Shown in pieces: positions 1 to 57,019 of a DNA stretch of 57,019 nucleotides; positions within the stretch are counted from its first letter, which is position 1, and each line of letters opens with the position of its first letter. The stretch comes from Aequorivita lipolytica (lineage in GTDB: Bacteria > Bacteroidota > Bacteroidia > Flavobacteriales > Flavobacteriaceae): positions 1-57,019 of the forward strand of contig NZ_VORU01000015.1 in the NCBI RefSeq assembly GCF_007997135.1. The letters run 5' to 3'. The notes under the pieces were generated by a model. The model ran no database searches. It was given only the letters and a program-made list of their open reading frames with translations, and had not been told where the DNA came from. Made by a program: the position numbers and the translations under genes.

Positions 1-82
1 AGACGTATTTTTAGGCTACTTTAATGAAAATAAAATAAGAGAAAAACAAGTATCAATTAGACTAAGTCAAAATCTAGTGTAA
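1..82 (+). CDS. 3' end of a truncated gene (possible)
   Basis: Reading from base 2, an open frame of 26 codons runs in from the window edge and stops at TAA 80-82. The residues are mixed polar and hydrophobic and end in the motif RLSQNLV. It lies upstream of, and in the same direction as, the exported protein at 128. No family can be assigned from so short a tail, and an open frame of this length can arise by chance in A+T-rich DNA. Confidence 0.35.
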   Translation, partial: DVFLGYFNENKIREKQVSIRLSQNLV

Positions 83-127
83 AGCATGTGACTTTAACTT
101 TGTAAACTATGTGCCTTAACGAACATT

Positions 128-634
128 ATGAAAAACATTTTGCTAATCATAATATTTTGTTCATTCAGCGGACTTTTCGCTCAAGAAAAAGTCGGACTGA
201 AAGAAATTTATGTGGAAAATAATTTGGCGTATAAAGTGGCGAACGAACAATTATTCTCTGGACAAGCGCAAAAAGTTCGCAGAAACGGACATTTAGTTTA
301 CGAAGAGTATTATGAAAAAGGAATTCCGGTTAAATCGATACTCTACTATAACGGAACTGAAAAACCAAAACCAGTAGAACTGACGGAATTTTATGAAAAA
401 ACGTTCGACAAGAAAAAAGTAACCACTTACGGATTATCTAAACCAACGGTCGAATTCAAATATTACGACCAAAACGGAAAGAAAACCTTGATTGAACAAT
501 ACGAAGATGACAAGCTAACTTATCGTTGCGAATATTTGGAAAACAAAAAACACGGAACGGAATTTTGTTACGATGATGACGGAAAAGAATTGGAAATCGA
601 ATATCGGAATGGTAAAAAGGTTGCGCAGAAATAA
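128..634 (+). CDS. exported YwqK/MORN-like repeat protein
   Basis: The 168-residue product starts with a signal peptide (about residues 1-18, hydrophobic core then FAQ), so it is probably periplasmic or outer-membrane associated. The rest is rich in Tyr, Glu and Lys. Towards the C-terminus it shows MORN_2-type units (YYDQNGKK, YEDDKLTYRCEY, CYDDDGKELEIEYRNGKK), the pattern of the family often annotated as YwqK-family antitoxin. That name comes from a Bacillus locus; nothing here shows a toxin partner, so I do not infer antitoxin function. A TAACTTTG -7-like box lies at 95-102 without a clear -33 element. A perfect 15-bp dyad follows the stop. The role is unknown; a surface scaffold is a guess. 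Confidence 0.8.
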   Translation: MKNILLIIIFCSFSGLFAQEKVGLKEIYVENNLAYKVANEQLFSGQAQKVRRNGHLVYEEYYEKGIPVKSILYYNGTEKPKPVELTEFYEKTFDKKKVTTYGLSKPTVEFKYYDQNGKKTLIEQYEDDKLTYRCEYLENKKHGTEFCYDDDGKELEIEYRNGKKVAQK

Positions 635-644
635 CTGTAGGCAA

Positions 645-659
645 CAACGGTAACCGTTG
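645..659. repeat. perfect 15-bp dyad downstream of YwqK-like gene
   Basis: CAACGGT-A-ACCGTTG is a perfect inverted repeat 10 bp after the stop of the exported protein. There is no T-run, so it is a poor intrinsic terminator. The remaining DNA to 926 holds no convincing gene and becomes G+C-richer from about 810, matching the next gene. Confidence 0.5.
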
Positions 660-926
660 CACAACCCTATAATTTTCATAAAGCCGACCTTAGATAAGCT
701 GATTTAAGAGCGGTTTATTTTTTAAATGGCGGAATGTATTTGATAATTTGAGTGTGTTAGATGCAATGTTTTCAAGCCAGATATCACCATTTTTTCGAAT
801 ACAGAATAAACAAGGGTTCCCGCCCCGCTATATCGCGCTTGCGACGATTGGCCAGCCAGATAAACACAAGAATCCCCAAGCAAAAAGTTTTTTCAAACAG
901 ACTGGAGCAGATTAAATAAAAACGAA

Positions 927-2390
927 GTGAAAAAAGTTGAAAATATAGCAGCTAGCTGGACTATCTGTAAAGAATGTATGGGGCGTGGTAAAAAAAGCCG
1001 GAGGATCCGTAAGAAAGTACGACTCCAATACCAGAGGGAATTAGATCAATTTGAAAAATCGAACGCCGAAGGGACGGCACCAGTTCGTCCTAAAGGCCAC
1101 CTATATTCCTGCTTGAACTGCTCTGGCTCTGGGTTGGTTCCCGCTGCTAGTCCTCCTAAAGCAGATAAGGAAAACTACCCACACCTAGCAATTATAGGTG
1201 GCGGTATAGGAGGTGTGGCACTGGCTGTGGCTTGTTTGCACCGTGGAATTCCTTTTACTCTTTATGAACGCGATAGTAACTTCGATGTGCGATCCCAAGG
1301 CTATGGCCTCACTTTGCAACAAGCTAGCAAAGTGATTGAGGGATTGGGTCTTTTCTTGTTAGAAGAAGGAGTAATTTCAACAAGACATCTGGTTCATACT
1401 ACAGAAGGAAAAGTAATTGGTGAATGGGGTATGCGAAAGTGGATGCAGCAAGATGCGAAAAAGTCTGTGAAGCGCACAAATGTGCATATAGCACGGCAGT
1501 CTTTGCGCTTAGCCCTGCTTGAGCAACTAGGTGGTCATAATGCAGTGCAGTGGGGGCATCAGTTAGTAGATTTTAAGGAATGTGAGGGTGAAGGTGTTGC
1601 GCTGAGCTTTCAAGTAAATGGGGAGCTGAAGCGCGCCAAGGCAGATCTTGTGGTTGGAGCCGATGGTATTCGTAGTTCGGTGCGAAGCTTGCTGATTGGT
1701 GAGGATGTTACTCCTTTACGTTACCTAGGGTGTATGGTTATATTGGGTATTTGTTCTCTGGAAGCTCTGGAAGATTACGATAATTCTTTGCTGGACTCAG
1801 CCACGGTATTTCAAACCGCCAATGGCAATGAGCGGATCTACGTGATGCCGTATGCGTCAAACTCGGTGATGTGGCAACTTAGCTTCCCAATGTCAGAAAA
1901 AGAGGCTAAGGCGTTGAGTGCTCAAGGATCTCAAGCACTCAAGACAGAAGCGTGTGAAAGAGCGCAGTGGCACGACCCCATTCCTCAGATTTTAACGGCG
2001 ACCTTGGAAGCTCAAGTTTCTGGCTATCCAGTGTATGATCGAGAATTACTCGAGTCAGAATTATTGGAGAAAGCAGGACCTCTTACCTTGATAGGAGATG
2101 CCGCTCACCCTATGAGTCCATTCAAAGGACAGGGGGCGAATCAAGCACTGCTGGATGCGCTGGCGCTGGCTCGGGGGATCTCAAGAGGATGTAGACCCTT
2201 ATCGCAATGGAGAGAAATTGGAGTGAGAAAAAGTGTATTAACTGAGTTTGAATCAGAAATGCTGGAACGCAGTGCTTCCAAAGTGAAAGATTCAGCAGCG
2301 GCCGCACAGTTCCTACATTCCGAAATTGTGCTCTACGAGGGTGATGAGCCCAGAGGACGATGTATAAAGAGAAAAATTAAAACAAAATAA
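927..2390 (+). CDS. FAD-dependent class A monooxygenase with N-terminal DnaJ-like zinc motif
   Basis: The product has 487 residues with a GTG start; the first internal ATG would remove half of the zinc motif. Residues 14-70 carry two CxxCxGxG elements (CKECMGRG and CLNCSGSG), the DnaJ central-domain pattern but with two elements instead of four, enough for one zinc site. From about residue 87 a Rossmann FAD fold follows: GGGIGG, an ERD at the end of the second strand, and the flavin motif GDAAHPMSPFKGQGAN, typical of class A flavoprotein hydroxylases such as PHBH and TetX-like enzymes. The substrate is unknown. Base composition is clearly G+C-richer than all neighbours, and codon choice differs. 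This suggests horizontal acquisition. It is monocistronic. Confidence 0.85.
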   Translation: MKKVENIAASWTICKECMGRGKKSRRIRKKVRLQYQRELDQFEKSNAEGTAPVRPKGHLYSCLNCSGSGLVPAASPPKADKENYPHLAIIGGGIGGVALAVACLHRGIPFTLYERDSNFDVRSQGYGLTLQQASKVIEGLGLFLLEEGVISTRHLVHTTEGKVIGEWGMRKWMQQDAKKSVKRTNVHIARQSLRLALLEQLGGHNAVQWGHQLVDFKECEGEGVALSFQVNGELKRAKADLVVGADGIRSSVRSLLIGEDVTPLRYLGCMVILGICSLEALEDYDNSLLDSATVFQTANGNERIYVMPYASNSVMWQLSFPMSEKEAKALSAQGSQALKTEACERAQWHDPIPQILTATLEAQVSGYPVYDRELLESELLEKAGPLTLIGDAAHPMSPFKGQGANQALLDALALARGISRGCRPLSQWREIGVRKSVLTEFESEMLERSASKVKDSAAAAQFLHSEIVLYEGDEPRGRCIKRKIKTK

Positions 2391-2486
2391 AGAGTTTTGG
2401 TTCAGTGGATAAGTGAAAGTTTAGTACTTTTTAATCCTGAATAATCATAACCGTAACTCTGTAAATTCTTAAAAACTTTAAAACAT

Positions 2487-2939
2487 ATGGGATATAATAT
2501 CGTGCTTATAGAACCAGAAATACCAATGAACACTGGTAATATTGGTCGTCTTAGTTTGGCATCAGGATCAGTATTGCATTTAGTAAAACCATTTGGGTTT
2601 GAATTAAATGATTCAAGATTAAAAAGAGCTGGACTAGATTATTGGAAACACATTTCGCTACATATTTATGAAAGCTCGGATGAATTTTTCTCAATAAATA
2701 AGGACAAAAACATGATATTTCTCTCAAGTTCAGCAGAGAAGGATTATTGGTCTATAGACTTTAAGGACGATATGTTTCTTATTTTTGGAAAAGAGTCTGT
2801 TGGTTTGCCAAAAAGTATAACCGCTGTAAATGCAGATAAACTTTATAAAATTCCAATTTACAGTAATCATGTTAGAAGCCTGAACTTAGCCAACGCTGTA
2901 AGTATTGTGGTATACGAAGGCCTAAGGAGTATTAAATAA
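2487..2939 (+). CDS. trmL: tRNA (cytidine(34)-2'-O)-methyltransferase TrmL
   Basis: The 150-residue protein is the usual size for TrmL, a minimal SPOUT methyltransferase that 2'-O-methylates the wobble base of tRNA-Leu. All SpoU motifs are visible: EPEIPMNTGNIGRL (motif 1, with the conserved Asn), LIFGKESVGLP (motif 2) and RSLNLANAVSIVVYEG (motif 3). There is no N-terminal RNA-binding extension, as expected for TrmL rather than RlmB or TrmH. It is transcribed alone and converges on clpB across a bidirectional terminator. Confidence 0.95.
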   Translation: MGYNIVLIEPEIPMNTGNIGRLSLASGSVLHLVKPFGFELNDSRLKRAGLDYWKHISLHIYESSDEFFSINKDKNMIFLSSSAEKDYWSIDFKDDMFLIFGKESVGLPKSITAVNADKLYKIPIYSNHVRSLNLANAVSIVVYEGLRSIK

Positions 2940-3016
2940 AAACCATCGTAACGTCATTTAAAAGTCATTGCTCCGTGCTATCAGTCAATTGCATCCCGTA
3001 GCCATCCAAATAAAAC

Positions 3017-3050
3017 TTAAAAACCCAAAGCAAAAGCTTGGGGTTTTTAA
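3017..3050. terminator. bidirectional terminator between trmL and clpB
   Basis: The AAAACCC..AAGC / GCTT..GGGTTTT stem with a short A-rich loop is flanked by A- and T-runs. It can end transcription of trmL (+) and of clpB (-). Confidence 0.75.
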
Positions 3051-3057
3051 AATTTCC

Positions 3058-3106
3058 GCTAATAGCTAATAGCTAATAGCTAATAGCTTAAGGCCTAAAG
3101 CATAAA
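3058..3106. repeat. 7-bp period array, unit GCTAATA
   Basis: Four perfect GCTAATA copies (3058-3085) are followed in the same phase by GCTTAAG, GCCTAAA and GCATAAA. That makes seven heptads that all begin with GC. The array ends 8 bp from the clpB stop codon (complement of 3115-3117). Confidence 0.9.
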
Positions 3107-3114
3107 AGCCACAA

Positions 3115-5715
3115 CTACTCAACTAAATCTTCTTGATTCCTAAACACAAGCGCATCGTCAAAACTGTCCAATAGAATGATACTATCCGTTGTTATTTTTC
3201 CGGAAAGTATCTCTTTACTTAATTCGTTTAGCACTTCGCGCTGTATTACTCTCTTCACGGGTCTTGCACCAAACTGTGGGTCGTATCCTTTTTCTGAAAG
3301 GTAAGTAATGGCCTCCGGTGTTGCATCTAGTACAATATTTTGTTTCATCAACATTTTGGAAACGCCTTTCAGTTGCAGCTCCACTATTCTGTGAATGTCA
3401 GTTTTTGAAAGCGGTGTAAACATTATTATGTCGTCTATACGGTTTAAAAACTCTGGGCGTACAGTTTGTTTCAATAGTGCAAGCACTTCCACTTTGGCGC
3501 CTTCCATTGCGGTTTCTGGGTCCTTTACGGCTTCAAAACGCTCCTGGATTATCTGGCTGCCCATATTACTGGTCATAATAATGATCGTGTTTTTGAAATC
3601 TGCAAGACGACCTTTGTTGTCCGTCAATCGGCCTTCATCCAAAACCTGCAATAAAATATTGAATGTATCTGGGTGTGCTTTTTCAATTTCGTCCAGCAAT
3701 ACAACGCTATATGGTTTGCGGCGAACGGCTTCAGTAAGCTGACCACCTTCTTCATAACCCACATATCCGGGAGGCGCACCCACTAAACGGCTCACGCTGT
3801 GGCGTTCTTGGTACTCACTCATATCTATACGTGTCATTGAGTTTTCATCGTCAAACATGTATTCTGCTAAGGCTTTTGCAAGCTCGGTTTTGCCAACACC
3901 CGTTGTTCCAAGGAAAAGGAAACTACCAATCGGTTTCTTTTCGTCCTGCAATCCTGCACGACTACGGCGAATGGCATCACTAACCGCAATAATTGCTTCA
4001 TTTTGCCCAACCACACGTTTGTGGAGGTGGTCTTCCAAAGTCAACAATTTTTCACGGTCGCTTTGTAGCATTTTTGTAACAGGGATTCCGGTCCATTTTG
4101 CAACCACTTCTGCAATATCTTCGCGAGTTACTTCTTCTTTAATCATTGAAGTACCTTCGTCGTTTTCGGCAAGTTGGGTTTCCAATTCATTTAAAGCTGC
4201 CTGTGCATCTTTGATTTTTCCATAACGAAGCTCTGCAACTTTTCCAAAATCGCCATCACGTTCAGCACGTTCGGCTTCTAGTTTGAATTCCTCAATCTGG
4301 GTTTTTAGATTTTGAACATTGTCTACAACCTCTTTTTCACTTTGCCATCTTGCGTTAAGTTCGTTGCGTTCTTCTTTTAAATTAGCCAAATCTGCGTGAA
4401 GTGATTTCAACTTCGTTTCGTCTTTTTCACGTTTTATGGCCTCTATTTCAATCTCAATCTGCATAATCTTTCTGTCCAAGACATCAAGTTCCTCTGGCTT
4501 GGAATTGATTTCCATTCTAAGTTTTGAAGCAGCCTCATCCATCAAATCAATAGCTTTATCGGGAAGGAAACGGTTTGTAATATAACGTTCAGAAAGCTCC
4601 ACGGCAGCAATAATTGCTTCGTCTTTAATACGCACCTTGTGGTGAGTTTCATATTTTTCCTTTATACCACGAAGTATTGAAATAGCACTTTCGGTATCGG
4701 GCTCGTCTACAACAACTCTTTGGAAACGACGCTCTAAGGCTTTGTCTTTTTCGAAATATTTCTGGTATTCGTCCAAGGTAGTAGCACCAATTGCACGCAA
4801 TTCACCTCGAGCAAGTGCGGGCTTCAAGATGTTTGCGGCATCCATTGCGCCTTGTCCGCCTCCAGCACCAACAAGGGTGTGTATTTCGTCAATAAATAGT
4901 ACGATATCGCCTTCACTGGAAGTTACTTCTTTGATGACGGCTTTCAAGCGTTCCTCGAATTCTCCTTTATACTTTGCCCCGGCTATTAGCGCGCCCATAT
5001 CCAAAGAATAAATTTCTTTGGTCTTTAAGTTTTCAGGAACATCGCCATCTACAATTCTGTGCGCCAAACCTTCGGCAATTGCAGTTTTACCAGTACCGGG
5101 TTCGCCAACCAGCATAGGGTTGTTTTTTGTTCTTCGCGAAAGGATTTGAAGGATTCGTCTAATCTCTTCGTCACGGCCAATCACTGGATCCAACTTACCA
5201 TCACGGGCAAGTTGGTTGAGGTTTTTGGCGTATTTGTTCAAAGAATTATAGGTTTCCTCAGCACTTTGGGAAGTAACACTTTCACCTCCTCGCAGTTCTT
5301 GAATTGCGGCTTTCATTCCTTTTTCGGTTACACCTTGGTCTTTCAAGCTTTGCGCAATGCTGCTCTTTGAGCCCAGAATCGCTAACAGAAGATGTTCAAT
5401 TGAGGCGTATTCATCGCCCATCTTTTTGGCAATGTTGCTGGCTTCAATTACCGTTTTATTGGCTTCGCGCGAAAGCATAATATCTCCGCCCGAAACCTTT
5501 GGAAAGCTTTCCAGTTGCTTGTCTAAAATCTGTTTTAGGGTAACCAAGTTGACGTTAAGTTTCTTTAAGATGAACGGGGTTACATTTTCATCTACCTCAA
5601 AAATTCCTTTGAGTATATGTTCGTTTTCAATCTGCTGATGGCCAAATCCTTGCGCTATTTGTTGCGCTTGCTGTATAGCCTCCTGACTTTTAATTGTAAA
5701 GTTGTTAAAATTCAT
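3115..5715 (-). CDS. clpB: ClpB disaggregase (HSP104 family)
   Basis: The 866-residue protein has full ClpB architecture: Clp N-domain repeats (about 1-145), AAA+ module 1 with Walker [10 protein letters not shown] (about 205) and Walker B VLFIDEIH, a middle coiled-coil domain rich in Glu, Lys and Arg (about 400-530), and AAA+ module 2 with Walker [10 protein letters not shown] (about 605), [13 protein letters not shown] and a C-terminal D2 small domain. The middle domain separates ClpB from ClpA and ClpC. It resolubilises aggregated proteins with DnaK in the cytoplasm. It is monocistronic; a small dyad upstream (5784-5796) may be regulatory. Confidence 0.97.
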
Positions 5716-5783
5716 ATATGAAGAAGTTTATTATTCGTTGTTTGTGGTAAGTTAATTTCAAATACAAAGCCACTTTAAAATTA

Positions 5784-5796
5784 CGACAAAATGTCG
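5784..5796. promoter_or_regulatory. dyad CGACA-N3-TGTCG upstream of clpB
   Basis: CGACAAAATGTCG has perfect 5-bp arms around AAA and lies 69-81 bp upstream of the clpB start, inside the divergent clpB/ytxJ region. Its position suits an operator or activator site. No regulator is identified. Confidence 0.35.
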
Positions 5797-5909
5797 GCTT
5801 AACCCCTTGGTTTAACAGACATTATGACTGCTTCAAAAATCATTACTTTATCATTTCTTTTAGAACAAAACTCCATTGAAACTTGTAGTTTTGAATAAAA
5901 GATATATTT

Positions 5910-6302
5910 ATGGGATTTTTTGACAAATTTAAGTCTACAAGAGACATCGCAAAAGAAGAAATAGTAGAAGTGCCTTGGCACGTGTTGGGCAAAATGGAGC
6001 AATTGGATGAAATAATTGAACAGTCCAAAACAAAGCCAGTTGCAATTTTTAAACATTCAACCCGCTGCGGAATTAGCCGAGGGGTTTTGAAGTTATTGGA
6101 GAAGAATTACAATCTTACTGATGATCAGCTAAAATTGTATTATCTCGATTTATTGCAAAACCGGGATATTTCAGCAGAAATAGCTTCCCGATTTAAAGTG
6201 CAGCACGAAAGCCCTCAAATGATTGTTATTAAAAATGGAGTAGTGGTGCATCACGATTCGCATAATTCTATTGAGGCCTCGCATTTGGCGAAATTTATTT
6301 AG
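5910..6302 (+). CDS. ytxJ: bacillithiol-system redox protein YtxJ (DUF2847)
   Basis: The 130-residue protein has a thioredoxin/glutaredoxin-like fold with a single active-site cysteine in STRCGISRGV (about residue 53) and the cis-Pro region ESPQMIVIKNG (about 102-112). This monothiol arrangement matches the YtxJ family, which is linked to the low-molecular-weight thiol bacillithiol that many Bacteroidota make. It probably reduces bacillithiol-protein mixed disulfides in the cytoplasm; that role is inferred from the family. A TAGTTTTG -7-like box at 5886-5893 precedes the start. Its stop lies 4 bp from the end of the convergent lipoprotein gene. Confidence 0.88.
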   Translation: MGFFDKFKSTRDIAKEEIVEVPWHVLGKMEQLDEIIEQSKTKPVAIFKHSTRCGISRGVLKLLEKNYNLTDDQLKLYYLDLLQNRDISAEIASRFKVQHESPQMIVIKNGVVVHHDSHNSIEASHLAKFI

Positions 6303-6305
6303 GAA

Positions 6306-7487
6306 TTAAAGGGAGTTATCCCGCAATATCTCCTTAAACCTTTCTTTTATATTCTGCCCAGCATCAAAAACCATTTGTTCGTTGTTTGGAAAAGGTATAA
6401 ACCGATTGTTCAAAATTCTGCGGTCATCACCAGTCAAAGCTCTTTCGTCACCGCGAAAGCTTGCATAGGCATTTTCAAACACAAATTCTGAAGACAGTGG
6501 AAAACTGTTAAGATTTCGTCTTTTGTTCAAGTCTTTATATATTACAGTTCCGCCTACGAGCACAGCTTTTTCTTGAGTAGTAATATAAACCGTAGCAGAA
6601 ACGTCTATAAATTTTTCAACTTTAATAGGGTTGCCCAAGCTGTCGCGCACAATATTACCTGCGCGATCACGTCTATAATCATACCCATCTTTTACACGTT
6701 GTTTTTTAGTGTATTGTCTGTCTGCAATGCGTTCCAGAGAAATTTGAATGGTTTGGAAATTTAAATCGATACCTAAATCATAATTGATTCCGTTTTCTCG
6801 TTGGCTGTGGTATTCTGTCCAGAAATCATTTAAACCATAGGTGTTAAAATCAAGCAAATCCTTCTCCAGCCTGAACGGAATAAACTGGCCAGTTTGATTA
6901 TTAATAGCAACAAATACAAATTCAGTTCCCCGAAAGCGAGTGTCTTCTTTTAACTGATGAACATCTTTGTAGTTTGGTTTCACCTCATCCAATTCGCATA
7001 AAACATTAAACGCACTGCGGTAATCCTGTTTGGTATTTCGCTGCATATATACAATGGCTTCTTGATATAGAGATTTCACATAATCTTCCTTTGTATTCAA
7101 TAAATCATCGCTATAATCAGAAAAAACAAAATTTGCTTTTCTGCCCATTGAAAGACTGTATAACGGAAGTAGTGGACGGATTAAATTTTGCCGCGATTGA
7201 AGATCTAAATAAGTATAATAGATTTCTTTGGCGTTAGCTAGATTATTTTCTTTCTTCAGAAAACTAAGGTGGCGCGTATCTTTATCCTTTGCTTTTAAAA
7301 ATGCTTCTTCCAAAACACGAATGTGGGCATCGTATTCTTTCGCTCCTTTATCTTTCTGAAGTTTTTTAACGGCTAGCTCGATAGCTTGGTTGTAATCGCC
7401 TTGAGCAACGAACTTTTGGGTGCGTTTTACGCTATTGCAAGAAATGCTTAAAAGTGCTGCGAATAGTAATAAGTAAAAAGCCTTCAT
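6306..7487 (-). CDS. lipoprotein with TPR-like N-terminal half
   Basis: I place the start at the second Met (MKAFYLLLF), which gives 393 residues and a clean lipoprotein signal peptide ending in the lipobox LSISC. Residues about 20-60 (AQGDYNQAIELAVKKLQKD) and 135-175 look like helical TPR-type pairs. The C-terminal half is mixed alpha/beta with a Tyr/Arg-rich stretch (DGYDYRRDRAGNIVRD). I recognise it only as a conserved-looking Bacteroidota lipoprotein; function is unknown. It is convergent with ytxJ and separated from fahA upstream by a palindromic repeat. Confidence 0.8.
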   Translation of the reverse strand: MKAFYLLLFAALLSISCNSVKRTQKFVAQGDYNQAIELAVKKLQKDKGAKEYDAHIRVLEEAFLKAKDKDTRHLSFLKKENNLANAKEIYYTYLDLQSRQNLIRPLLPLYSLSMGRKANFVFSDYSDDLLNTKEDYVKSLYQEAIVYMQRNTKQDYRSAFNVLCELDEVKPNYKDVHQLKEDTRFRGTEFVFVAINNQTGQFIPFRLEKDLLDFNTYGLNDFWTEYHSQRENGINYDLGIDLNFQTIQISLERIADRQYTKKQRVKDGYDYRRDRAGNIVRDSLGNPIKVEKFIDVSATVYITTQEKAVLVGGTVIYKDLNKRRNLNSFPLSSEFVFENAYASFRGDERALTGDDRRILNNRFIPFPNNEQMVFDAGQNIKERFKEILRDNSL

Positions 7488-7581
7488 AACGAAATTGATT
7501 TGGTTATGAAGGCTAAAATACAATAGTAATGCCAATTTTTATTCAAATATGTTTTTGAAATAATTTGAGTAAAAAAATAAA

Positions 7582-7630
7582 CCACGAATTCACGAATATT
7601 TTTTTTTAATAATAATTCGTGAATTCGCGG
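7582..7630. repeat. dispersed inverted repeat, copy A
   Basis: The left arm CCACGAATTCACGAATATT (7582-7600) and the right arm ATTCGTGAATTCGCGG (7615-7630) are near-perfect reverse complements around a T/A-rich loop. Related copies lie at 14301-14348 and 37035-37133. This copy sits directly downstream of fahA and could also act as its terminator. Confidence 0.8.
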
Positions 7631-7636
7631 ATAAAA

Positions 7637-8917
7637 TTATTGCTTGATCGCAGGAAGTAATTTAGTTCTGCATTCTCCAAAACCAATCCGTACGTCTTCA
7701 GTTTTGCAGTAACCCTTTAAAATTACAGTATCGTTATCGTTTATAAATTTTCTTTGAGAACCGTCGGAAAGCTTGATGGGCTTTTCACCGCGCCAGGTAA
7801 GTTCTAGCATAGAGCCATAAGAGTCTGGCGTTGATCCAGAAATGGTGCCACTACCCATCATGTCGCCGCTATTTACGTTGCAACCGTTAATAGTGTGGTG
7901 TGCCAACTGCTGGCTCATATTCCAGTACATATACTTAAAGTTTGAAGTGGATACTTTAGATTCAGCTCCGTTTTCAGGGGCAATGTAAACTTCTAAGTTT
8001 ATATCGTAACTTTTCTTTCCTTTATATTGAAGATAGGGCAGTTGCTCCATTTCAGGTTTTGGGCTCTCCACTTTAAAAGGTTGCAGGGCATCCAATGTTA
8101 CAATCCATGGAGAAATAGACGATGCAAAATTCTTCGCTAAAAATGGTCCAAGAGGTACATATTCCCACTTTTGGATATCGCGTGCGCTCCAATCGTTGAA
8201 AAGCACCAAACCGAAGATGTATTCTTCAGCTTCGTTTACTGGAATTGGTTCGCCCAAAACGTTCGCATCTGTGGTGATAAAAGCCATTTCTAATTCAAAA
8301 TCTACCAAATTAGAAGGACCAAAAACAGGTTCTGTAGCACCATCGGGCATAGTTTGTCCCCAAGGTCTGCGTGCATTGATTCCGCTCGGGATTATTGAAG
8401 AACTTCTTCCGTGGTAACCTACCGGAATGTGAAGCCAGTTTGGCATTAAAGCATTCTCTTTTCCACGGAACATCGTTCCCACATTTGTAGCGTGTTCCTT
8501 ACTGGAATAGAAATCGGTATAATCTCCCACTTGTACGGGAAGCTGCATTTCCACTTCGTCCATTGTGAAAAGGATGTGCTTTCTATGATCTTCGTTTTCG
8601 CGAAGTTTAGGATTTTCTTTATCGAAAATATCGGCAATTCGGTTTCGTACCAAGCGCCAGGTTTTTCTTCCGTCGCTAATAAAATCGTTCAATGTATCTT
8701 GAAGGAAAATATCATCTGTAAGCTCAATTCCTTTAAAATAACCCAATTGATGCAGGGCGCCAAGGTCAATGGCATAATCACCAATACGTGTTCCAATGGT
8801 AATAATATCATCTCGCGTCAAGAAAACACCAAAAGGTATATTTTGAATGGGAAAATCTGTATCTGGCGTTGTATCGAGCCAGGTTTTACGTTTGGGGTCG
8901 TTGGCAGTTATAGGCAT
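7637..8917 (-). CDS. fahA: fumarylacetoacetase
   Basis: The 426-residue protein has the two-domain FAH layout: an N-terminal SH3-like domain with IPFGVFLTRDD (about 26-36) and the catalytic FAA_hydrolase domain with PVGYHGRSSSI (about 165), FELEMAFI (metal-ligand Glu residues), NDWSARDIQKWEYVPLGPF and GSGTISGSTPDSYGSMLEL. It cleaves fumarylacetoacetate to fumarate and acetoacetate, the last step of tyrosine and phenylalanine catabolism. Other tyrosine-degradation genes are not in the window, so it appears monocistronic. Confidence 0.97.
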   Translation of the reverse strand: MPITANDPKRKTWLDTTPDTDFPIQNIPFGVFLTRDDIITIGTRIGDYAIDLGALHQLGYFKGIELTDDIFLQDTLNDFISDGRKTWRLVRNRIADIFDKENPKLRENEDHRKHILFTMDEVEMQLPVQVGDYTDFYSSKEHATNVGTMFRGKENALMPNWLHIPVGYHGRSSSIIPSGINARRPWGQTMPDGATEPVFGPSNLVDFELEMAFITTDANVLGEPIPVNEAEEYIFGLVLFNDWSARDIQKWEYVPLGPFLAKNFASSISPWIVTLDALQPFKVESPKPEMEQLPYLQYKGKKSYDINLEVYIAPENGAESKVSTSNFKYMYWNMSQQLAHHTINGCNVNSGDMMGSGTISGSTPDSYGSMLELTWRGEKPIKLSDGSQRKFINDNDTVILKGYCKTEDVRIGFGECRTKLLPAIKQ

Positions 8918-9114
8918 GTCAAAAATTATTTTTTTTGTTGAAAATAAAACTAAGTAAAAAAATTCAGATTGTTTAAAATCAGAGGATTAATTATAATTGT
9001 CTTTTATTTCCAAGCAGTGTTTTGTTAGTAAAAATCTTCATCAAATATATAGATTTCATTATAGTTACCGAATGTAATTAGTATTTTTGGATTTAATTAA
9101 CTTTTACAGATATT

Positions 9115-10389
9115 ATGCAACGCGACGAACAAATTTTTGAACTGATAAAAGAAGAAAAACAACGCCAATTGAACGGTCTGGAGCTAATTGCTTCAGAGAA
9201 TTTTGTAAGCGACCAAGTGTTGGAAGCCGCAGGTTCCGTGCTAACAAATAAATACGCCGAAGGCTATCCCGGAAAACGCTATTATGGGGGCTGTGAAGTG
9301 GTAGACGAAGTAGAGCAGATAGCCATAGACAGGGCAAAGGCACTTTTTGGAGCAGAGTATGCAAACGTGCAGCCACACAGTGGTTCGCAGGCGAATACAG
9401 CAGTTTTTGCAGCCTGTTTAAAACCCGGGGATAAGTTTTTGGGCTTTGATCTTTCGCACGGTGGGCATTTAACTCACGGCTCGCCCGTGAATTTTTCGGG
9501 AAGACTTTACAATCCCGTATTCTATGGTGTTGATAAAGAAACTGGCCTCATTGATTATGATAAAGTGGAAGAAATAGCCATCAAAGAAAAGCCAAAAATG
9601 ATTATTGCCGGAGCTTCTGCATATTCACGTGAGATCGATTACAAGCGCTTCCGTGAGATTGCAGATAAAATTGGAGCGCTGCTATTTGCAGATATAGCCC
9701 ATCCTGCAGGCTTAATTGCCAAGGGAATTATAGGCGATCCGCTTCCACATTGTCACGTTGTTACCACCACCACTCACAAAACCCTTCGCGGTCCTCGTGG
9801 CGGAATGATTTTGATGGGTAAGGATTTTGAAAATCCTTTCGGTCAAAAATTAAAAAATGGAAATCTTAAAAAGATGAGTAGTTTGCTGGATAGCGCTATT
9901 TTTCCCGGAAATCAAGGAGGTCCTTTGGAGCACATCATTGCAGCAAAAGCAATAGCTTTTGGTGAAGCGCTGACAGATGATTTTCTTCACTATATGGTAC
10001 AAGTGAAGAAAAATGCTGCTGTGATGGCGCAGAAGTTTGTTGAAAAAGGATACGATATCATTTCCGGTGGAACCGATAATCATATGATGCTTATTGACCT
10101 TCGCAACAAGAATATTTCAGGTAAAGAAGCTGAAGAAGCATTGGGCAAGGCAGATATTACCGTGAACAAAAATATGGTTCCTTTTGATGATAAATCACCT
10201 TTCGTTACCAGCGGAATCCGTATTGGGACTGCTGCAGTAACCACACGCGGTTTGGTTGAAAAGGATATGGGAAAAATTGTAGATTTGATTGATGAAGTAA
10301 TCTCAAATCACGAAGACGAAGCCAAACTTGAAAGTATTGCCGAAAAGGTGAATGAAATGATGGCTGGTTTGCCGTTGTTTAAAAGTTAA
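9115..10389 (+). CDS. glyA: serine hydroxymethyltransferase
   Basis: The 424-residue PLP enzyme interconverts serine plus tetrahydrofolate with glycine plus methylene-THF. Visible features are [11 protein letters not shown] near residue 22, the [14 protein letters not shown] substrate loop, HGGHLTHG, and the PLP lysine in [14 protein letters not shown] (about 222). Length and start ([12 protein letters not shown]) fit the family. A TATTTTTG -7-like box at 9082-9089 precedes the gene, and a strong intrinsic terminator follows, so it is a single-gene unit. Confidence 0.98.
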
Positions 10390-10411
10390 GAATTAATTAT
10401 CCAAACTAGAG

Positions 10412-10443
10412 AAAACCTTCAGTAAATTGCTGAAGGTTTTTTT
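10412..10443 (+). terminator. intrinsic terminator of glyA
   Basis: A perfect 11-bp stem, AAAACCTTCAG / CTGAAGGTTTT, with a 7-nt loop continues into seven T residues. Confidence 0.9.
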
Positions 10444-10508
10444 ATTTGAAGCAGACAGCAAACCAGCATTTATTTATCTTTGATTCTATAAAATATCGAA
10501 AGGAAGAT

Positions 10509-11003
10509 ATGAATATAGAAACCGAAAGACTTAAAATCCGCGAATACAGGCTTAACGATGCTCCTTTCATTTTTGAGTTGATGAATAGCGAAGGTTGGCT
10601 AAAAAACATTGGCGATAGGAATATAAAAACCATTGAGGATGCTGAAGCCTATTTACAGAAAAATTATTTTAGTAGTTACGAAAAAAATGGGTTCGGTCCT
10701 TATTTCGTTTCACTAAAAGACGGGACCTTTATAGGCTCTGCAGGACTCTACAAACGCGAGAATCTTGACCATCCAGATATTGGTTTTGCTTTTTTACCTG
10801 AATTCTTCAATAAGGGCTACGCTTTTGAAGCCTCAAATGCAGTAATGAAATTTGCTTCACAAGAACTAGCGATTAATAAAATAGTGGGTTTTACATTACC
10901 AAATAATGAAGCTTCCATAAAACTTTTAAAAAAACTCGGTCTTTCAGAAGTTGGCACTCATAAATATGAAGATGGGGAAGAGCTGTTGCTCTTTTCGAAT
11001 TGA
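10509..11003 (+). CDS. GNAT acetyltransferase, RimJ/RimL-like
   Basis: I start at ATG 10509 (MNIETERLKIREY) because the upstream in-frame Met lies within 3 bp of the glyA terminator and an AGGAAG sequence sits just ahead of this ATG. The 164 residues follow the Acetyltransf_3 pattern: ETERLKIREYRLNDAPFIFELMNS at the N-terminus, a PDIGFAFLPEFFNKGYAFEA acetyl-CoA loop (about 85-105), and the end motif FTLPNNEASIKLLKKLGLSEVG. Related enzymes acetylate ribosomal-protein N-termini or small molecules. The substrate cannot be told from sequence. Confidence 0.9.
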   Translation: MNIETERLKIREYRLNDAPFIFELMNSEGWLKNIGDRNIKTIEDAEAYLQKNYFSSYEKNGFGPYFVSLKDGTFIGSAGLYKRENLDHPDIGFAFLPEFFNKGYAFEASNAVMKFASQELAINKIVGFTLPNNEASIKLLKKLGLSEVGTHKYEDGEELLLFSN

Positions 11004-11028
11004 GCTATTAACATTAAATACAGCTATT

Positions 11029-11577
11029 ATGAAAAAATTTAAAAATTCATTTTACAAAATCAGTGGATTCACGGTATTATTATTTTTAGGAATGCTTGTT
11101 ATATCGTGCAACAACAAGTCATCTTCAGAGAAAGAAGAAGAAATAGTTGAAATGGATTCTACTGAAAAATCTACGATAAATAATACAAAGGAATTTGTAT
11201 AAGTAATGCAGAAACACTTAGATGCTGTTTCAAACCGAGATTTGGTTTCACTGAAAGAAACAATGGCTCCAAATGGCCAAATGCAACTTATATTGCCAAA
11301 AACCGAAATAATTAAAGGGGTGGATGGCTTTATGGATTACCATAAAGAATGGTTTGCGGCACCTGACTGGACTTTTGAAACAAAAATTTTAAATACTGAA
11401 ATAGGGCAGGACGTGGGAATGGCAATTATCGAAATTATTTACCGTGAACCCCTGCGCGATGGGAAACCCTACTTCAATAGAATGATTGTAAGCTATGACC
11501 TGAAAAAGATAGAGGGTAAATGGTATGTCATTAAAGATCACGCAAGTTCCATTGAGAAATCAACCGGCACTAAATAA
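11029..11577 (+). pseudogene. SnoaL/NTF2-like lipoprotein interrupted by an in-frame stop
   Basis: ATG 11029 opens a lipoprotein signal peptide (lipobox LVISC) and an acidic linker, but TAA at 11200-11202 ends it after 57 codons. The same reading frame continues at once: MQKHLDAVSNRDL begins at 11206 and runs 123 codons to 11577 as a compact NTF2/SnoaL-like domain (FMDYHKEWFAAPDW, IEIIYREP, GKWYVIKDHAS). No frameshift is needed; one base change in the stop codon restores a typical exported 182-residue protein. As it stands, the domain could only be made by readthrough or by restart at 11206 without its export signal. A sequencing error is an alternative. Confidence 0.75.
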
Positions 11578-11588
11578 ATATTTTAAAA

Positions 11589-12068
11589 ATGAATACAGAA
11601 AAAGACAAACAATTTATAAAACGTGCTATTGAACTATCCGAAAAAGGAATGAACTCCAATGCAGGTGGTCCGTTCGGTGCAGTAATTGTAAAAAATGGCG
11701 AAATCATCGCCGAAGGTTTTAACGAAGTAACATCAAACAATGATCCAACTGCTCACGCTGAGGTTGTGGCAATCCGCAAAGCTTGTGAAAAGCTTGGTTC
11801 GTTTCAATTGGATGATTGTATTATCTATACTTCCTGCGAGCCTTGCCCAATGTGTTTGGGCGCCATTTATTGGGCGCGATTCAAAGCAGTTTATTATGCC
11901 TGCACAAAGGAGGATGCAGCAGAAATAGGTTTTGACGATCATTTTATTTACGATGAAATTGATAAGGATATTGAAAACAGAAACATAAAATTTATAAATC
12001 TCGATAGGGAAGAAGGCAGAAAAGTTTTCAAAAAGTGGGAAGCGAAGGAGGGAAGAGTTGATTATTAA
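11589..12068 (+). CDS. nucleoside/guanine deaminase (CDA fold)
   Basis: The 159-residue zinc deaminase has the ligands in DPTAHAEVVAIR (His plus catalytic Glu) and SCEPCPMCLGAIYWA (PCxxC). The start MNTEKDKQFIKRAIELS and the C-terminal DIENRNIKFINLDREEGRKVFKKWEAKEGRVDY resemble Bacillus-type guanine deaminase (GuaD) more than TadA, which has a different C-terminal helix. It would convert guanine to xanthine and ammonia in the cytoplasm. It follows the broken lipoprotein by 11 bp. Confidence is high for the fold and moderate for the substrate. Confidence 0.88.
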   Translation: MNTEKDKQFIKRAIELSEKGMNSNAGGPFGAVIVKNGEIIAEGFNEVTSNNDPTAHAEVVAIRKACEKLGSFQLDDCIIYTSCEPCPMCLGAIYWARFKAVYYACTKEDAAEIGFDDHFIYDEIDKDIENRNIKFINLDREEGRKVFKKWEAKEGRVDY

Positions 12069-12078
12069 TAAAAACACA

Positions 12079-12585
12079 ATGCGTATAATGATTATTTTAA
12101 AATATGTTTTTTTCGTTGGGATTTTAGCATTTTCATTTTCCTGCCAAAACAAAAAACCAACGAACCCAACAATAACAGGACTTTGGAAACTTGAAAGTAT
12201 GAAAGTACGCGATACCGCAACAAACACTTGGAGCCATTATCGCGGCGGAATGGACGGGTATTTGCTATACGATGGCAACGGCCATGTTGCGCTTCATTTA
12301 TATGAAAAGGGCTACGAAAAAGCTGGAATCGAGTTTCCGAATTTCAATGATTCTATTCCTTTGGAAGCTTTAAGACATATTACGAAATCCTATTATTATA
12401 TGGGTAATTATAAAGTTTCGGAAAAGGATAGTATTGTTTCCCATTATAAACTTTCACATTCAAACCCCTCTGAATTTGGATTGACGGCGGAAAGAAGATT
12501 TTATTTCAGGGGTGATACTTTGGTGATGCAGCCCGTGGAACGGAAAAATTCAAAATTAAAACTGAAGTGGTTAAAGGCAGAATAA
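12079..12585 (+). CDS. lipocalin-like lipoprotein
   Basis: The start is at ATG 12079, or possibly 12088; the ATG-less upstream codons overlap the deaminase. The signal peptide ends in the lipobox FSFSC. The mature part begins ITGLWKLESMKVRDT and has GGMDGYLLYDGNGHVALHLYEKG, the pattern of Lipocalin_5-type domains: a Trp on the first strand, then a G-x-L-x-Y-x-x-x-G hairpin. It is 168 residues. It probably sits in the periplasm or outer membrane and binds a small ligand; which one is unknown. A terminator follows directly. Confidence 0.8.
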   Translation: MRIMIILKYVFFVGILAFSFSCQNKKPTNPTITGLWKLESMKVRDTATNTWSHYRGGMDGYLLYDGNGHVALHLYEKGYEKAGIEFPNFNDSIPLEALRHITKSYYYMGNYKVSEKDSIVSHYKLSHSNPSEFGLTAERRFYFRGDTLVMQPVERKNSKLKLKWLKAE

Positions 12586-12610
12586 ACTTTATATTAAAAA
12601 TTTTAGCAAT

Positions 12611-12640
12611 AAAAAACCCGTCGCAATGGACGGGTTTTTC
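12611..12640. terminator. bidirectional terminator
   Basis: The AAAAACCCGTC / GACGGGTTTTT stem with a GCAATG-type loop has A- and T-runs on both sides. It separates the convergent lipocalin-like and beta-helix lipoprotein genes. Confidence 0.85.
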
Positions 12641-12659
12641 TATATGTTTAATTTATTGT

Positions 12660-14183
12660 TTAGCCTTTCGGAAAAATGGTTGCTTCATAAGCTCCAGCAT
12701 CTGGTGGAGTGCCTCGGTCTTTTCCATTTAAATCTTTTAACGGCCCAATACCATTTTTACCAATACCTTCAGCTCCAGAAGTTCCTTCTTCAATATTGAA
12801 ATTGTTCATTTCGGTATTTTGAAAAAATGGGTCTAAGTTAAATTTTGTTTCAGGGTATAGGGCAGAATTTGTAAAATCGTATAACGGAATGTTTCCAAAT
12901 TCACCCGTGGGGTCTTCAAAACGCACCAAAGAGTTTTCAAATTTGAAGTTGAAAGCACCCGCATCGTTTTTAAATAGTGAAAACTCTCGGCGTTCATTTC
13001 CGTAGATAATGCAATTTGTAAAGTTAGCCGCTACCAAATCAAAAACTAGAATCTCTTCACCGACTTTAAGTACATTTTCGATTGAAACCGCCGGGAATGA
13101 ACGAAAACTTTCGGTCCAATAATTAGCAAATGTACAATGTCTAAAATTATAAATTCCTCCTAAACTTATAGCTAATGAGGATTGACCACAGTTATTAATA
13201 ACCATATTCTCGCCGTCAATAGCACTATTTATGGCAAATAAACCATTATTAGTACAATTGTATATCTGAATATTTTTCAATTCAATTACACTATTTTGTG
13301 TGCGAATGCCATAAGTGCTATTTTTAATTGTGGTAAAATTGAAAGAATTGCCAACACTACCATCTAAAAACCATATACCGAACCATTGCCCTGGAATTTC
13401 TGAAAATCCAGGTTCCAATCTATCGCCTTCAAAAATTACTTCGTTCTCCAAAGCTTCAAGGTCGTTGCTTTTTTCACCCTTTGCTTTCAATGTTCCATTT
13501 TCTTCCACAATTATTCCACTAAAGTTGTGAAAATGAATTCTTGCGCCTTTTTCAATAGTAAGTGTTTTATCGCTTGGTACTGCGGCAAAACCATAAATTA
13601 CGTAAGGCTTTTCATTTGTAAAAGTGAGTTCATCATCATCAAGATAAAAGCCTTTTATAAAAAAGGGATTTTGCTCGTCGCCAATGTTAATTGTTTCTGT
13701 AGTTCCATCTGCATACTTTTCGGGGAAAAGAAAAACGGCATCTTTTACAAGTGTTACCAATTCTACCTTTTGCTCATTACCGCCAGTATCAAAAAGAAGT
13801 TGGTCGGTATAAAGAAAATCTAGTGCGTTGGTTGGTAAATTATTTATATCTAAAGTTGTTTCAACAAATATAAAAATGCTGTCTTTAGCTAAAATCTGTA
13901 CATTTTCAAATACTTTCCCAGGAATTCCATCTACGTTTAAACGATAGTTGGAAGATTCTCCTTGAGACAAACGCACGGTGGGAATATTTATATCCTCATC
14001 ACTTCGGTTATAAACCTTAAGATTGTACGTGCTGGAACCAATGTTTGAAAAAACGGTATCCAGATAAACCGTATCTTTTGAAAACTCAAGGTTTCCGGTG
14101 CTGGCCACGGTTTCAAAATCGTTGCGGCACGAACTCCATAATACTAGGCAACACAAAATTGCCAAACCGTATAAATATCGCAT
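12660..14183 (-). CDS. exported right-handed beta-helix lipoprotein
   Basis: The 507-residue lipoprotein has a signal peptide with WSSC at the lipidation site. Residues about 30-150 resemble a DUF1573/ASH-like beta-sandwich (FSKDTVYLDTVFSNIGSSTYNLKVYNRS). From about 185 a parallel beta-helix follows with short rungs (ITIEKGARIHFHNFSGIIVEE-like, NSTYGIRTQNSVIELKNIQIYNC, NNGLFAINSAI). It ends with PPDAGAYE, the terminal motif of choice-of-anchor-Q beta-helix proteins. Such proteins are often polysaccharide-binding or surface proteins; no catalytic residues can be assigned. It is monocistronic. Confidence 0.8.
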   Translation of the reverse strand: MRYLYGLAILCCLVLWSSCRNDFETVASTGNLEFSKDTVYLDTVFSNIGSSTYNLKVYNRSDEDINIPTVRLSQGESSNYRLNVDGIPGKVFENVQILAKDSIFIFVETTLDINNLPTNALDFLYTDQLLFDTGGNEQKVELVTLVKDAVFLFPEKYADGTTETINIGDEQNPFFIKGFYLDDDELTFTNEKPYVIYGFAAVPSDKTLTIEKGARIHFHNFSGIIVEENGTLKAKGEKSNDLEALENEVIFEGDRLEPGFSEIPGQWFGIWFLDGSVGNSFNFTTIKNSTYGIRTQNSVIELKNIQIYNCTNNGLFAINSAIDGENMVINNCGQSSLAISLGGIYNFRHCTFANYWTESFRSFPAVSIENVLKVGEEILVFDLVAANFTNCIIYGNERREFSLFKNDAGAFNFKFENSLVRFEDPTGEFGNIPLYDFTNSALYPETKFNLDPFFQNTEMNNFNIEEGTSGAEGIGKNGIGPLKDLNGKDRGTPPDAGAYEATIFPKG

Positions 14184-14300
14184 TCTATTATAATTTTGGT
14201 AAAAATATAACTTTTTATGAAGCTAATTATTGTAATGCACGAAGAAGTTTCTAGTGGGCAGTTGCAGTTCAACTATAGAAACGAAATGCCTAAAAAAAAG

Positions 14301-14348
14301 ACCGCGAATACACATACTAAAGTGTAAAAATATTCGTGTATTCGTGGT
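14301..14348. repeat. dispersed inverted repeat, copy B
   Basis: The left arm ACCGCGAATACACA (from 14301) pairs with the right arm TGTATTCGTGGT (to 14348). It is the same family as 7582-7630 and 37035-37133. A degenerate CTGAACGGAGCCGAA element follows at about 14365. The 200-bp gap holds nothing else that I can see. Confidence 0.7.
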
Positions 14349-14383
14349 AGAATTTTCCCGCCTTGCTGAACGGAGCCGAATAA

Positions 14384-15430
14384 TTATTTCTGAATTATTT
14401 CAACCTTAAAAAGCTTGTCCCAGTTTTTCCCTGTTATGTAAAGAATGTTTGGCTCGCCGTTGTATGCTATGCCATTTAGCACATCCAACTTTGGGTGTTG
14501 GGTAACTTTATCTTTTAAATCGGTTAAATCTATCACGCCTTCCACAGCGCCATTTGAAGGATTAATAATAGCTATGGAACCTTGTTGATAAACGTTGGCA
14601 TATATTTTTCCTTCAACCCACTCCAGCTCGTTTACACTATTTATTTTGCTTGTATTGGTGAAAATCTCGATGTAATCCTTTTCGGCAAGTGTATTTGAAT
14701 TTAACGTCCAAATTTTATCGGTGCCATCACTTTTATAAATGTTGTTTTCGGCATCATGGCACAATCCCCAACCTTCTTTACTTTGCCCATAAACAAAGGT
14801 TCCGGTTTGTTCCATAGTTTTCAAATTATAGATAAAACCCATGTTTTCGCGCCATGTAAGTTGATAGATTTTATTATTGAGAATGGTAAGTCCTTCAGCA
14901 AAGTATTGATCTGCAAGAGTTACTTTTTGAAGCACTTCACCTGTTTTGTAATCTGTTTTACGCAGGCTTGATTCTTTGTATTGGCCAGTGCTTTCGTATA
15001 AAGTATCATTTTCAAACTCCAAGCCTTGTGTGTAGGCATTTATATCGTGTGGATAGGTTTCCAAAACTTTATAAGTGTAGAGCTTTGGTTTTATGGAAGA
15101 AAGAATAGTGACTTTTTGAGAAGCTTCATATTCTTCGTTATCACTATAGATTTTGGCTGTCAATATTTTCTCACCTAGTTTTTTTCCCGATAGGGAAAGA
15201 GTGTTTCCAGAAACTTCAACCCTATCCTTGTTTAAAAAGTAAATTATTGAATCAGTTTCAATATTCTTTTTGTTGGTTAAGGAAATTGTCAGCACATCTT
15301 CGGTGGTGTACGTCTTCTTAGAATCTTTAATTTCTAGCGAAAACGCATCTTTTTTTTCTTCGGAATTATTTCCGCAGCTACCCAAAAAAAGCAGTAAAAG
15401 TGTAGGGACTAAAACGTTATAGATTTTCAT
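14384..15430 (-). CDS. glutaminyl-peptide cyclotransferase, lipoprotein
   Basis: The 348 residues have a lipoprotein signal (FLGSC). About 100 residues of Ig-like or linker sequence come first. Then the Glu_cyclase_2 beta-propeller begins at YPHDINAYTQGLEFEN (about 127) and includes LYESTGQYKESSLRKTD, FAEGLTILNNKIYQLTWREN and GWGLCHD. This is the plant/bacterial type glutamine cyclotransferase, which forms N-terminal pyroglutamate. The lipid anchor and N-terminal extension place it on the outer membrane or in the periplasm, where it could cap exported proteins that begin with Gln. Export targets such as the T9SS proteins are conjecture. Confidence 0.92.
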   Translation of the reverse strand: MKIYNVLVPTLLLLFLGSCGNNSEEKKDAFSLEIKDSKKTYTTEDVLTISLTNKKNIETDSIIYFLNKDRVEVSGNTLSLSGKKLGEKILTAKIYSDNEEYEASQKVTILSSIKPKLYTYKVLETYPHDINAYTQGLEFENDTLYESTGQYKESSLRKTDYKTGEVLQKVTLADQYFAEGLTILNNKIYQLTWRENMGFIYNLKTMEQTGTFVYGQSKEGWGLCHDAENNIYKSDGTDKIWTLNSNTLAEKDYIEIFTNTSKINSVNELEWVEGKIYANVYQQGSIAIINPSNGAVEGVIDLTDLKDKVTQHPKLDVLNGIAYNGEPNILYITGKNWDKLFKVEIIQK

Positions 15431-15484
15431 AACAAGCTATTAATTTGCTGCAAGGTATTTATTAAAATTGAAATGTAAAAATAC

Positions 15485-15514
15485 TTGCAAAAACTTCAAA
15501 AAGCCTTATCTTTG
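15485..15514 (+). promoter_or_regulatory. Bacteroidota-type promoter of the SRP RNA gene
   Basis: TTG at 15485-15487, a 19-bp spacer and TATCTTTG at 15507-15514 match the TTG-N19-TAnnTTTG consensus. Transcription would start about 5 bp later, at the first base of the RNA terminal helix. Confidence 0.85.
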
Positions 15515-15518
15515 CAGC

Positions 15519-15612
15519 GGCAAGTCCTACACAACCAGCTCCTGTTGAATCCTCCAGGGCGGGAACGCAGCAAAGGTAAATGGTCGTAGCGGTGTGATGT
15601 AGGTAGCTTGCC
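15519..15612 (+). ncRNA. ffs: signal recognition particle RNA, small bacterial type
   Basis: The RNA is about 94 nt. The ends GGCAAG (15519-15524) and CTTGCC (15607-15612) close the molecule, followed inward by CCTACAC pairing with GTGaTGTAGG. The apical part has the SRP domain IV signature: the asymmetric loop CAGG / AGCA, stem GCG-CGC and tetraloop GGAA at 15562-15565. It binds Ffh and guides ribosomes to the membrane with FtsY. A T-run at 15614-15619 after the closing helix should terminate transcription. Confidence 0.93.
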
Positions 15613-15651
15613 ATTTTTTGTGCGCTAAACTTTCGTCTGCAAAAAGAGCCA

Positions 15652-15693
15652 AGACCGCTTTGCTGAAAGAATAGAGACCGCTTCGCTGAAAGA
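15652..15693. repeat. 19-bp direct repeat, 1 mismatch
   Basis: AGACCGCTTTGCTGAAAGA (15652-15670) recurs as AGACCGCTTCGCTGAAAGA (15675-15693). The preceding AAGAGCCAAGACCG also occurs at 38659-38672, downstream of pepD, which marks it as a dispersed element. Confidence 0.8.
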
Positions 15694-15725
15694 CTAAAAT
15701 TTTTTCTATTTTTTTCTATTCACTT

Positions 15726-15760
15726 TTCCCTCACAACTCATCGCTCTTGACTCGTCGCTT
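15726..15760. repeat. 7-bp period array ending in CTC
   Basis: TTCCCTC, ACAACTC, ATCGCTC, TTGACTC and GTCGCTT are consecutive heptads, with CTC in the last three positions of the first four. They are degenerate but perfectly phased. Together with the direct repeat they fill the gap between ffs and the SDR gene. Confidence 0.7.
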
Positions 15761-15824
15761 TTTTTCAAAAAACTATTTGGAAAACCCGCTCCATAACCGC
15801 ACCTTTGCTTTTCAATAATCATTT

Positions 15825-16631
15825 ATGCCAAAAACAGTACTCATTACTGGCGGTTCCTCGGGAATTGGTAAAGCCATAGGCGAATATCTTATCCATAAAG
15901 GCTATCAAGTTTTTGGAACCAGCCGAAATCCCGAAAAAATAACGAATTCGCAGTTCCCACTTCTGAAAATGGATGTGAACGATACGGGTTCTATTCAGAG
16001 TGTTATTTCTGAAATAATCAACAAAGCTGAAAAGATAGACGTCGTTATTAACAATGCAGGCGTAGGCATTACGGGCCCAATAGAAGAGACTCCTGAAAGT
16101 GAAATTAAGAAAGCTTTTGAAACCAATTTTCACGGCCCCATAAATGTGATTAAAGCCGTTTTGCCCCAAATGCGCATACAGGGTTTTGGGCATATTTTGA
16201 ATATCACCTCCATCGCTGGATATATGGGACTTCCTTACCGTGGAATCTATTCTGCCAGTAAAGCCGCTCTCGAAATAACCATTGAAGCAATGCGAATGGA
16301 AACCTTGCAATTTGGAATAAAAATGACCAATATTGCCCCAGGCGATTTTGCAACCAACATTGCCGCTGGTCGTTATCACACACCAGTTTTGGAAGATTCC
16401 CCCTATAAAAAAGACTACGGCAGTACGCTGAAAATGATGAACGAGCACGTTGACAATGGTGGCAATCCTATGGAAATGGCGAAAGTGGTACATAAAATTA
16501 TTGAAACTGCAAACCCGCGCATTCATTATAAAGTAGGCTCTTCGTTGCAAAAATTCTCGATTGTTTTAAAGCGTGTTTTGCCAGATAGGGTTTATGAACG
16601 GATGCTTTTGAAGCATTATGGATTGAAGTGA
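15825..16631 (+). CDS. short-chain dehydrogenase/reductase
   Basis: The 268-residue classical SDR has the cofactor motif TGGSSGIGKAIG (about 7-18), an NNAG motif (VVINNAGVGITG, about 72), a catalytic Ser in LNITSIAGYMG, and the YSASKAALE active-site Tyr/Lys (about 145-153). The PGDFATNIA segment follows. An Arg at the end of the second strand (GTSRNPEK) suggests NADP(H) preference. The substrate is not predictable. It is monocistronic, after the repeat-rich region downstream of ffs. Confidence 0.93.
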   Translation: MPKTVLITGGSSGIGKAIGEYLIHKGYQVFGTSRNPEKITNSQFPLLKMDVNDTGSIQSVISEIINKAEKIDVVINNAGVGITGPIEETPESEIKKAFETNFHGPINVIKAVLPQMRIQGFGHILNITSIAGYMGLPYRGIYSASKAALEITIEAMRMETLQFGIKMTNIAPGDFATNIAAGRYHTPVLEDSPYKKDYGSTLKMMNEHVDNGGNPMEMAKVVHKIIETANPRIHYKVGSSLQKFSIVLKRVLPDRVYERMLLKHYGLK

Positions 16632-16718
16632 TTTCAAACTTATCAATCTTTATAAACAACCCAATTCAATCAACTCTTTCTTGCCTATTTTTGCAAAACA
16701 TAATCTGAAATCACACCT

Positions 16719-17372
16719 ATGAAATTCTTTATCGATACCGCAAACCTTGATCAAATCCGTGAAGCCCAAGACCTGGGCGTGCTTGATGGCGTTACTACCA
16801 ATCCATCGTTGATGGCGAAGGAAGGCATAAAAGGCAAAAACAATATTTTGAAACATTATGTGGACATCTGCAACATTGTGGATGGCGACGTTTCCGCAGA
16901 GGTTATTGCTACCGATTTTGAAGGAATGGTAAAAGAAGGCGAGGAGCTAGCCGAACTTCATCCGCAAATTGTGGTAAAGGTGCCGATGATAAAAGAAGGC
17001 GTAAAAGCCATTAAATATTTTACAGATCACGGAATTCGCACCAATTGCACGTTAGTGTTCTCCGCAGGACAAGCTTTGTTGGCTGCAAAAGCGGGTGCAA
17101 CTTATGTTTCACCGTTTATTGGAAGATTGGACGATATTTCAACCGACGGCCTTGAATTGATTGCAGATATTCGTTTAATTTATGATAACTACGGTTTCGA
17201 AACAAAGATTCTTGCAGCCTCCATTCGCCACACCATGCACGTTATAAACTGTGCAAAAATTGGAGCAGACGTTATGACCGGACCACTTTCATCAATTGAA
17301 GGTTTGCTGAAACATCCGCTTACCGATAGTGGATTAAAGCAATTTTTAGAAGATTATAAAAAAGGAAATTGA
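16719..17372 (+). CDS. fsa: transaldolase / fructose-6-phosphate aldolase family
   Basis: The 217 residues are the short (TalC/FSA) type of transaldolase with a TIM barrel. Visible are [36 protein letters not shown] at the start, the Schiff-base lysine in [10 protein letters not shown] (about 86), and [12 protein letters not shown] plus the [10 protein letters not shown] segment. Many such short proteins act as true transaldolases in the pentose phosphate pathway, and others as fructose-6-phosphate aldolases; sequence does not settle which. A TATTTTTG -7-like box is at 16686-16693. It is monocistronic. Confidence 0.95.
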
Positions 17373-17465
17373 ATTTGACTTCTCCTCCAGTGCAGTCGAG
17401 AGGTTAAGAGTTTCCGACTCCGACTACCTTTTGTCATTTTAAGTATAGGCTCAATAACTGAAAGG

Positions 17466-18869
17466 CTACTTATTCAAAAAACCGAGAAGTAGTTCCTCAA
17501 AATTCATATTGAACATATTGGTCTTTCCTTCAAGGATCACTCCATTTTCGTCCAATATAATTGCGCTGTTCATATACTTTACCAAGAGCTTTTTTTCAGC
17601 ATCTTTTAGGTTTTCTAACTGAAATTCCAACTGTGGGTTGTAGTCAGATTTACCTAAGGTTTGGCGCCATTTTTTAAAATGCGTATCGGTATTTACTCCC
17701 AGAAAGTCGTACTCTGGGAATTTCGATTTAAGTTCAGCGGCGCGATTGTGAATATTTTTATAGTATGATGAAGATTGTGCAGACCAAAAGTATATAACTG
17801 TTGGAGCCTTAAGAATACTCAAAAGATCCTTCACTACATTATCTGCATTCACTAATGCAACATTTGGAACGGTATTGCCTTTCGTAAGTTTAACAGTTGC
17901 TTCAAACATTTTTCCCACTTCATCAACGTGCTTTTTATCGGTATTCAACTTTGAAAATTCTTCAAAAAACTTCCTTTCTTCGCTAGCATCTTTAGCATTC
18001 AACAGATAGAACATAGCGTTGTTGCGCAATAGATTATTCTTGAGTGTATCTGAGGTTACAATACTATCTATTAATAGAATCTTTCGATAATTGAAATCAT
18101 AAGAATTACGATCAATCTTGGATTTTTCATCATATTCTGAAAAAACCAGATTATCGAAATATCGATTCATAAAACGATAATACGGATAATAAAATTTTAA
18201 TTCATCCAAACCAAAATCTATATCTTTCCTGTAGTCGAAATAATTCGCATCAAATTTTTCAGCAGTGTTACGATTGGCAGCAGCGTACTTCTCCTTTTTT
18301 GAAAAATAATCATAAGTAATATTGGCCAACGCTGCTTTTTTGAAGTTTTCTGCAGCCTCATTTTTATTGACAAAATTCTCAAACTCCTTAATTTTCAATT
18401 CCTTTAAAGAATCAATCTTTTTTGTGAAATCTTCCGAAGACAATCCATACCAATTTGGAAGGTTTTGGTTTTCAGCCTCATTTTTTAAATAGAGGTACAT
18501 TAAAAGGTTGTTCTGTTCACCACCTCTTCCAGAATATGCCAAGGATTCATCAAAATCCAATGTGTTTATGTGTATCAATAAACTGTCGCCGGGCTCAGCA
18601 TAAAAAACTTGTGATTCGCTATGCTTGAAGTTATAAAGTCCGGGCGAAATTTTATCGGTTTTATATAAAAAGAAGTTGTTAGAGTCCAGTTTTACGGTAT
18701 CCAGAATTTCGTTTCCTTTTGAAAAGATAATGTAATCCATTTTCGGATTTACTATTTGGCCACTTATCCAGGTTGTTTTTATAACATTTTCCTGCTTGTC
18801 TTTACAAGACAGCAATAACGCAAAAAGTAAGAGAGGAAGTAATTTTTTAAACAATCGCACTCGGTTCAA
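17466..18869 (-). CDS. TlpA-like thioredoxin-fold lipoprotein without CxxC
   Basis: The 467-residue lipoprotein has the lipobox ALLLSC. The N-terminal part (about 35-115) is a beta-rich domain like those preceding AhpC/TlpA domains in Bacteroidota. The middle is helical and charged. The C-terminal part from about 335 is a thioredoxin fold (TPVIYFWSAQSSSYYKNIHNRAAELKSKF-like, FLGVNTD). Where family members have W-C-x-x-C, this protein reads W-S-A-Q-S-S, so the redox cysteines are missing. It is probably a structural or binding derivative in the periplasm, not an oxidoreductase. Confidence 0.85.
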   Translation of the reverse strand: MNRVRLFKKLLPLLLFALLLSCKDKQENVIKTTWISGQIVNPKMDYIIFSKGNEILDTVKLDSNNFFLYKTDKISPGLYNFKHSESQVFYAEPGDSLLIHINTLDFDESLAYSGRGGEQNNLLMYLYLKNEAENQNLPNWYGLSSEDFTKKIDSLKELKIKEFENFVNKNEAAENFKKAALANITYDYFSKKEKYAAANRNTAEKFDANYFDYRKDIDFGLDELKFYYPYYRFMNRYFDNLVFSEYDEKSKIDRNSYDFNYRKILLIDSIVTSDTLKNNLLRNNAMFYLLNAKDASEERKFFEEFSKLNTDKKHVDEVGKMFEATVKLTKGNTVPNVALVNADNVVKDLLSILKAPTVIYFWSAQSSSYYKNIHNRAAELKSKFPEYDFLGVNTDTHFKKWRQTLGKSDYNPQLEFQLENLKDAEKKLLVKYMNSAIILDENGVILEGKTNMFNMNFEELLLGFLNK

Positions 18870-18996
18870 GATTAATAAACAAATGTAGCCGACCCCATAA
18901 CTGCAATTTGTTAAATGGTAGTTAAAAGGATTTTTAAAACGTTAATATTTTCGGCGTGTCGCTTAAATAGCTACTTTTGCGCAAAATTCAAAATTT

Positions 18997-20622
18997 ATGC
19001 TTTCAGTTTCAAATCTTTCGGTGCAATTTGGCAAAAGAGTATTGTTTGACGAAGTGAGCACACAGTTCACCACAGGCAATATTTACGGAATTATTGGTGC
19101 TAATGGTGCCGGAAAATCCACCTTGTTGAAAATTATTTCTGGCAAACAGGATCCTACGTCTGGCCAAGTTCATTTGGAAAAAGGCAAGCGCATGTCCGTT
19201 CTTGAGCAAAACCACAACGAGTACGATGACTTTATGGTGCTAGAAACAGTGGTTCGAGGCAACAAAGAATTATTTTCTATAAAAACCCAGATAGACAAAC
19301 TTTACGAAGACTATACAGATGATAATGCCGAAAAAATTGGTGAACTCCAAGTAGCTTTTGAAGAAATGAACGGTTGGAACGCAGATAGCGATGCTGCCGC
19401 CATGCTTTCAAATCTTGGTATTGAAGCGGGCCTTCATAGCACACTGATGAAAGATTTGGATGGAAAACAAAAGGTACGTGTTCTTTTGGCACAGGCGCTT
19501 TTCGGCAATCCAGATGTTTTGATTATGGATGAGCCTACTAACGATCTGGATTACGAAACGATAAATTGGTTAGAAAACTTTTTGGCGAATTATGATAACT
19601 GCGTGATTGTAGTTTCTCACGACCGTCATTTTTTAGATTCCGTTTGTACACACATTAGCGATATTGACTTTGGAAAAATAAACCATTACAGTGGCAACTA
19701 TACGTTTTGGTACGAAAGTAGTCAGCTTGCGGTACGCCAGCGTGCACAGCAAAATAAAAAGGCTGATGAAAAAAGAAAGGAACTGCAGGAATTCATAATG
19801 CGTTTTAGCGCAAACGTTGCAAAAAGTAAGCAAGCAACTTCGCGTAAAAAGATGCTAGAAAAACTTAATGTTGAAGAAATAAAACCTTCCAGCCGTCGCT
19901 ATCCCGCAATTATCTTTGAACGTGAGCGCGAAGCGGGAGATCAAATTCTGAATATTGAGAACCTTTCAGCTTCCATTGATGGCGAAACGATTTTCAAAAA
20001 CGTAGATATTAATTTAGCTAAAGGTGATAAAGTGGTTATTTATTCACGAGATTCTCGTGCGGCAACCGCTTTTTATGAAATATTGAATGGCCACGCAAAG
20101 CCTGATACGGGTTCATTTCAATGGGGAATTACCACAAACCAAAGTTATTTGCCACTTGATAATGAAGAATTTTTTAAGAATAATCTTTCGTTGGTAGATT
20201 GGTTGCGCCAATATGCTAAAACGGAAGAGGAACGCGAAGAAGTTTTTATTCGAGGTTTCTTGGGAAAAATGCTTTTCAGTGGTGAAGAGGCTCTAAAGAA
20301 AAGTAACGTACTTTCTGGAGGTGAAAAAGTGAGATGCATGCTTAGCCGAATGATGATGCTCCGTGCAAACGTACTAATGCTTGATGAGCCTACCAATCAC
20401 TTAGATTTGGAATCGATTACGGCATTCAATAATTCCTTGAAAAATTTTAAGGGAACTGTGTTGCTTACAACTCATGATCACGAGTTTGCGCAGACTGTTG
20501 GAACACGGGTTATAGAGCTCACTCCGAACGGCGCACTAGACCGCTATATGACTTTTGACGAGTATATGGGCGATAAAAAATTAAAGGAACTGCGCGATAA
20601 AATGTACGCGGTAGAAGCTTAG
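18997..20622 (+). CDS. ABC-F ribosome-associated ATPase, YbiT-like
   Basis: The 541 residues form two ABC domains with no membrane segments, joined by the ABC-F linker (about 245-320, FIMRFSANVAKSKQATSRKK). Alignment from memory is best with E. coli YbiT. NBD1 has Walker A GANGAGKST (about 36-44) and Walker B VLIMDEPTNDLD, but its signature reads LDGKQKVR. NBD2 has a normal signature LSGGEKVR and Walker B VLMLDEPTNHLD, but the Walker A position reads YSRDSRAATAF (about 348), with no GKS/T. One composite ATP site is therefore intact and the other degenerate. ABC-F proteins act at the ribosomal E site; the precise role is unknown. A TACTTTTG box is at 18972-18979. Confidence 0.93.
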   Translation: MLSVSNLSVQFGKRVLFDEVSTQFTTGNIYGIIGANGAGKSTLLKIISGKQDPTSGQVHLEKGKRMSVLEQNHNEYDDFMVLETVVRGNKELFSIKTQIDKLYEDYTDDNAEKIGELQVAFEEMNGWNADSDAAAMLSNLGIEAGLHSTLMKDLDGKQKVRVLLAQALFGNPDVLIMDEPTNDLDYETINWLENFLANYDNCVIVVSHDRHFLDSVCTHISDIDFGKINHYSGNYTFWYESSQLAVRQRAQQNKKADEKRKELQEFIMRFSANVAKSKQATSRKKMLEKLNVEEIKPSSRRYPAIIFEREREAGDQILNIENLSASIDGETIFKNVDINLAKGDKVVIYSRDSRAATAFYEILNGHAKPDTGSFQWGITTNQSYLPLDNEEFFKNNLSLVDWLRQYAKTEEEREEVFIRGFLGKMLFSGEEALKKSNVLSGGEKVRCMLSRMMMLRANVLMLDEPTNHLDLESITAFNNSLKNFKGTVLLTTHDHEFAQTVGTRVIELTPNGALDRYMTFDEYMGDKKLKELRDKMYAVEA

Positions 20623-20664
20623 GTTATAAGTTTATAGGTTTATCAGTTTAAAAGTTTATTAGTC
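20621..20664. repeat. 8-bp period array at the ABC-F stop codon
   Basis: Octads AGGTTATA, AGTTTATA, GGTTTATC, AGTTTAAA, AGTTTATT run on from the ABC-F stop (TAG 20620-20622). They are degenerate but phased. Confidence 0.65.
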
Positions 20665-20694
20665 TGACTCGTAATTTAAAGGTTATATTTTAAA

Positions 20695-20799
20695 TTACTG
20701 CTTACTGCTTACTGCTTACTGCTTACTGCTTACTGCTTACTGCTTACTGCTTACTGCTTACTGCTTACTGCTTACTGCTTACTGAATACTGAACACTCA
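20695..20799. repeat. (TTACTGC)12 heptamer array plus degenerate units
   Basis: Twelve perfect TTACTGC copies (20695-20778) are followed in phase by TTACTGA, ATACTGA and ACACTCA. The array ends 3 bp before the stop codon of the DUF2007 gene (which lies on the minus strand). A second array of the same unit lies at 21324-21393. Confidence 0.97.
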
Positions 20800-20802
20800 G
20801 TC

Positions 20803-21033
20803 TCATTCCTGAATTTCTTCCAAATACTCATCGATGGTGCTCTGCGCCTTTTCGTATTCGTCTTTTCTTATAAAAACCATCGTTTGGTTTGCGATGCTCA
20901 TTGTAAAACCTGCTCTCAGGCTGCTATCGTGATCGTTTCTTTCAATCGGGCTGATGCCTAATTCATTCAAACGGGCAACCAAGCCTTTCGCGATTAAAGT
21001 AGGTCCTGTGTAGATTCTTTTTGTTTCAGACAT
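20803..21033 (-). CDS. DUF2007 small protein (second of a pair)
   Basis: The 76-residue protein has the DUF2007 pattern: an IYTG start of the first strand, a helix [15 protein letters not shown], a second strand PIERND, and [20 protein letters not shown] at the end. The fold is ferredoxin-like and resembles PII or ACT signalling domains; family annotations read 'putative signal transducing protein'. It is paralogous to the gene 5 bp upstream in the same direction. There is no signal peptide, so it is cytoplasmic. Function is unknown. Confidence 0.85.
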
Positions 21034-21038
21034 AAATT

Positions 21039-21281
21039 TTATTCCTCTATGTCTTTCAAAAACACATCCAGTATTGGTTGTGCCGCTGCCAATTCGTCCT
21101 TGCGTACAAATACACGAACTTGATCGTCAAATTTATTTCCAGAGCCGAACATAACCCCACTCTGCTGGTCGTCCCGAAGTATTGGGGTAATATTTGCATC
21201 CTCTAATCTTCCCACAAGGGCTTCGGCCATAATATCTGATCCGGTATATATTCTAACTGTTTCTTCTTTATTTTCTGACAT
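21039..21281 (-). CDS. DUF2007 small protein (first of a pair)
   Basis: The 80-residue DUF2007 protein (VRIYTGSDIMAEALVGRLEDANI, PILRDDQQSG, VFVRKDELAAAQPILDVFLKD) is clearly a diverged duplicate of the next gene in the transcript. The two genes form a compact operon flanked on both sides by arrays of the same heptamer. The tandem arrangement fits a local duplication that might have been helped by the repeats. Confidence 0.85.
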   Translation of the reverse strand: MSENKEETVRIYTGSDIMAEALVGRLEDANITPILRDDQQSGVMFGSGNKFDDQVRVFVRKDELAAAQPILDVFLKDIEE

Positions 21282-21323
21282 TTCTATTTTAAATTATTGA
21301 GTTATAAATTTTAAAATTATATT

Positions 21324-21393
21324 TTACTGCTTACTGCTTACTGCTTACTGCTTACTGCTTACTGCTTACTGCTTACTGCTTACTGCTTACTGA
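21324..21393. repeat. (TTACTGC)9 heptamer array
   Basis: Nine perfect TTACTGC copies (21324-21386) and a terminal TTACTGA. The last unit is 2 bp from the stop of the next minus-strand gene. The sequence before it (AAATTATATTTTACTGC) resembles that before the 20695 array (GGTTATATTTTAAATTACTGC). Confidence 0.97.
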
Positions 21394-21395
21394 AT

Positions 21396-22151
21396 TCAAG
21401 CATTGTAATATTTACTTTTCCAAATAGCGCCATTGAAATTTTTCCCCTTTGAAAAACCATAAAAAATAACTACCCCACCCACGCCTTTAAAAATAACTAA
21501 GAATAGAAATAAATATTCCTGAAAGTTTGCATTTGGCGTAAACCAGTGCATCGGCATAATTGCGGTAATTAGAAGGCTAAGTACGGCAACGGTAAAAACC
21601 AGGTTTTCAAAATTTTTATAAGGCCACATCAGTAATTTTCTGAATGGATGCAGATCGTTGCCCCATTTGTGGATTAGATAAAAATAATCATTGCCCATAG
21701 GCGCAAAAAGCAACGGGTCATCGGCATTTTCAAGCTTCAGAAGTTTTGCCGGAGCAACTATTTTGAAATTTTTCAGGGTAATATTATGTTTATTTTCAAG
21801 CATTCTTATTTCGGAAATCGCTTCTTCGGGGATATCACCTTTAAAATAGTGGGAATCTAAAAAGCGCAAACGGTAGTTTACGCAGAGATTTTCAATATCA
21901 TTAATGTGAAAAATATGGGAGCCTTCCAATAAATCGAAGTCGAAACGGTTTTCAATTTCGTCAGCTTTTTCATTTAATGTTGAAAGAATCTCTCCCCGCT
22001 GTTTTTCGTTTTCAGAAAATATGCGTTGTACTTCATTCATAATTACTTGCTCTTCAACACGTTTTGAACGGTATTTTAGCAACTGTTTTTCAATGTTGGT
22101 ACGTGAAAACATAAGCGTCATTTTTTCGGAAACTAAATTTACATAGTACAT
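21396..22151 (-). CDS. membrane protein of unknown function
   Basis: I choose ATG 22151 (MYYVNLVSEKMTLMF, 251 residues) over the upstream GTG. Residues about 10-75 are charged and probably coiled (NIEKQLLKYRSKRVEEQVIMNEVQRIFSENEKQ in part). A soluble alpha/beta part follows (about 80-170, with LLFAPMGNDYFYLIHKWG). Then come two membrane spans (about 180-200 and 210-235). I do not recognise the family. It shares a strand with the DUF2007 pair but is separated from it by the heptamer array and is likely transcribed on its own or ahead of it. Confidence 0.75.
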   Translation of the reverse strand: MYYVNLVSEKMTLMFSRTNIEKQLLKYRSKRVEEQVIMNEVQRIFSENEKQRGEILSTLNEKADEIENRFDFDLLEGSHIFHINDIENLCVNYRLRFLDSHYFKGDIPEEAISEIRMLENKHNITLKNFKIVAPAKLLKLENADDPLLFAPMGNDYFYLIHKWGNDLHPFRKLLMWPYKNFENLVFTVAVLSLLITAIMPMHWFTPNANFQEYLFLFLVIFKGVGGVVIFYGFSKGKNFNGAIWKSKYYNA

Positions 22152-22262
22152 TTCAGCAAAGCAACTATTTAACACAGTTTACTTGAAATTTTAAATAATG
22201 CCACCGCTTTTTCATCCATTCAAAAGTTGGCTTTGTTATATTTACAATCTAAAATCTTTTTT

Positions 22263-22841
22263 ATGAAACTGAAGAATGCAATTCTGCTATTATTTATTGT
22301 TTGTTTTGGAGCCACTATTTCGGCACAAAAATACAAATCGACTAAAACCCCTGAAGTTTCCAAAATCTTGGGGGAAAGTAATTTTACATCAAGTAAATCT
22401 TTTTATGAAAATATTGAGGAAGCTCCAGATTTTATCATTTTAGCCAAAATATTAAAAAATGAATCCTTTCGTAAAACACTGGAAAGCCAAGAAATGGTGA
22501 CAATTTTTGCTGTGGCTGATGAGGCTTTCTTGAATTTGCCTAAAAAAAGCAGGGATTCAATTTTGGGAAATGATAGATTGCTGAAAACGATGATGAATTT
22601 TTTGGCAGTTCCAGGGCGGGTTGATACCTATACATTAAAAAGCGCTATTGAAAAAAATGGGGGAACGGCTTACTTGAAAACCCTGGCAGGCCAAAACTTG
22701 GGCGTTAGGGAAATAAATGGACAGTTGCAGTTGGTTGATTCCGAAAATAGGACTGCGACGATTATAGCACCAGATTTCTATCATAAAAATGGTTTCTTTC
22801 ATATAATAAACGGTTTGGTATTTCCACCTTCAGAACAGTAG
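22263..22841 (+). CDS. exported fasciclin-domain protein
   Basis: Starting at ATG 22263 (MKLKNAILLLFIVCFG) the 192-residue product has a Sec signal peptide (to SAQ) and one fasciclin (FAS1) domain: FYENIEEAPDFIILAKILKN, MVTIFAVADEAFLNLP, and the closing FFHIINGLVFPP. It diverges from the canonical domain more than the next gene does; for example FAPTNAAF is FAVADEAF here. FAS1 domains mediate adhesion or matrix contacts outside the cell. It lies 99 bp before a second fasciclin gene in the same direction. Confidence 0.88.
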   Translation: MKLKNAILLLFIVCFGATISAQKYKSTKTPEVSKILGESNFTSSKSFYENIEEAPDFIILAKILKNESFRKTLESQEMVTIFAVADEAFLNLPKKSRDSILGNDRLLKTMMNFLAVPGRVDTYTLKSAIEKNGGTAYLKTLAGQNLGVREINGQLQLVDSENRTATIIAPDFYHKNGFFHIINGLVFPPSEQ

Positions 22842-22940
22842 TTTTATAAAAGTTAAATAAACCATAAAATCTGGAAATTGCAAAACCGCAGTTTCCAGAC
22901 TTTCGTTTATATGCACATAAACATAAAACTAAAACACATT

Positions 22941-23519
22941 ATGAAAACTAAATTTTTTACAGCAGCAGTATTCGCTATCGCCCTTGTGGCCGGAACAACT
23001 TCAAGTTTTGCACAAAGCAAAATGATGAAAGATGAAAAAACAGTAATGGTAGGTGGTGCCGAAATGTACCCTTCCAAAAACATTGTTGAAAACGCAGTAA
23101 ACTCAAAAGACCACACCACACTTGTAGCAGCAGTTAAAGCCGCAGGTTTGGTTGAAACACTTCAAAGCGAAGGTCCTTTTACAGTTTTTGCACCAACCAA
23201 TGCTGCTTTTGAAAAACTCCCTAAAGGAACAGTTGAATCTTTGCTGGAACCAGAAAACAAAAAGACATTGCAAACCATCTTAACGTATCACGTTGTTTCA
23301 GGAAAACACAACGCTGCGGATATTATGAAGGACATTAAAAAAGGAAACGGAAAGGCGACTTATAAAACAGTAAGTGGCGGAACGTTAACCGTAATGATGA
23401 AAGGCAAAAAAGTAATGCTTATGGATGAAAATGGCGGAATGGCGACTGTAACAATTGCAGACGTTAACCAATCAAACGGAGTGATTCACGTTATCGACAG
23501 CGTTGTTTTGCCTAAATAA
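22941..23519 (+). CDS. exported fasciclin-domain protein
   Basis: The ATG at 22941 gives 192 residues with a signal peptide (VAGTTSSFAQ) and a textbook FAS1 domain: NIVENAVNSKDHTTLVAAVKAAGL, GPFTVFAPTNAAFEKLP, TILTYHVVSGK, and GVIHVIDSVVLP at the end. It is predicted to be secreted or periplasmic and involved in adhesion or matrix contacts. Tandem with the preceding fasciclin gene, of which it is a more conserved paralog. A strong terminator follows. Confidence 0.93.
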   Translation: MKTKFFTAAVFAIALVAGTTSSFAQSKMMKDEKTVMVGGAEMYPSKNIVENAVNSKDHTTLVAAVKAAGLVETLQSEGPFTVFAPTNAAFEKLPKGTVESLLEPENKKTLQTILTYHVVSGKHNAADIMKDIKKGNGKATYKTVSGGTLTVMMKGKKVMLMDENGGMATVTIADVNQSNGVIHVIDSVVLPK

Positions 23520-23549
23520 TTTTGTTTCAATTCCCAATTAAATAAAATG

Positions 23550-23581
23550 AAAACAGCGACTCAAAAGGTCGCTGTTTTTTT
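23550..23581. terminator. bidirectional terminator
   Basis: Perfect AAAACAGCGAC / GTCGCTGTTTT stem and eight T residues. It separates the fasciclin gene from convergent pheT. Confidence 0.9.
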
Positions 23582-23597
23582 ATTGTAGTAAGATTCT

Positions 23598-26024
23598 TTA
23601 GCGAAGTACAGCCCCAAATTCATTTTCGAATTTCTGCTGAAGCTTGCCCATTATTTTATCAATCTGTTTATCGGTCAACGTTTTTTCTTCGTCCAGAATG
23701 GTAAAACTTAAAGCATAACTTTTTTTACCATCGGGAAGATTTTTGCCCATATAAACGTCAAAAAGGGTAACAGCTTTTAGGAATTTTTTTTCAGTTTCAA
23801 GCGCTGCTTGTTGCAAATCTCCAAAACTTACCGAATTGTCCAGAAGCAAAGCAAAATCGCGCTGTGCAGCTTGGAACTTTGCAATCGGTTTTAATTTAAA
23901 GTCGTTTACCTGAATTTGTTTCAATACCAGATCCCAATTAAAATCTGCGTAAAAAACTTCGGCATCTACGCCAAGCTCATTTGTGATTTTCTTCTTTACA
24001 ATTCCAAATTCAACAATAATTTCTTTGTTTCTTTTAAAGGCGATTCCTTCTGAAAACACATCATTTTTAGTAGTTTCTTCAGTATAACCTTTAAGACCCA
24101 AACGCTCCACAACTGCCAAAACAGTTCCTTTTCCGAAGAAAAAATTACTTTTTGTATCTGGTGTAGCCCAGTTTCCTTCCGCTTTTAATCCTGTTATGAA
24201 GAGTGATAAATGCTTGGTTTCAGCCCGACTTCCAGGGAAGTTATGATATGTTTTTCCGAATTCAAAAAACTTTAAATCACTATTTTTTCTATTGCTATTG
24301 TATTCAATAGCTTCCAAACCAGAAAAAAGCATGGATTGGCGCATCACTGATAAATCCTGGCTTAGCGGATTGAGCATTGAAACGTTGTAGTTTTCTTTAA
24401 TCGTGTCACTCATCGTGGAATATTTTGGCGAAGTAAGTGAGTTGTTCATCATTTCGTGGAATCCAATAGCTGTAAGCTGCGAAGCTATTTTATTCTGAAC
24501 AGCATAATCTTCACCGGGCAAAATTGTAGAAATGGACGCGTTTAGCTTTTGGGTGAATTTTATATTGTTGTAACCATAAACCCTTAATATTTCTTCTATA
24601 ACGTCCACATCGCGCGTTACGTCGTTTCGGTAAGCGGGAATTGTCATCCCGAGCCCTGTTTCGGTAATGTTCGTAATCTTCATTTCAAGCGAAGTAAGAA
24701 TTTCTTTTATAGTTTCCTTCGGAATATCTTCCCCAATTAATTTATTCGCCTTTTCAAAGTTTAGGAAAACCTGATGGTCTTCTATTTTCTTCGGGTAAAT
24801 ATCTATTAGATCGCTGGTTATTTCTCCTCCGGCTACTTGCAAAATTAGAATTGCTGCGTAACGAAGCGCATAATCTGCTATATTTGGATCAATTCCTCTT
24901 TCAAAACGAAATGAAGCATCTGTGCTTAAACCATGGCGTTTTGCAGTTTTGCGTATGTTTACGGGATTAAAATAAGCACTTTCTAAAAAAATGCTTGAAG
25001 TGTTTTCTGTCACTCCACTGCTTATTCCACCAAAAACGCCGGCGATGCACATCGGTTTTTCACCGTCGCAGATCATTAAATCCTCTTCGTGCAGTTCGCG
25101 CTCAATACCATCTAGAGTTATAAATTTAGTTCCCGCAGTAAGTGTTTTCACATTAACCGTATTACCTGCAATTTTTGCAGCATCAAAAGCGTGCAAGGGT
25201 TGTCCAAACTCGTGAAGCACAAAATTGGTAACATCCACAATATTATTTACAGGCGAAAGGCCGATGGATTTCAGTCTATTTTGAAGCCAAGCAGGGGAAG
25301 CTCCAACTTTTATATTGCTTATGGTGATACCGCAATAGCGCGGTGCGAGTGATGAATCGTCAACTTTTACCCCGATTTTCAGAGTTCGGTTGTCTACTCT
25401 GAAACTGCTGGTTGATGGGGTGTTTAGTTTTGCAGAAATGCCTTTGTGCAGCAAGCCAGCTTTTAAATCGCGTGCAACGCCCCAATGGCTCATGGCATCG
25501 GCACGGTTTGGGGTTAAACCTATTTCGAAAATTTTGTCGTTTTCAATTTCTAAAACTTTGGCTAGGGCGGTTCCCGGTTTTAATTTGGCGCCGAGAACCA
25601 TAATACCGTCATGCGATTCTCCGAGGCCTAGTTCATCTTCGGCGCAGATCATCCCTTCGCTTACTTCACCTCTTATTTTGCCTTTATTTATTTGCCAAGG
25701 CTTTCCTTCAGCGTCATAAAGAGTAGTGCCAACGGTTGCTACAGGAACTTTTTGACCTACCGCAACATTGGGTGCGCCACAGACTATTTGTAGTGGTACG
25801 CCTGTGCCAATGTCCACTTTTGTTACTTTCAGTCTATCTGCGTTGGTGTGTTGTTCACATTCTAAAACATGGCCTACCACAATGCCTTCCAAACCACCTT
25901 TTACGGAAGAAAAATCTTCTATTCCTTCTACTTCAAGGCCGAGATCGGTTAATAGTTCGCCAGTTTCTTCGGCGCCCCAAGGCAGATTGATGAATTGTTT
26001 TAACCAGTTGTATGAAATCGTCAT
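23598..26024 (-). CDS. pheT: phenylalanine-tRNA ligase beta subunit
   Basis: The start at 26024 (MTISYNWLKQFINLPW) gives 808 residues, the normal length. The order is a tRNA-binding EMAP-like domain (about 40-150, GIVVGHVLECEQHTNADRLKVTKVD), B3/4 editing domain (about 210-390), B5 (about 405-475), the catalytic-like core (ITQ..LPGEDYAVQNKI region onward) and a C-terminal FDX-ACB anticodon domain (KFQAAQRDFALLLD to the end). It pairs with PheS, not in this window, to charge tRNA-Phe. A minus-strand TATCTTTG -7-like box at 26049-26056 lies 25 bp upstream. Confidence 0.98.
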   Translation of the reverse strand: MTISYNWLKQFINLPWGAEETGELLTDLGLEVEGIEDFSSVKGGLEGIVVGHVLECEQHTNADRLKVTKVDIGTGVPLQIVCGAPNVAVGQKVPVATVGTTLYDAEGKPWQINKGKIRGEVSEGMICAEDELGLGESHDGIMVLGAKLKPGTALAKVLEIENDKIFEIGLTPNRADAMSHWGVARDLKAGLLHKGISAKLNTPSTSSFRVDNRTLKIGVKVDDSSLAPRYCGITISNIKVGASPAWLQNRLKSIGLSPVNNIVDVTNFVLHEFGQPLHAFDAAKIAGNTVNVKTLTAGTKFITLDGIERELHEEDLMICDGEKPMCIAGVFGGISSGVTENTSSIFLESAYFNPVNIRKTAKRHGLSTDASFRFERGIDPNIADYALRYAAILILQVAGGEITSDLIDIYPKKIEDHQVFLNFEKANKLIGEDIPKETIKEILTSLEMKITNITETGLGMTIPAYRNDVTRDVDVIEEILRVYGYNNIKFTQKLNASISTILPGEDYAVQNKIASQLTAIGFHEMMNNSLTSPKYSTMSDTIKENYNVSMLNPLSQDLSVMRQSMLFSGLEAIEYNSNRKNSDLKFFEFGKTYHNFPGSRAETKHLSLFITGLKAEGNWATPDTKSNFFFGKGTVLAVVERLGLKGYTEETTKNDVFSEGIAFKRNKEIIVEFGIVKKKITNELGVDAEVFYADFNWDLVLKQIQVNDFKLKPIAKFQAAQRDFALLLDNSVSFGDLQQAALETEKKFLKAVTLFDVYMGKNLPDGKKSYALSFTILDEEKTLTDKQIDKIMGKLQQKFENEFGAVLR

Positions 26025-26061
26025 AATTGTAAAATTCTTAACAGAGGGCAAAGATAATATT

Positions 26062-26096
26062 CTATTGGTTATTGGTTATTGTTTATTGTTTATTGT
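26062..26096. repeat. 7-bp period array, unit TTATTGK
   Basis: CTATTGG, TTATTGG, TTATTGT, TTATTGT, TTATTGT are phased heptads upstream of pheT, next to its putative promoter. Confidence 0.85.
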
Positions 26097-26153
26097 TTTT
26101 GGAAATGATGGATGCTGGAATACGGGTGACGGTAGCAAGTTGTTGTGATTCAC

Positions 26154-27341
26154 TTAGCGACTTTGTGAGAAGATTTTAGTGGACGATGCGTTTCCCACGA
26201 AATATAAAATAACCAAAAGTGTAGCTATTGCCGAAACAAAAAACGTGACACTCGCCCCAAAATAAAACCACAATAGACCCGCCATAACACTTGCAACCAT
26301 TGACACGATGCTTTGGAATGCGGAATATGTTCCCACGGCGGTGGCGGTGTTTTCGTCTTTGGAAATGTTAGTAATCCACGCTTTGGAAATTCCTTCGGTA
26401 GCGGCGGCGTAGATTCCGTAGCCGAAAAATAGGGCGATGATGGCGTATAGGTTTGTTGTTAGCCCCATTCCAAAGTAAACTATGCTGAAGATGATTAAAC
26501 CGAATACAAACATTTTTTTTAATCCAATTTTATCTGCGAAACTTCCCAATGGAAAAGCAGTTAGAGCGTAGATTAAATTATAAAATATATAGATTCCGAT
26601 AACCCAAGTGTCATCCAGTCCCGCATCTTTTGCTTTTAAAAGAAGAAAAACATCGCTGCTGTTGAAGAGGGCGAAGAACAAAAGGCCAAGAACTACTTTC
26701 CGATATTCTGCAGGACTCTTTTTCCAATAGTTAATAAAGGAGAAGAAACTGATTTTTTTCTTTTCGGCAATGATTTCAACTTTTTTGTCTTTCAGAAGAA
26801 AAGAGGCAATTACCGCCAATACGCCTGGAATAAAGGCAATATAGAATAGGTTTATATAATCTTCGGGATAAAAATATAAGTAGATTAGAGCAAGGGCAGG
26901 ACCGAGGACAGCGCCAAAGGTATCCATAGAACGATGAAAGCCGAAGACTTTTCCTTTGTTCGCCTTTGTGGTTTCTCCGGAAAGCATCGCGTCTCGGGCG
27001 CCGGTACGTATTCCTTTTCCCAGCCTATCTGTGGTTCGCGCAAAGAAAATCCAGAGCGGGTATACAAAAAACGCCATCATCGGTTTTGAAATGGCACTGA
27101 GCGAATAGCCCAGTTGGATAAAGGGAGCACGCTTTGCCTTGCTGTCGCTCAATTGCCCGAAATAACCTTTGCTTATTCCGGCCACGGCTTCCACCAGTCC
27201 TTCCAAAATGCCTATTAAAAGGATTGAAAAGCCGATGCTCTTTAAATAAATGGGCATTATTGGGTAGAGCATTTCGCTGGCCATGTCTGTAAATAGACTT
27301 ACTAGCGAGAGAATCCAAACGGTGCGGGTGATGGTTTTCAA
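26154..27341 (-). CDS. MFS transporter
   Basis: The 395 residues hold about 12 hydrophobic segments in two halves with a central charged loop (KDKKVEIIAEKKKISFF, about 185-200). The first loop carries GYFGQLSDSKAKRAPFI, a variant of the MFS G-x-x-x-D-R-x-G motif between helices 2 and 3, and a second copy FPLGSFADKIGLKKM follows in the second half. The substrate is not predictable; related genes are labelled drug or sugar efflux pumps. It is separated from pheT by a repeat array, so probably its own unit. Confidence 0.9.
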   Translation of the reverse strand: MKTITRTVWILSLVSLFTDMASEMLYPIMPIYLKSIGFSILLIGILEGLVEAVAGISKGYFGQLSDSKAKRAPFIQLGYSLSAISKPMMAFFVYPLWIFFARTTDRLGKGIRTGARDAMLSGETTKANKGKVFGFHRSMDTFGAVLGPALALIYLYFYPEDYINLFYIAFIPGVLAVIASFLLKDKKVEIIAEKKKISFFSFINYWKKSPAEYRKVVLGLLFFALFNSSDVFLLLKAKDAGLDDTWVIGIYIFYNLIYALTAFPLGSFADKIGLKKMFVFGLIIFSIVYFGMGLTTNLYAIIALFFGYGIYAAATEGISKAWITNISKDENTATAVGTYSAFQSIVSMVASVMAGLLWFYFGASVTFFVSAIATLLVILYFVGNASSTKIFSQSR

Positions 27342-27371
27342 GAGTTGAAATTATTGATTTGTAATTACTAA

Positions 27372-27704
27372 TTAATAGGGTGGGTTTATTATGAAAATAT
27401 AACTATAATTCCAATTGGAATATCCGTAACGAATAATTATAAGGAATATAGCAAATAATAATTCGACTAAAATTAAAATATTCAACAAAATAAAGTGTAA
27501 GATTTTATTTAGTAACTGTTTTCTGTAATGTTTAAACGTTTTAAAAAATTTGATTATCACAATTATCATTATTAATAAAGCAACACAATTGATGCTATGG
27601 CTTATTTGCGGACCACCATAGAAGGCTAAAAATGCTGCAAAAAGACTGAAAAAAATGGCAAATATGGTGTAAAAAAAAAGGTCTGATGTAGGTGGATATT
27701 TCAT
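27372..27704 (-). CDS. small membrane protein, unrecognised
   Basis: The 110-residue product is strongly hydrophobic with three likely membrane spans (about 8-30, 37-52 and 68-90) split by a short basic loop (FKTFKHYRKQLLNK). It lies 30 bp upstream of the MFS gene and 25 bp downstream of the M48 protease gene on the same strand, so it may belong to a shared transcript. I do not recognise the family, and no catalytic motif is visible. Confidence 0.6.
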   Translation of the reverse strand: MKYPPTSDLFFYTIFAIFFSLFAAFLAFYGGPQISHSINCVALLIMIIVIIKFFKTFKHYRKQLLNKILHFILLNILILVELLFAIFLIIIRYGYSNWNYSYIFIINPPY

Positions 27705-27729
27705 AGTTTTTACAAACCTTTTTATTGTT

Positions 27730-28965
27730 CTAATTCTTCTTCAAATTCTGAAACCGCTGCAAAAGTGTCGGATGCGAATAATGCGCAAAAACATAAAGCG
27801 GATGTGGGGTGAGGTTGCTTAGGCTGTTTTTGGATAATTTTTTTAAACCCGAAATCAATGGTGGACCTGCGTATGTATTCTTGGCATAATTGTCTGCTTG
27901 ATATTCAAACTTTCGGCTTAAATAATTCATCACTAAACCTGTAAGGCCAGAAATTGGACTGTAAAGTACGCCGAAAGCTATTAGCCCTATATGGAATGAG
28001 GGTTGGGAAACATTCAATGCTTCGGAAAATAGAGGATTGCCAATAAACAATGAAAGCAGCCAAAGGGTAAAACCTGTGGTTATGATAGCGGCGAAGAGGT
28101 TGATGATGATGTGGTTCTTTTTGTAGTGGCCAACTTCGTGCGCTAGAACGGCTACTATTTCTTCTTCGTTTAAATCTTTTATTAGGGTGTCGTAAAGGGT
28201 AACCCGCTTTTCACTTCCGAAGCCAGAAAAATAGGCGTTTGCTTTGGTGCTGCGTTTGCTGCCGTCTATTACGAATATTTTATCGAGCGTAAAACCTACT
28301 TTTGAGGCGTAAGTTTCTATTTGCGAACGTAGCGAACCTTCTTCCAAAGCAGTTTGTTTGTTGAATAAAGGCACGATGAAACGCGCGTAAAATAAATTCA
28401 TTAAAACAGTGAAAACAGTGACGATTCCCCAAGCGTACAGCCAAAAGTTTTTGCCCGTAGTTTGGTAAAACCAAATAATGGCACCCAAAATAATACCGCC
28501 GATAACAGCGCCCATAAACCAACCCTTCAATTTATCGAGGAAAAAAGTTTTACGGGTGGTCTTATTAAAACCGTATTTTTCTTCAATTACAAACGTGCTG
28601 TAATAACTAAAAGGCGTACTTAAAATATCACTGGCAATCATAATAATTCCGAAGAAAACCAAAGCGATAATTATTTCATTGTTTGAAATGGAACGAGCCA
28701 ATGTATCTACAAACGCAAACCCATCAAAAAAGAAAAATAGGAGGGTAGCGATAAGTGAAATTGCTGAGGTAAGAATCCCGAATTTATAGCGTTCCTTTTT
28801 GTAGCGCTGCGATTTTTTGTATTCGTCTTCCGCAAAAACATCCTGTAATTCCTCGGGAAGCGAGTCACTAAAATGTTTTGCATTTAAATAATCCAGCAGT
28901 TGATCAATAATAAAACTGACAACTAGGATTGCAATAATTATGTAAAAAAGAGTTTCTGGTTTCAA
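27730..28965 (-). CDS. M48 zinc metalloprotease, Ste24/CAAX-like
   Basis: The 411-residue integral-membrane protease has several spans, the M48_N region, the zinc motif HEVGHYKKNH (about 275-285) and a downstream third-ligand Glu in the FEYQADNYA motif. The domain order equals Ste24-type CAAX proteases, which in bacteria take part in membrane protein quality control. The active site faces the cytoplasmic side of the membrane in the family. It may be co-transcribed with the SpoU methyltransferase upstream, but a G+C-rich palindrome lies between the two. Confidence 0.95.
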   Translation of the reverse strand: MKPETLFYIIIAILVVSFIIDQLLDYLNAKHFSDSLPEELQDVFAEDEYKKSQRYKKERYKFGILTSAISLIATLLFFFFDGFAFVDTLARSISNNEIIIALVFFGIIMIASDILSTPFSYYSTFVIEEKYGFNKTTRKTFFLDKLKGWFMGAVIGGIILGAIIWFYQTTGKNFWLYAWGIVTVFTVLMNLFYARFIVPLFNKQTALEEGSLRSQIETYASKVGFTLDKIFVIDGSKRSTKANAYFSGFGSEKRVTLYDTLIKDLNEEEIVAVLAHEVGHYKKNHIIINLFAAIITTGFTLWLLSLFIGNPLFSEALNVSQPSFHIGLIAFGVLYSPISGLTGLVMNYLSRKFEYQADNYAKNTYAGPPLISGLKKLSKNSLSNLTPHPLYVFAHYSHPTLLQRFQNLKKN

Positions 28966-29042
28966 AGGGAAAAATTCAAGGTTTATACTTCGGCTTCGCT
29001 CAATAACCGAGATTCAATATTCAAAATTTCAAGAGTCAGGTC

Positions 29043-29056
29043 CCCGCCGCGGCGGG
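29043..29056. repeat. 14-bp G+C palindrome
   Basis: CCCGCCGCGGCGGG is a perfect palindrome in an otherwise A+T-rich gap and touches the stop codon of the SpoU methyltransferase gene. Weak heptads (GATTCAA, TATTCAA, AATTTCA, AGAGTCA at 29011-29038) precede it. Confidence 0.8.
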
Positions 29057-29881
29057 TTAGAGGGCTATTCGTTGCCGTTTCGCCTCAAATATAAGGATTC
29101 CCGCTGCCACGGAAACGTTCATGCTGTCTATTTCGCCTTCCATTGGGATGATAATGTTTTGGGTGCTGTTCAATAGCCATTCTTCGGAAAGGCCTGTGGC
29201 TTCTGTGCCTACAACTATTGCGGTTGGCTTTTTAAAATCTACTGTATCATACTGAACGGAAGCTTGCAGTGCGGCGCAGTAAATGTTAATATTGCGTTGT
29301 TTTAGGAAAGAAATAATTTCTGAAGTGCTTCCCGTAGCGATAGTATTCGTAAACAAACACCCCACACTGCTGCGGATAATGTTTGGATTGTACAAATCGG
29401 TCTTTGGGTTGGCGATAATTACCGCATCTACATTTGCGGCATCTGCGGTACGAAGAAGAGCGCCAATGTTTCCTGGTTTTTCGGGTGCTTCGATAACTAA
29501 GATTAATGGATTCTTTGGGCTCGGTCCCTGAGCGGAGCTGAAGGGCAGGTTTGAAATATTTAAGTCCTTCGTCTTCGCAATCGCCAAAACGCCTTCCGTA
29601 GAACCGCGATAAGCGAGCTTTTGATAGATTTCTGAATTGATTTCTATAGATTCTATTTCGCTATTAACGGATTTTTTCAACGTAATAATTTCTTCTTCGG
29701 AAATGATTTCGGGACAGAAAAGCAGGGTTTTTAATTGATAGCCACCTTTTAGTGCCAGTGAAATTTCGCGTTGCCCTTCAATTACAAATAGGTTTGTCTT
29801 GCGGCGTTCGCGCGCTTTTTCCTGTAATAAAACTATCTGCTTTATTAACGAATTATGAAAACTTGTAATGGTTTTGTGCAT
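29057..29881 (-). CDS. SpoU-family RNA 2'-O-methyltransferase
   Basis: The 274 residues have an N-terminal L30e-like substrate-binding domain (about 1-105: KQIVLLQEKARERRKTNLFVIEG at the start) and a SPOUT domain with all three motifs: EAPEKPGNIGALLRTADAA, AIVVGTEATGLS and IPMEGEIDSMNVSVAAGI. It resembles RlmB/TrmH-type 23S rRNA or tRNA methyltransferases; the target is not clear. The linker between domains (SSAQGPSPKN, about 112-120) is encoded by a dispersed palindromic element (29527-29546) that matches intergenic copies elsewhere in the window. Confidence 0.92.
   Translation of the reverse strand: MHKTITSFHNSLIKQIVLLQEKARERRKTNLFVIEGQREISLALKGGYQLKTLLFCPEIISEEEIITLKKSVNSEIESIEINSEIYQKLAYRGSTEGVLAIAKTKDLNISNLPFSSAQGPSPKNPLILVIEAPEKPGNIGALLRTADAANVDAVIIANPKTDLYNPNIIRSSVGCLFTNTIATGSTSEIISFLKQRNINIYCAALQASVQYDTVDFKKPTAIVVGTEATGLSEEWLLNSTQNIIIPMEGEIDSMNVSVAAGILIFEAKRQRIAL
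29527..29546. repeat. dispersed palindromic element inside the SpoU methyltransferase gene
   Basis: CCCTGAGCGGAGCTGAAGGG differs at three positions from the intergenic CCCTGAGCGCAGTCGAAGGG at 51424-51443. It is in frame and encodes part of an interdomain linker. Confidence 0.75.
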
Positions 29882-30062
29882 TCCGCAAAGATACGCTCCA
29901 GATTGTTATAACCAGAGCCCAAATTGATGCGAAGTCCGAAATTTATGGTTAAAAAGTTCACACTTTATAAAGTACCTTCCAGTTCTTTCGGGACGTCAGT
30001 ATTCATAAATCTTAAGAAAAAGCTGTCAAGTTTAAAATGCTAAAAAAATTCTTTCTTTTTTG

Positions 30063-30084
30063 TATATATATATATATATATATA
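30063..30084. repeat. (TA)11 microsatellite before a T9SS gene
   Basis: Eleven TA units end 20 bp before the start codon of the T9SS protein at 30105. The paralog at 32474 has only three at the matching place. The position suits length-dependent (phase-variable) expression. Confidence 0.9.
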
Positions 30085-30104
30085 TTGCGGGAAAAATATT
30101 ATTT

Positions 30105-32054
30105 ATGAAAAGATTTATACTTTTATTATTTATAGTGTTCTCTGTTTCGGCAAATGCACAGATTATAGTCAATCCACCCGTTGCCAATCTTGTTGTTTGT
30201 GATGATGATAATGATGGTTTTGCTTGGTTTGATCTTTCGTTTCAGACTCCAGTAATCACCCAAGGGGAGCCAAACTTGACAGTAACTTACCATGGAACTC
30301 TTGTGAATGCCCAGAACGCAGTATTGACATTGCCTAATCTATATGAGAACGATAGTGCATATTTAGATTTTCCAATTACCGATCCAATAGATCCCCGTTA
30401 TGGAACAGGGGGAGTATGGGCAAGAGTGGAAAGCAATACCAGTAATGAAATTAATATTGTTCCTTTTGCTTTGGAAGTACGTTTTTCTCCCGTTGGAAAC
30501 GTGCCAGCGCCACTGCGTGTTTGTGATGATAATAATGATGGCTTTGCATTTTTTGACCTTACAACTGTAGCTACAGAAGTTCTTGGAAGTTTAAATCCGT
30601 TGGGTTTTGATCTTTATTATTATGAAAATCTTGCTGATGCCGTTATGGCGGGAGATTTAGCAATTACAAACCCCGACTTCTCACAGGCAATTCCCAATCC
30701 TACAAACTTTCTAAATAATACAACTCCGCAGACTATTTATATCCTTCTTGTAAGTAATGCTAATGGATCTATTCCGCCAAACCCAAATAGTGCTGAAGGT
30801 TGTTATGATATTGTTGAACTTACATTACAAGTATTTCCAAAACCAAATCCTAATTATAGTCCAACGCCTTTAGAACTTTGTGACGATGACGATGATGGTA
30901 TAGTTGGTGGCTGGGATTTAACATTAGCAGATGTTGATATTATCCAAGCCGAACCTGATGTTAATATTAGATACTATGAAACTCTTCAAAACGCACAAAA
31001 TGGAATACCAGGGACAGAGATTGCTGGACTGTATACAAACACAGTTCCTTTCAATCAAACAGTATATGCAAGAGTAACCAAAAGTGTTCCACCTTCAATA
31101 CTTCCGTGTTATGCAATTGTTCCACTAGAACTCATCGTAAATGAAATCCCCCCAATAACCCAGCCCAACAACCTCTTTATAAACGAAGGCGATGGTGATG
31201 GTTTTGCGATTTTTGATCTTACCGTTAATATTCCCGTGATGTTGGCTGGTTTAAATCCTTCAGATTATGAAGTTTCATTTTATGTTACTGAAATTGATGC
31301 TCAAAACGATACTAATAGACTTTTAAATACTACAACTTTTTTAAACACATCAAACCCACAAACAATTTACGTTCGGGTTGAAAATGTAAATACAGGCTGC
31401 TATGTGGTAACTTCCTTTGAAATTCTTACCGATGAAACCGCTCCAGATGCAGACGGAGACGGAATAGCAAATGAAGACGAAGATCTAAACAACAACGGAA
31501 ACTTAAATGACGACGACACAGACGGAGACGGAATTCCAAATTATTTAGATAGCGATGACGATGGCGATTCAGTACTTACATTAGACGAAACAACCGGAAT
31601 TGGCGCAGGCGTTGCACCAACATATATTTATATAGACACTGATAGCGACGGTATTGAAAACTATCTAGACAACGACGATGACGGCGACGGCACTTTAACC
31701 ATAGATGAAGATTACAACAACAACGGCACGCCAATTGACGATGATACAAACGCCAACGGTATTCCAGATTTTCTGGATGATGAAGTGTTTCTTTCTGTGA
31801 ATTCTTTCGGTTTTGAAGATTTGAGCGTTTATCCAAACCCAACTTCTGAAAGCTTTACGGTGCAATCATTACACTTGGTTTCAGAAACAACTATTACACT
31901 TTATGACATTCAAGGAAAACTATTGTCTTCTGAAAAAATGCTCCCACAAAACGGAACGTTGACGATAGAGGTTTCTTCTTTGGAAAATGGCGTTTATTTC
32001 GTGAAGATTTCTTCGGAAGGAAATACAGTTGTAAAAAAGCTTTTGAAGAATTAG
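30105..32054 (+). CDS. T9SS-secreted modular surface protein 1
   Basis: The start is at ATG 30105 (MKRFILLLFIVFSVSANAQ signal peptide), not in the TA repeat; 649 residues. Four modules of about 100 residues each open with a C/E-D-D-x-x-D-G-x-x-x-F-D-L-type motif (about residues 30, 137, 257, 360). Residues about 447-550 are thrombospondin-3/calcium-type repeats (DADGDGIANEDED, DTDGDGIPNYLDSDDDGD). The C-terminal 85 residues are a type A T9SS sorting domain (LSVYPNPTSESFTVQS to GVYFVKISSEGNTVVKKLLK). It is predicted to be exported and attached to the cell surface as an adhesin. Its paralog lies 420 bp downstream. Confidence 0.9.
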   Translation: MKRFILLLFIVFSVSANAQIIVNPPVANLVVCDDDNDGFAWFDLSFQTPVITQGEPNLTVTYHGTLVNAQNAVLTLPNLYENDSAYLDFPITDPIDPRYGTGGVWARVESNTSNEINIVPFALEVRFSPVGNVPAPLRVCDDNNDGFAFFDLTTVATEVLGSLNPLGFDLYYYENLADAVMAGDLAITNPDFSQAIPNPTNFLNNTTPQTIYILLVSNANGSIPPNPNSAEGCYDIVELTLQVFPKPNPNYSPTPLELCDDDDDGIVGGWDLTLADVDIIQAEPDVNIRYYETLQNAQNGIPGTEIAGLYTNTVPFNQTVYARVTKSVPPSILPCYAIVPLELIVNEIPPITQPNNLFINEGDGDGFAIFDLTVNIPVMLAGLNPSDYEVSFYVTEIDAQNDTNRLLNTTTFLNTSNPQTIYVRVENVNTGCYVVTSFEILTDETAPDADGDGIANEDEDLNNNGNLNDDDTDGDGIPNYLDSDDDGDSVLTLDETTGIGAGVAPTYIYIDTDSDGIENYLDNDDDGDGTLTIDEDYNNNGTPIDDDTNANGIPDFLDDEVFLSVNSFGFEDLSVYPNPTSESFTVQSLHLVSETTITLYDIQGKLLSSEKMLPQNGTLTIEVSSLENGVYFVKISSEGNTVVKKLLKN

Positions 32055-32150
32055 CTTAAAGCTTTAAAAATCACAAACTTTTTGCGACTAAGGTTAATTT
32101 GCTGAGGTTAAGCATTTTCGACTTGAATACAATTTGCCCCAACCTTGAAA

Positions 32151-32381
32151 CTATAATTCCTTATTATTAAAGATTTCGGTCACAGGAATATCCAATCCTT
32201 GGCAAACCTCGAGCAGGTAAATATATGAAGGGTTTATTTTTCCAGCTTCAAGCCGATGGATGGATTGTTGGTCTTTGTTTACTCGGACTGCCAAGTCAAA
32301 TTGGGTAAGGTTTTTGGACAGCCTTATTTCTTTAACCCTTTTGCCAAGATTAATGAGTTCTATGTCTTTGTCTATCTCCAT
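32151..32381 (-). CDS. XRE-family helix-turn-helix regulator
   Basis: The 76 residues are almost exactly one HTH_3 domain: LGKRVKEIRLSKNLTQFDLAVRVNKDQQSIHRLEAGKINPSYIYLLEVCQGLDIPVTEIF. A start at 32381 (MEIDKDIEL) avoids an upstream Met four codons earlier. It is divergently transcribed from T9SS protein 2, with a 16-bp dyad in the shared 92-bp region. Small XRE proteins usually repress themselves and a neighbour; control of the surface protein is inferred from the layout. Confidence 0.9.
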   Translation of the reverse strand: MEIDKDIELINLGKRVKEIRLSKNLTQFDLAVRVNKDQQSIHRLEAGKINPSYIYLLEVCQGLDIPVTEIFNNKEL

Positions 32382-32420
32382 TGCAGATAACAAAGAGCAG
32401 GTTTTATTAAGATTATTTAC

Positions 32421-32436
32421 ACAACGGATACGTTGT
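32421..32436. promoter_or_regulatory. candidate operator for the XRE regulator
   Basis: ACAACG-GATA-CGTTGT is a perfect 6-bp-arm dyad between the divergent starts (32381 minus and 32474 plus). Imperfect symmetry extends further outwards (TTTAC to the left, AAAC to the right). Confidence 0.55.
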
Positions 32437-32473
32437 AAACTATTTTTTATATATTGCGGGAAAAATATTACCT

Positions 32474-34675
32474 ATGAAACTATTCTTACTTTTTTTTACT
32501 TTTTTAACTATATCCCTTTCAGTGAATGCTCAAATAATTGTTAATGAAAATCCAACCCCTTTAGCGGTTTGTGATAATAATAATGATGGTTTTGAACAGT
32601 TCACTCTACATGATAAGGATGAGGAGATCCAAAACGGAAACCCAAGTGTTAGTGTAACTTATCATCGTACACTTTTAGATGCAGAGAATGCGGTAAATGA
32701 AATTGTGGATCCTTACATCAACGACATCGCCTATAATGATGTGGTTTATGTAAGAGCTGAAAATTTTGCAGTGTTCGATATGGATTTGCAAGTGCGTTCC
32801 TCTCCCATAGCAAACACTCCCGCACCATTGCGTAAATGTGATGATGCAGTTGCTGATGGTTTTACATTTTTTGACCTTACAGTTGCAGCCATAGAGGTTC
32901 TTGGAAGTTTAAATCCGTTGGGTTTTGACCTTTATTATTACGAAAATTTAGCAGATGCAACTACCGCTGGAGATTTAGCGATTACGAATCCTGATTTTTC
33001 ACAGGCAGTCTCCAATCCACAATCTTACTTCAATATTCAAGCTTACGCACAGGATATTTATATTTTGCTTGTAAGTAATGCTAATGGAACCATTCCGCCA
33101 AACCCTAATAGTGCCGAAGGTTGTTACGATATTGTTTCGCTACCAATTATTGTTAATCCAACACCCCCAGATAACGGTCCTTTTGAAATGATGTTATGCG
33201 ATGATGATTTAGGTGGCAGTTCTCCAAATGATGGAGTTAGCACGTTTGATCTTACCGTAAATAATCTAATGATTACAGGTGGCGATCCCACACTAATTGT
33301 AACTTGGTATCAAACGCTTGCAGATGAACAAAATGGAGCCCCAATTTTAATACCTAGTTCTTATCAAAATTTAACGACGCCACAAACAGTAATTTATAGA
33401 GTTGAGAATCAAGAGGGTTGTAAAACGCTTGGGTTCTTAACGCTCTCTGTATTGCCAAACCCAAGTCCCAATCAAAATCCTTCTCCCATTATTGCCTGTG
33501 ATGATAACAATGATGGTATTTATGGTGGTTGGGATTTAACACTTAGAGATATTGAAATCTTAAATGGAGAATTTGACGTATCGATTTATTATTATGTATC
33601 AGAAGCAGAAGCACAAGCTGGAGTTCCTGGAACAGAGATTATTATGCCGTTTACGAATTCAGTGCCATTTGTCCAAACAGTATTTGCAAGAGTAACCAAT
33701 AGCGTACCTCCAAATATGCTTGAGTGTTATACTATTGTTGAACTGGAACTCATCGTAAACGAAATTCCCCCAATAACCCAACCCAATAACCTTTTTATAA
33801 ATGAAGGCGATGGTGATGGTTTTGCAATTTTTGATCTTACGGTAAACAATGCCGTAATGTTGGCAGGATTAAATCCGGCGGATTATGACATTTCTTATTT
33901 CCAAACAGCAGTAGATGCGCAGAACAATACAAACCCTTTTACAAATCCTGAAGTTTATGCAAATATTGTAAACCCGCAGACAATTTATGTTCGTGTTGAA
34001 AAAGTAAACACAGCTTGTTTTTTAATAACTTCCTTTGAAATTGCTACAGATGAACTGGCTCCCGATGCAGATGGCGACGGAATTGCCAATGAGGACGAAG
34101 ACATAAATGGTAACGGCAACCTAAACGACGACGACACCGACGGCGATGGAATCCCAAACTATCTGGATAGCGATGACGATGGCGACACAGTGCAAACCAT
34201 AGTTGAAACGGCAGGAATTGGCGCTGGAGTAGCACCATCATCATATATCTATATAGATACAGATGGCGACAACATTGAAAATTATTTAGATAATGACGAC
34301 GATGGCGATGGTACTTTAACAATAAATGAAGATTACAATAACAACGGAACTCCAATAGATGACGACACAAACGCCAACGGCATTCCGGATTTTCTGGATG
34401 ATGAGGTATTCCTTTCCGTGAATTCTTTTACTTTTCAAGATTTGAGCGTTTATCCAAATCCAACGTCTGATAGCTTTACCGTTCAGTCATCGCAATTGGT
34501 TTCAGAAACAACTATTTCACTTTATGACATTCAAGGAAAAATGTTGCTTTCTGAAAAGATGCTTCCGCAAAATGGTAAGTTGACATTGGAAGTTTCTTCA
34601 TTGGAAAACGGCGTTTATTTCGTGAAGATTTCTTCGGAAGGGAATTCAGTTGTAAGAAAACTTTTGAAGATTTAG
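32474..34675 (+). CDS. T9SS-secreted modular surface protein 2
   Basis: The 733 residues have a signal peptide (MKLFLLFFTFLTISLSVNAQ), five CDD-type modules (about 31, 120, 240, 339, 442), calcium-type DxDGDG repeats (about 530-635) and a type A sorting domain (about 648-733, LSVYPNPTSDSFTVQS). From the module at residue 339 onward it is close to protein 1, including at DNA level. The main difference is one extra module (starting MLCDDDLGG, about 240-335). The leader sequence just before the ATG is also shared. It is predicted to be on the cell surface; ligand unknown. Confidence 0.9.
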   Translation: MKLFLLFFTFLTISLSVNAQIIVNENPTPLAVCDNNNDGFEQFTLHDKDEEIQNGNPSVSVTYHRTLLDAENAVNEIVDPYINDIAYNDVVYVRAENFAVFDMDLQVRSSPIANTPAPLRKCDDAVADGFTFFDLTVAAIEVLGSLNPLGFDLYYYENLADATTAGDLAITNPDFSQAVSNPQSYFNIQAYAQDIYILLVSNANGTIPPNPNSAEGCYDIVSLPIIVNPTPPDNGPFEMMLCDDDLGGSSPNDGVSTFDLTVNNLMITGGDPTLIVTWYQTLADEQNGAPILIPSSYQNLTTPQTVIYRVENQEGCKTLGFLTLSVLPNPSPNQNPSPIIACDDNNDGIYGGWDLTLRDIEILNGEFDVSIYYYVSEAEAQAGVPGTEIIMPFTNSVPFVQTVFARVTNSVPPNMLECYTIVELELIVNEIPPITQPNNLFINEGDGDGFAIFDLTVNNAVMLAGLNPADYDISYFQTAVDAQNNTNPFTNPEVYANIVNPQTIYVRVEKVNTACFLITSFEIATDELAPDADGDGIANEDEDINGNGNLNDDDTDGDGIPNYLDSDDDGDTVQTIVETAGIGAGVAPSSYIYIDTDGDNIENYLDNDDDGDGTLTINEDYNNNGTPIDDDTNANGIPDFLDDEVFLSVNSFTFQDLSVYPNPTSDSFTVQSSQLVSETTISLYDIQGKMLLSEKMLPQNGKLTLEVSSLENGVYFVKISSEGNSVVRKLLKI

Positions 34676-34676
34676 G

Positions 34677-34704
34677 CCTAAAGCATATAGCCTACAGCCA
34701 AAAG
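34677..34704. repeat. 7-bp period array after T9SS gene 2
   Basis: CCTAAAG, CATATAG, CCTACAG, CCAAAAG start 2 bp after the stop codon (TAG 34673-34675). The units resemble the GCCTAAA/GCATAAA heptads at 3093-3106. Confidence 0.75.
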
Positions 34705-34726
34705 CTTTGAAATCACAAACCTTTCT

Positions 34727-34757
34727 AAAAAGCTTCCCCAGCACGAGAAGCTTTTTT
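34727..34757 (+). terminator. intrinsic terminator of T9SS gene 2
   Basis: An AAAAAGCTTC / GAAGCTTTTT stem with an 11-nt loop ends in a T-run. Confidence 0.8.
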
Positions 34758-34785
34758 ACTTTTAAAAGAACTAACAACAACCATT

Positions 34786-35631
34786 ATGAAAAAACTGATT
34801 TTATTGCTCACCGTTTTACTAGCGTTAGCCGCTTGTAAGAATGATAAAAAAACAACTGGGGAAGATCCACGAGTGGAAGGAACTGAGCTTGACTCTACCG
34901 GAATGGAGGCACCAGATGGCGAAGCAAAAAGTACCAGGACAAATCCCGAAAAAACATATCCGTCCCAACTTCAAAGTGTGTTTACCGCACACGGCGGTTT
35001 GCACCATTGGAAAAAGATGAATAATCTGTGCTTTGAAATGAAAGGTAAAAATGGGAATGAAACCCATACCGTTTCGTTACCAAATAGAAGAACCAAGATA
35101 GAGTCTAAAGATTGGTCAATAGGTTACGATGGCAAAGGTGTTTGGCTTCTTAAACACGATTTGGGTTATGAAGGCAATCCTGTATTTTATCATAATTTGA
35201 TGTTTTATTTCTATGCAATGCCTTTCATAATTGCTGATCCGGGAACCAATTATACCGCCGTTGAAGCAACAGAATTAGACGGAAAAATGTACAATGGTTT
35301 TAAAGTTTCATATAACGATGGCGTGGGTGATTCGTCCGATGATGAATACATTTTATATTTCGACCCAACAACCAATAAAATGGCGTGGCTGGCATATACC
35401 GTAACTTTCAAGGACCAAAAGAAAAGTAACGATTGGCACTATATAAAATATGACCAATGGCAAGAAGTAAATGGTCTTTTGCTGCCTGAAAAACTAACTT
35501 GGTGGAATGTGGAAAATGGAAAGCCCAAAAGCGAAAAGATGGATATTAAATTTAACAAAATAGCTGCCAGCGAAACAATGATGGATGCTTCTGTATTTTC
35601 AAAACCTACTGAAGCAGAGTATGTTAATTAG
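34786..35631 (+). CDS. flavobacterial lipoprotein, probably DUF6503
   Basis: The 281-residue lipoprotein has a signal peptide with LALAAC. After an acidic, Thr/Ser-rich linker (about 20-60) comes a beta-rich domain from about 65: HGGLHHWKKMNNLCFEMKGKNG, KDWSIGYDGKGVWLLKHD, YYILYFDPTTNKMAWLAYT-like strands, and WQEVNGLLLPEKLTWWN. The layout recalls outer-membrane-lipoprotein-sorting (LolA-like) beta folds and the DUF6503 family as I remember it. Function is unknown. The stop codon TAG is the first unit of the downstream heptad array. Confidence 0.78.
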   Translation: MKKLILLLTVLLALAACKNDKKTTGEDPRVEGTELDSTGMEAPDGEAKSTRTNPEKTYPSQLQSVFTAHGGLHHWKKMNNLCFEMKGKNGNETHTVSLPNRRTKIESKDWSIGYDGKGVWLLKHDLGYEGNPVFYHNLMFYFYAMPFIIADPGTNYTAVEATELDGKMYNGFKVSYNDGVGDSSDDEYILYFDPTTNKMAWLAYTVTFKDQKKSNDWHYIKYDQWQEVNGLLLPEKLTWWNVENGKPKSEKMDIKFNKIAASETMMDASVFSKPTEAEYVN

Positions 35632-35684
35632 TAATTAGTATCGAGTATCGAGTATCGAGTATTGAGTATTGAGTATTGAGTGTT
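35629..35684. repeat. 7-bp period array, unit GAGTATY, starting on a stop codon
   Basis: TAGTAAT, TAGTATC, GAGTATC x2, GAGTATT x3, GAGTGTT: eight phased heptads, the first of which contains the stop codon of the upstream lipoprotein. Confidence 0.9.
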
Positions 35685-35827
35685 TTGTGATGTGTTGAAT
35701 TTAGTGCGAAGCGCCATGTTTTTCAATAACGTTAGTAACTCAATTTTATTGAAAACATATACTTACGGTGGTGAAGTATTTTTTGTTTCATCCAAAGACG
35801 GAAATTAAAAATGCACCGAAGCCCGAA

Positions 35828-36895
35828 CTACAAAGGTCTTTCCTCAAAATAGTTTACAACCAAAGCCACCATATAATCATAGCTCATGATTCCGCGGCTT
35901 TGGTTGTTTGCTTTTAAAAAGTTGTCCCAAAATATTTTAGAAAAAGCCTCAAAAGGGTTTTGGTAGCTTTCCCAAAAGTCTCGCATTTCTTTATAGCTTG
36001 CTAAAATTCCCGGGTTTATTGTGGTTAAAAGCTCTTCATATTTGGCCATATCCTTTCGGGCAATTTCATTGATTAAATAACGCAGTGTGAAAATATATCC
36101 GGCATATTGAATGTACGGATCGTCATTATGCAGCGTAGAAAGTGTAGCTATAAAATTGGCTTCGTTTTCTGCGGCATAACCTATTTGGTGAGCCTCTTCG
36201 TGACATGCCACGACGGGAAATTTATAGGTTGTAATCAGATTGTTTACCTGCGCTTCACCAGAAAAAGGATTTAAATAACCACTATAGCCCATATAAGTTA
36301 GTCCTAAACTCCAACCACTTTTTTTGATGCTCCGTGGTGAAATTGCGAGCTGCGGATATTCTTCTTCTAAATTTTTATAACCGTTTAATGTGTTTTCAAA
36401 AATTTCCTTTTGTGTGTAGGGCAAATCAATTTTCACACTATCAGCAAAACCCAGTTCGCGGTGCATAGCATTACTTTTTTCTATAAAACGATAGGTTGTA
36501 TTTAGAAGTTGCTCAGTGGTGTAATCGCTCTTCAACCCTAAAGATTTATGCAGTGGTAGCCTGTAATAATTAAAACCCCAAAGCACGTGAAACATAAAAT
36601 ATACAACAGAAACGGCGGCGATGATATCCAAAAAGAAACCCACTTGGTTGTTTCTAAGTCTTTTTACATTTTTATAAAGCCAGCGAATAGCAACAATAGT
36701 TATTAGCAAATAGAACAAATCTCCCACTGAGAAAGGGATCCATCCAAAAAGGGATCGGGAAATTTTTGAAATCCACGGATAGATTCCGAGGCTGTAATAG
36801 TTTTCAACAAACTCGGGAAAATGCTTCAAAATCTGAAGGCCAATTATCTGTACAATCAAAAATATAGCGAGGAATGCCGAAGTTCGTTTTTGCAT
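35828..36895 (-). CDS. DUF3810 membrane metalloprotease-like protein
   Basis: The 355 residues have membrane spans near residues 5-25, 50-68 and 88-108, then a periplasmic or cytoplasmic domain with the zinc-like motif CHEEAHQIGYAAENEANF (HExxH as HEEAH, followed by ENEANF with a possible third ligand). This is the DUF3810 signature. It suggests a zinc peptidase, but activity is not established to my knowledge. It is monocistronic and convergent with the preceding lipoprotein gene. Confidence 0.88.
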   Translation of the reverse strand: MQKRTSAFLAIFLIVQIIGLQILKHFPEFVENYYSLGIYPWISKISRSLFGWIPFSVGDLFYLLITIVAIRWLYKNVKRLRNNQVGFFLDIIAAVSVVYFMFHVLWGFNYYRLPLHKSLGLKSDYTTEQLLNTTYRFIEKSNAMHRELGFADSVKIDLPYTQKEIFENTLNGYKNLEEEYPQLAISPRSIKKSGWSLGLTYMGYSGYLNPFSGEAQVNNLITTYKFPVVACHEEAHQIGYAAENEANFIATLSTLHNDDPYIQYAGYIFTLRYLINEIARKDMAKYEELLTTINPGILASYKEMRDFWESYQNPFEAFSKIFWDNFLKANNQSRGIMSYDYMVALVVNYFEERPL

Positions 36896-37034
36896 AATCC
36901 AAACTTACAAAGGAATTCTTTCTCCACATAATTTTTATAGCGGCTACAAAACCGTAATTTTGTGGAAAGTTGACTACGAATACAAGAATGTTTTATCTAT
37001 CCACTTTTTCTGAAAAGTGATATGGTTAAATATA

Positions 37035-37133
37035 GCCTCGAATGCACGAATATTTTTTTATTCGCTGTTTCTGAAAATAGCATTTCGCAGAAATGCATCA
37101 TTAATAAAACACAATAATTCGTGTATTCGTGGT
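37035..37133. repeat. dispersed inverted repeat, copy C
   Basis: The left arm GCCTCGAATGCACGAATATT (37035-37054) and the right arm ATTCGTGTATTCGTGGT (37117-37133) flank a longer loop of about 60 bp. It is the same family as 7582-7630 and 14301-14348. The rest of the gap 36896-37167 shows nothing else. Confidence 0.7.
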
Positions 37134-37167
37134 TACCCTTTATTCACGATATAATTAAATATAAACT

Positions 37168-38619
37168 ATGAACGAAGAAATAAGAAATCTAGACCCCAAA
37201 GCCCTTTGGAACAAATTTGCCGACCTGAACGCCGTACCGCGCCCCTCAAAAAAGGAGGAACGTGTTATTGCTTTTATGAAAGACTTCGGAAAAAGTCTGG
37301 GCCTTGAAACTATGGAAGATGAAGTGGGCAACGTTATAATCCGAAAGCCCGCTACAGCGGGAATGGAAGACCGCAAAGCTGTGGTTTTGCAAAGCCATCT
37401 TGATATGGTTCACCAAAAAAACAACGACACAGATTTTAATTTTGACACGCAGGGAATTGAAATGTACGTAGATGGCGATTGGGTTCGCGCCAGAGGAACA
37501 ACTTTGGGTGCCGACAACGGTTTGGGGGTTGCAACCATTATGGCAATTCTTGAAAGCAACGATATTGAGCATCCCGCAATTGAAGCGCTATTCACAATAG
37601 ATGAAGAAACCGGAATGACGGGCGCAAAAGGATTGAAAGGGGGTTTGCTGAAAGGTGACATCCTTTTAAATCTAGACACCGAAGAAGACGACGAAATAGG
37701 AGTAGGCTGTGCCGGTGGAGTAGATGTTACTGCTACTGGACCTTATAGTGAAGTTGACGCACCAAAAAATGCGAGTGCTGTCACCATTAAAGTAAAAGGC
37801 CTGAATGGCGGTCATAGCGGAATGGAAATTATTAAAGGTTTAGGCAATTCTAATAAATTAATGAACCGTTTGCTTTTCGCTACTAAAGAAACTATGCAAT
37901 TGGTAAAATTGGAAGGTGGAAGTCTTCGCAATGCCATTCCACGAGAAAGCGTTGCACAGGTTGTAGTTACTTCTGAAGAAGAATTTACAGCTGCTTTCGA
38001 AAAGATGAAGACAGCTATTATTGCGGAATACAAATCTTTAGAATCCAACCTTTCTATTACCGCTGAAAAAAGTAGTGAAACCTTCACCAAAACAATGGCT
38101 GAGGCAGATCAAAATAAATTTCTAAATGCAATGAATGCAGCTCATAATGGTGTTTACAGAATGAGCCCAGATATTGAAGATTTGGTGGAAACGTCCAATA
38201 ACATCGCGAAAGTTTCAGTTGCAAGTGGTAAAATAAAAATTGAATGTTTAACCCGTAGTTCCGTGGAATCCTCAAAAGATGTTTTAGCCAATGCCCTAAC
38301 TTCAGTTTTTGAACTTGCAGGTTTAGATGTGAAGCTAGCTGGCGATTATCCAGGTTGGGCGCCAAATATGGACAGTGCCATTTTAAAGGTTCTTGATAGC
38401 CTTTATCAAAAAATGAACGGCGAAAAAGCAAATGTAGCCGCTTGCCACGCTGGTTTGGAATGTGGTATTTTAGGTCAGAATTATCCCGAGATGGATATGA
38501 TTTCCTTTGGCCCAACAATTAAAGGAGCACATTCTCCCGATGAGCGCGCGAGCATTTCTTCAGCACAAAAGTATTGGGATTTTGTATTGGAAATTTTAAA
38601 GAATATTCCGAAGAAATAG
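37168..38619 (+). CDS. pepD: aminoacyl-histidine dipeptidase (M20)
   Basis: The 483-residue PepD-type peptidase hydrolyses Xaa-His dipeptides such as carnosine, and has broad dipeptidase activity. Metal and catalytic motifs are QSHLDMVHQKN (about 75), GADNGLGVA (about 115), DEETGMTGAKGL (about 148, catalytic Glu) and the C-terminal HAGLECG and SPDERAS segments. A lid domain is inserted at about 200-380. It is cytoplasmic. The stop codon is the first unit of a heptad array, followed by a terminator. Confidence 0.96.
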   Translation: MNEEIRNLDPKALWNKFADLNAVPRPSKKEERVIAFMKDFGKSLGLETMEDEVGNVIIRKPATAGMEDRKAVVLQSHLDMVHQKNNDTDFNFDTQGIEMYVDGDWVRARGTTLGADNGLGVATIMAILESNDIEHPAIEALFTIDEETGMTGAKGLKGGLLKGDILLNLDTEEDDEIGVGCAGGVDVTATGPYSEVDAPKNASAVTIKVKGLNGGHSGMEIIKGLGNSNKLMNRLLFATKETMQLVKLEGGSLRNAIPRESVAQVVVTSEEEFTAAFEKMKTAIIAEYKSLESNLSITAEKSSETFTKTMAEADQNKFLNAMNAAHNGVYRMSPDIEDLVETSNNIAKVSVASGKIKIECLTRSSVESSKDVLANALTSVFELAGLDVKLAGDYPGWAPNMDSAILKVLDSLYQKMNGEKANVAACHAGLECGILGQNYPEMDMISFGPTIKGAHSPDERASISSAQKYWDFVLEILKNIPKK

Positions 38620-38672
38620 AGACAAGAGCAAAGAGCCAAGAAGCAAGAGCCAAGAAACAAGAGCCAAGACCG
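38617..38672. repeat. 7-bp period array, unit AAGAGCC, starting on the pepD stop
   Basis: TAGAGAC, AAGAGCA, AAGAGCC, AAGAAGC, AAGAGCC, AAGAAAC, AAGAGCC, AAGACCG: eight phased heptads, the first containing TAG 38617-38619. The end AAGAGCCAAGACCG recurs at 15645-15658. Confidence 0.9.
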
Positions 38673-38684
38673 GTTTGTTTCAAA

Positions 38685-38721
38685 AAAAAGAGGAACCAAT
38701 TAAAAACTGGTTCCTCTTTTT
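38685..38721. terminator. bidirectional terminator
   Basis: A 14-bp stem AAAAAGAGGAACCA / TGGTTCCTCTTTTT with a short A-rich loop serves pepD (+) and the PPIase operon (-). Confidence 0.92.
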
Positions 38722-38741
38722 GTATTTAGAATAAACTGAAA

Positions 38742-39848
38742 TTATTCTACTATCTCAACAATTTCAAGGTTGAAAATCAATTCAGAATCTGGAGGTATTA
38801 CTCCTGGAATTCCTCTTTTGCCATATGCTAAATGAGCAGGAATGAACACAGTTGCCTTGTCGCCAACCTTCATATTTAATAAACCTTCGCGGAAGCCCGG
38901 GATTAATTTTGCCTCTGTGCTGTAATCTGTAGGCACAGGAACATATTGCTCTGCTGCTTTGCGCATTTCATCAACCATTTCAAACTTTTCAGCGTTTGAT
39001 AAAATATTGGAGTCAAACATATGCCCATCGTTTAGGTATCCAGCATAGTTCATCATAATTTTATCGCCTTCTTTAGGTTGTGGTCCTGCGCCTTTTTCAT
39101 TAAAATAAATTTTAACGCCTGAAGGAAGTGAGTCAGCCTTCGCTCTCACAGCATTAAGTTCTTCAACTTGCTGCGCTGCTACTTTATTTACGCGTTCCTC
39201 TTTCTCTTTCTTTTCTTTTTCAAGTTTTCCCATTTCTTCAGTGAAATAAGGAACTTTTATACCTCCTTTATTTATAATGTTCACTGATTGAATAGTAATT
39301 GCCTCTTTCGGTTTGTCACCAGGTTTTTCAGTTTCAAGATTTCCTATTGAGTCAATAACTTCTTGTCCGATTACTATTTCTCCAAAAACGGTGTGGCGTC
39401 CATCAAGCCACGGAGTTTCTTTCAAAGTAATAAAAAACTGACTTCCGTTTGTGCCCGGGCCAGAATTTGCCATAGCCAAAAGTCCTTTTTTGTCGAAACG
39501 GATGGTGTCTGTAATTTCGTCGGGAAATGCATACCCAGGACCTCCAGTGCCATCGCCTTTTGGATCGCCACCTTGTATCATAAAATCTTTAATGACGCGG
39601 TGAAAGGTAAGATTATCGTAAAAACGTTTTCCTTTGTACAGAGAGTCAACCATACCGTTTGTTCCTTCGGCCAAAGCCACAAAGTTTGAAACTGTAAGCG
39701 GGGCAGATTCGTTTTTCAATTTTGCAACAAAGGTTCCTTTGTTGGTAATAAATTCAGCATACACGCCATCTTTAAGGTCTGGATATTTTTCCTGACAGGA
39801 CGCAAATGCAAGCGTAAGAAATAAAAATAGAAATGTTAATTTTTTCAT
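38742..39848 (-). CDS. lipoprotein with fused cyclophilin and FKBP domains
   Basis: The 368-residue lipoprotein (FASC) contains two unrelated peptidyl-prolyl isomerase domains. The cyclophilin domain (about 30-195) shows RFYDNLTFHRVIKDFMIQGGDPKGDGTGGPGYAF, NGSQFFITL and WLDGRHTVFGEI. A charged helical linker follows (about 205-240, EKEKKEKEERVNK). The FKBP domain (about 250-368) shows GDKIMMNYAGYLNDGHMFDSN and AHLAYGKRGIPGVIPPDSELIF. Such dual-family immunophilins are known in flavobacteria. It is expected to be an exported folding factor. It is last in an operon after nrnA and gldI, with a 9-bp gap to gldI. Confidence 0.95.
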   Translation of the reverse strand: MKKLTFLFLFLTLAFASCQEKYPDLKDGVYAEFITNKGTFVAKLKNESAPLTVSNFVALAEGTNGMVDSLYKGKRFYDNLTFHRVIKDFMIQGGDPKGDGTGGPGYAFPDEITDTIRFDKKGLLAMANSGPGTNGSQFFITLKETPWLDGRHTVFGEIVIGQEVIDSIGNLETEKPGDKPKEAITIQSVNIINKGGIKVPYFTEEMGKLEKEKKEKEERVNKVAAQQVEELNAVRAKADSLPSGVKIYFNEKGAGPQPKEGDKIMMNYAGYLNDGHMFDSNILSNAEKFEMVDEMRKAAEQYVPVPTDYSTEAKLIPGFREGLLNMKVGDKATVFIPAHLAYGKRGIPGVIPPDSELIFNLEIVEIVE

Positions 39849-39857
39849 GGTGTTAAT

Positions 39858-40424
39858 TTAATTTTCGTTTGATTGTTCAATTGAATGTAGGGTAATAGTG
39901 CTCTGCACCGGAATATTGGTGCCGAGTTTTTCTTCAATCCCATAATAGCCAAAAGCTTTATAGGAAGGAAAAAGAAAGGTTACTGTTTCGCCTTCCTTCA
40001 TAAGTTTTATGCCTTCGCGAACCCCAGAGATAAGATCTTGGTTGCTTTGGTCAACTTTATATTGTTGCAGTCCGTTTTCTTTTTCTGAAAGAATTATGCT
40101 GCCGTCTAAATCTTTAATATCATACGTAAATTTTACCACATCGCCCAAATCTGGCATTTCGGTATTTGTTGTATCTCGGCTGTTGTAGTAATACCAAAAA
40201 CCATTTTCAGAAGAAATATAATCTGTGGTAGAGTCATTAGCCATTATTTTTTGAATGTAGCTTTTCTCTTCGGTATAGATTTTTTTATTCCGCTCTACAG
40301 ACTCCTTTATAAAAGTTCCCGACGCACTTTGCAATGGGCGTCTGGCTTCCGGGCTTTTACAGGAAATAATTATGGTAAAAAATAATATACTAAAAAACAG
40401 CTTATAAAGCATCTGTAAGTTCAT
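39858..40424 (-). CDS. gldI: gliding-motility PPIase lipoprotein GldI
   Basis: The 188 residues have a lipoprotein signal (TIIISC) and an FKBP-type domain: GDVVKFTYDIKDLDGSIILSEKENG, LISGVREGIKLMKEGETVTFLFPSYKAFGYYG and the closing STITLHSIEQ. Size and divergence fit GldI, needed for gliding and T9SS function in Flavobacterium johnsoniae, probably by helping fold secreted or envelope proteins. The start at 40424 has an A-rich leader and overlaps nrnA by 23 bp; 40412 is an alternative. Neighbouring PPIase and nrnA form the same operon. Confidence 0.9.
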   Translation of the reverse strand: MNLQMLYKLFFSILFFTIIISCKSPEARRPLQSASGTFIKESVERNKKIYTEEKSYIQKIMANDSTTDYISSENGFWYYYNSRDTTNTEMPDLGDVVKFTYDIKDLDGSIILSEKENGLQQYKVDQSNQDLISGVREGIKLMKEGETVTFLFPSYKAFGYYGIEEKLGTNIPVQSTITLHSIEQSNEN

Positions 40425-41427
40425 TTTTATAACGGGGCAAGATACTAATAAATTCGTTTATGGTTTTGTTAAGGTCCTGTGAACTTTTTCCGCCGGCAGC
40501 GTTAATATGGCCACCGCCGCTATAATGATTTCTCGCAAAATCATTGACAGAAAAATCTCCCTTACTTCTCAAGGAAATTTTCACAATACTCTCTTGCTTG
40601 TTTTCAATAAAAATAATTGCAAAAACAACGCCTTTTACAGAAAGTGCATAATTTACAAATCCTTCCGTATCGCCTTTTTTGAAGTTGTTGTCGTCTAGTT
40701 CCTTTTGGGTCATTGTAATATACGCCGTGTGCAATTCAGGCAGAATTACCAGATTGTTCAAAGCCACGCCCAGAAGTTTCATTCTGTCAGGGCTGTTTGT
40801 GTCATAAACATTTTGGTTGATGATAGCGCTCTCAGCACCCGCCTCAATCAATTTTGCCGCAACCCTATGAGTGGTTGGGCTAGAGGAAGCGAAACGGAAA
40901 GAACCGGTATCGGTCATAATTCCCGTGTAGAGGTTAATGGCAATTTCTTTTGAAAGCTTACTAGTTTCGCCCAAAGCATCCATAAAATGATAAACCATTT
41001 CAGAAGTGGAACTCATTTTTACATCGCTGTATGTTGCTACAGCATATTCTGCGGGTTGTTGATGATGATCAATCATAACAAATTTTGCAGTTGCGTTTTC
41101 TAAAATTGTTTGCAGTTCGCCACCAACTCTGTCTAAACTATTAAAATCTAGGGTGAAAATTAAATCGGCCTTTTCAAATAGTTCCTTGCTTTTTTCAACT
41201 TCCTTCTCATAAATAACAATGTCCTCACAACCCGGAAGCCATTTTAGGAAATCTGGAAAATCGTTGGGCATAATTACGTTTGGACTATGTCCCAGACTTT
41301 TTAAAAAGAAAGAAAGTCCCAAACACGATCCAACCGCATCGCCGTCAGGGTTTTTGTGGCCAACAATCACTACTTTTTGTGGTGAGGCAAGTAGTTTTAT
41401 AACAGTTTCGGTAATATCTTTTTTCAT
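40402..41427 (-). CDS. nrnA: DHH/DHHA1 phosphoesterase, NrnA-like
   Basis: The start at 41427 (MKKDITETVIKLL) gives 341 residues. The DHH domain has GHKNPDGDAVGS (about 24-35), DFNSLDRVG (about 88) and MIDHHQQP (about 113), which form the Mn site. The DHHA1 domain ends with GGGHINAAGG. NrnA enzymes degrade nanoRNA and pAp, and some cleave cyclic dinucleotide products. It is cytoplasmic and first in the nrnA-gldI-PPIase operon, overlapping gldI. This pairing of RNA turnover with envelope folding factors is a matter of gene order only. Confidence 0.93.
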   Translation of the reverse strand: MKKDITETVIKLLASPQKVVIVGHKNPDGDAVGSCLGLSFFLKSLGHSPNVIMPNDFPDFLKWLPGCEDIVIYEKEVEKSKELFEKADLIFTLDFNSLDRVGGELQTILENATAKFVMIDHHQQPAEYAVATYSDVKMSSTSEMVYHFMDALGETSKLSKEIAINLYTGIMTDTGSFRFASSSPTTHRVAAKLIEAGAESAIINQNVYDTNSPDRMKLLGVALNNLVILPELHTAYITMTQKELDDNNFKKGDTEGFVNYALSVKGVVFAIIFIENKQESIVKISLRSKGDFSVNDFARNHYSGGGHINAAGGKSSQDLNKTINEFISILPRYKNELTDAL

Positions 41428-41533
41428 AGGAAGCGAAGATACAATAAAGCCATTTAATCCCAAAAGATCAAAATTGTAGGCGCGCGCACAAACAGTTTTA
41501 GAATTAACGTGTAATTAAACATTCCGTAAATAG

Positions 41534-41563
41534 TTGCATTTCATTTTCAAATAGTTATTTTTG
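41534..41563 (+). promoter_or_regulatory. Bacteroidota-type promoter of ndk
   Basis: TTG at 41534-41536, a 19-bp spacer, then TATTTTTG at 41556-41563, 20 bp before the ndk start codon. Confidence 0.85.
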
Positions 41564-41582
41564 CCAAAATTTTAAAAACAAA

Positions 41583-42002
41583 ATGAGAACAGACAGAACA
41601 TTCACAATGTTAAAGCCAGATGCGGTTGAAAAAGGACACATAGGCGCCATTCTTGATAAAATAAACGCTTCAGGTTTTAGAATTGTAGCGCTAAAGCTTA
41701 CCCACATGACAACGCAAGATGCGAAAGCGTTCTATGAAGTGCACAGTGAGCGCCCTTTTTATGGCGAATTGGTTGAATATATGACTCGCGGACCAATCGT
41801 TGCTGCAATTCTTGAAAAAGAAAATGCTGTTGATGATTTCCGCACTTTAATTGGTGCAACCAACCCAGCTGATGCTGCTGAAGGTACCATCCGTAAATTA
41901 TACGCAGCTTCTATTGGCGAAAACGCCGTTCACGGAAGTGATAGTGATGAAAACGCAGCTATTGAAAGTGCTTTTCATTTTGCTGGACGCGAAATGTTTT
42001 AA
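41583..42002 (+). CDS. ndk: nucleoside-diphosphate kinase
   Basis: The 139-residue product is normal for Ndk. It opens with [20 protein letters not shown], has HYSER-equivalent [43 protein letters not shown] with the phosphorylated active-site His (about 115), and ends in an F-rich tail. It transfers the gamma-phosphate between nucleoside triphosphates and diphosphates. It has its own good promoter and terminator, hence a single-gene unit. Confidence 0.98.
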
Positions 42003-42025
42003 GTAATTACAATCTATTATAATTG

Positions 42026-42059
42026 AAAAACGCCTTCCAATTCGGGAGGCGTTTTTTTT
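42026..42059 (+). terminator. intrinsic terminator of ndk
   Basis: AAAAACGCCTTCC / GGGAGGCGTTTTT stem with an AATTC loop and a T-run. Confidence 0.88.
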
Positions 42060-42124
42060 ATAAATTATTTTTTATAGTAGGCGCGTGATTAATCGCACGC
42101 CTAAGTGTTTAATGGAATAACAAT

Positions 42125-42421
42125 TTACCGCAAAACCAATTTTTCAATCAATTCCTTCCCCAATTCCTCATTGAGTAATTTAATGATTTTCTCTTTCCCA
42201 TAACTCAATTCCTCGCGCAGAACGGAAGAGGAAAGCTGTACATAGAGTGTGTCGCAATCCAATTTTATATCTGTTGTATATTTTGAAATAGCTACGCCCA
42301 TAACCGAGTCCCACGCTTCTTTGGCATTCACTTTGTCCAAGCCTTTCTCCAAACGGTTTGTGCCAATGAATTCTTTTAAAGCATCGCCAATTGATATGTT
42401 TTCTGCGTGTCTTTTTGCCAT
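42125..42421 (-). CDS. DUF721 / DciA-like protein
   Basis: The 98 residues begin MAKRHAENISIGDALKEFI and carry the DUF721 core (KVNAKEAWDSVMGVAISKYTTDIKLDCDTLYVQLSSSVLREELSYGKEKIIKLLNEEL). This KH-like domain is found in DciA, the replicative-helicase loading or operating factor of bacteria without DnaC. In Bacteroidota the DUF721 protein is the likely DciA equivalent, though short. Its position next to recF, 630 bp away on the same strand, fits a replication context. Confidence 0.88.
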   Translation of the reverse strand: MAKRHAENISIGDALKEFIGTNRLEKGLDKVNAKEAWDSVMGVAISKYTTDIKLDCDTLYVQLSSSVLREELSYGKEKIIKLLNEELGKELIEKLVLR

Positions 42422-42426
42422 TTTAA

Positions 42427-42466
42427 TGTGAATTTGTGAATTTGTGAGTTTGTGAATCTGTGAGTT
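42427..42466. repeat. 8-bp period array, unit TGTGAATT
   Basis: Five phased octads: TGTGAATT x2, TGTGAGTT, TGTGAATC, TGTGAGTT. They lie 6 bp upstream of the DUF721 start codon. Confidence 0.85.
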
Positions 42467-42485
42467 GGTTTTTTTATAAATTTAA

Positions 42486-42510
42486 GTCACACTGAGCGCA
42501 GTCGAAGTGA
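42486..42510. repeat. dispersed GAGCGCAGTCGAAG element
   Basis: GTCACACTGAGCGCAGTCGAAGTGA, of the same family as 45726-45750, 51420-51443 and the copy inside the SpoU gene at 29527-29546. Its outer bases (TCACACT / AGTGA) form a short hairpin. A degenerate copy lies at 17386-17403. Confidence 0.8.
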
Positions 42511-42517
42511 AGCGTTA

Positions 42518-42937
42518 CTACTCAAAGTCAAACTTTTTAAATTTTGAATAGGTGTAAATTTTATTGTCCCGATTTTTCACTGTCAAACTACTATCCTTCG
42601 CCTCAATCACAGTTTCTTTCCATTCATCAAAAGGGCTTTTGTAATACATCCGCAAACTGTCTTCCTCAATTTTTAAAATGAAATCTTCTGAAACACCATT
42701 AGTTGTAAAAGTGCCATCAAACTTTGGTGAAACTTTGGTTCTTGAACCGCTGTCGCCTTTTACTTCTAAATAATCTACAATCGTATTTACACTAAATTTC
42801 TTTTTTTCGCCATCGGCCATTTCCACGGTTTTTATTTCCCAATAGCCGCTTAGGTTTTGTTTTTGTTCCTCGGGATTGGGTTTTTTACAGGAAATAATAA
42901 AAAGAGCGAATAATAGGTATGTAATTTTATAATTCAT
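42518..42937 (-). CDS. small lipocalin-like lipoprotein
   Basis: The 139-residue product has a signal peptide with the lipobox FIISC. The mature start LSGYWEIKTVEMADGEKKKFSVNTIVDYLEV is a typical lipocalin-like first hairpin (G-x-W). Further strands (FDGTFTTNGVSEDFILKIEED, LRMYYKSPFDEWKETV, SLTVKNRDNKIYTYSKF) give an all-beta barrel. It is membrane-anchored and probably periplasmic. The ligand is unknown. It may be co-transcribed with recF, but an octad repeat array lies between them. Confidence 0.8.
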   Translation of the reverse strand: MNYKITYLLFALFIISCKKPNPEEQKQNLSGYWEIKTVEMADGEKKKFSVNTIVDYLEVKGDSGSRTKVSPKFDGTFTTNGVSEDFILKIEEDSLRMYYKSPFDEWKETVIEAKDSSLTVKNRDNKIYTYSKFKKFDFE

Positions 42938-42939
42938 TT

Positions 42940-43021
42940 GTTTAGTTTCTAAGTTTTCTTCGCGCCTTTGCGCCTTCGCGAGAGAAAATTACACGCAAAG
43001 TCGCCAAGTCGCCAAGTTTTT
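42940..43021. repeat. 8-bp period region between recF and the lipoprotein
   Basis: Phased octads GTTTAGTT, TCTAAGTT, TTCTTCGC, GCCTTTGC, GCCTTCGC (42940-42979), then AAGTCGCC x2 and AAGTTTTT (42998-43021). Two or three loose heptads (TGTTGAC, AATTAAC, ATATTGA) follow at 43025-43045, close to the recF stop. Confidence 0.65.
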
Positions 43022-43051
43022 TCGTGTTGACAATTAACATATTGACTTTAT

Positions 43052-44131
43052 TTAAAGCGGAAACATTTTATAAGTCTGATGCACTTTTTTAATCACTTCT
43101 TCTGTACGCTCCGCATGAGTATCGCTAATAAAAAGCTGCCCGAAATTTTCATTATCTACCAAACTAATTAAATGCTCCACTCGCGTTTCGTCCAATTTAT
43201 CAAAAATATCATCCAATAGCAAGATTGGATTCGTTTTTGAATGGTTTTTTATAAAATCAAATTGCGCCAACTTCAAAGCTATAAGATACGATTTTTGCTG
43301 TCCCTGCGACCCAAATTTCTTAATTGGATGTCCGTCAATTTCAAAAACCAAGTCGTCTTTGTGTATCCCAAAGTTGGAATATTGCGTAACCCTGTCTTTC
43401 ATAATATTCTTCTGAAGCAACGTCAATAAATCATTTTCTTGCAACTGACTTTCGTAAACTAAGTTTATACTTTCTTCGCCACTGCTAATGGATCTGTAAC
43501 GGTTCAAAAAAATAGGAAGAAATTCGTCCAAAAAAGCAGTCCGCTTTCCATAAATAGAGGTGCCAAAATTGTGAAGCTGCTCGTTGTAAATATCAATCGT
43601 GTCCTGGCTAAAGGTATTATTGGCGACAAAATATTTTAAAAGTGAATTGCGCTGAGCCAATACTTTATTGTATTTAATGAGTGTGTTGAGGTAGTCTGAA
43701 TCGCGTTGCGAAATAACACCATCAACAAACTTTCGGCGCGTATCGCTCCCTTCGATAATTAAATCCCTATCTGCTGGTGAAATTATTACTAAAGGCAAAA
43801 ACCCAATGTGCTCGCTAAACTTGTCATAAGCTTTCCCATTTCGTTTTATAATTTTTTTCTGTCCTTTTTTAGCGCTTACAACAATCTTTTCTGGGGTTTC
43901 TTTTTTCTCATAAAAACCTTCAATTACAAAAAATTCCTCCCCGTGCTTCATGTTTTGACTAGTTATAGGGTTAAAATAACTTTTACCGAAGGAAAGATGG
44001 TAGATTGCATCCAGTATATTGGTCTTTCCTACGCCGTTATTTCCCACAAAACAATTTATTTTTGGGTCAAATTCAAAGCTTTCCACTTCAAAGTTTTTAT
44101 AGTTGAGTAAAGACAGTTTTTGTAATATCAT
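43052..44131 (-). CDS. recF: RecF recombination/replication repair protein
   Basis: The start at 44131 ([21 protein letters not shown]) gives 359 residues. Motifs of this SMC-like ATPase are Walker [10 protein letters not shown] (about 36), the signature-like [17 protein letters not shown] (about 280) and Walker [17 protein letters not shown] (about 312). RecF loads RecA at gaps with RecO and RecR. A DUF721 (DciA-like) gene is nearby. It is not adjacent to dnaA or dnaN here, in contrast to many bacteria. Confidence 0.96.
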
Positions 44132-44426
44132 AAAAATTGAAGTAAGATTTTTAGACTTAGCACATAAGGCCAAATGCTAAAAAACCCATTTTATCAAGCA
44201 TTTTTAAAAGTTGTAAAAATAAGAGGTTTGTTATGATTATATCCTACGTATTAAGTCCTTTTGTTTTACGTCAATTGTAAAAATGTGGAATATTTTCAAC
44301 AACTTTTCAGCAATGACGGCTTAAAGACTATGAATAACCGCTCTGCAAATTATTAAAAAATAAGAAATATTAATCCTTTTAAATTCCATTAAAAATTTTA
44401 TTTTTGCGCCACAATAACCTATAACT

Positions 44427-45194
44427 ATGGCAACGTACAAAAAACGCGGAGGCAAACCAACTACAAAGGCTGATAAAGAAGCACAGCTAGAAGAAAACAG
44501 TACTACGGCAGAAGTATTTAATACGCTTGACGAAGGCGCATCAAAAACGGAAGCTTGGGTAGAAAAAAACCAAAAACCTATCTTAGGCTTTATTATAGTT
44601 GTGGCAGTTTGTGTATTGGGATACTTTGCATACGATCAGTATATAAAAGGCCCTAAAGAAACTGAAGCCATGAACGAAATGTTCCAAGCTCAGAACTATT
44701 GGGAACAAGCTTTGACCGCTCCTGCAAAAGATTCACTTTACAATCTTTCACTACAAGGTGGTGAAGGAAAGTACGGCTTTATTGATATTATCGATAACTA
44801 CGGTGGAACAAATGCTGCTAATCTAGCACATTATTACGCTGGAATGGCTTACCTAAATACCAATAAATATCAAGAAGCAATCGCACAGTTGGATAAATTC
44901 AGCAGTGATGATGATATGTTAGGACCTTTGGCAAAAGGCGCTATTGGCGACGCTTTTGTGCAATTAGGACAAAATGAAGATGCTCTAAAATATTACGAGG
45001 AAGCTGCAAAATTGAGAACCAACGATTTTACAACACCACGTTTTCTTTTGAAAGCTGGTATCGCTGCAATGGCTTTAAACCAAAATGATAAAGCTTTAGC
45101 ACATTTCAAAAAAATAGCTGACGAATATCCAAATGCAACCGAAGCTGCGAAAGCTGAAATCTATACCGGCCGCGCGGAAGCAATGAATAAATAA
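44427..45194 (+). CDS. membrane-anchored TPR protein, YfgM-like
   Basis: The 255 residues have a basic N-terminus (KKRGGKPTTKADKEAQ), one membrane span at about 52-68 (PILGFIIVVAVCVLGYFAYD) and a TPR region (about 85-250) with repeats such as NLAHYYAGMAYLNTNKYQEAIAQLDKF and GPLAKGAIGDAFVQLGQNEDALKYYEEA. This matches the TPR_21/YfgM arrangement, which attends the Sec translocon in other bacteria. A TATTTTTG -7-like box at 44399-44406 precedes it. Its stop overlaps the ribH start by one base. The 295-bp gap upstream holds no gene. Confidence 0.9.
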   Translation: MATYKKRGGKPTTKADKEAQLEENSTTAEVFNTLDEGASKTEAWVEKNQKPILGFIIVVAVCVLGYFAYDQYIKGPKETEAMNEMFQAQNYWEQALTAPAKDSLYNLSLQGGEGKYGFIDIIDNYGGTNAANLAHYYAGMAYLNTNKYQEAIAQLDKFSSDDDMLGPLAKGAIGDAFVQLGQNEDALKYYEEAAKLRTNDFTTPRFLLKAGIAAMALNQNDKALAHFKKIADEYPNATEAAKAEIYTGRAEAMNK

Positions 45195-45691
45195 TGGCTA
45201 CAGCAAATACAAATTTATCGGCTTACGATAAAAACACAATCCCAAACGCGAAGAACTTTCGGTTTGGGATTGTTGTTTCAGAATGGAACCACGATATAAC
45301 AGAAGGCATGTTTCAAGGCGCGTTTGATGCTTTGAAAGACTGTGGAGCCATTAATGAAAACATAGTTCGTTGGAATGTTCCAGGCAGTTTTGAACTTATT
45401 TTTGGCTGTAAGCAGATAACTCAAAGTTATGATATGCTCGATGCCGTAATTGCAATTGGAAGTGTTATTCAAGGCGAGACAAAACACTTCGACTACGTTT
45501 GCGAAGCTGTTGCACAAGGCATAAAAGACTTAAACGTACACGGAAATATTCCCGTTATTTTCTGCGTTCTTACCGATAACAATATGCAGCAAGCCATTGA
45601 CCGCAGCGGCGGCAAACACGGTAATAAAGGCACAGAAGCAGCAATAGCTGCAATAAAAATGGCACAACTTCGGAAAGACGCACGATTTTAG
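45194..45691 (+). CDS. ribH: 6,7-dimethyl-8-ribityllumazine synthase
   Basis: The 165-residue lumazine synthase catalyses the penultimate step of riboflavin synthesis. Motifs: FGIVVSEWNHDITEGMFQGAFDAL (about 24), VPGSFELIFGCKQI (about 56), AIGSVIQGETKHFDYVCEAVAQGI (about 86, active-site His) and PVIFCVLTDNNMQQAIDRSGGKHGNKGTEAA near the end. Coupled to the TPR gene by an ATG overlapping the TAA. The last codons and the TAG stop are part of a heptad array. Confidence 0.98.
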   Translation: MATANTNLSAYDKNTIPNAKNFRFGIVVSEWNHDITEGMFQGAFDALKDCGAINENIVRWNVPGSFELIFGCKQITQSYDMLDAVIAIGSVIQGETKHFDYVCEAVAQGIKDLNVHGNIPVIFCVLTDNNMQQAIDRSGGKHGNKGTEAAIAAIKMAQLRKDARF

Positions 45692-45821
45692 ATTTACGAT
45701 TGTAGATTTATCTTAAATATTTCGTTGTCACCCTGAGCGCAGTCCAAGTGCCGAATCCCAAATCTCAAGTCTTCAATCCAGATAACGGATAACTGTTAAC
45801 CGACAACTGAGAACGGTACAG
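45682..45821. repeat. three heptad arrays and a dispersed element after ribH
   Basis: ACGATTT, TAGATTT, ACGATTG, TAGATTT (45682-45709) cover the ribH stop. A GAGCGCAGTCCAAG element follows at 45726-45750. Then CCGAATC, CCAAATC, TCAAGTC, TTCAATC (45751-45778). After a 1-bp shift, AGATAAC, GGATAAC, TGTTAAC, CGACAAC, TGAGAAC (45780-45814), all ending AAC. Almost the entire gap is repeat DNA. Confidence 0.8.
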
Positions 45822-45893
45822 TAATTGTTTAAAATGGCTTCGTAATTACTTTAGAAAACATACTATTTTCAGTAACTTTGAAGCACGACAATT

Positions 45894-46178
45894 ATGGGAC
45901 TAATAAGTAAGCGAAAAAATAAAAAGTACAGTTATAAACCACGTCATTTTGATTCTGATGGTGAAAGCAGCCCTTTTTCAATGGGTCATAAATTTGACCA
46001 GTACAGAACCACTGTTGGCGATAACAAAGGATTAAAGGGAAAATTTCAAACCGCTTGGGCAGATTTACGACAGTCTTCAGATAGAAATGCAAACCGTAGA
46101 TTGATTGTAATAATTGCAGTACTTGTTCTTCTTTTTCTATTTATTATTGAATTCGATTTATCTATTTTCTACGCATAA
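45894..46178 (+). CDS. small membrane protein upstream of mutL
   Basis: The 94-residue protein has a basic N-terminus (GLISKRKNKKYSYKPRHF), a polar middle, and one strong span at the C-terminus (RLIVIIAVLVLLFLFIIEF, about 69-87). Similar flavobacterial proteins are often named 'riboflavin synthase subunit beta', apparently because they lie beside ribH; the sequence has no lumazine-synthase motif and I do not accept that name. TAACTTTG at 45873-45880 is a candidate -7 box, with a weak TTTAG upstream. It is first in an operon with mutL, two rhomboids and an EEP protein. Confidence 0.8.
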   Translation: MGLISKRKNKKYSYKPRHFDSDGESSPFSMGHKFDQYRTTVGDNKGLKGKFQTAWADLRQSSDRNANRRLIVIIAVLVLLFLFIIEFDLSIFYA

Positions 46179-46184
46179 ATTTTA

Positions 46185-48053
46185 ATGGCAGACATTATTC
46201 AGTTATTACCAGATCACGTTGCTAACCAGATTGCAGCTGGTGAAGTTGTACAGCGACCAGCATCGGTAGTAAAGGAGTTGCTGGAGAATGCCATTGATGC
46301 TAATGCCACAACAATAACACTTGTAATTAAAGATGCTGGAAAAACCCTAGTGCAGGTCACCGACAACGGATCAGGAATGAGCGTTACCGATGCTCGGCTC
46401 AGTTTTGAGCGGCACGCAACTTCAAAAATAAAGTCGGCTGAAGATCTTTTTAACCTTCACACAAAAGGTTTCCGAGGTGAGGCTTTGGCCTCTATTGCAG
46501 CAATTGCGCACGTAGAGTTGAAAACCAAAACAGCTGATTCAGAAATTGGAACACATCTCACAATTGAGGGCAGCAAAGTAATATCACAGGATCCAGCTGT
46601 TGTCCCGAAGGGAACGACCATTTCAGTAAAAAACCTTTTTTATAATATTCCCGCACGAAGAAACTTTTTAAAAAGCAATCCCGTTGAATCGCGTCACATT
46701 ATTGATGAATTCCACCGTGTGGCTTTGGCGCATCCCAGTGTAGCTTTTCAAATGCTCCATAATGGAAGTGATGTTTTTAACCTTCCATCTTCAAATTCGC
46801 GACAACGCATCGTAAATATCTTTGGAAGCAAAACCAATGAAAAACTAGTTCCCGTAAGCGAGGAAACCGAAATTTTAAAAATTGAAGGCTTCGTCTTAAA
46901 ACCTGAATTCGGAAAAAAAAGTAGGGGAGAGCAGTTCTTTTTTGTGAATGACCGTTTTATAAAAAGTCCGTATTTGCACCATGCAGTTTCGTCGGCTTTT
47001 GAAGGTTTAATGAAGAATGATGTGCATCCGGGCTATTTCCTTTTTTTGGAAGTAGATACTCATTCCATCGATATTAATATCCATCCCACAAAAACCGAAA
47101 TAAAGTTTGACGATGAACATTCTATTTATGCCATGCTTCGCGCAACGGTAAAGCATAGTTTGGGACAATTCAATATTGCTCCAGTGCTCGATTTTGAAAG
47201 GGATAAAGGTTTTGATATGCCTTATGATTATAGCAAAAAATCACCCACGGCACCGTCAATAGATGTAGATAGGGATTTCAATCCATTTAGAGAGAAACCG
47301 AAACAGGGAAATATTAGTTTTCCTTTTAAAAGGGAGCAAGCTCAGTCTTGGGAATCATTGTATGTGGGTTTAAAAGATGGCTTCGGCTCCGCTCGGCCAC
47401 CGGGTCGGTCATCGAGCGGAGCCGATATGGAAATGGAATTTGAAAGCGAAGAAGTAACCGGAAGTCTTTTTGAAACTAATGAAGCCGAAACCGGACAGAT
47501 AACGTTTCAACTTCAAAATAAATACATTGTAAGTCCGTTGAAAAGCGGGATGATGATAATTCATCAAAACTTGGCGCACCAGCGGATTCTTTATGAAGAA
47601 TTGCTAAAAAATATCACTGTAAAAGAAGCAGTTAGCCAGCAATTGTTATTTCCGCTTCAACTGCATTTTTCAAAACCTGATGTTGAAATAATTGAAATGA
47701 TACGTGAACAACTTGAACACACAGGTTTTATTTTTTCAGAATTGAAAGATGAAACGATTGAGATTAGCGGAATTCCTGTGCTAATAGTAGAAAGTCATGT
47801 TGTAAATTTGCTTAGCCAATTAGTGCACGACATTAAAGAAGAAGTGCCCGAAAACGATTTTAGCCAAAATGATATGCTTGCAAAATCTATGGCTGCGACT
47901 ATGGCGATAAAAACTGGCGTTTCATTAAATAGAGAAGAACGCGAACATCTAATAAATCAACTCTTTGCCTGCAAAGAGCCAACAGTGAGCCCGACCAACA
48001 AACCAGTTTTTACAACGCTGGATGTGAATGATCTGGATAAAAAATTTATGTAA
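46185..48053 (+). CDS. mutL: DNA mismatch repair protein MutL
   Basis: The 622 residues have a GHKL ATPase N-terminus (about 1-335): VVKELLENAIDANAT, DNGSGM, KGFRGEALASIAAIA and GTTISVKNLFYNIPARR. A variable linker follows, then the C-terminal dimerisation domain (about 435-622). The place of the endonuclease motif DQHAxxE reads HQNLAHQ (about 460), and the CPHGRP-type ligand is SPTNKP, so nicking activity is doubtful. Linker residues about 400-414 come from an inserted palindrome. It is co-transcribed with the preceding small protein (6-bp gap) and the rhomboids. Confidence 0.96.
   Translation: MADIIQLLPDHVANQIAAGEVVQRPASVVKELLENAIDANATTITLVIKDAGKTLVQVTDNGSGMSVTDARLSFERHATSKIKSAEDLFNLHTKGFRGEALASIAAIAHVELKTKTADSEIGTHLTIEGSKVISQDPAVVPKGTTISVKNLFYNIPARRNFLKSNPVESRHIIDEFHRVALAHPSVAFQMLHNGSDVFNLPSSNSRQRIVNIFGSKTNEKLVPVSEETEILKIEGFVLKPEFGKKSRGEQFFFVNDRFIKSPYLHHAVSSAFEGLMKNDVHPGYFLFLEVDTHSIDINIHPTKTEIKFDDEHSIYAMLRATVKHSLGQFNIAPVLDFERDKGFDMPYDYSKKSPTAPSIDVDRDFNPFREKPKQGNISFPFKREQAQSWESLYVGLKDGFGSARPPGRSSSGADMEMEFESEEVTGSLFETNEAETGQITFQLQNKYIVSPLKSGMMIIHQNLAHQRILYEELLKNITVKEAVSQQLLFPLQLHFSKPDVEIIEMIREQLEHTGFIFSELKDETIEISGIPVLIVESHVVNLLSQLVHDIKEEVPENDFSQNDMLAKSMAATMAIKTGVSLNREEREHLINQLFACKEPTVSPTNKPVFTTLDVNDLDKKFM
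47383..47425. repeat. palindromic element inserted in frame in mutL
   Basis: The 13-bp arms TCGGCTCCGCTCG (47383-47395) and CGAGCGGAGCCGA (47413-47425) are perfect complements around a 17-nt loop. The element is much G+C-richer than the gene. It encodes roughly FGSARPPGRSSSGAD in the MutL linker. Confidence 0.85.
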
Positions 48054-48797
48054 ATGGGAAGAATAACCGATACTATAAAATTTCTTTTAATACTGAATGT
48101 GATCTTCTATATAGGATCATTTATAATCGGCGATTTATCAATCAAATTGTTTGCCCTATATTATTTTGAAAATCCTAATTTTCAATATTGGCAGCCTGTC
48201 ACGCATATGTTTATGCATGATCCTTCCTCTATATTCCATATACTTTTTAATATGTATGCACTATGGGCTTTTGGTTCACCTTTAGAAATGCGCTGGGGAC
48301 AGAAAAAGTTTCTTTTCTTTTACTTTTCCGCAGGTTTGGGTGCAGCCATAATACATACATTGGTAAATTACTTTCATATTCATAGTGTAATGGACTCTTT
48401 GATAGCCGGTGGATGGAGCGAGGGGGAAGTTATGAGTTATTTGTCTGGCGGAAATGGCGGAAGCAAAGCGGTTTTAGACACTGTTTCTATGGATAGCATA
48501 CAATCTATGGCGCAATCTTACAATGGTATGGCCTTAGGTGCTTCGGGTGCAGTTTATGGAATTTTGGTCGCCTTTGGAATTATGTTCCCGAATATTGAGT
48601 TAATGCTTATTTTTCTCCCAATCCCAATAAAGGCGAAATATTTTATTCCCGGAATTATCCTAATAGATTTAATTTTTGGAATTACCGGAACAGCCACAGG
48701 TATTGCGCATTGGGCACACATTGGGGGGGCGCTCTTTGGTTTTATTATGGCGTGGTACTGGAAGAAAAATAGTTTTGATAACCATCGCTGGAATTAA
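48054..48797 (+). CDS. rhomboid intramembrane serine protease 1
   Basis: The 247-residue rhomboid has about six spans, the L1-loop/HxxxN-type segment FHILFNMYALWAFG, the catalytic serine in LGASGAVYGI (about 164) and the catalytic histidine in HWAHIGGALFGF (about 224). An extra loop of polar residues (about 108-150, with SGGNGGSKA) lies between helices 3 and 4. It cleaves transmembrane substrates; targets are unknown. Its ATG follows the mutL TAA without a gap, so translation is probably coupled. Confidence 0.95.
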   Translation: MGRITDTIKFLLILNVIFYIGSFIIGDLSIKLFALYYFENPNFQYWQPVTHMFMHDPSSIFHILFNMYALWAFGSPLEMRWGQKKFLFFYFSAGLGAAIIHTLVNYFHIHSVMDSLIAGGWSEGEVMSYLSGGNGGSKAVLDTVSMDSIQSMAQSYNGMALGASGAVYGILVAFGIMFPNIELMLIFLPIPIKAKYFIPGIILIDLIFGITGTATGIAHWAHIGGALFGFIMAWYWKKNSFDNHRWN

Positions 48798-48799
48798 TT

Positions 48800-49675
48800 A
48801 TGGCAGCTACAAACCTTTCATATAAATATAAAACTGCCAATATTTTGGTGAAGCTCATTGTTATCAATGCAGCCGTGTTTTTAGTGGTCTATTTGGGATC
48901 CTTCATTTTGAGCGTAAGCCCGCAGTACATCTCTCGTTGGTTTGTTTTGAGCGATGATTTTGACACGCTTTTATTCCGTCCGTGGACGTTAATTAGTTAC
49001 GGATTTCTGCATTTTGGCTTCTTTCATATTCTGTTTAATATGATTTGGTTGTATTGGTTTGGGCAATTTGTTTTATCACTCTTTGACGGCAAAAGATTGT
49101 TAACAGTTTACTTACTGGGCGCATTATTTGGAGGGCTGTTATTTGTTTTGGCTTATAACCTTTTCCCAGTTTTTGAAGAGAATCGCGGGTTTTTAATCGG
49201 CGCTTCGGGAGCTGTGACTGCAATTATGATTTTTATAGCTACATACACCCCCAATACGGAGGTGCGTATTTTCACTTTCATTATAAAACTCTGGCATATT
49301 GCGCTTTTTCTTTTTCTTTTAGATTTGGTGCGAATTCCAACTTCCGGCAATGCTGGCGGCCTAATGGCGCACGTGGGTGGAGCAGTCTTCGGCTATATTT
49401 ATGCGGTTCAACTTGCCAAAGGAAACGATATAGGCAAATGGTTTGAAAACTTTATGGATTGGATCACAAACCTCTTCAAGCCACGAACAAAAAAGCCTTT
49501 CAAAACAGTGCATCGCACAACACAAAAAACGCCACAACGTTCTAAACCCAAAGAGGCAAAATCTGCTCACCAAAAAAAGGTGGATGGTATTTTGGACAAA
49601 ATAGGTAAAAGCGGCTATGAAAGTCTTACTAAGGAAGAAAAGGACTTTCTTTTTAAAGCCGGAAAAGAAGATTAA
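48800..49675 (+). CDS. rhomboid intramembrane serine protease 2
   Basis: The 291-residue paralog carries FFHILFNMIWLYWFG, catalytic Ser in IGASGAVTAIM (about 136) and His in LMAHVGGAVFGY (about 194). A C-terminal cytoplasmic tail (about 215-291) is basic (RTKKPFKTVHRTTQKTPQR) and ends in a short helical domain resembling the DUF6576 type (VDGILDKIGKSGYESLTKEEKDFL). It starts 2 bp after rhomboid 1. Two adjacent, distinct rhomboids suggest different substrates. Confidence 0.95.
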   Translation: MAATNLSYKYKTANILVKLIVINAAVFLVVYLGSFILSVSPQYISRWFVLSDDFDTLLFRPWTLISYGFLHFGFFHILFNMIWLYWFGQFVLSLFDGKRLLTVYLLGALFGGLLFVLAYNLFPVFEENRGFLIGASGAVTAIMIFIATYTPNTEVRIFTFIIKLWHIALFLFLLDLVRIPTSGNAGGLMAHVGGAVFGYIYAVQLAKGNDIGKWFENFMDWITNLFKPRTKKPFKTVHRTTQKTPQRSKPKEAKSAHQKKVDGILDKIGKSGYESLTKEEKDFLFKAGKED

Positions 49676-49678
49676 CCG

Positions 49679-50695
49679 ATGCGAAAAATTTTCAACAAAC
49701 TTATTTATTGGGGCAATCTGCTCGCGGCATTTCTTTTGTTGATTTCATTTATTCTGCCTTATTTACCGCCAAAAACATTTCCCACGCTATCACTGCTGAG
49801 TTTGATAGTTTCATTGCTGATAATTGTGAATATTCTCTTTGCAATTTACTGGGCAATACAGCTTCGGCGCAGGTTTTTTATTTCTTTTACAGTTCTTTTC
49901 ATTTCCTATTTTTATTTCAATGTTTTTTATGAAGTTTCTTCAGAAGTAGATGCCGCTCAGTACAAAAATACACTTAACGTGCTGTCCTATAACGTACGGC
50001 TCTTTAATGCTTATGAAAAAAACCCGAAGAATGACGCGTCACAAATAATTTCTGAAATACTTACAGAGCAGAATCCTGATGTGGTCTGTGTTCAAGAATA
50101 TTACAAACCTAATAAAATAGATTTTTCAACCTATCCCTATCAATATATTCACTTTAAATCCATAAAGGCAAAACTGGGGCACGCAATCTTTTCAAAATAT
50201 CCACTAATTAATACTGGCGGTTTCGATTTTGAAGATACTTCAAACAATACGCTCTATGCAGATGTGTTAAAAGGAACGGATACCATTCGCATCTACAGCG
50301 TTCATTTGCAGTCTCTCGGTATTATTCCGCGGGTTCGGTTTTTGCAGGAAAGCGATAACGAAAAACTTAGAAAGCGCATCTCAGGCGCGTTTGAAAAGCA
50401 ACAAAGCCAAATTGTGGCAATTCTACAGCACAAAAGTAAAATTGCGCACCCAGTAATGATTTGTGGCGATTTGAACAATACACCATTTTCATACACCTAT
50501 AGAAAGCTAAAGGATGATATGCAGGATGCCTTCCGCGAACGCGGTAATGGTTTGGGAACTACCTTTAAATTTGAAAAATTCCCGATGCGTATCGATTACA
50601 TTTTCGCTTCACCAGGCTTAGATCTTCTTTCGTTTGATACTATGGAGAAAACTTTTAGCGATCATTTTGCCGTGCGGGCTACCGTGGGTTGGTAA
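49679..50695 (+). CDS. membrane-anchored EEP-family phosphatase/nuclease
   Basis: The 338-residue protein has two to three N-terminal spans (about 8-75), then an endonuclease/exonuclease/phosphatase domain: LNVLSYNVRLFN (about 100), DVVCVQEYY (about 138), IYSVHLQS (about 203), CGDLNNTPFSYTY (about 262) and DYIFASPGLD with SDHFAVRATV at the end. All catalytic residues of the family are present (Asn, Glu, Asp, Asn, Asp-His). Substrates in this family include DNA, phosphoinositides and sphingomyelin; none can be chosen. It is last in the mutL operon, 3 bp after rhomboid 2. Confidence 0.93.
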   Translation: MRKIFNKLIYWGNLLAAFLLLISFILPYLPPKTFPTLSLLSLIVSLLIIVNILFAIYWAIQLRRRFFISFTVLFISYFYFNVFYEVSSEVDAAQYKNTLNVLSYNVRLFNAYEKNPKNDASQIISEILTEQNPDVVCVQEYYKPNKIDFSTYPYQYIHFKSIKAKLGHAIFSKYPLINTGGFDFEDTSNNTLYADVLKGTDTIRIYSVHLQSLGIIPRVRFLQESDNEKLRKRISGAFEKQQSQIVAILQHKSKIAHPVMICGDLNNTPFSYTYRKLKDDMQDAFRERGNGLGTTFKFEKFPMRIDYIFASPGLDLLSFDTMEKTFSDHFAVRATVGW

Positions 50696-50696
50696 A

Positions 50697-50731
50697 TTAA
50701 TTCTGAATTCTGAATTCTAAATTAAGAATTG
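50697..50731. repeat. 7-bp period array, unit TGAATTC
   Basis: TTAATTC, TGAATTC x2, TAAATTA, AGAATTG overlap the stop codon of the minus-strand WbqC gene (50717-50719) and start 2 bp after the EEP stop. The same unit, in inverse orientation, occurs within mutB at 53871-53905. Confidence 0.8.
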
Positions 50732-51346
50732 TAAAGATTGTCTTTCCAAATAACTCAACGCATTCGGCCCTTCATTAAAAAGTAAATCCAAAACCGAAAG
50801 ATTCGGTAAAAATGGATGGTTTGCCTCATGTACTTGGGTGTAGGCTTCCGCTTGAAAATCTGATTTTATTTTTGCGTTAATTAGAAACCGAAGGTCTGTA
50901 ATTTCAGGCGTGGTTTCAAAAGAAGTAGTTTTTGAAATTTCAACGTCTATTCCTATTAATTCACACAAAACTTCAAATAGTTTTAGATTGTGTTCCATTA
51001 AATTTTCAACCGGTTCTGTAAATAAATATTCCAAATCATCTTCGTAAAATTCAAAAAAAGGCGAAGTACGGTAAGCACTCTGCAAGCTTTTCCAGTGATG
51101 TTCCTGCCATGGAAAATCATTTTCAACCATTACTTCCTTCGTTTTTTGTCGCTTTCCGGTTTTGTTGTGTTTTATGGGAATATTCAAAAGCAATTTCCCG
51201 TTGCTGTGTGCAATAAACATACGGGTTCGGTAGGTTTGTTTTTGATAATTATCTTCAACTTCAAAAAAAACCTTTTCAGCCTGCGCAACCGCAGCCATTT
51301 GTTCAATGGACGGAAAATAGGAGGGATGGAGAAGGATTGTTTTCAT
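50717..51346 (-). CDS. WbqC-family protein
   Basis: I start at Met 51346 (MKTILLHPSYFPSIEQMAAVAQ, 209 residues), because the upstream frame is encoded by a hexamer repeat. The WbqC family motif is clear: ILLHPSYFPSI at the start, RMFIAHSNGKLLLNIPIKH, WQEHHWKSLQSAYRTSPFFEFYEDDLEYLF (about 95-125), and NLSVLDLLFNEGP near the end. These proteins are often in polysaccharide biosynthesis clusters and have an unresolved enzymatic role. It lies alone between two plus-strand operons. Confidence 0.9.
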   Translation of the reverse strand: MKTILLHPSYFPSIEQMAAVAQAEKVFFEVEDNYQKQTYRTRMFIAHSNGKLLLNIPIKHNKTGKRQKTKEVMVENDFPWQEHHWKSLQSAYRTSPFFEFYEDDLEYLFTEPVENLMEHNLKLFEVLCELIGIDVEISKTTSFETTPEITDLRFLINAKIKSDFQAEAYTQVHEANHPFLPNLSVLDLLFNEGPNALSYLERQSLQFLI

Positions 51347-51377
51347 TTCGAATTTTAAAGCCTTCAAAAATAGAAAA

Positions 51378-51443
51378 GAAATTGAAATCGAAAACGAAAT
51401 TGGAATCGAAATCGAAATTGTCACCCTGAGCGCAGTCGAAGGG
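51378..51443. repeat. hexamer array plus GAGCGCAGTCGAAG element
   Basis: Seven phased hexads (GAAATT, GAAATC, GAAAAC, GAAATT, GGAATC, GAAATC, GAAATT; 51378-51419) are directly followed by GTCACCCTGAGCGCAGTCGAAGGG-type sequence (51420-51443; given here in parts as GTCACC and CTGAGCGCAGTCGAAGGG). They occupy the region between the divergent WbqC and udk genes. Confidence 0.85.
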
Positions 51444-51488
51444 TTTAACTTGATTCCTTTTCCCTACATTTGTGTAAATAAAAAAAAT

Positions 51489-52109
51489 ATGCTCATTATT
51501 GGCATTGCCGGCGGTACCGGAAGTGGAAAAACAACTGTGGTAGCTCAAATTGTGGAAGAACTTCCTGTGGATGAGGTTTGCGTTATTTCGCAGGATTCCT
51601 ATTATCACGACACCAGCGATTTATCTTTTGAAGAGCGCAAAAAAATAAATTTCGACCACCCAAAAGCAATCGATTTTGATTTGTTGGTTACCCATTTAAG
51701 GGAACTTCGCAAAGGAAATTCCTTCGAGCAACCCGTTTATTCTTTTGTAGCGCATAATAGAACCGGTGAAACAGTAACCACCTTTCCAAAAAAGGTTATT
51801 ATTGTTGAAGGAATTTTAATCTTGGCGCATCCAGATATTCGTGAAATGTTCGACATAAAAATATTTGTACACGCAGACAGCGACGAACGATTAATACGCA
51901 GATTAAAGCGTGATATAGCCACCCGTGGCCGCGATTTAGACGAAGTTTTAAACCGTTACCAAACCACGCTAAAACCAATGCACCAACAATTCATTGAACC
52001 TACAAAGGAATTTGCAGATATTATAATTCCAACAAACAGATACAATACTGTGGCCGTTAACGTAATACGCAGCATAATTCATCAAAAACTAAACTATACC
52101 CAAGCGTGA
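51489..52109 (+). CDS. udk: uridine kinase
   Basis: The start at 51489 (MLIIGIAGGTGSGKTT) gives 206 residues, the usual length; the earlier Met precedes a promoter-like TACATTTG (51465-51472). Features are Walker A GGTGSGKTT (about 8-16), SQDSYYHDTS (about 38), FDHPKAIDFDLL, and RRLKRDIATRGRD (about 130-142). It phosphorylates uridine and cytidine in pyrimidine salvage. It is first in a four-gene operon; its TGA overlaps the GTG start of the next gene. Confidence 0.96.
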   Translation: MLIIGIAGGTGSGKTTVVAQIVEELPVDEVCVISQDSYYHDTSDLSFEERKKINFDHPKAIDFDLLVTHLRELRKGNSFEQPVYSFVAHNRTGETVTTFPKKVIIVEGILILAHPDIREMFDIKIFVHADSDERLIRRLKRDIATRGRDLDEVLNRYQTTLKPMHQQFIEPTKEFADIIIPTNRYNTVAVNVIRSIIHQKLNYTQA

Positions 52110-52438
52110 GTTTCAAAGAATTTAAAAATAGAAAATGGGTTCGTTTTATAAGCAATAAGTATGTGCTTATCCTTATTCTATTCGTTGCATGGATGTTTTT
52201 TTTCGATGCAAACTCATACCTTATTCACCACGAATTAGATGGCGATATAAATGCTTTGGAAGACAATGCAGAGTTTTATCAAAAGGAAATAGACAACGAT
52301 AAAACCTTCATCAAGAAAATGGAAGATAGCAATGAGATGGAGAAATTTGCTCGTGAAAAGTATTATTTGAAAAAGGAAAACGAAGACATTTATATAATTG
52401 AACACGAAGACAGCATCAAAAAAGAAGAGAAACGATGA
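52106..52438 (+). CDS. FtsB/DivIC-like division protein
   Basis: The 110-residue protein begins with GTG overlapping the udk TGA (GTGA). It has a short basic N-terminus (FKEFKNRKWVRFISNK), one span at about 18-34 (YVLILILFVAWMFFFD) and a coiled-coil (about 45-85, LEDNAEFYQKEIDNDKTFIKKME). It ends in a motif with FAREKYYLKKENEDIYIIE, typical of septum formation initiators in Bacteroidota. FtsB/DivIC joins FtsL and FtsQ in the divisome. Its stop overlaps the mutA start by 4 bp. Confidence 0.9.
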   Translation: MSFKEFKNRKWVRFISNKYVLILILFVAWMFFFDANSYLIHHELDGDINALEDNAEFYQKEIDNDKTFIKKMEDSNEMEKFAREKYYLKKENEDIYIIEHEDSIKKEEKR

Positions 52439-53805
52439 GCAAATTTTTATTTGAAGATTTTGATGAAGTTTCCGCAAAACAGTGGAAGCAGCAAATACAG
52501 TACGATCTAAAAGGTGCAGACTATAACCAAACCTTGGTTTGGCAAAGTCCCGAGGGCATCAGCGTAAAACCTTTTTACCACGAAGACGATTTTAAAGAAG
52601 AATTTCAACCCATTCCGGGGCAACCACAGTCGTGGAAAATTGCCCAAGAAATTTTTGTTGATGACGAAAAGATAGCAAACAACATAGCTTTAGATGCTGC
52701 AAACCGAGGGGCAGAAGCTATAATTTTTACCGCCGCAGAAGATTTTGAACCAAGAACCGTATTTAAAGATTTTCCGTTTGAAACAACTTCCATTTATTTT
52801 GAACTTACATTTCTCTCCGAAGCATTTTACGGCAAGCTCGTTAAATTCTTTTCACAGAAAAATGCAACCGTTTATTACAATATAGATTTAATAGGAAACC
52901 TCGCCCGCACGGGCAACTGGTTTCATAATTTGAAAAAAGACCACGAAATTCTAGATAGTATTTTACAGAAACACGATTCAGAAAAATTACTATCGGTTGA
53001 TGCTACTTTATATCAAAACGCAGGCGCAAATATGGTTCAGCAATTGGCGTATGCTTTGGCACACGCCAATGAATACTTAAACCACATTGCGAGCGAAGCG
53101 AAGCAATCTGTAAGTCTTACATTTTCTTTAGCCACTGGCCCAAACTACTTCTTCGAAATAGCAAAAATCCGCGCGCTACGTAAACTTTATGCAACTTTAG
53201 CAAAGGAATATGGTGTAAATGAAACCTGCCACATCATCGCCACACCTTCAAAACGCAACAAAACCTTATACGATTACAATGTAAACATGCTGCGTAGCAC
53301 CACCGAATGTATGAGTGCCGTGCTGGGCGGAGCCGATACGGTTTGTAATTTGCCGTATGATGAATTATATCACAAAAGCAACGAATTCGGAGAACGCATT
53401 TCGCGCAACCAATTGTTGATATTAAAACACGAAAGCTACTTTGATGCGGTGAGCAACCCTGCCGATGGCACCTATTATATTGAAAGCTTAACGGTTGAAC
53501 TTGCCGAAAAAGCGCTTCAACTTTTCAAAGAAATTGAAAAAGGTGGAGGCTTTCTTCAGCAATTAAAAGAAGGAACAATCCAGAAGAAAATTAATGATAG
53601 CGCCGAAAAGGAGCAACAACTTTTTGACAGCGGCGAAATGAAACTCTTGGGCACCAATTATCACCCCAACAAAAGCGACCGAATGAAAGACAATTTGGAG
53701 CTTTTTCCTTTCGTAAAACGTAACCCAGTCAAAACCCTAATCGTCCCCATCATTGAAAAACGCTTGGCAGAAAAAGTTGAACAGGAAAGAATAAGCAATG
53801 AGTAG
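52435..53805 (+). CDS. mutA: methylmalonyl-CoA mutase small (beta) subunit
   Basis: The 456-residue protein is the catalytically silent MCM subunit, a TIM barrel like MutB but without a B12-binding domain. The start [31 protein letters not shown] is typical of Bacteroidota MutA. Later motifs include [22 protein letters not shown] (about 230) and [25 protein letters not shown] (about 285). Residues about 217-226 ([10 protein letters not shown]) are encoded by a dispersed palindrome. It overlaps ftsB by 4 bp and mutB by 8 bp, so the heterodimer genes are translationally coupled. Confidence 0.96.
53086..53107. repeat. palindromic element inserted in frame in mutA
   Basis: ATTGCGAGCGAAGCG followed by AAGCAAT has ATTGC / GCAAT ends and an internal GCGA / CGAAGC partial symmetry. 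I recognise this sequence from memory as one that recurs between genes in many unrelated bacteria. Here it is coding. Confidence 0.7.
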
Positions 53806-55975
53806 AAAAGATTTACAGAATATTAGCCTGAAAAGGACGGATGACGGAAGACAGAATACGGAAGCTGATAAAAATTCTGAATTCAGAATTCAGAATTCAG
53901 AATTGAAAGATGAAGCATATTCGACTGCTGAAAATATTGATTTAAAAAAAGAATATAGCAAAGAAGATATAGCCAATTTAAAACACCTAAACTTCGTAGC
54001 CGGAATAGCACCAAACCTTCGCGGACCATACTCCACAATGTACGTCCGCCGTCCGTGGACCATCCGCCAATACGCAGGTTTTTCAACAGCAGAAGATAGC
54101 AACGCATTTTATAGAAGAAACCTAGCCGCAGGCCAAAAAGGGCTTTCGGTAGCCTTCGATCTTGCCACACATCGCGGTTACGACAGCGATCACGAAAGGG
54201 TAGAAGGCGATGTAGGGAAAGCAGGCGTAGCAATAGACAGCGTGGAGGATATGAAAATCCTATTCGACCAGATTCCGTTAGACAAGATGAGCGTTTCCAT
54301 GACGATGAACGGCGCTGTGCTTCCCATTATGGCGTTCTATATTGTTGCAGCTGAAGAGCAGGGCGTTTTGCCAAAAGATTTGGAAGGAACCATCCAAAAC
54401 GATATTCTTAAAGAATTCATGGTGCGCAACACTTACATCTATCCGCCCAAGGAATCGATGAAGATAGTAAGCGATATTTTTGAATATGCTTCTAAAAATA
54501 TGCCCAAGTTCAACAGCATCTCTATCTCTGGCTACCATATGCAGGAAGCAGGAGCCACGTCAGATATTGAACTTGCTTATACCCTTGCAGACGGTCTAGA
54601 ATATATTCGCACAGGTATAAAAGCGGGAATGGACATAGACACTTTCGCGCCACGCTTATCCTTTTTCTGGGGAATCGGGATGAACCATTTTATGGAAATC
54701 GCAAAAATGCGCGCCGCCAGAATGCTTTGGGCGAAAATTGTAAAACAGTTCAACCCCAAAAGCGAAAAATCCTTAGCATTAAGAACCCACTGCCAAACCA
54801 GCGGTTGGAGCCTTACCGAGCAAGATCCGTTCAACAACGTTGCTCGCACGGTTATTGAAGCCACAGCAGCAGTTTTTGGTGGTACACAATCCTTGCACAC
54901 AAATGCTTTAGATGAAGCTATTGCTTTACCAACAGATTTCTCTGCACGTATTGCCAGAAATACTCAGATTTTTCTTCAAACCGAAACCCAAATCACCAAG
55001 ACCGTTGACCCTTGGGCAGGAAGTTATTATGTGGAAAATCTTACCAACGAAATCGCCAACAAAGCCTGGGCGCTAATAGAAGAAGTAGAAGAACTTGGCG
55101 GAATGACCAAAGCCATTGAGGCCGGCATTCCCAAACTTCGCATAGAGGAAGCTTCAGCCAGAAAGCAAGCGCGTATAGATAGTGGACAAGATATAATTGT
55201 AGGAGTAAACAAATACCGCCTTGACAAAGAAGACCCACTACAAATCCTGGACGTGGACAATCAAAAAGTCCGTACTTCACAGATTGAACGTCTCAACCAT
55301 ATAAAAGCCACGCGCGATACCAAAAAGGTAGATAAAGCCCTTGCAGATATTACCCAATGTGCAAAGACAGGTCAAGGAAATTTACTAGCTTTAGCCGTAG
55401 AAGCTGCCCGCCACAGGGCAACCCTCGGCGAAATCTCTACCGCAATGGAAAAAGAATTCGGCAGGTATAAAGCACAAATTAGATCTTTTAGCGGCGTGTA
55501 CAGTAAAGAAATTAAGAAAGACGAAAGTTTTATAAAGGCTCGAGAAATGGCAGACAAGTTTGCTGAGCTTGAGGGCCGTCGTCCACGTATTATGATTGCC
55601 AAAATGGGGCAGGACGGTCACGACCGCGGTGCCAAAGTTGTTGCAACAGGCTATGCCGATGTAGGTTTTGATGTGGACATTGGTCCCCTTTTTCAAACGC
55701 CAGCAGAAGCCGCAAAACAAGCAGTAGAAAATGACGTACATATCCTCGGCGTTTCCTCCCTTGCCGCAGGCCACAAAACCCTCGTGCCACAGGTTATTGA
55801 AGCCCTAAAAAAATACGGCCGCGAAGATATTATGGTTATCGTGGGCGGCGTAATACCACACCAAGATTACCAATACCTTTTTGATGCAGGCGCAGTTGCC
55901 GTTTATGGTCCCGGAACTCGGATTAGCGATGCTGCTATTGAGATGTTGGGGATTTTGATTGAGGGGGTGGAGTGA
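53798..55975 (+). CDS. mutB: methylmalonyl-CoA mutase large (alpha) subunit
   Basis: The 725-residue B12 enzyme interconverts succinyl-CoA and methylmalonyl-CoA. It has a TIM barrel with [28 protein letters not shown] (about 68-95), [13 protein letters not shown] and a C-terminal cobalamin-binding domain with [13 protein letters not shown] (about 605-617), [11 protein letters not shown] and [14 protein letters not shown]. Residues about 13-36 of the N-terminal extension are encoded by ten phased DNA heptads (53836-53905) and give the 7-residue peptide echo [14 protein letters not shown]. The pathway serves propionate metabolism or succinate-propionate exchange. It overlaps mutA by 8 bp. Confidence 0.97.
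53836..53905. repeat. ten phased heptads inside the mutB coding region
   Basis: GACGGAT, GACGGAA, GACAGAA, TACGGAA, GCTGATA, AAAATTC, TGAATTC, AGAATTC, AGAATTC, AGAATTG run without a phase break. The AATTC part is the inverse of the intergenic array at 50697-50731. It is the only heptad array in this window within a conserved gene. Confidence 0.88.
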
Positions 55976-56009
55976 CAGAATTGGAATATTATTTTCCATT
56001 TATGATTAA

Positions 56010-56924
56010 ATGAATTATAAATATATGTCTACAGAAGGAATAGTTACGATTTTACTTACATTAATTCTTGGAATTCCAAGTATAATTACGATTTTTCGTT
56101 TAAGACGAACAAGAATTGTTTATTTAGAAAAACACATCATAAATTTAAATGATGATTTGCTTAAAAATTTTAATCAACTCTCTATTAAATATAAAGGAAT
56201 TGAAATACAGGAGAATGTTTTTTTTGTAAGTGGATTTCTGGTTTGTCAGGGTGATAAAGATATTTCTGATGATAACAATTATGTAGAAATATATATTCCT
56301 AATAATTCTAAATGGTTGGATTTAAAGATAGTTTCAAATAGCAAAGGCATGCAAATTAAGGAGAGTGTTTTTAAGAATAAAGCTAATATAAATTTCGATC
56401 TATTTAAGAATAAGGAATATATTGAGTATGAAGGAATCCTAGAAATTAATTCCAAAGTTGAAAATATTGACACAAAAGCACTTCTTGAATTTCATCATAG
56501 AATTCCAAACATACCTTCAATAAGTAAATTCAAAATTGAAAATCTCAAAACAAGCTTATCAACTTTATTGCTGTCAAGTTTTATTGCCTTCTTTCCTTTG
56601 TTCTTTGCCTATGATTATTACAAAATTGATAACTCGGATGTCAAGGCTTATAATGCAATTAAGAACACGCGAATTGATTCTTTTACAATGAATGAGAATA
56701 AGCAATTAAGCGATTTATTGGATAAAACAATCAATGAATATTCTGGATTTTCATTTTTATTTGAAGGAAAATCTCAAGCTTATCCAGTTAACGGAGTAAA
56801 AGATTTTAGAGGAAAGGAAAAAATTGATTTAACATCAGTATACTTTAAAATGGATGAGTGGGGCATTAAGGATTATATATCTACAATATTTCGGGAGTGT
56901 TCAATTAAGTGTGTCATCGGTTAA
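56010..56924 (+). CDS. membrane protein of unknown function
   Basis: The 304-residue product (start 56010; ATG 56025 is an alternative) has a span at about 9-28 (GIVTILLTLILGIPSIITIF), a basic stop-transfer (RLRRTR), a soluble beta-rich region (about 45-170, KGIEIQENVFFVSGFLVCQGDK and repeated strand-like segments), a second span (about 188-205, LLLSSFIAFFPLFFAYDYY) and a C-terminal soluble part (about 206-304). The span pairing leaves the middle domain on one side of the membrane. No family is recognised. It is more A+T-rich than mutB and separated from it by 34 bp, so it probably belongs to a different (accessory) unit. Confidence 0.75.
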   Translation: MNYKYMSTEGIVTILLTLILGIPSIITIFRLRRTRIVYLEKHIINLNDDLLKNFNQLSIKYKGIEIQENVFFVSGFLVCQGDKDISDDNNYVEIYIPNNSKWLDLKIVSNSKGMQIKESVFKNKANINFDLFKNKEYIEYEGILEINSKVENIDTKALLEFHHRIPNIPSISKFKIENLKTSLSTLLLSSFIAFFPLFFAYDYYKIDNSDVKAYNAIKNTRIDSFTMNENKQLSDLLDKTINEYSGFSFLFEGKSQAYPVNGVKDFRGKEKIDLTSVYFKMDEWGIKDYISTIFRECSIKCVIG

Positions 56925-57019
56925 AAATCTGTTGTCAAAATAATCTACTAGGTCTCTTCGCACCGATGCCCATGCAAACATACTACCATTCCATCTTGTC
57001 TGCGCATTTATGGTTGCCA
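56901..57019 (-). CDS. 3' end of a gene entering from the right edge (possible)
   Basis: On the minus strand an open frame of 38 codons runs in from the window edge and stops at the complement of 56901-56903. It reads ATINAQTRWNGSMF and then AWASVRRDLVDYFDNRF, which looks protein-like. It would overlap the end of the gene at 56010-56924 by 24 bp, tail to tail. No family can be assigned from this fragment. Confidence 0.4.
   Translation of the reverse strand, partial: ATINAQTRWNGSMFAWASVRRDLVDYFDNRFLTDDTLN

Follow-up and report, generated by a model that had tools for sequence, protein, structure and literature searches.

Short tandem arrays with a period of seven base pairs recur along a contig of Aequorivita lipolytica, and the question is whether this shared period points to a process that moves in steps of seven nucleotides. 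The window, that is, the whole stretch of 57,019 nucleotides that was analysed, is contig 7 of a 3.31-Mb draft assembly in 47 contigs. The original prediction, made from the letters of this contig, had listed thirteen arrays with units that it took to be unrelated, and it proposed a polymerase, repair or template-copying process with a 7-nt step. The STRR sequences of heterocystous cyanobacteria are tandem heptanucleotides and in that respect resemble these arrays.

All thirteen intervals are 7-periodic. The best self-match lag is 7 (alone or level with 14) in ten of them and 14 in the other three, which begin at 15726, 38617 and 45682; permuting the letters gives P values for lag 7 that nowhere exceed 0.013, post hoc values since the intervals had already been picked from the sequence. 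Tandem Repeats Finder (TRF), run on the window with a score of 30, returned a row of period 7 or 14 for ten intervals and missed the degenerate arrays at 15726, 34677 and 45751. Arrays are given here without strand unless one is named. At 3058..3106, on the 3' side of a minus-strand ClpB-like gene, (GCTAATA)x4 grades into GCNNANA units, and a degenerate, 14-periodic heptad array lies at 15726..15760 (0.67 at lag 14, 0.50 at lag 7). The window's two largest arrays have a common word, TTACTGC, and flank one block of two small ORFs: about 13 copies stand at 20695..20799 (TRF and lag test) and about 10 copies on the far side of the ORFs at 21324..21393. TTATTGG/TTATTGT units follow at 26062..26098 (TRF and lag test), a degenerate TAAAGCC family that begins at a stop codon at 34677..34704 (lag test), and GAGTATC/GAGTATT at 35625..35684, with the stop codon of the upstream gene inside the array. 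AAGAGCC forms a heptad/14-mer array between a stop codon and an intrinsic terminator at 38617..38672, and another heptad/14-mer array, ACGATTTTAGATTT, spans the stop of the lumazine synthase gene at 45682..45710. Two degenerate heptad runs, of AAATCYC type and then of GNNAACN type, occupy 45751..45816, and AATTCTG is repeated right after a stop codon at 50697..50735.

The sites described with period 8 (20621, 42427 and 42940) or period 6 (51378) are also real by the lag test. They correspond to a GTTTATNN-type array right after the stop of an ABC-F gene at 20624..20663 (tested over 20621-20663), the array TGTGAATT at 42427..42463 and two inverted arms of period-8 units (CTTCGCGC ... CGCCAAGT) at 42940..43017, these latter two found by TRF as well, and a period-6/18 array at 51368..51420 that adjoins a REP-like palindrome. 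The interval 53836..53905 is not intergenic: its two heptad arrays on the plus strand, GACGGAA and AATTCAG, belong to a methylmalonyl-CoA mutase ORF, where they are read in frame as part of the N-terminal linker. The small SRP RNA was the sole Rfam match of the window at gathering scores.

A histogram of periods against shuffled sequence had been proposed as a check, and it is not flat. The own-genome sample consisted of the window and 58 further stretches, 981,204 bases or about 30% of the genome; arrays were scored with +1 for a match and -2 for a mismatch, and one order-3 Markov shuffle served as background. Among 149 arrays, 58 have period 7, 18 have period 14 and 15 have period 8, compared with 1, 1 and 0 in the shuffle, and any other period up to 30 accounts for at most 10 arrays. 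The arrays are mostly intergenic: 47 of the 58 with period 7 have less than half of their length inside called ORFs, as drawn by a simple, crude caller whose predicted starts are unreliable. A second count was confined to exact intergenic runs with at least 13 matches, and gave 0, 0, 4, 43 and 7 runs for periods 4 to 8, two in total for periods 9 to 13, and 12 for period 14. Since the counts at neighbouring periods are low, period 7 stands out as a sharp peak with a steep fall to either side. One small contig, L039, holds 9 of the 58 period-7 arrays.

A similar preference appears in relatives. In 80 of their loci (1.50 Mb), whose titles are mostly genera of Flavobacteriaceae, periods 7, 21, 14, 8 and 6 gave 22, 10, 9, 7 and 7 arrays, and the shuffled counterpart gave none for the first four and 2 for period 6. 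The single-contig congeners G005, G007, G008 and G022 (400 kb) have 15 arrays of period 7, 2 of period 14 and 2 of period 8, with only 2 or 3 period-7 arrays in three of these four genomes. Chance or an assembly artefact can hardly be the answer, because the shuffled controls yield about one array, by which chance is refuted as the source of the period, and because the pattern is present in single-contig genomes.

Heptamers are reported as the most abundant intergenic tandem repeats in a survey of 7006 genomes, where their function is given as unknown (PMC6344855), and Mrazek et al. 2007 found heptanucleotides to be the top class in most genomes (as cited in PMC4679880) and put forward 7 nt as a possible contact length of a DNA polymerase (cited in PMC4679880 and PMC4692102). 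These heptamer simple sequence repeats, as described, have 7-base units in tandem, are mainly intergenic and are abundant in many prokaryotes (PMC6344855, PMC4679880, PMC4692102). The present arrays have a 7-base unit above chance, are mostly intergenic and change by whole units, the last at the species level and at one locus. They differ from the general class, as surveyed (PMC6344855), in that many words are used per genome and are common to unlinked loci, and in that orthologous gaps of one genus were followed.

In Flavobacterium psychrophilum, the units of 12 VNTR loci include eight heptamers of varied sequence and two octamers; nearly all are intergenic, as here, and they serve there as typing markers (PMC4501049). 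Eight of the 12 loci vary, with one to nine repeats, among 53 isolates, four of these eight with heptamer and two with octamer units (PMC4501049). TAACTGA repeats were reported in five Bacteroidetes including A. sublithincola (PMC4679880). The statement that flavobacteria offer no described equivalent with varied units is therefore not supported, and since varied flavobacterial heptamer arrays with strain variation are already in print, the arrays of this genome belong to a known kind. The TAACTGA direct repeats of marine Beggiatoaceae, Cyanobacteria and Bacteroidetes are intergenic heptamers like those described here; however, the main genome of that system is reported to use one word, mostly just upstream of start codons, whereas the own genome has many words, often at stop codons and in both orientations (PMC4679880). 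No exact triple copy of TAACTGA occurs in the window, and one such array lies elsewhere in the genome (contig 47). The GGGAATC and GGGGA(C/T)T heptamers of Xanthomonas and Nostoc likewise lie between genes, have heterogeneous units with some positions kept, and vary in length and sequence in gaps shared by two related species (PMC4692102). They are described as G-rich quadruplex formers (PMC4692102), whereas the units here are AT-rich (G+C 0.32); no window array has a run of three or more G in all of its units, whichever strand is read, and the run at 45751 has one CCC.

The fate of arrays was followed across the genus at orthologous gaps, each in up to 28 genomes (27 besides the own genome), a comparison between species and not between strains. 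The ABC-F protein of the window shares 95% identity with its counterpart in Aequorivita sp. CIP111184 and 91% with the one in A. viscosa. Arrays were gained, lost and changed. In the gap after the gene at 49679-50695, the length from the stop codon to a shared motif is 80, 73, 66 and 66 bases in G023, G014, G026 and G007, which carry 5, 4, 3 and 3 CAATTA[CGA] units between near-identical flanks. This is the one array at which the 7-nt step is seen directly here, in that the species differ by 7 or 14 bases; arrays of period 7 or 14 are present in this gap in 8 of 27 genomes. After the ABC-F gene, period-7 arrays (score at least 12) occur in four of 28 genomes with related yet different words (TTACTGC, TACTGAC, CACTGAC and TACCGAC), and the other 24 genomes are without one at that score. 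Most of these 24 gaps show a hairpin terminator instead, as judged by eye.

Past the gene at 37168-38619, an M20 peptidase according to Pfam, an intrinsic terminator follows the stop codon almost directly in G002, G006, G010, G012 and G026. Heptad words are inserted between the stop and the terminator in about 16 of 27 genomes, judged by eye; certain species have CAAGANT there, others have CACGANT, and two have CAGGANT. An array of period 7 or 14 lies within 600 bases of the lumazine synthase stop in 14 of 28 genomes, with many different words, and after the gene at 34786-35631 in three of 21. G015, counted among those 14, has a lumazine synthase gene with an inner stop.

Heptads are also tolerated inside a protein. 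The methylmalonyl-CoA mutase linker was parsed at 25 of 27 loci, and in-frame heptads near the N terminus were found in 13 of the 25 species at score 9 and in 11 at score 12, compared with means of 0.08 (maximum 1) and 0.02 in codon-shuffled linkers; words include AAGACGG, AATTCAG and AACCAGA. A scan of periods 4 to 16 in these 25 linkers revealed none except 7 and 14. Because heptads occur in frame in a protein linker, a 3'-UTR context is not needed, and this observation together with the turnover at gaps favours a process acting wherever length is free, which fits better than a regulatory site at 3' ends.

Overall, the arrays are probably neutral products of slippage, in which the 7-nt step is real and the preference for certain words unexplained, and members of the ordinary prokaryotic heptamer class. 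Their history can be potentially described as follows. Slipped-strand replication or unequal exchange may lengthen and shorten arrays by whole units of 7 bases, at times 14, and the arrays would persist where length is free, i.e. between genes and in the disordered protein linker. Point mutation would alter units and new variants would be amplified, by which the sequence drifts and the phase is kept. In this scheme the step would come from slippage, and the reuse of words may stem either from a preference for certain sequences or from short ectopic copying that does not extend beyond the array. The proposed 7-nt mechanism thus survives in part: there is one preferred step, far above composition-matched sequence, in the own genome, in congeners and in other Flavobacteriaceae, and species differ by whole units of 7 or 14 bases at one orthologous array, but the period alone does not single out a polymerase, repair or template-copying process. 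Stability in F. psychrophilum counts against the slippage reading, since four of the eight heptamer loci were reported invariant among the first 11 isolates and one isolate unchanged over 12 passages (PMC4501049).

The units are not mutually unrelated, as had been supposed. Fourteen identical word pairs were found among 53 own-genome items (one item per word and stretch), whereas composition-matched intergenic 7-mers gave a mean of 3.0 pairs and a maximum of 10 in 5000 draws, none of which reached 14, and shuffling within units gave 2.6 pairs with a maximum of 8 in 2000. Unmatched intergenic 7-mers gave a mean of 4.0 and a maximum of 18 in 5000 draws (P 0.0034), and in a separate 2000 draws this null peaked at 19, above the observed 14. 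All 14 pairs are still present when L039 is removed. Own-genome words are matched by 8 of 27 items from other genera compared with 2.1 expected (P 0.0007), by 5 of 13 items from other Aequorivita compared with 1.5 (P 0.008), and by 4 of the 7 distinct heptamer words of the F. psychrophilum VNTRs compared with 1.2 (P 0.015). The cross-genus test omits period-7 arrays with AATACTC as main word in stretches chosen partly by matches to AATACTC, in which array density is biased, and it gives no excess when one substitution is allowed (20 of 27 compared with 17.9). A search of 149 family genomes for exact triple copies covered three words, each with its reversal, which may itself be a word in use, as control: AATACTC was found in 14 genomes compared with 5 and AATTCAG in 9 compared with 0, but TAACTGA in 3 compared with 5, which counts against a general rule. 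The recurrence of the same words at unlinked loci and in other genera is the new detail of this analysis.

Pure local slippage predicts no shared words, and the recurrence therefore weighs against the main reading. An alternative is that an existing array templates new ones by template switching or repeat-limited gene conversion, in which case the 7-base period would be inherited rather than remade. The excess of same-word pairs is consistent with such ectopic copying, as are a slight excess of one-substitution pairs (62 compared with 47.9, P 0.02), the clumping of words within single genomes (TAACTGA at several loci in G141, AATTCAG in G091) and the likeness of neighbours, since the arrays at 20695 and 21324 have the same word, and the two sides of the block share another in G015, although the pair in G023 differs by one base. 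However, words are common to different genera too, and same-word arrays resemble each other in their flanks (mean 8.07 over 15 pairs) no more than different-word arrays do (8.15), so that ectopic copying appears conceivable but rather doubtful as the main source. The same flank comparison led to the rejection of a longer mobile or duplicated segment as the carrier of the copies.

A vocabulary common within the genome and across genera would also be expected if the heptads were functional sites that act at gene ends and are recognised by a nucleic-acid-binding protein, as has been suggested for TAACTGA. The 67 distinct words are less self-structured than composition-matched intergenic 7-mers (-3.65 compared with -4.42, sd 0.34), and 32 of 75 arrays have a stop codon no more than 10 nt away, compared with 19.1 by random placement, although arrays that supply the stop codon themselves could account for this enrichment. 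The sense strand of arrays is A-rich (43 compared with 18; background 171 compared with 119), and the words lean towards CTC/GAG and TCA/TGA. Of 12 words seen in at least two tandem gaps, four keep one orientation relative to transcription; this, the A-rich sense strand and the enrichment beside stop codons stand against the slippage reading. The other eight words are found in both orientations, on which ground a strand-specific RNA signal was rejected, and this mixture, the orthologous gaps without arrays or with other words, and the heptads within a coding linker all argue against functional sites, which are judged quite unlikely. Stop codons were likewise dismissed as the source of the words, with a weak excess of 70 in 134 strand readings over 59.9 (sd 5.2).

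Another possible scheme suggests that heptads are arms or by-products of dispersed REP-like palindromes, whose hairpins would stall replication and provoke slippage. After 37168-38619, the ends of the insert are inverted copies in several species, where heptads, by eye, form inverted arms around a spacer; the genome has one Y1 transposase gene; and of 30 REP-like copies, 10 have a short-unit array no farther than 100 nt away, compared with 3.0 expected (maximum 9 in 1000). These 10 neighbours come from few places, however (four in L039, two each in L031, L032 and the window), and the best 14-mer matches of 91 arrays average 10.82 in inverted and 10.98 in direct orientation, with controls of 10.38 and 10.44. 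Therefore, hairpin anatomy was rejected over the 91 arrays as a general rule and kept for the gap after 37168-38619, and an origin of the arrays from REP-like elements seems unlikely.

To return to slippage, the preferred reading, it does not by itself supply the number seven. Slippage guided by homology only predicts no single preferred period, and the step of 7 is thereby left without explanation. A MutS-type gene is present in the genome, so the arrays do not simply reflect MutS loss, and loss of mismatch repair was rejected as a simple cause. Loops over about four bases escape MutS, which may set a lower limit on unit size; this limit by itself does not choose 7. It is improbable that a copying or slippage activity with a 7-nt step and a preferred vocabulary across genera writes the arrays, the words being a readout of the machinery and not of local sequence.

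To the published record these results add turnover at orthologous gaps, a species difference of 7 or 14 bases, in-frame linker heptads and word recurrence. The sharing of words is a constraint that any simple slippage account must satisfy. Few unexplained regularities of bacterial DNA are as plain as the preference for seven. The genus has many species, complete genomes and gaps that align easily, and would thus permit direct measurement of the step, of how arrays arise and of which words are preferred.

An imperfect, REP-like palindrome around CCTGAGCGCAGTCGAAGG lies at window positions 42490, 45731 and 51424. When up to 4 mismatches are allowed, 30 copies are present in the 981 kb formed by the window and the 58 sampled stretches of the same genome, and 10 of these 30 have a short-unit array no more than 100 nt away. 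One gene for a Y1-type (IS200/RAYT-like) transposase is located at G000:C27:121245-121589, and its product is a candidate for the enzyme that moves the REP-like palindromes. In some species, the N-terminal linker of methylmalonyl-CoA mutase seems to contain a sequence similar to this palindrome, apparently in frame, with the peptide VTLSAVEGL.

REP-like copies also recur on contig 25 of the genome (L039, 4.3 kb), which carries nine period-7 and two period-8 arrays, in blocks with differing words (TTCCTAA, TGCCTAA, AGCCTAA, and AACTTTG). A second dispersed palindrome, CCACGAATACACGAAT...ATTCGTGTATTCGTGG, whose arms are 8-base repeats, is found at window 7506-7666 and on several other stretches.

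Two small ORFs on the minus strand (window 20800-21320) are flanked by both TTACTGC arrays, and in G015, another genome of the genus, arrays with one common word likewise stand on both sides of this block. A small SRP RNA (RF04183, 104.1 bits) is encoded on the plus strand at window 15511-15617.

Two related sequence families, AACGTTTATGTGTATGA... and GCCAACACCGTGTATAAGC..., separate small ORFs in many intergenic copies on L033, L035, and L011:1-1519 (contigs 19, 21, and 3 of the genome under study, respectively). These copies look like recombination sites, candidates for those of a gene-cassette (integron-like) array.
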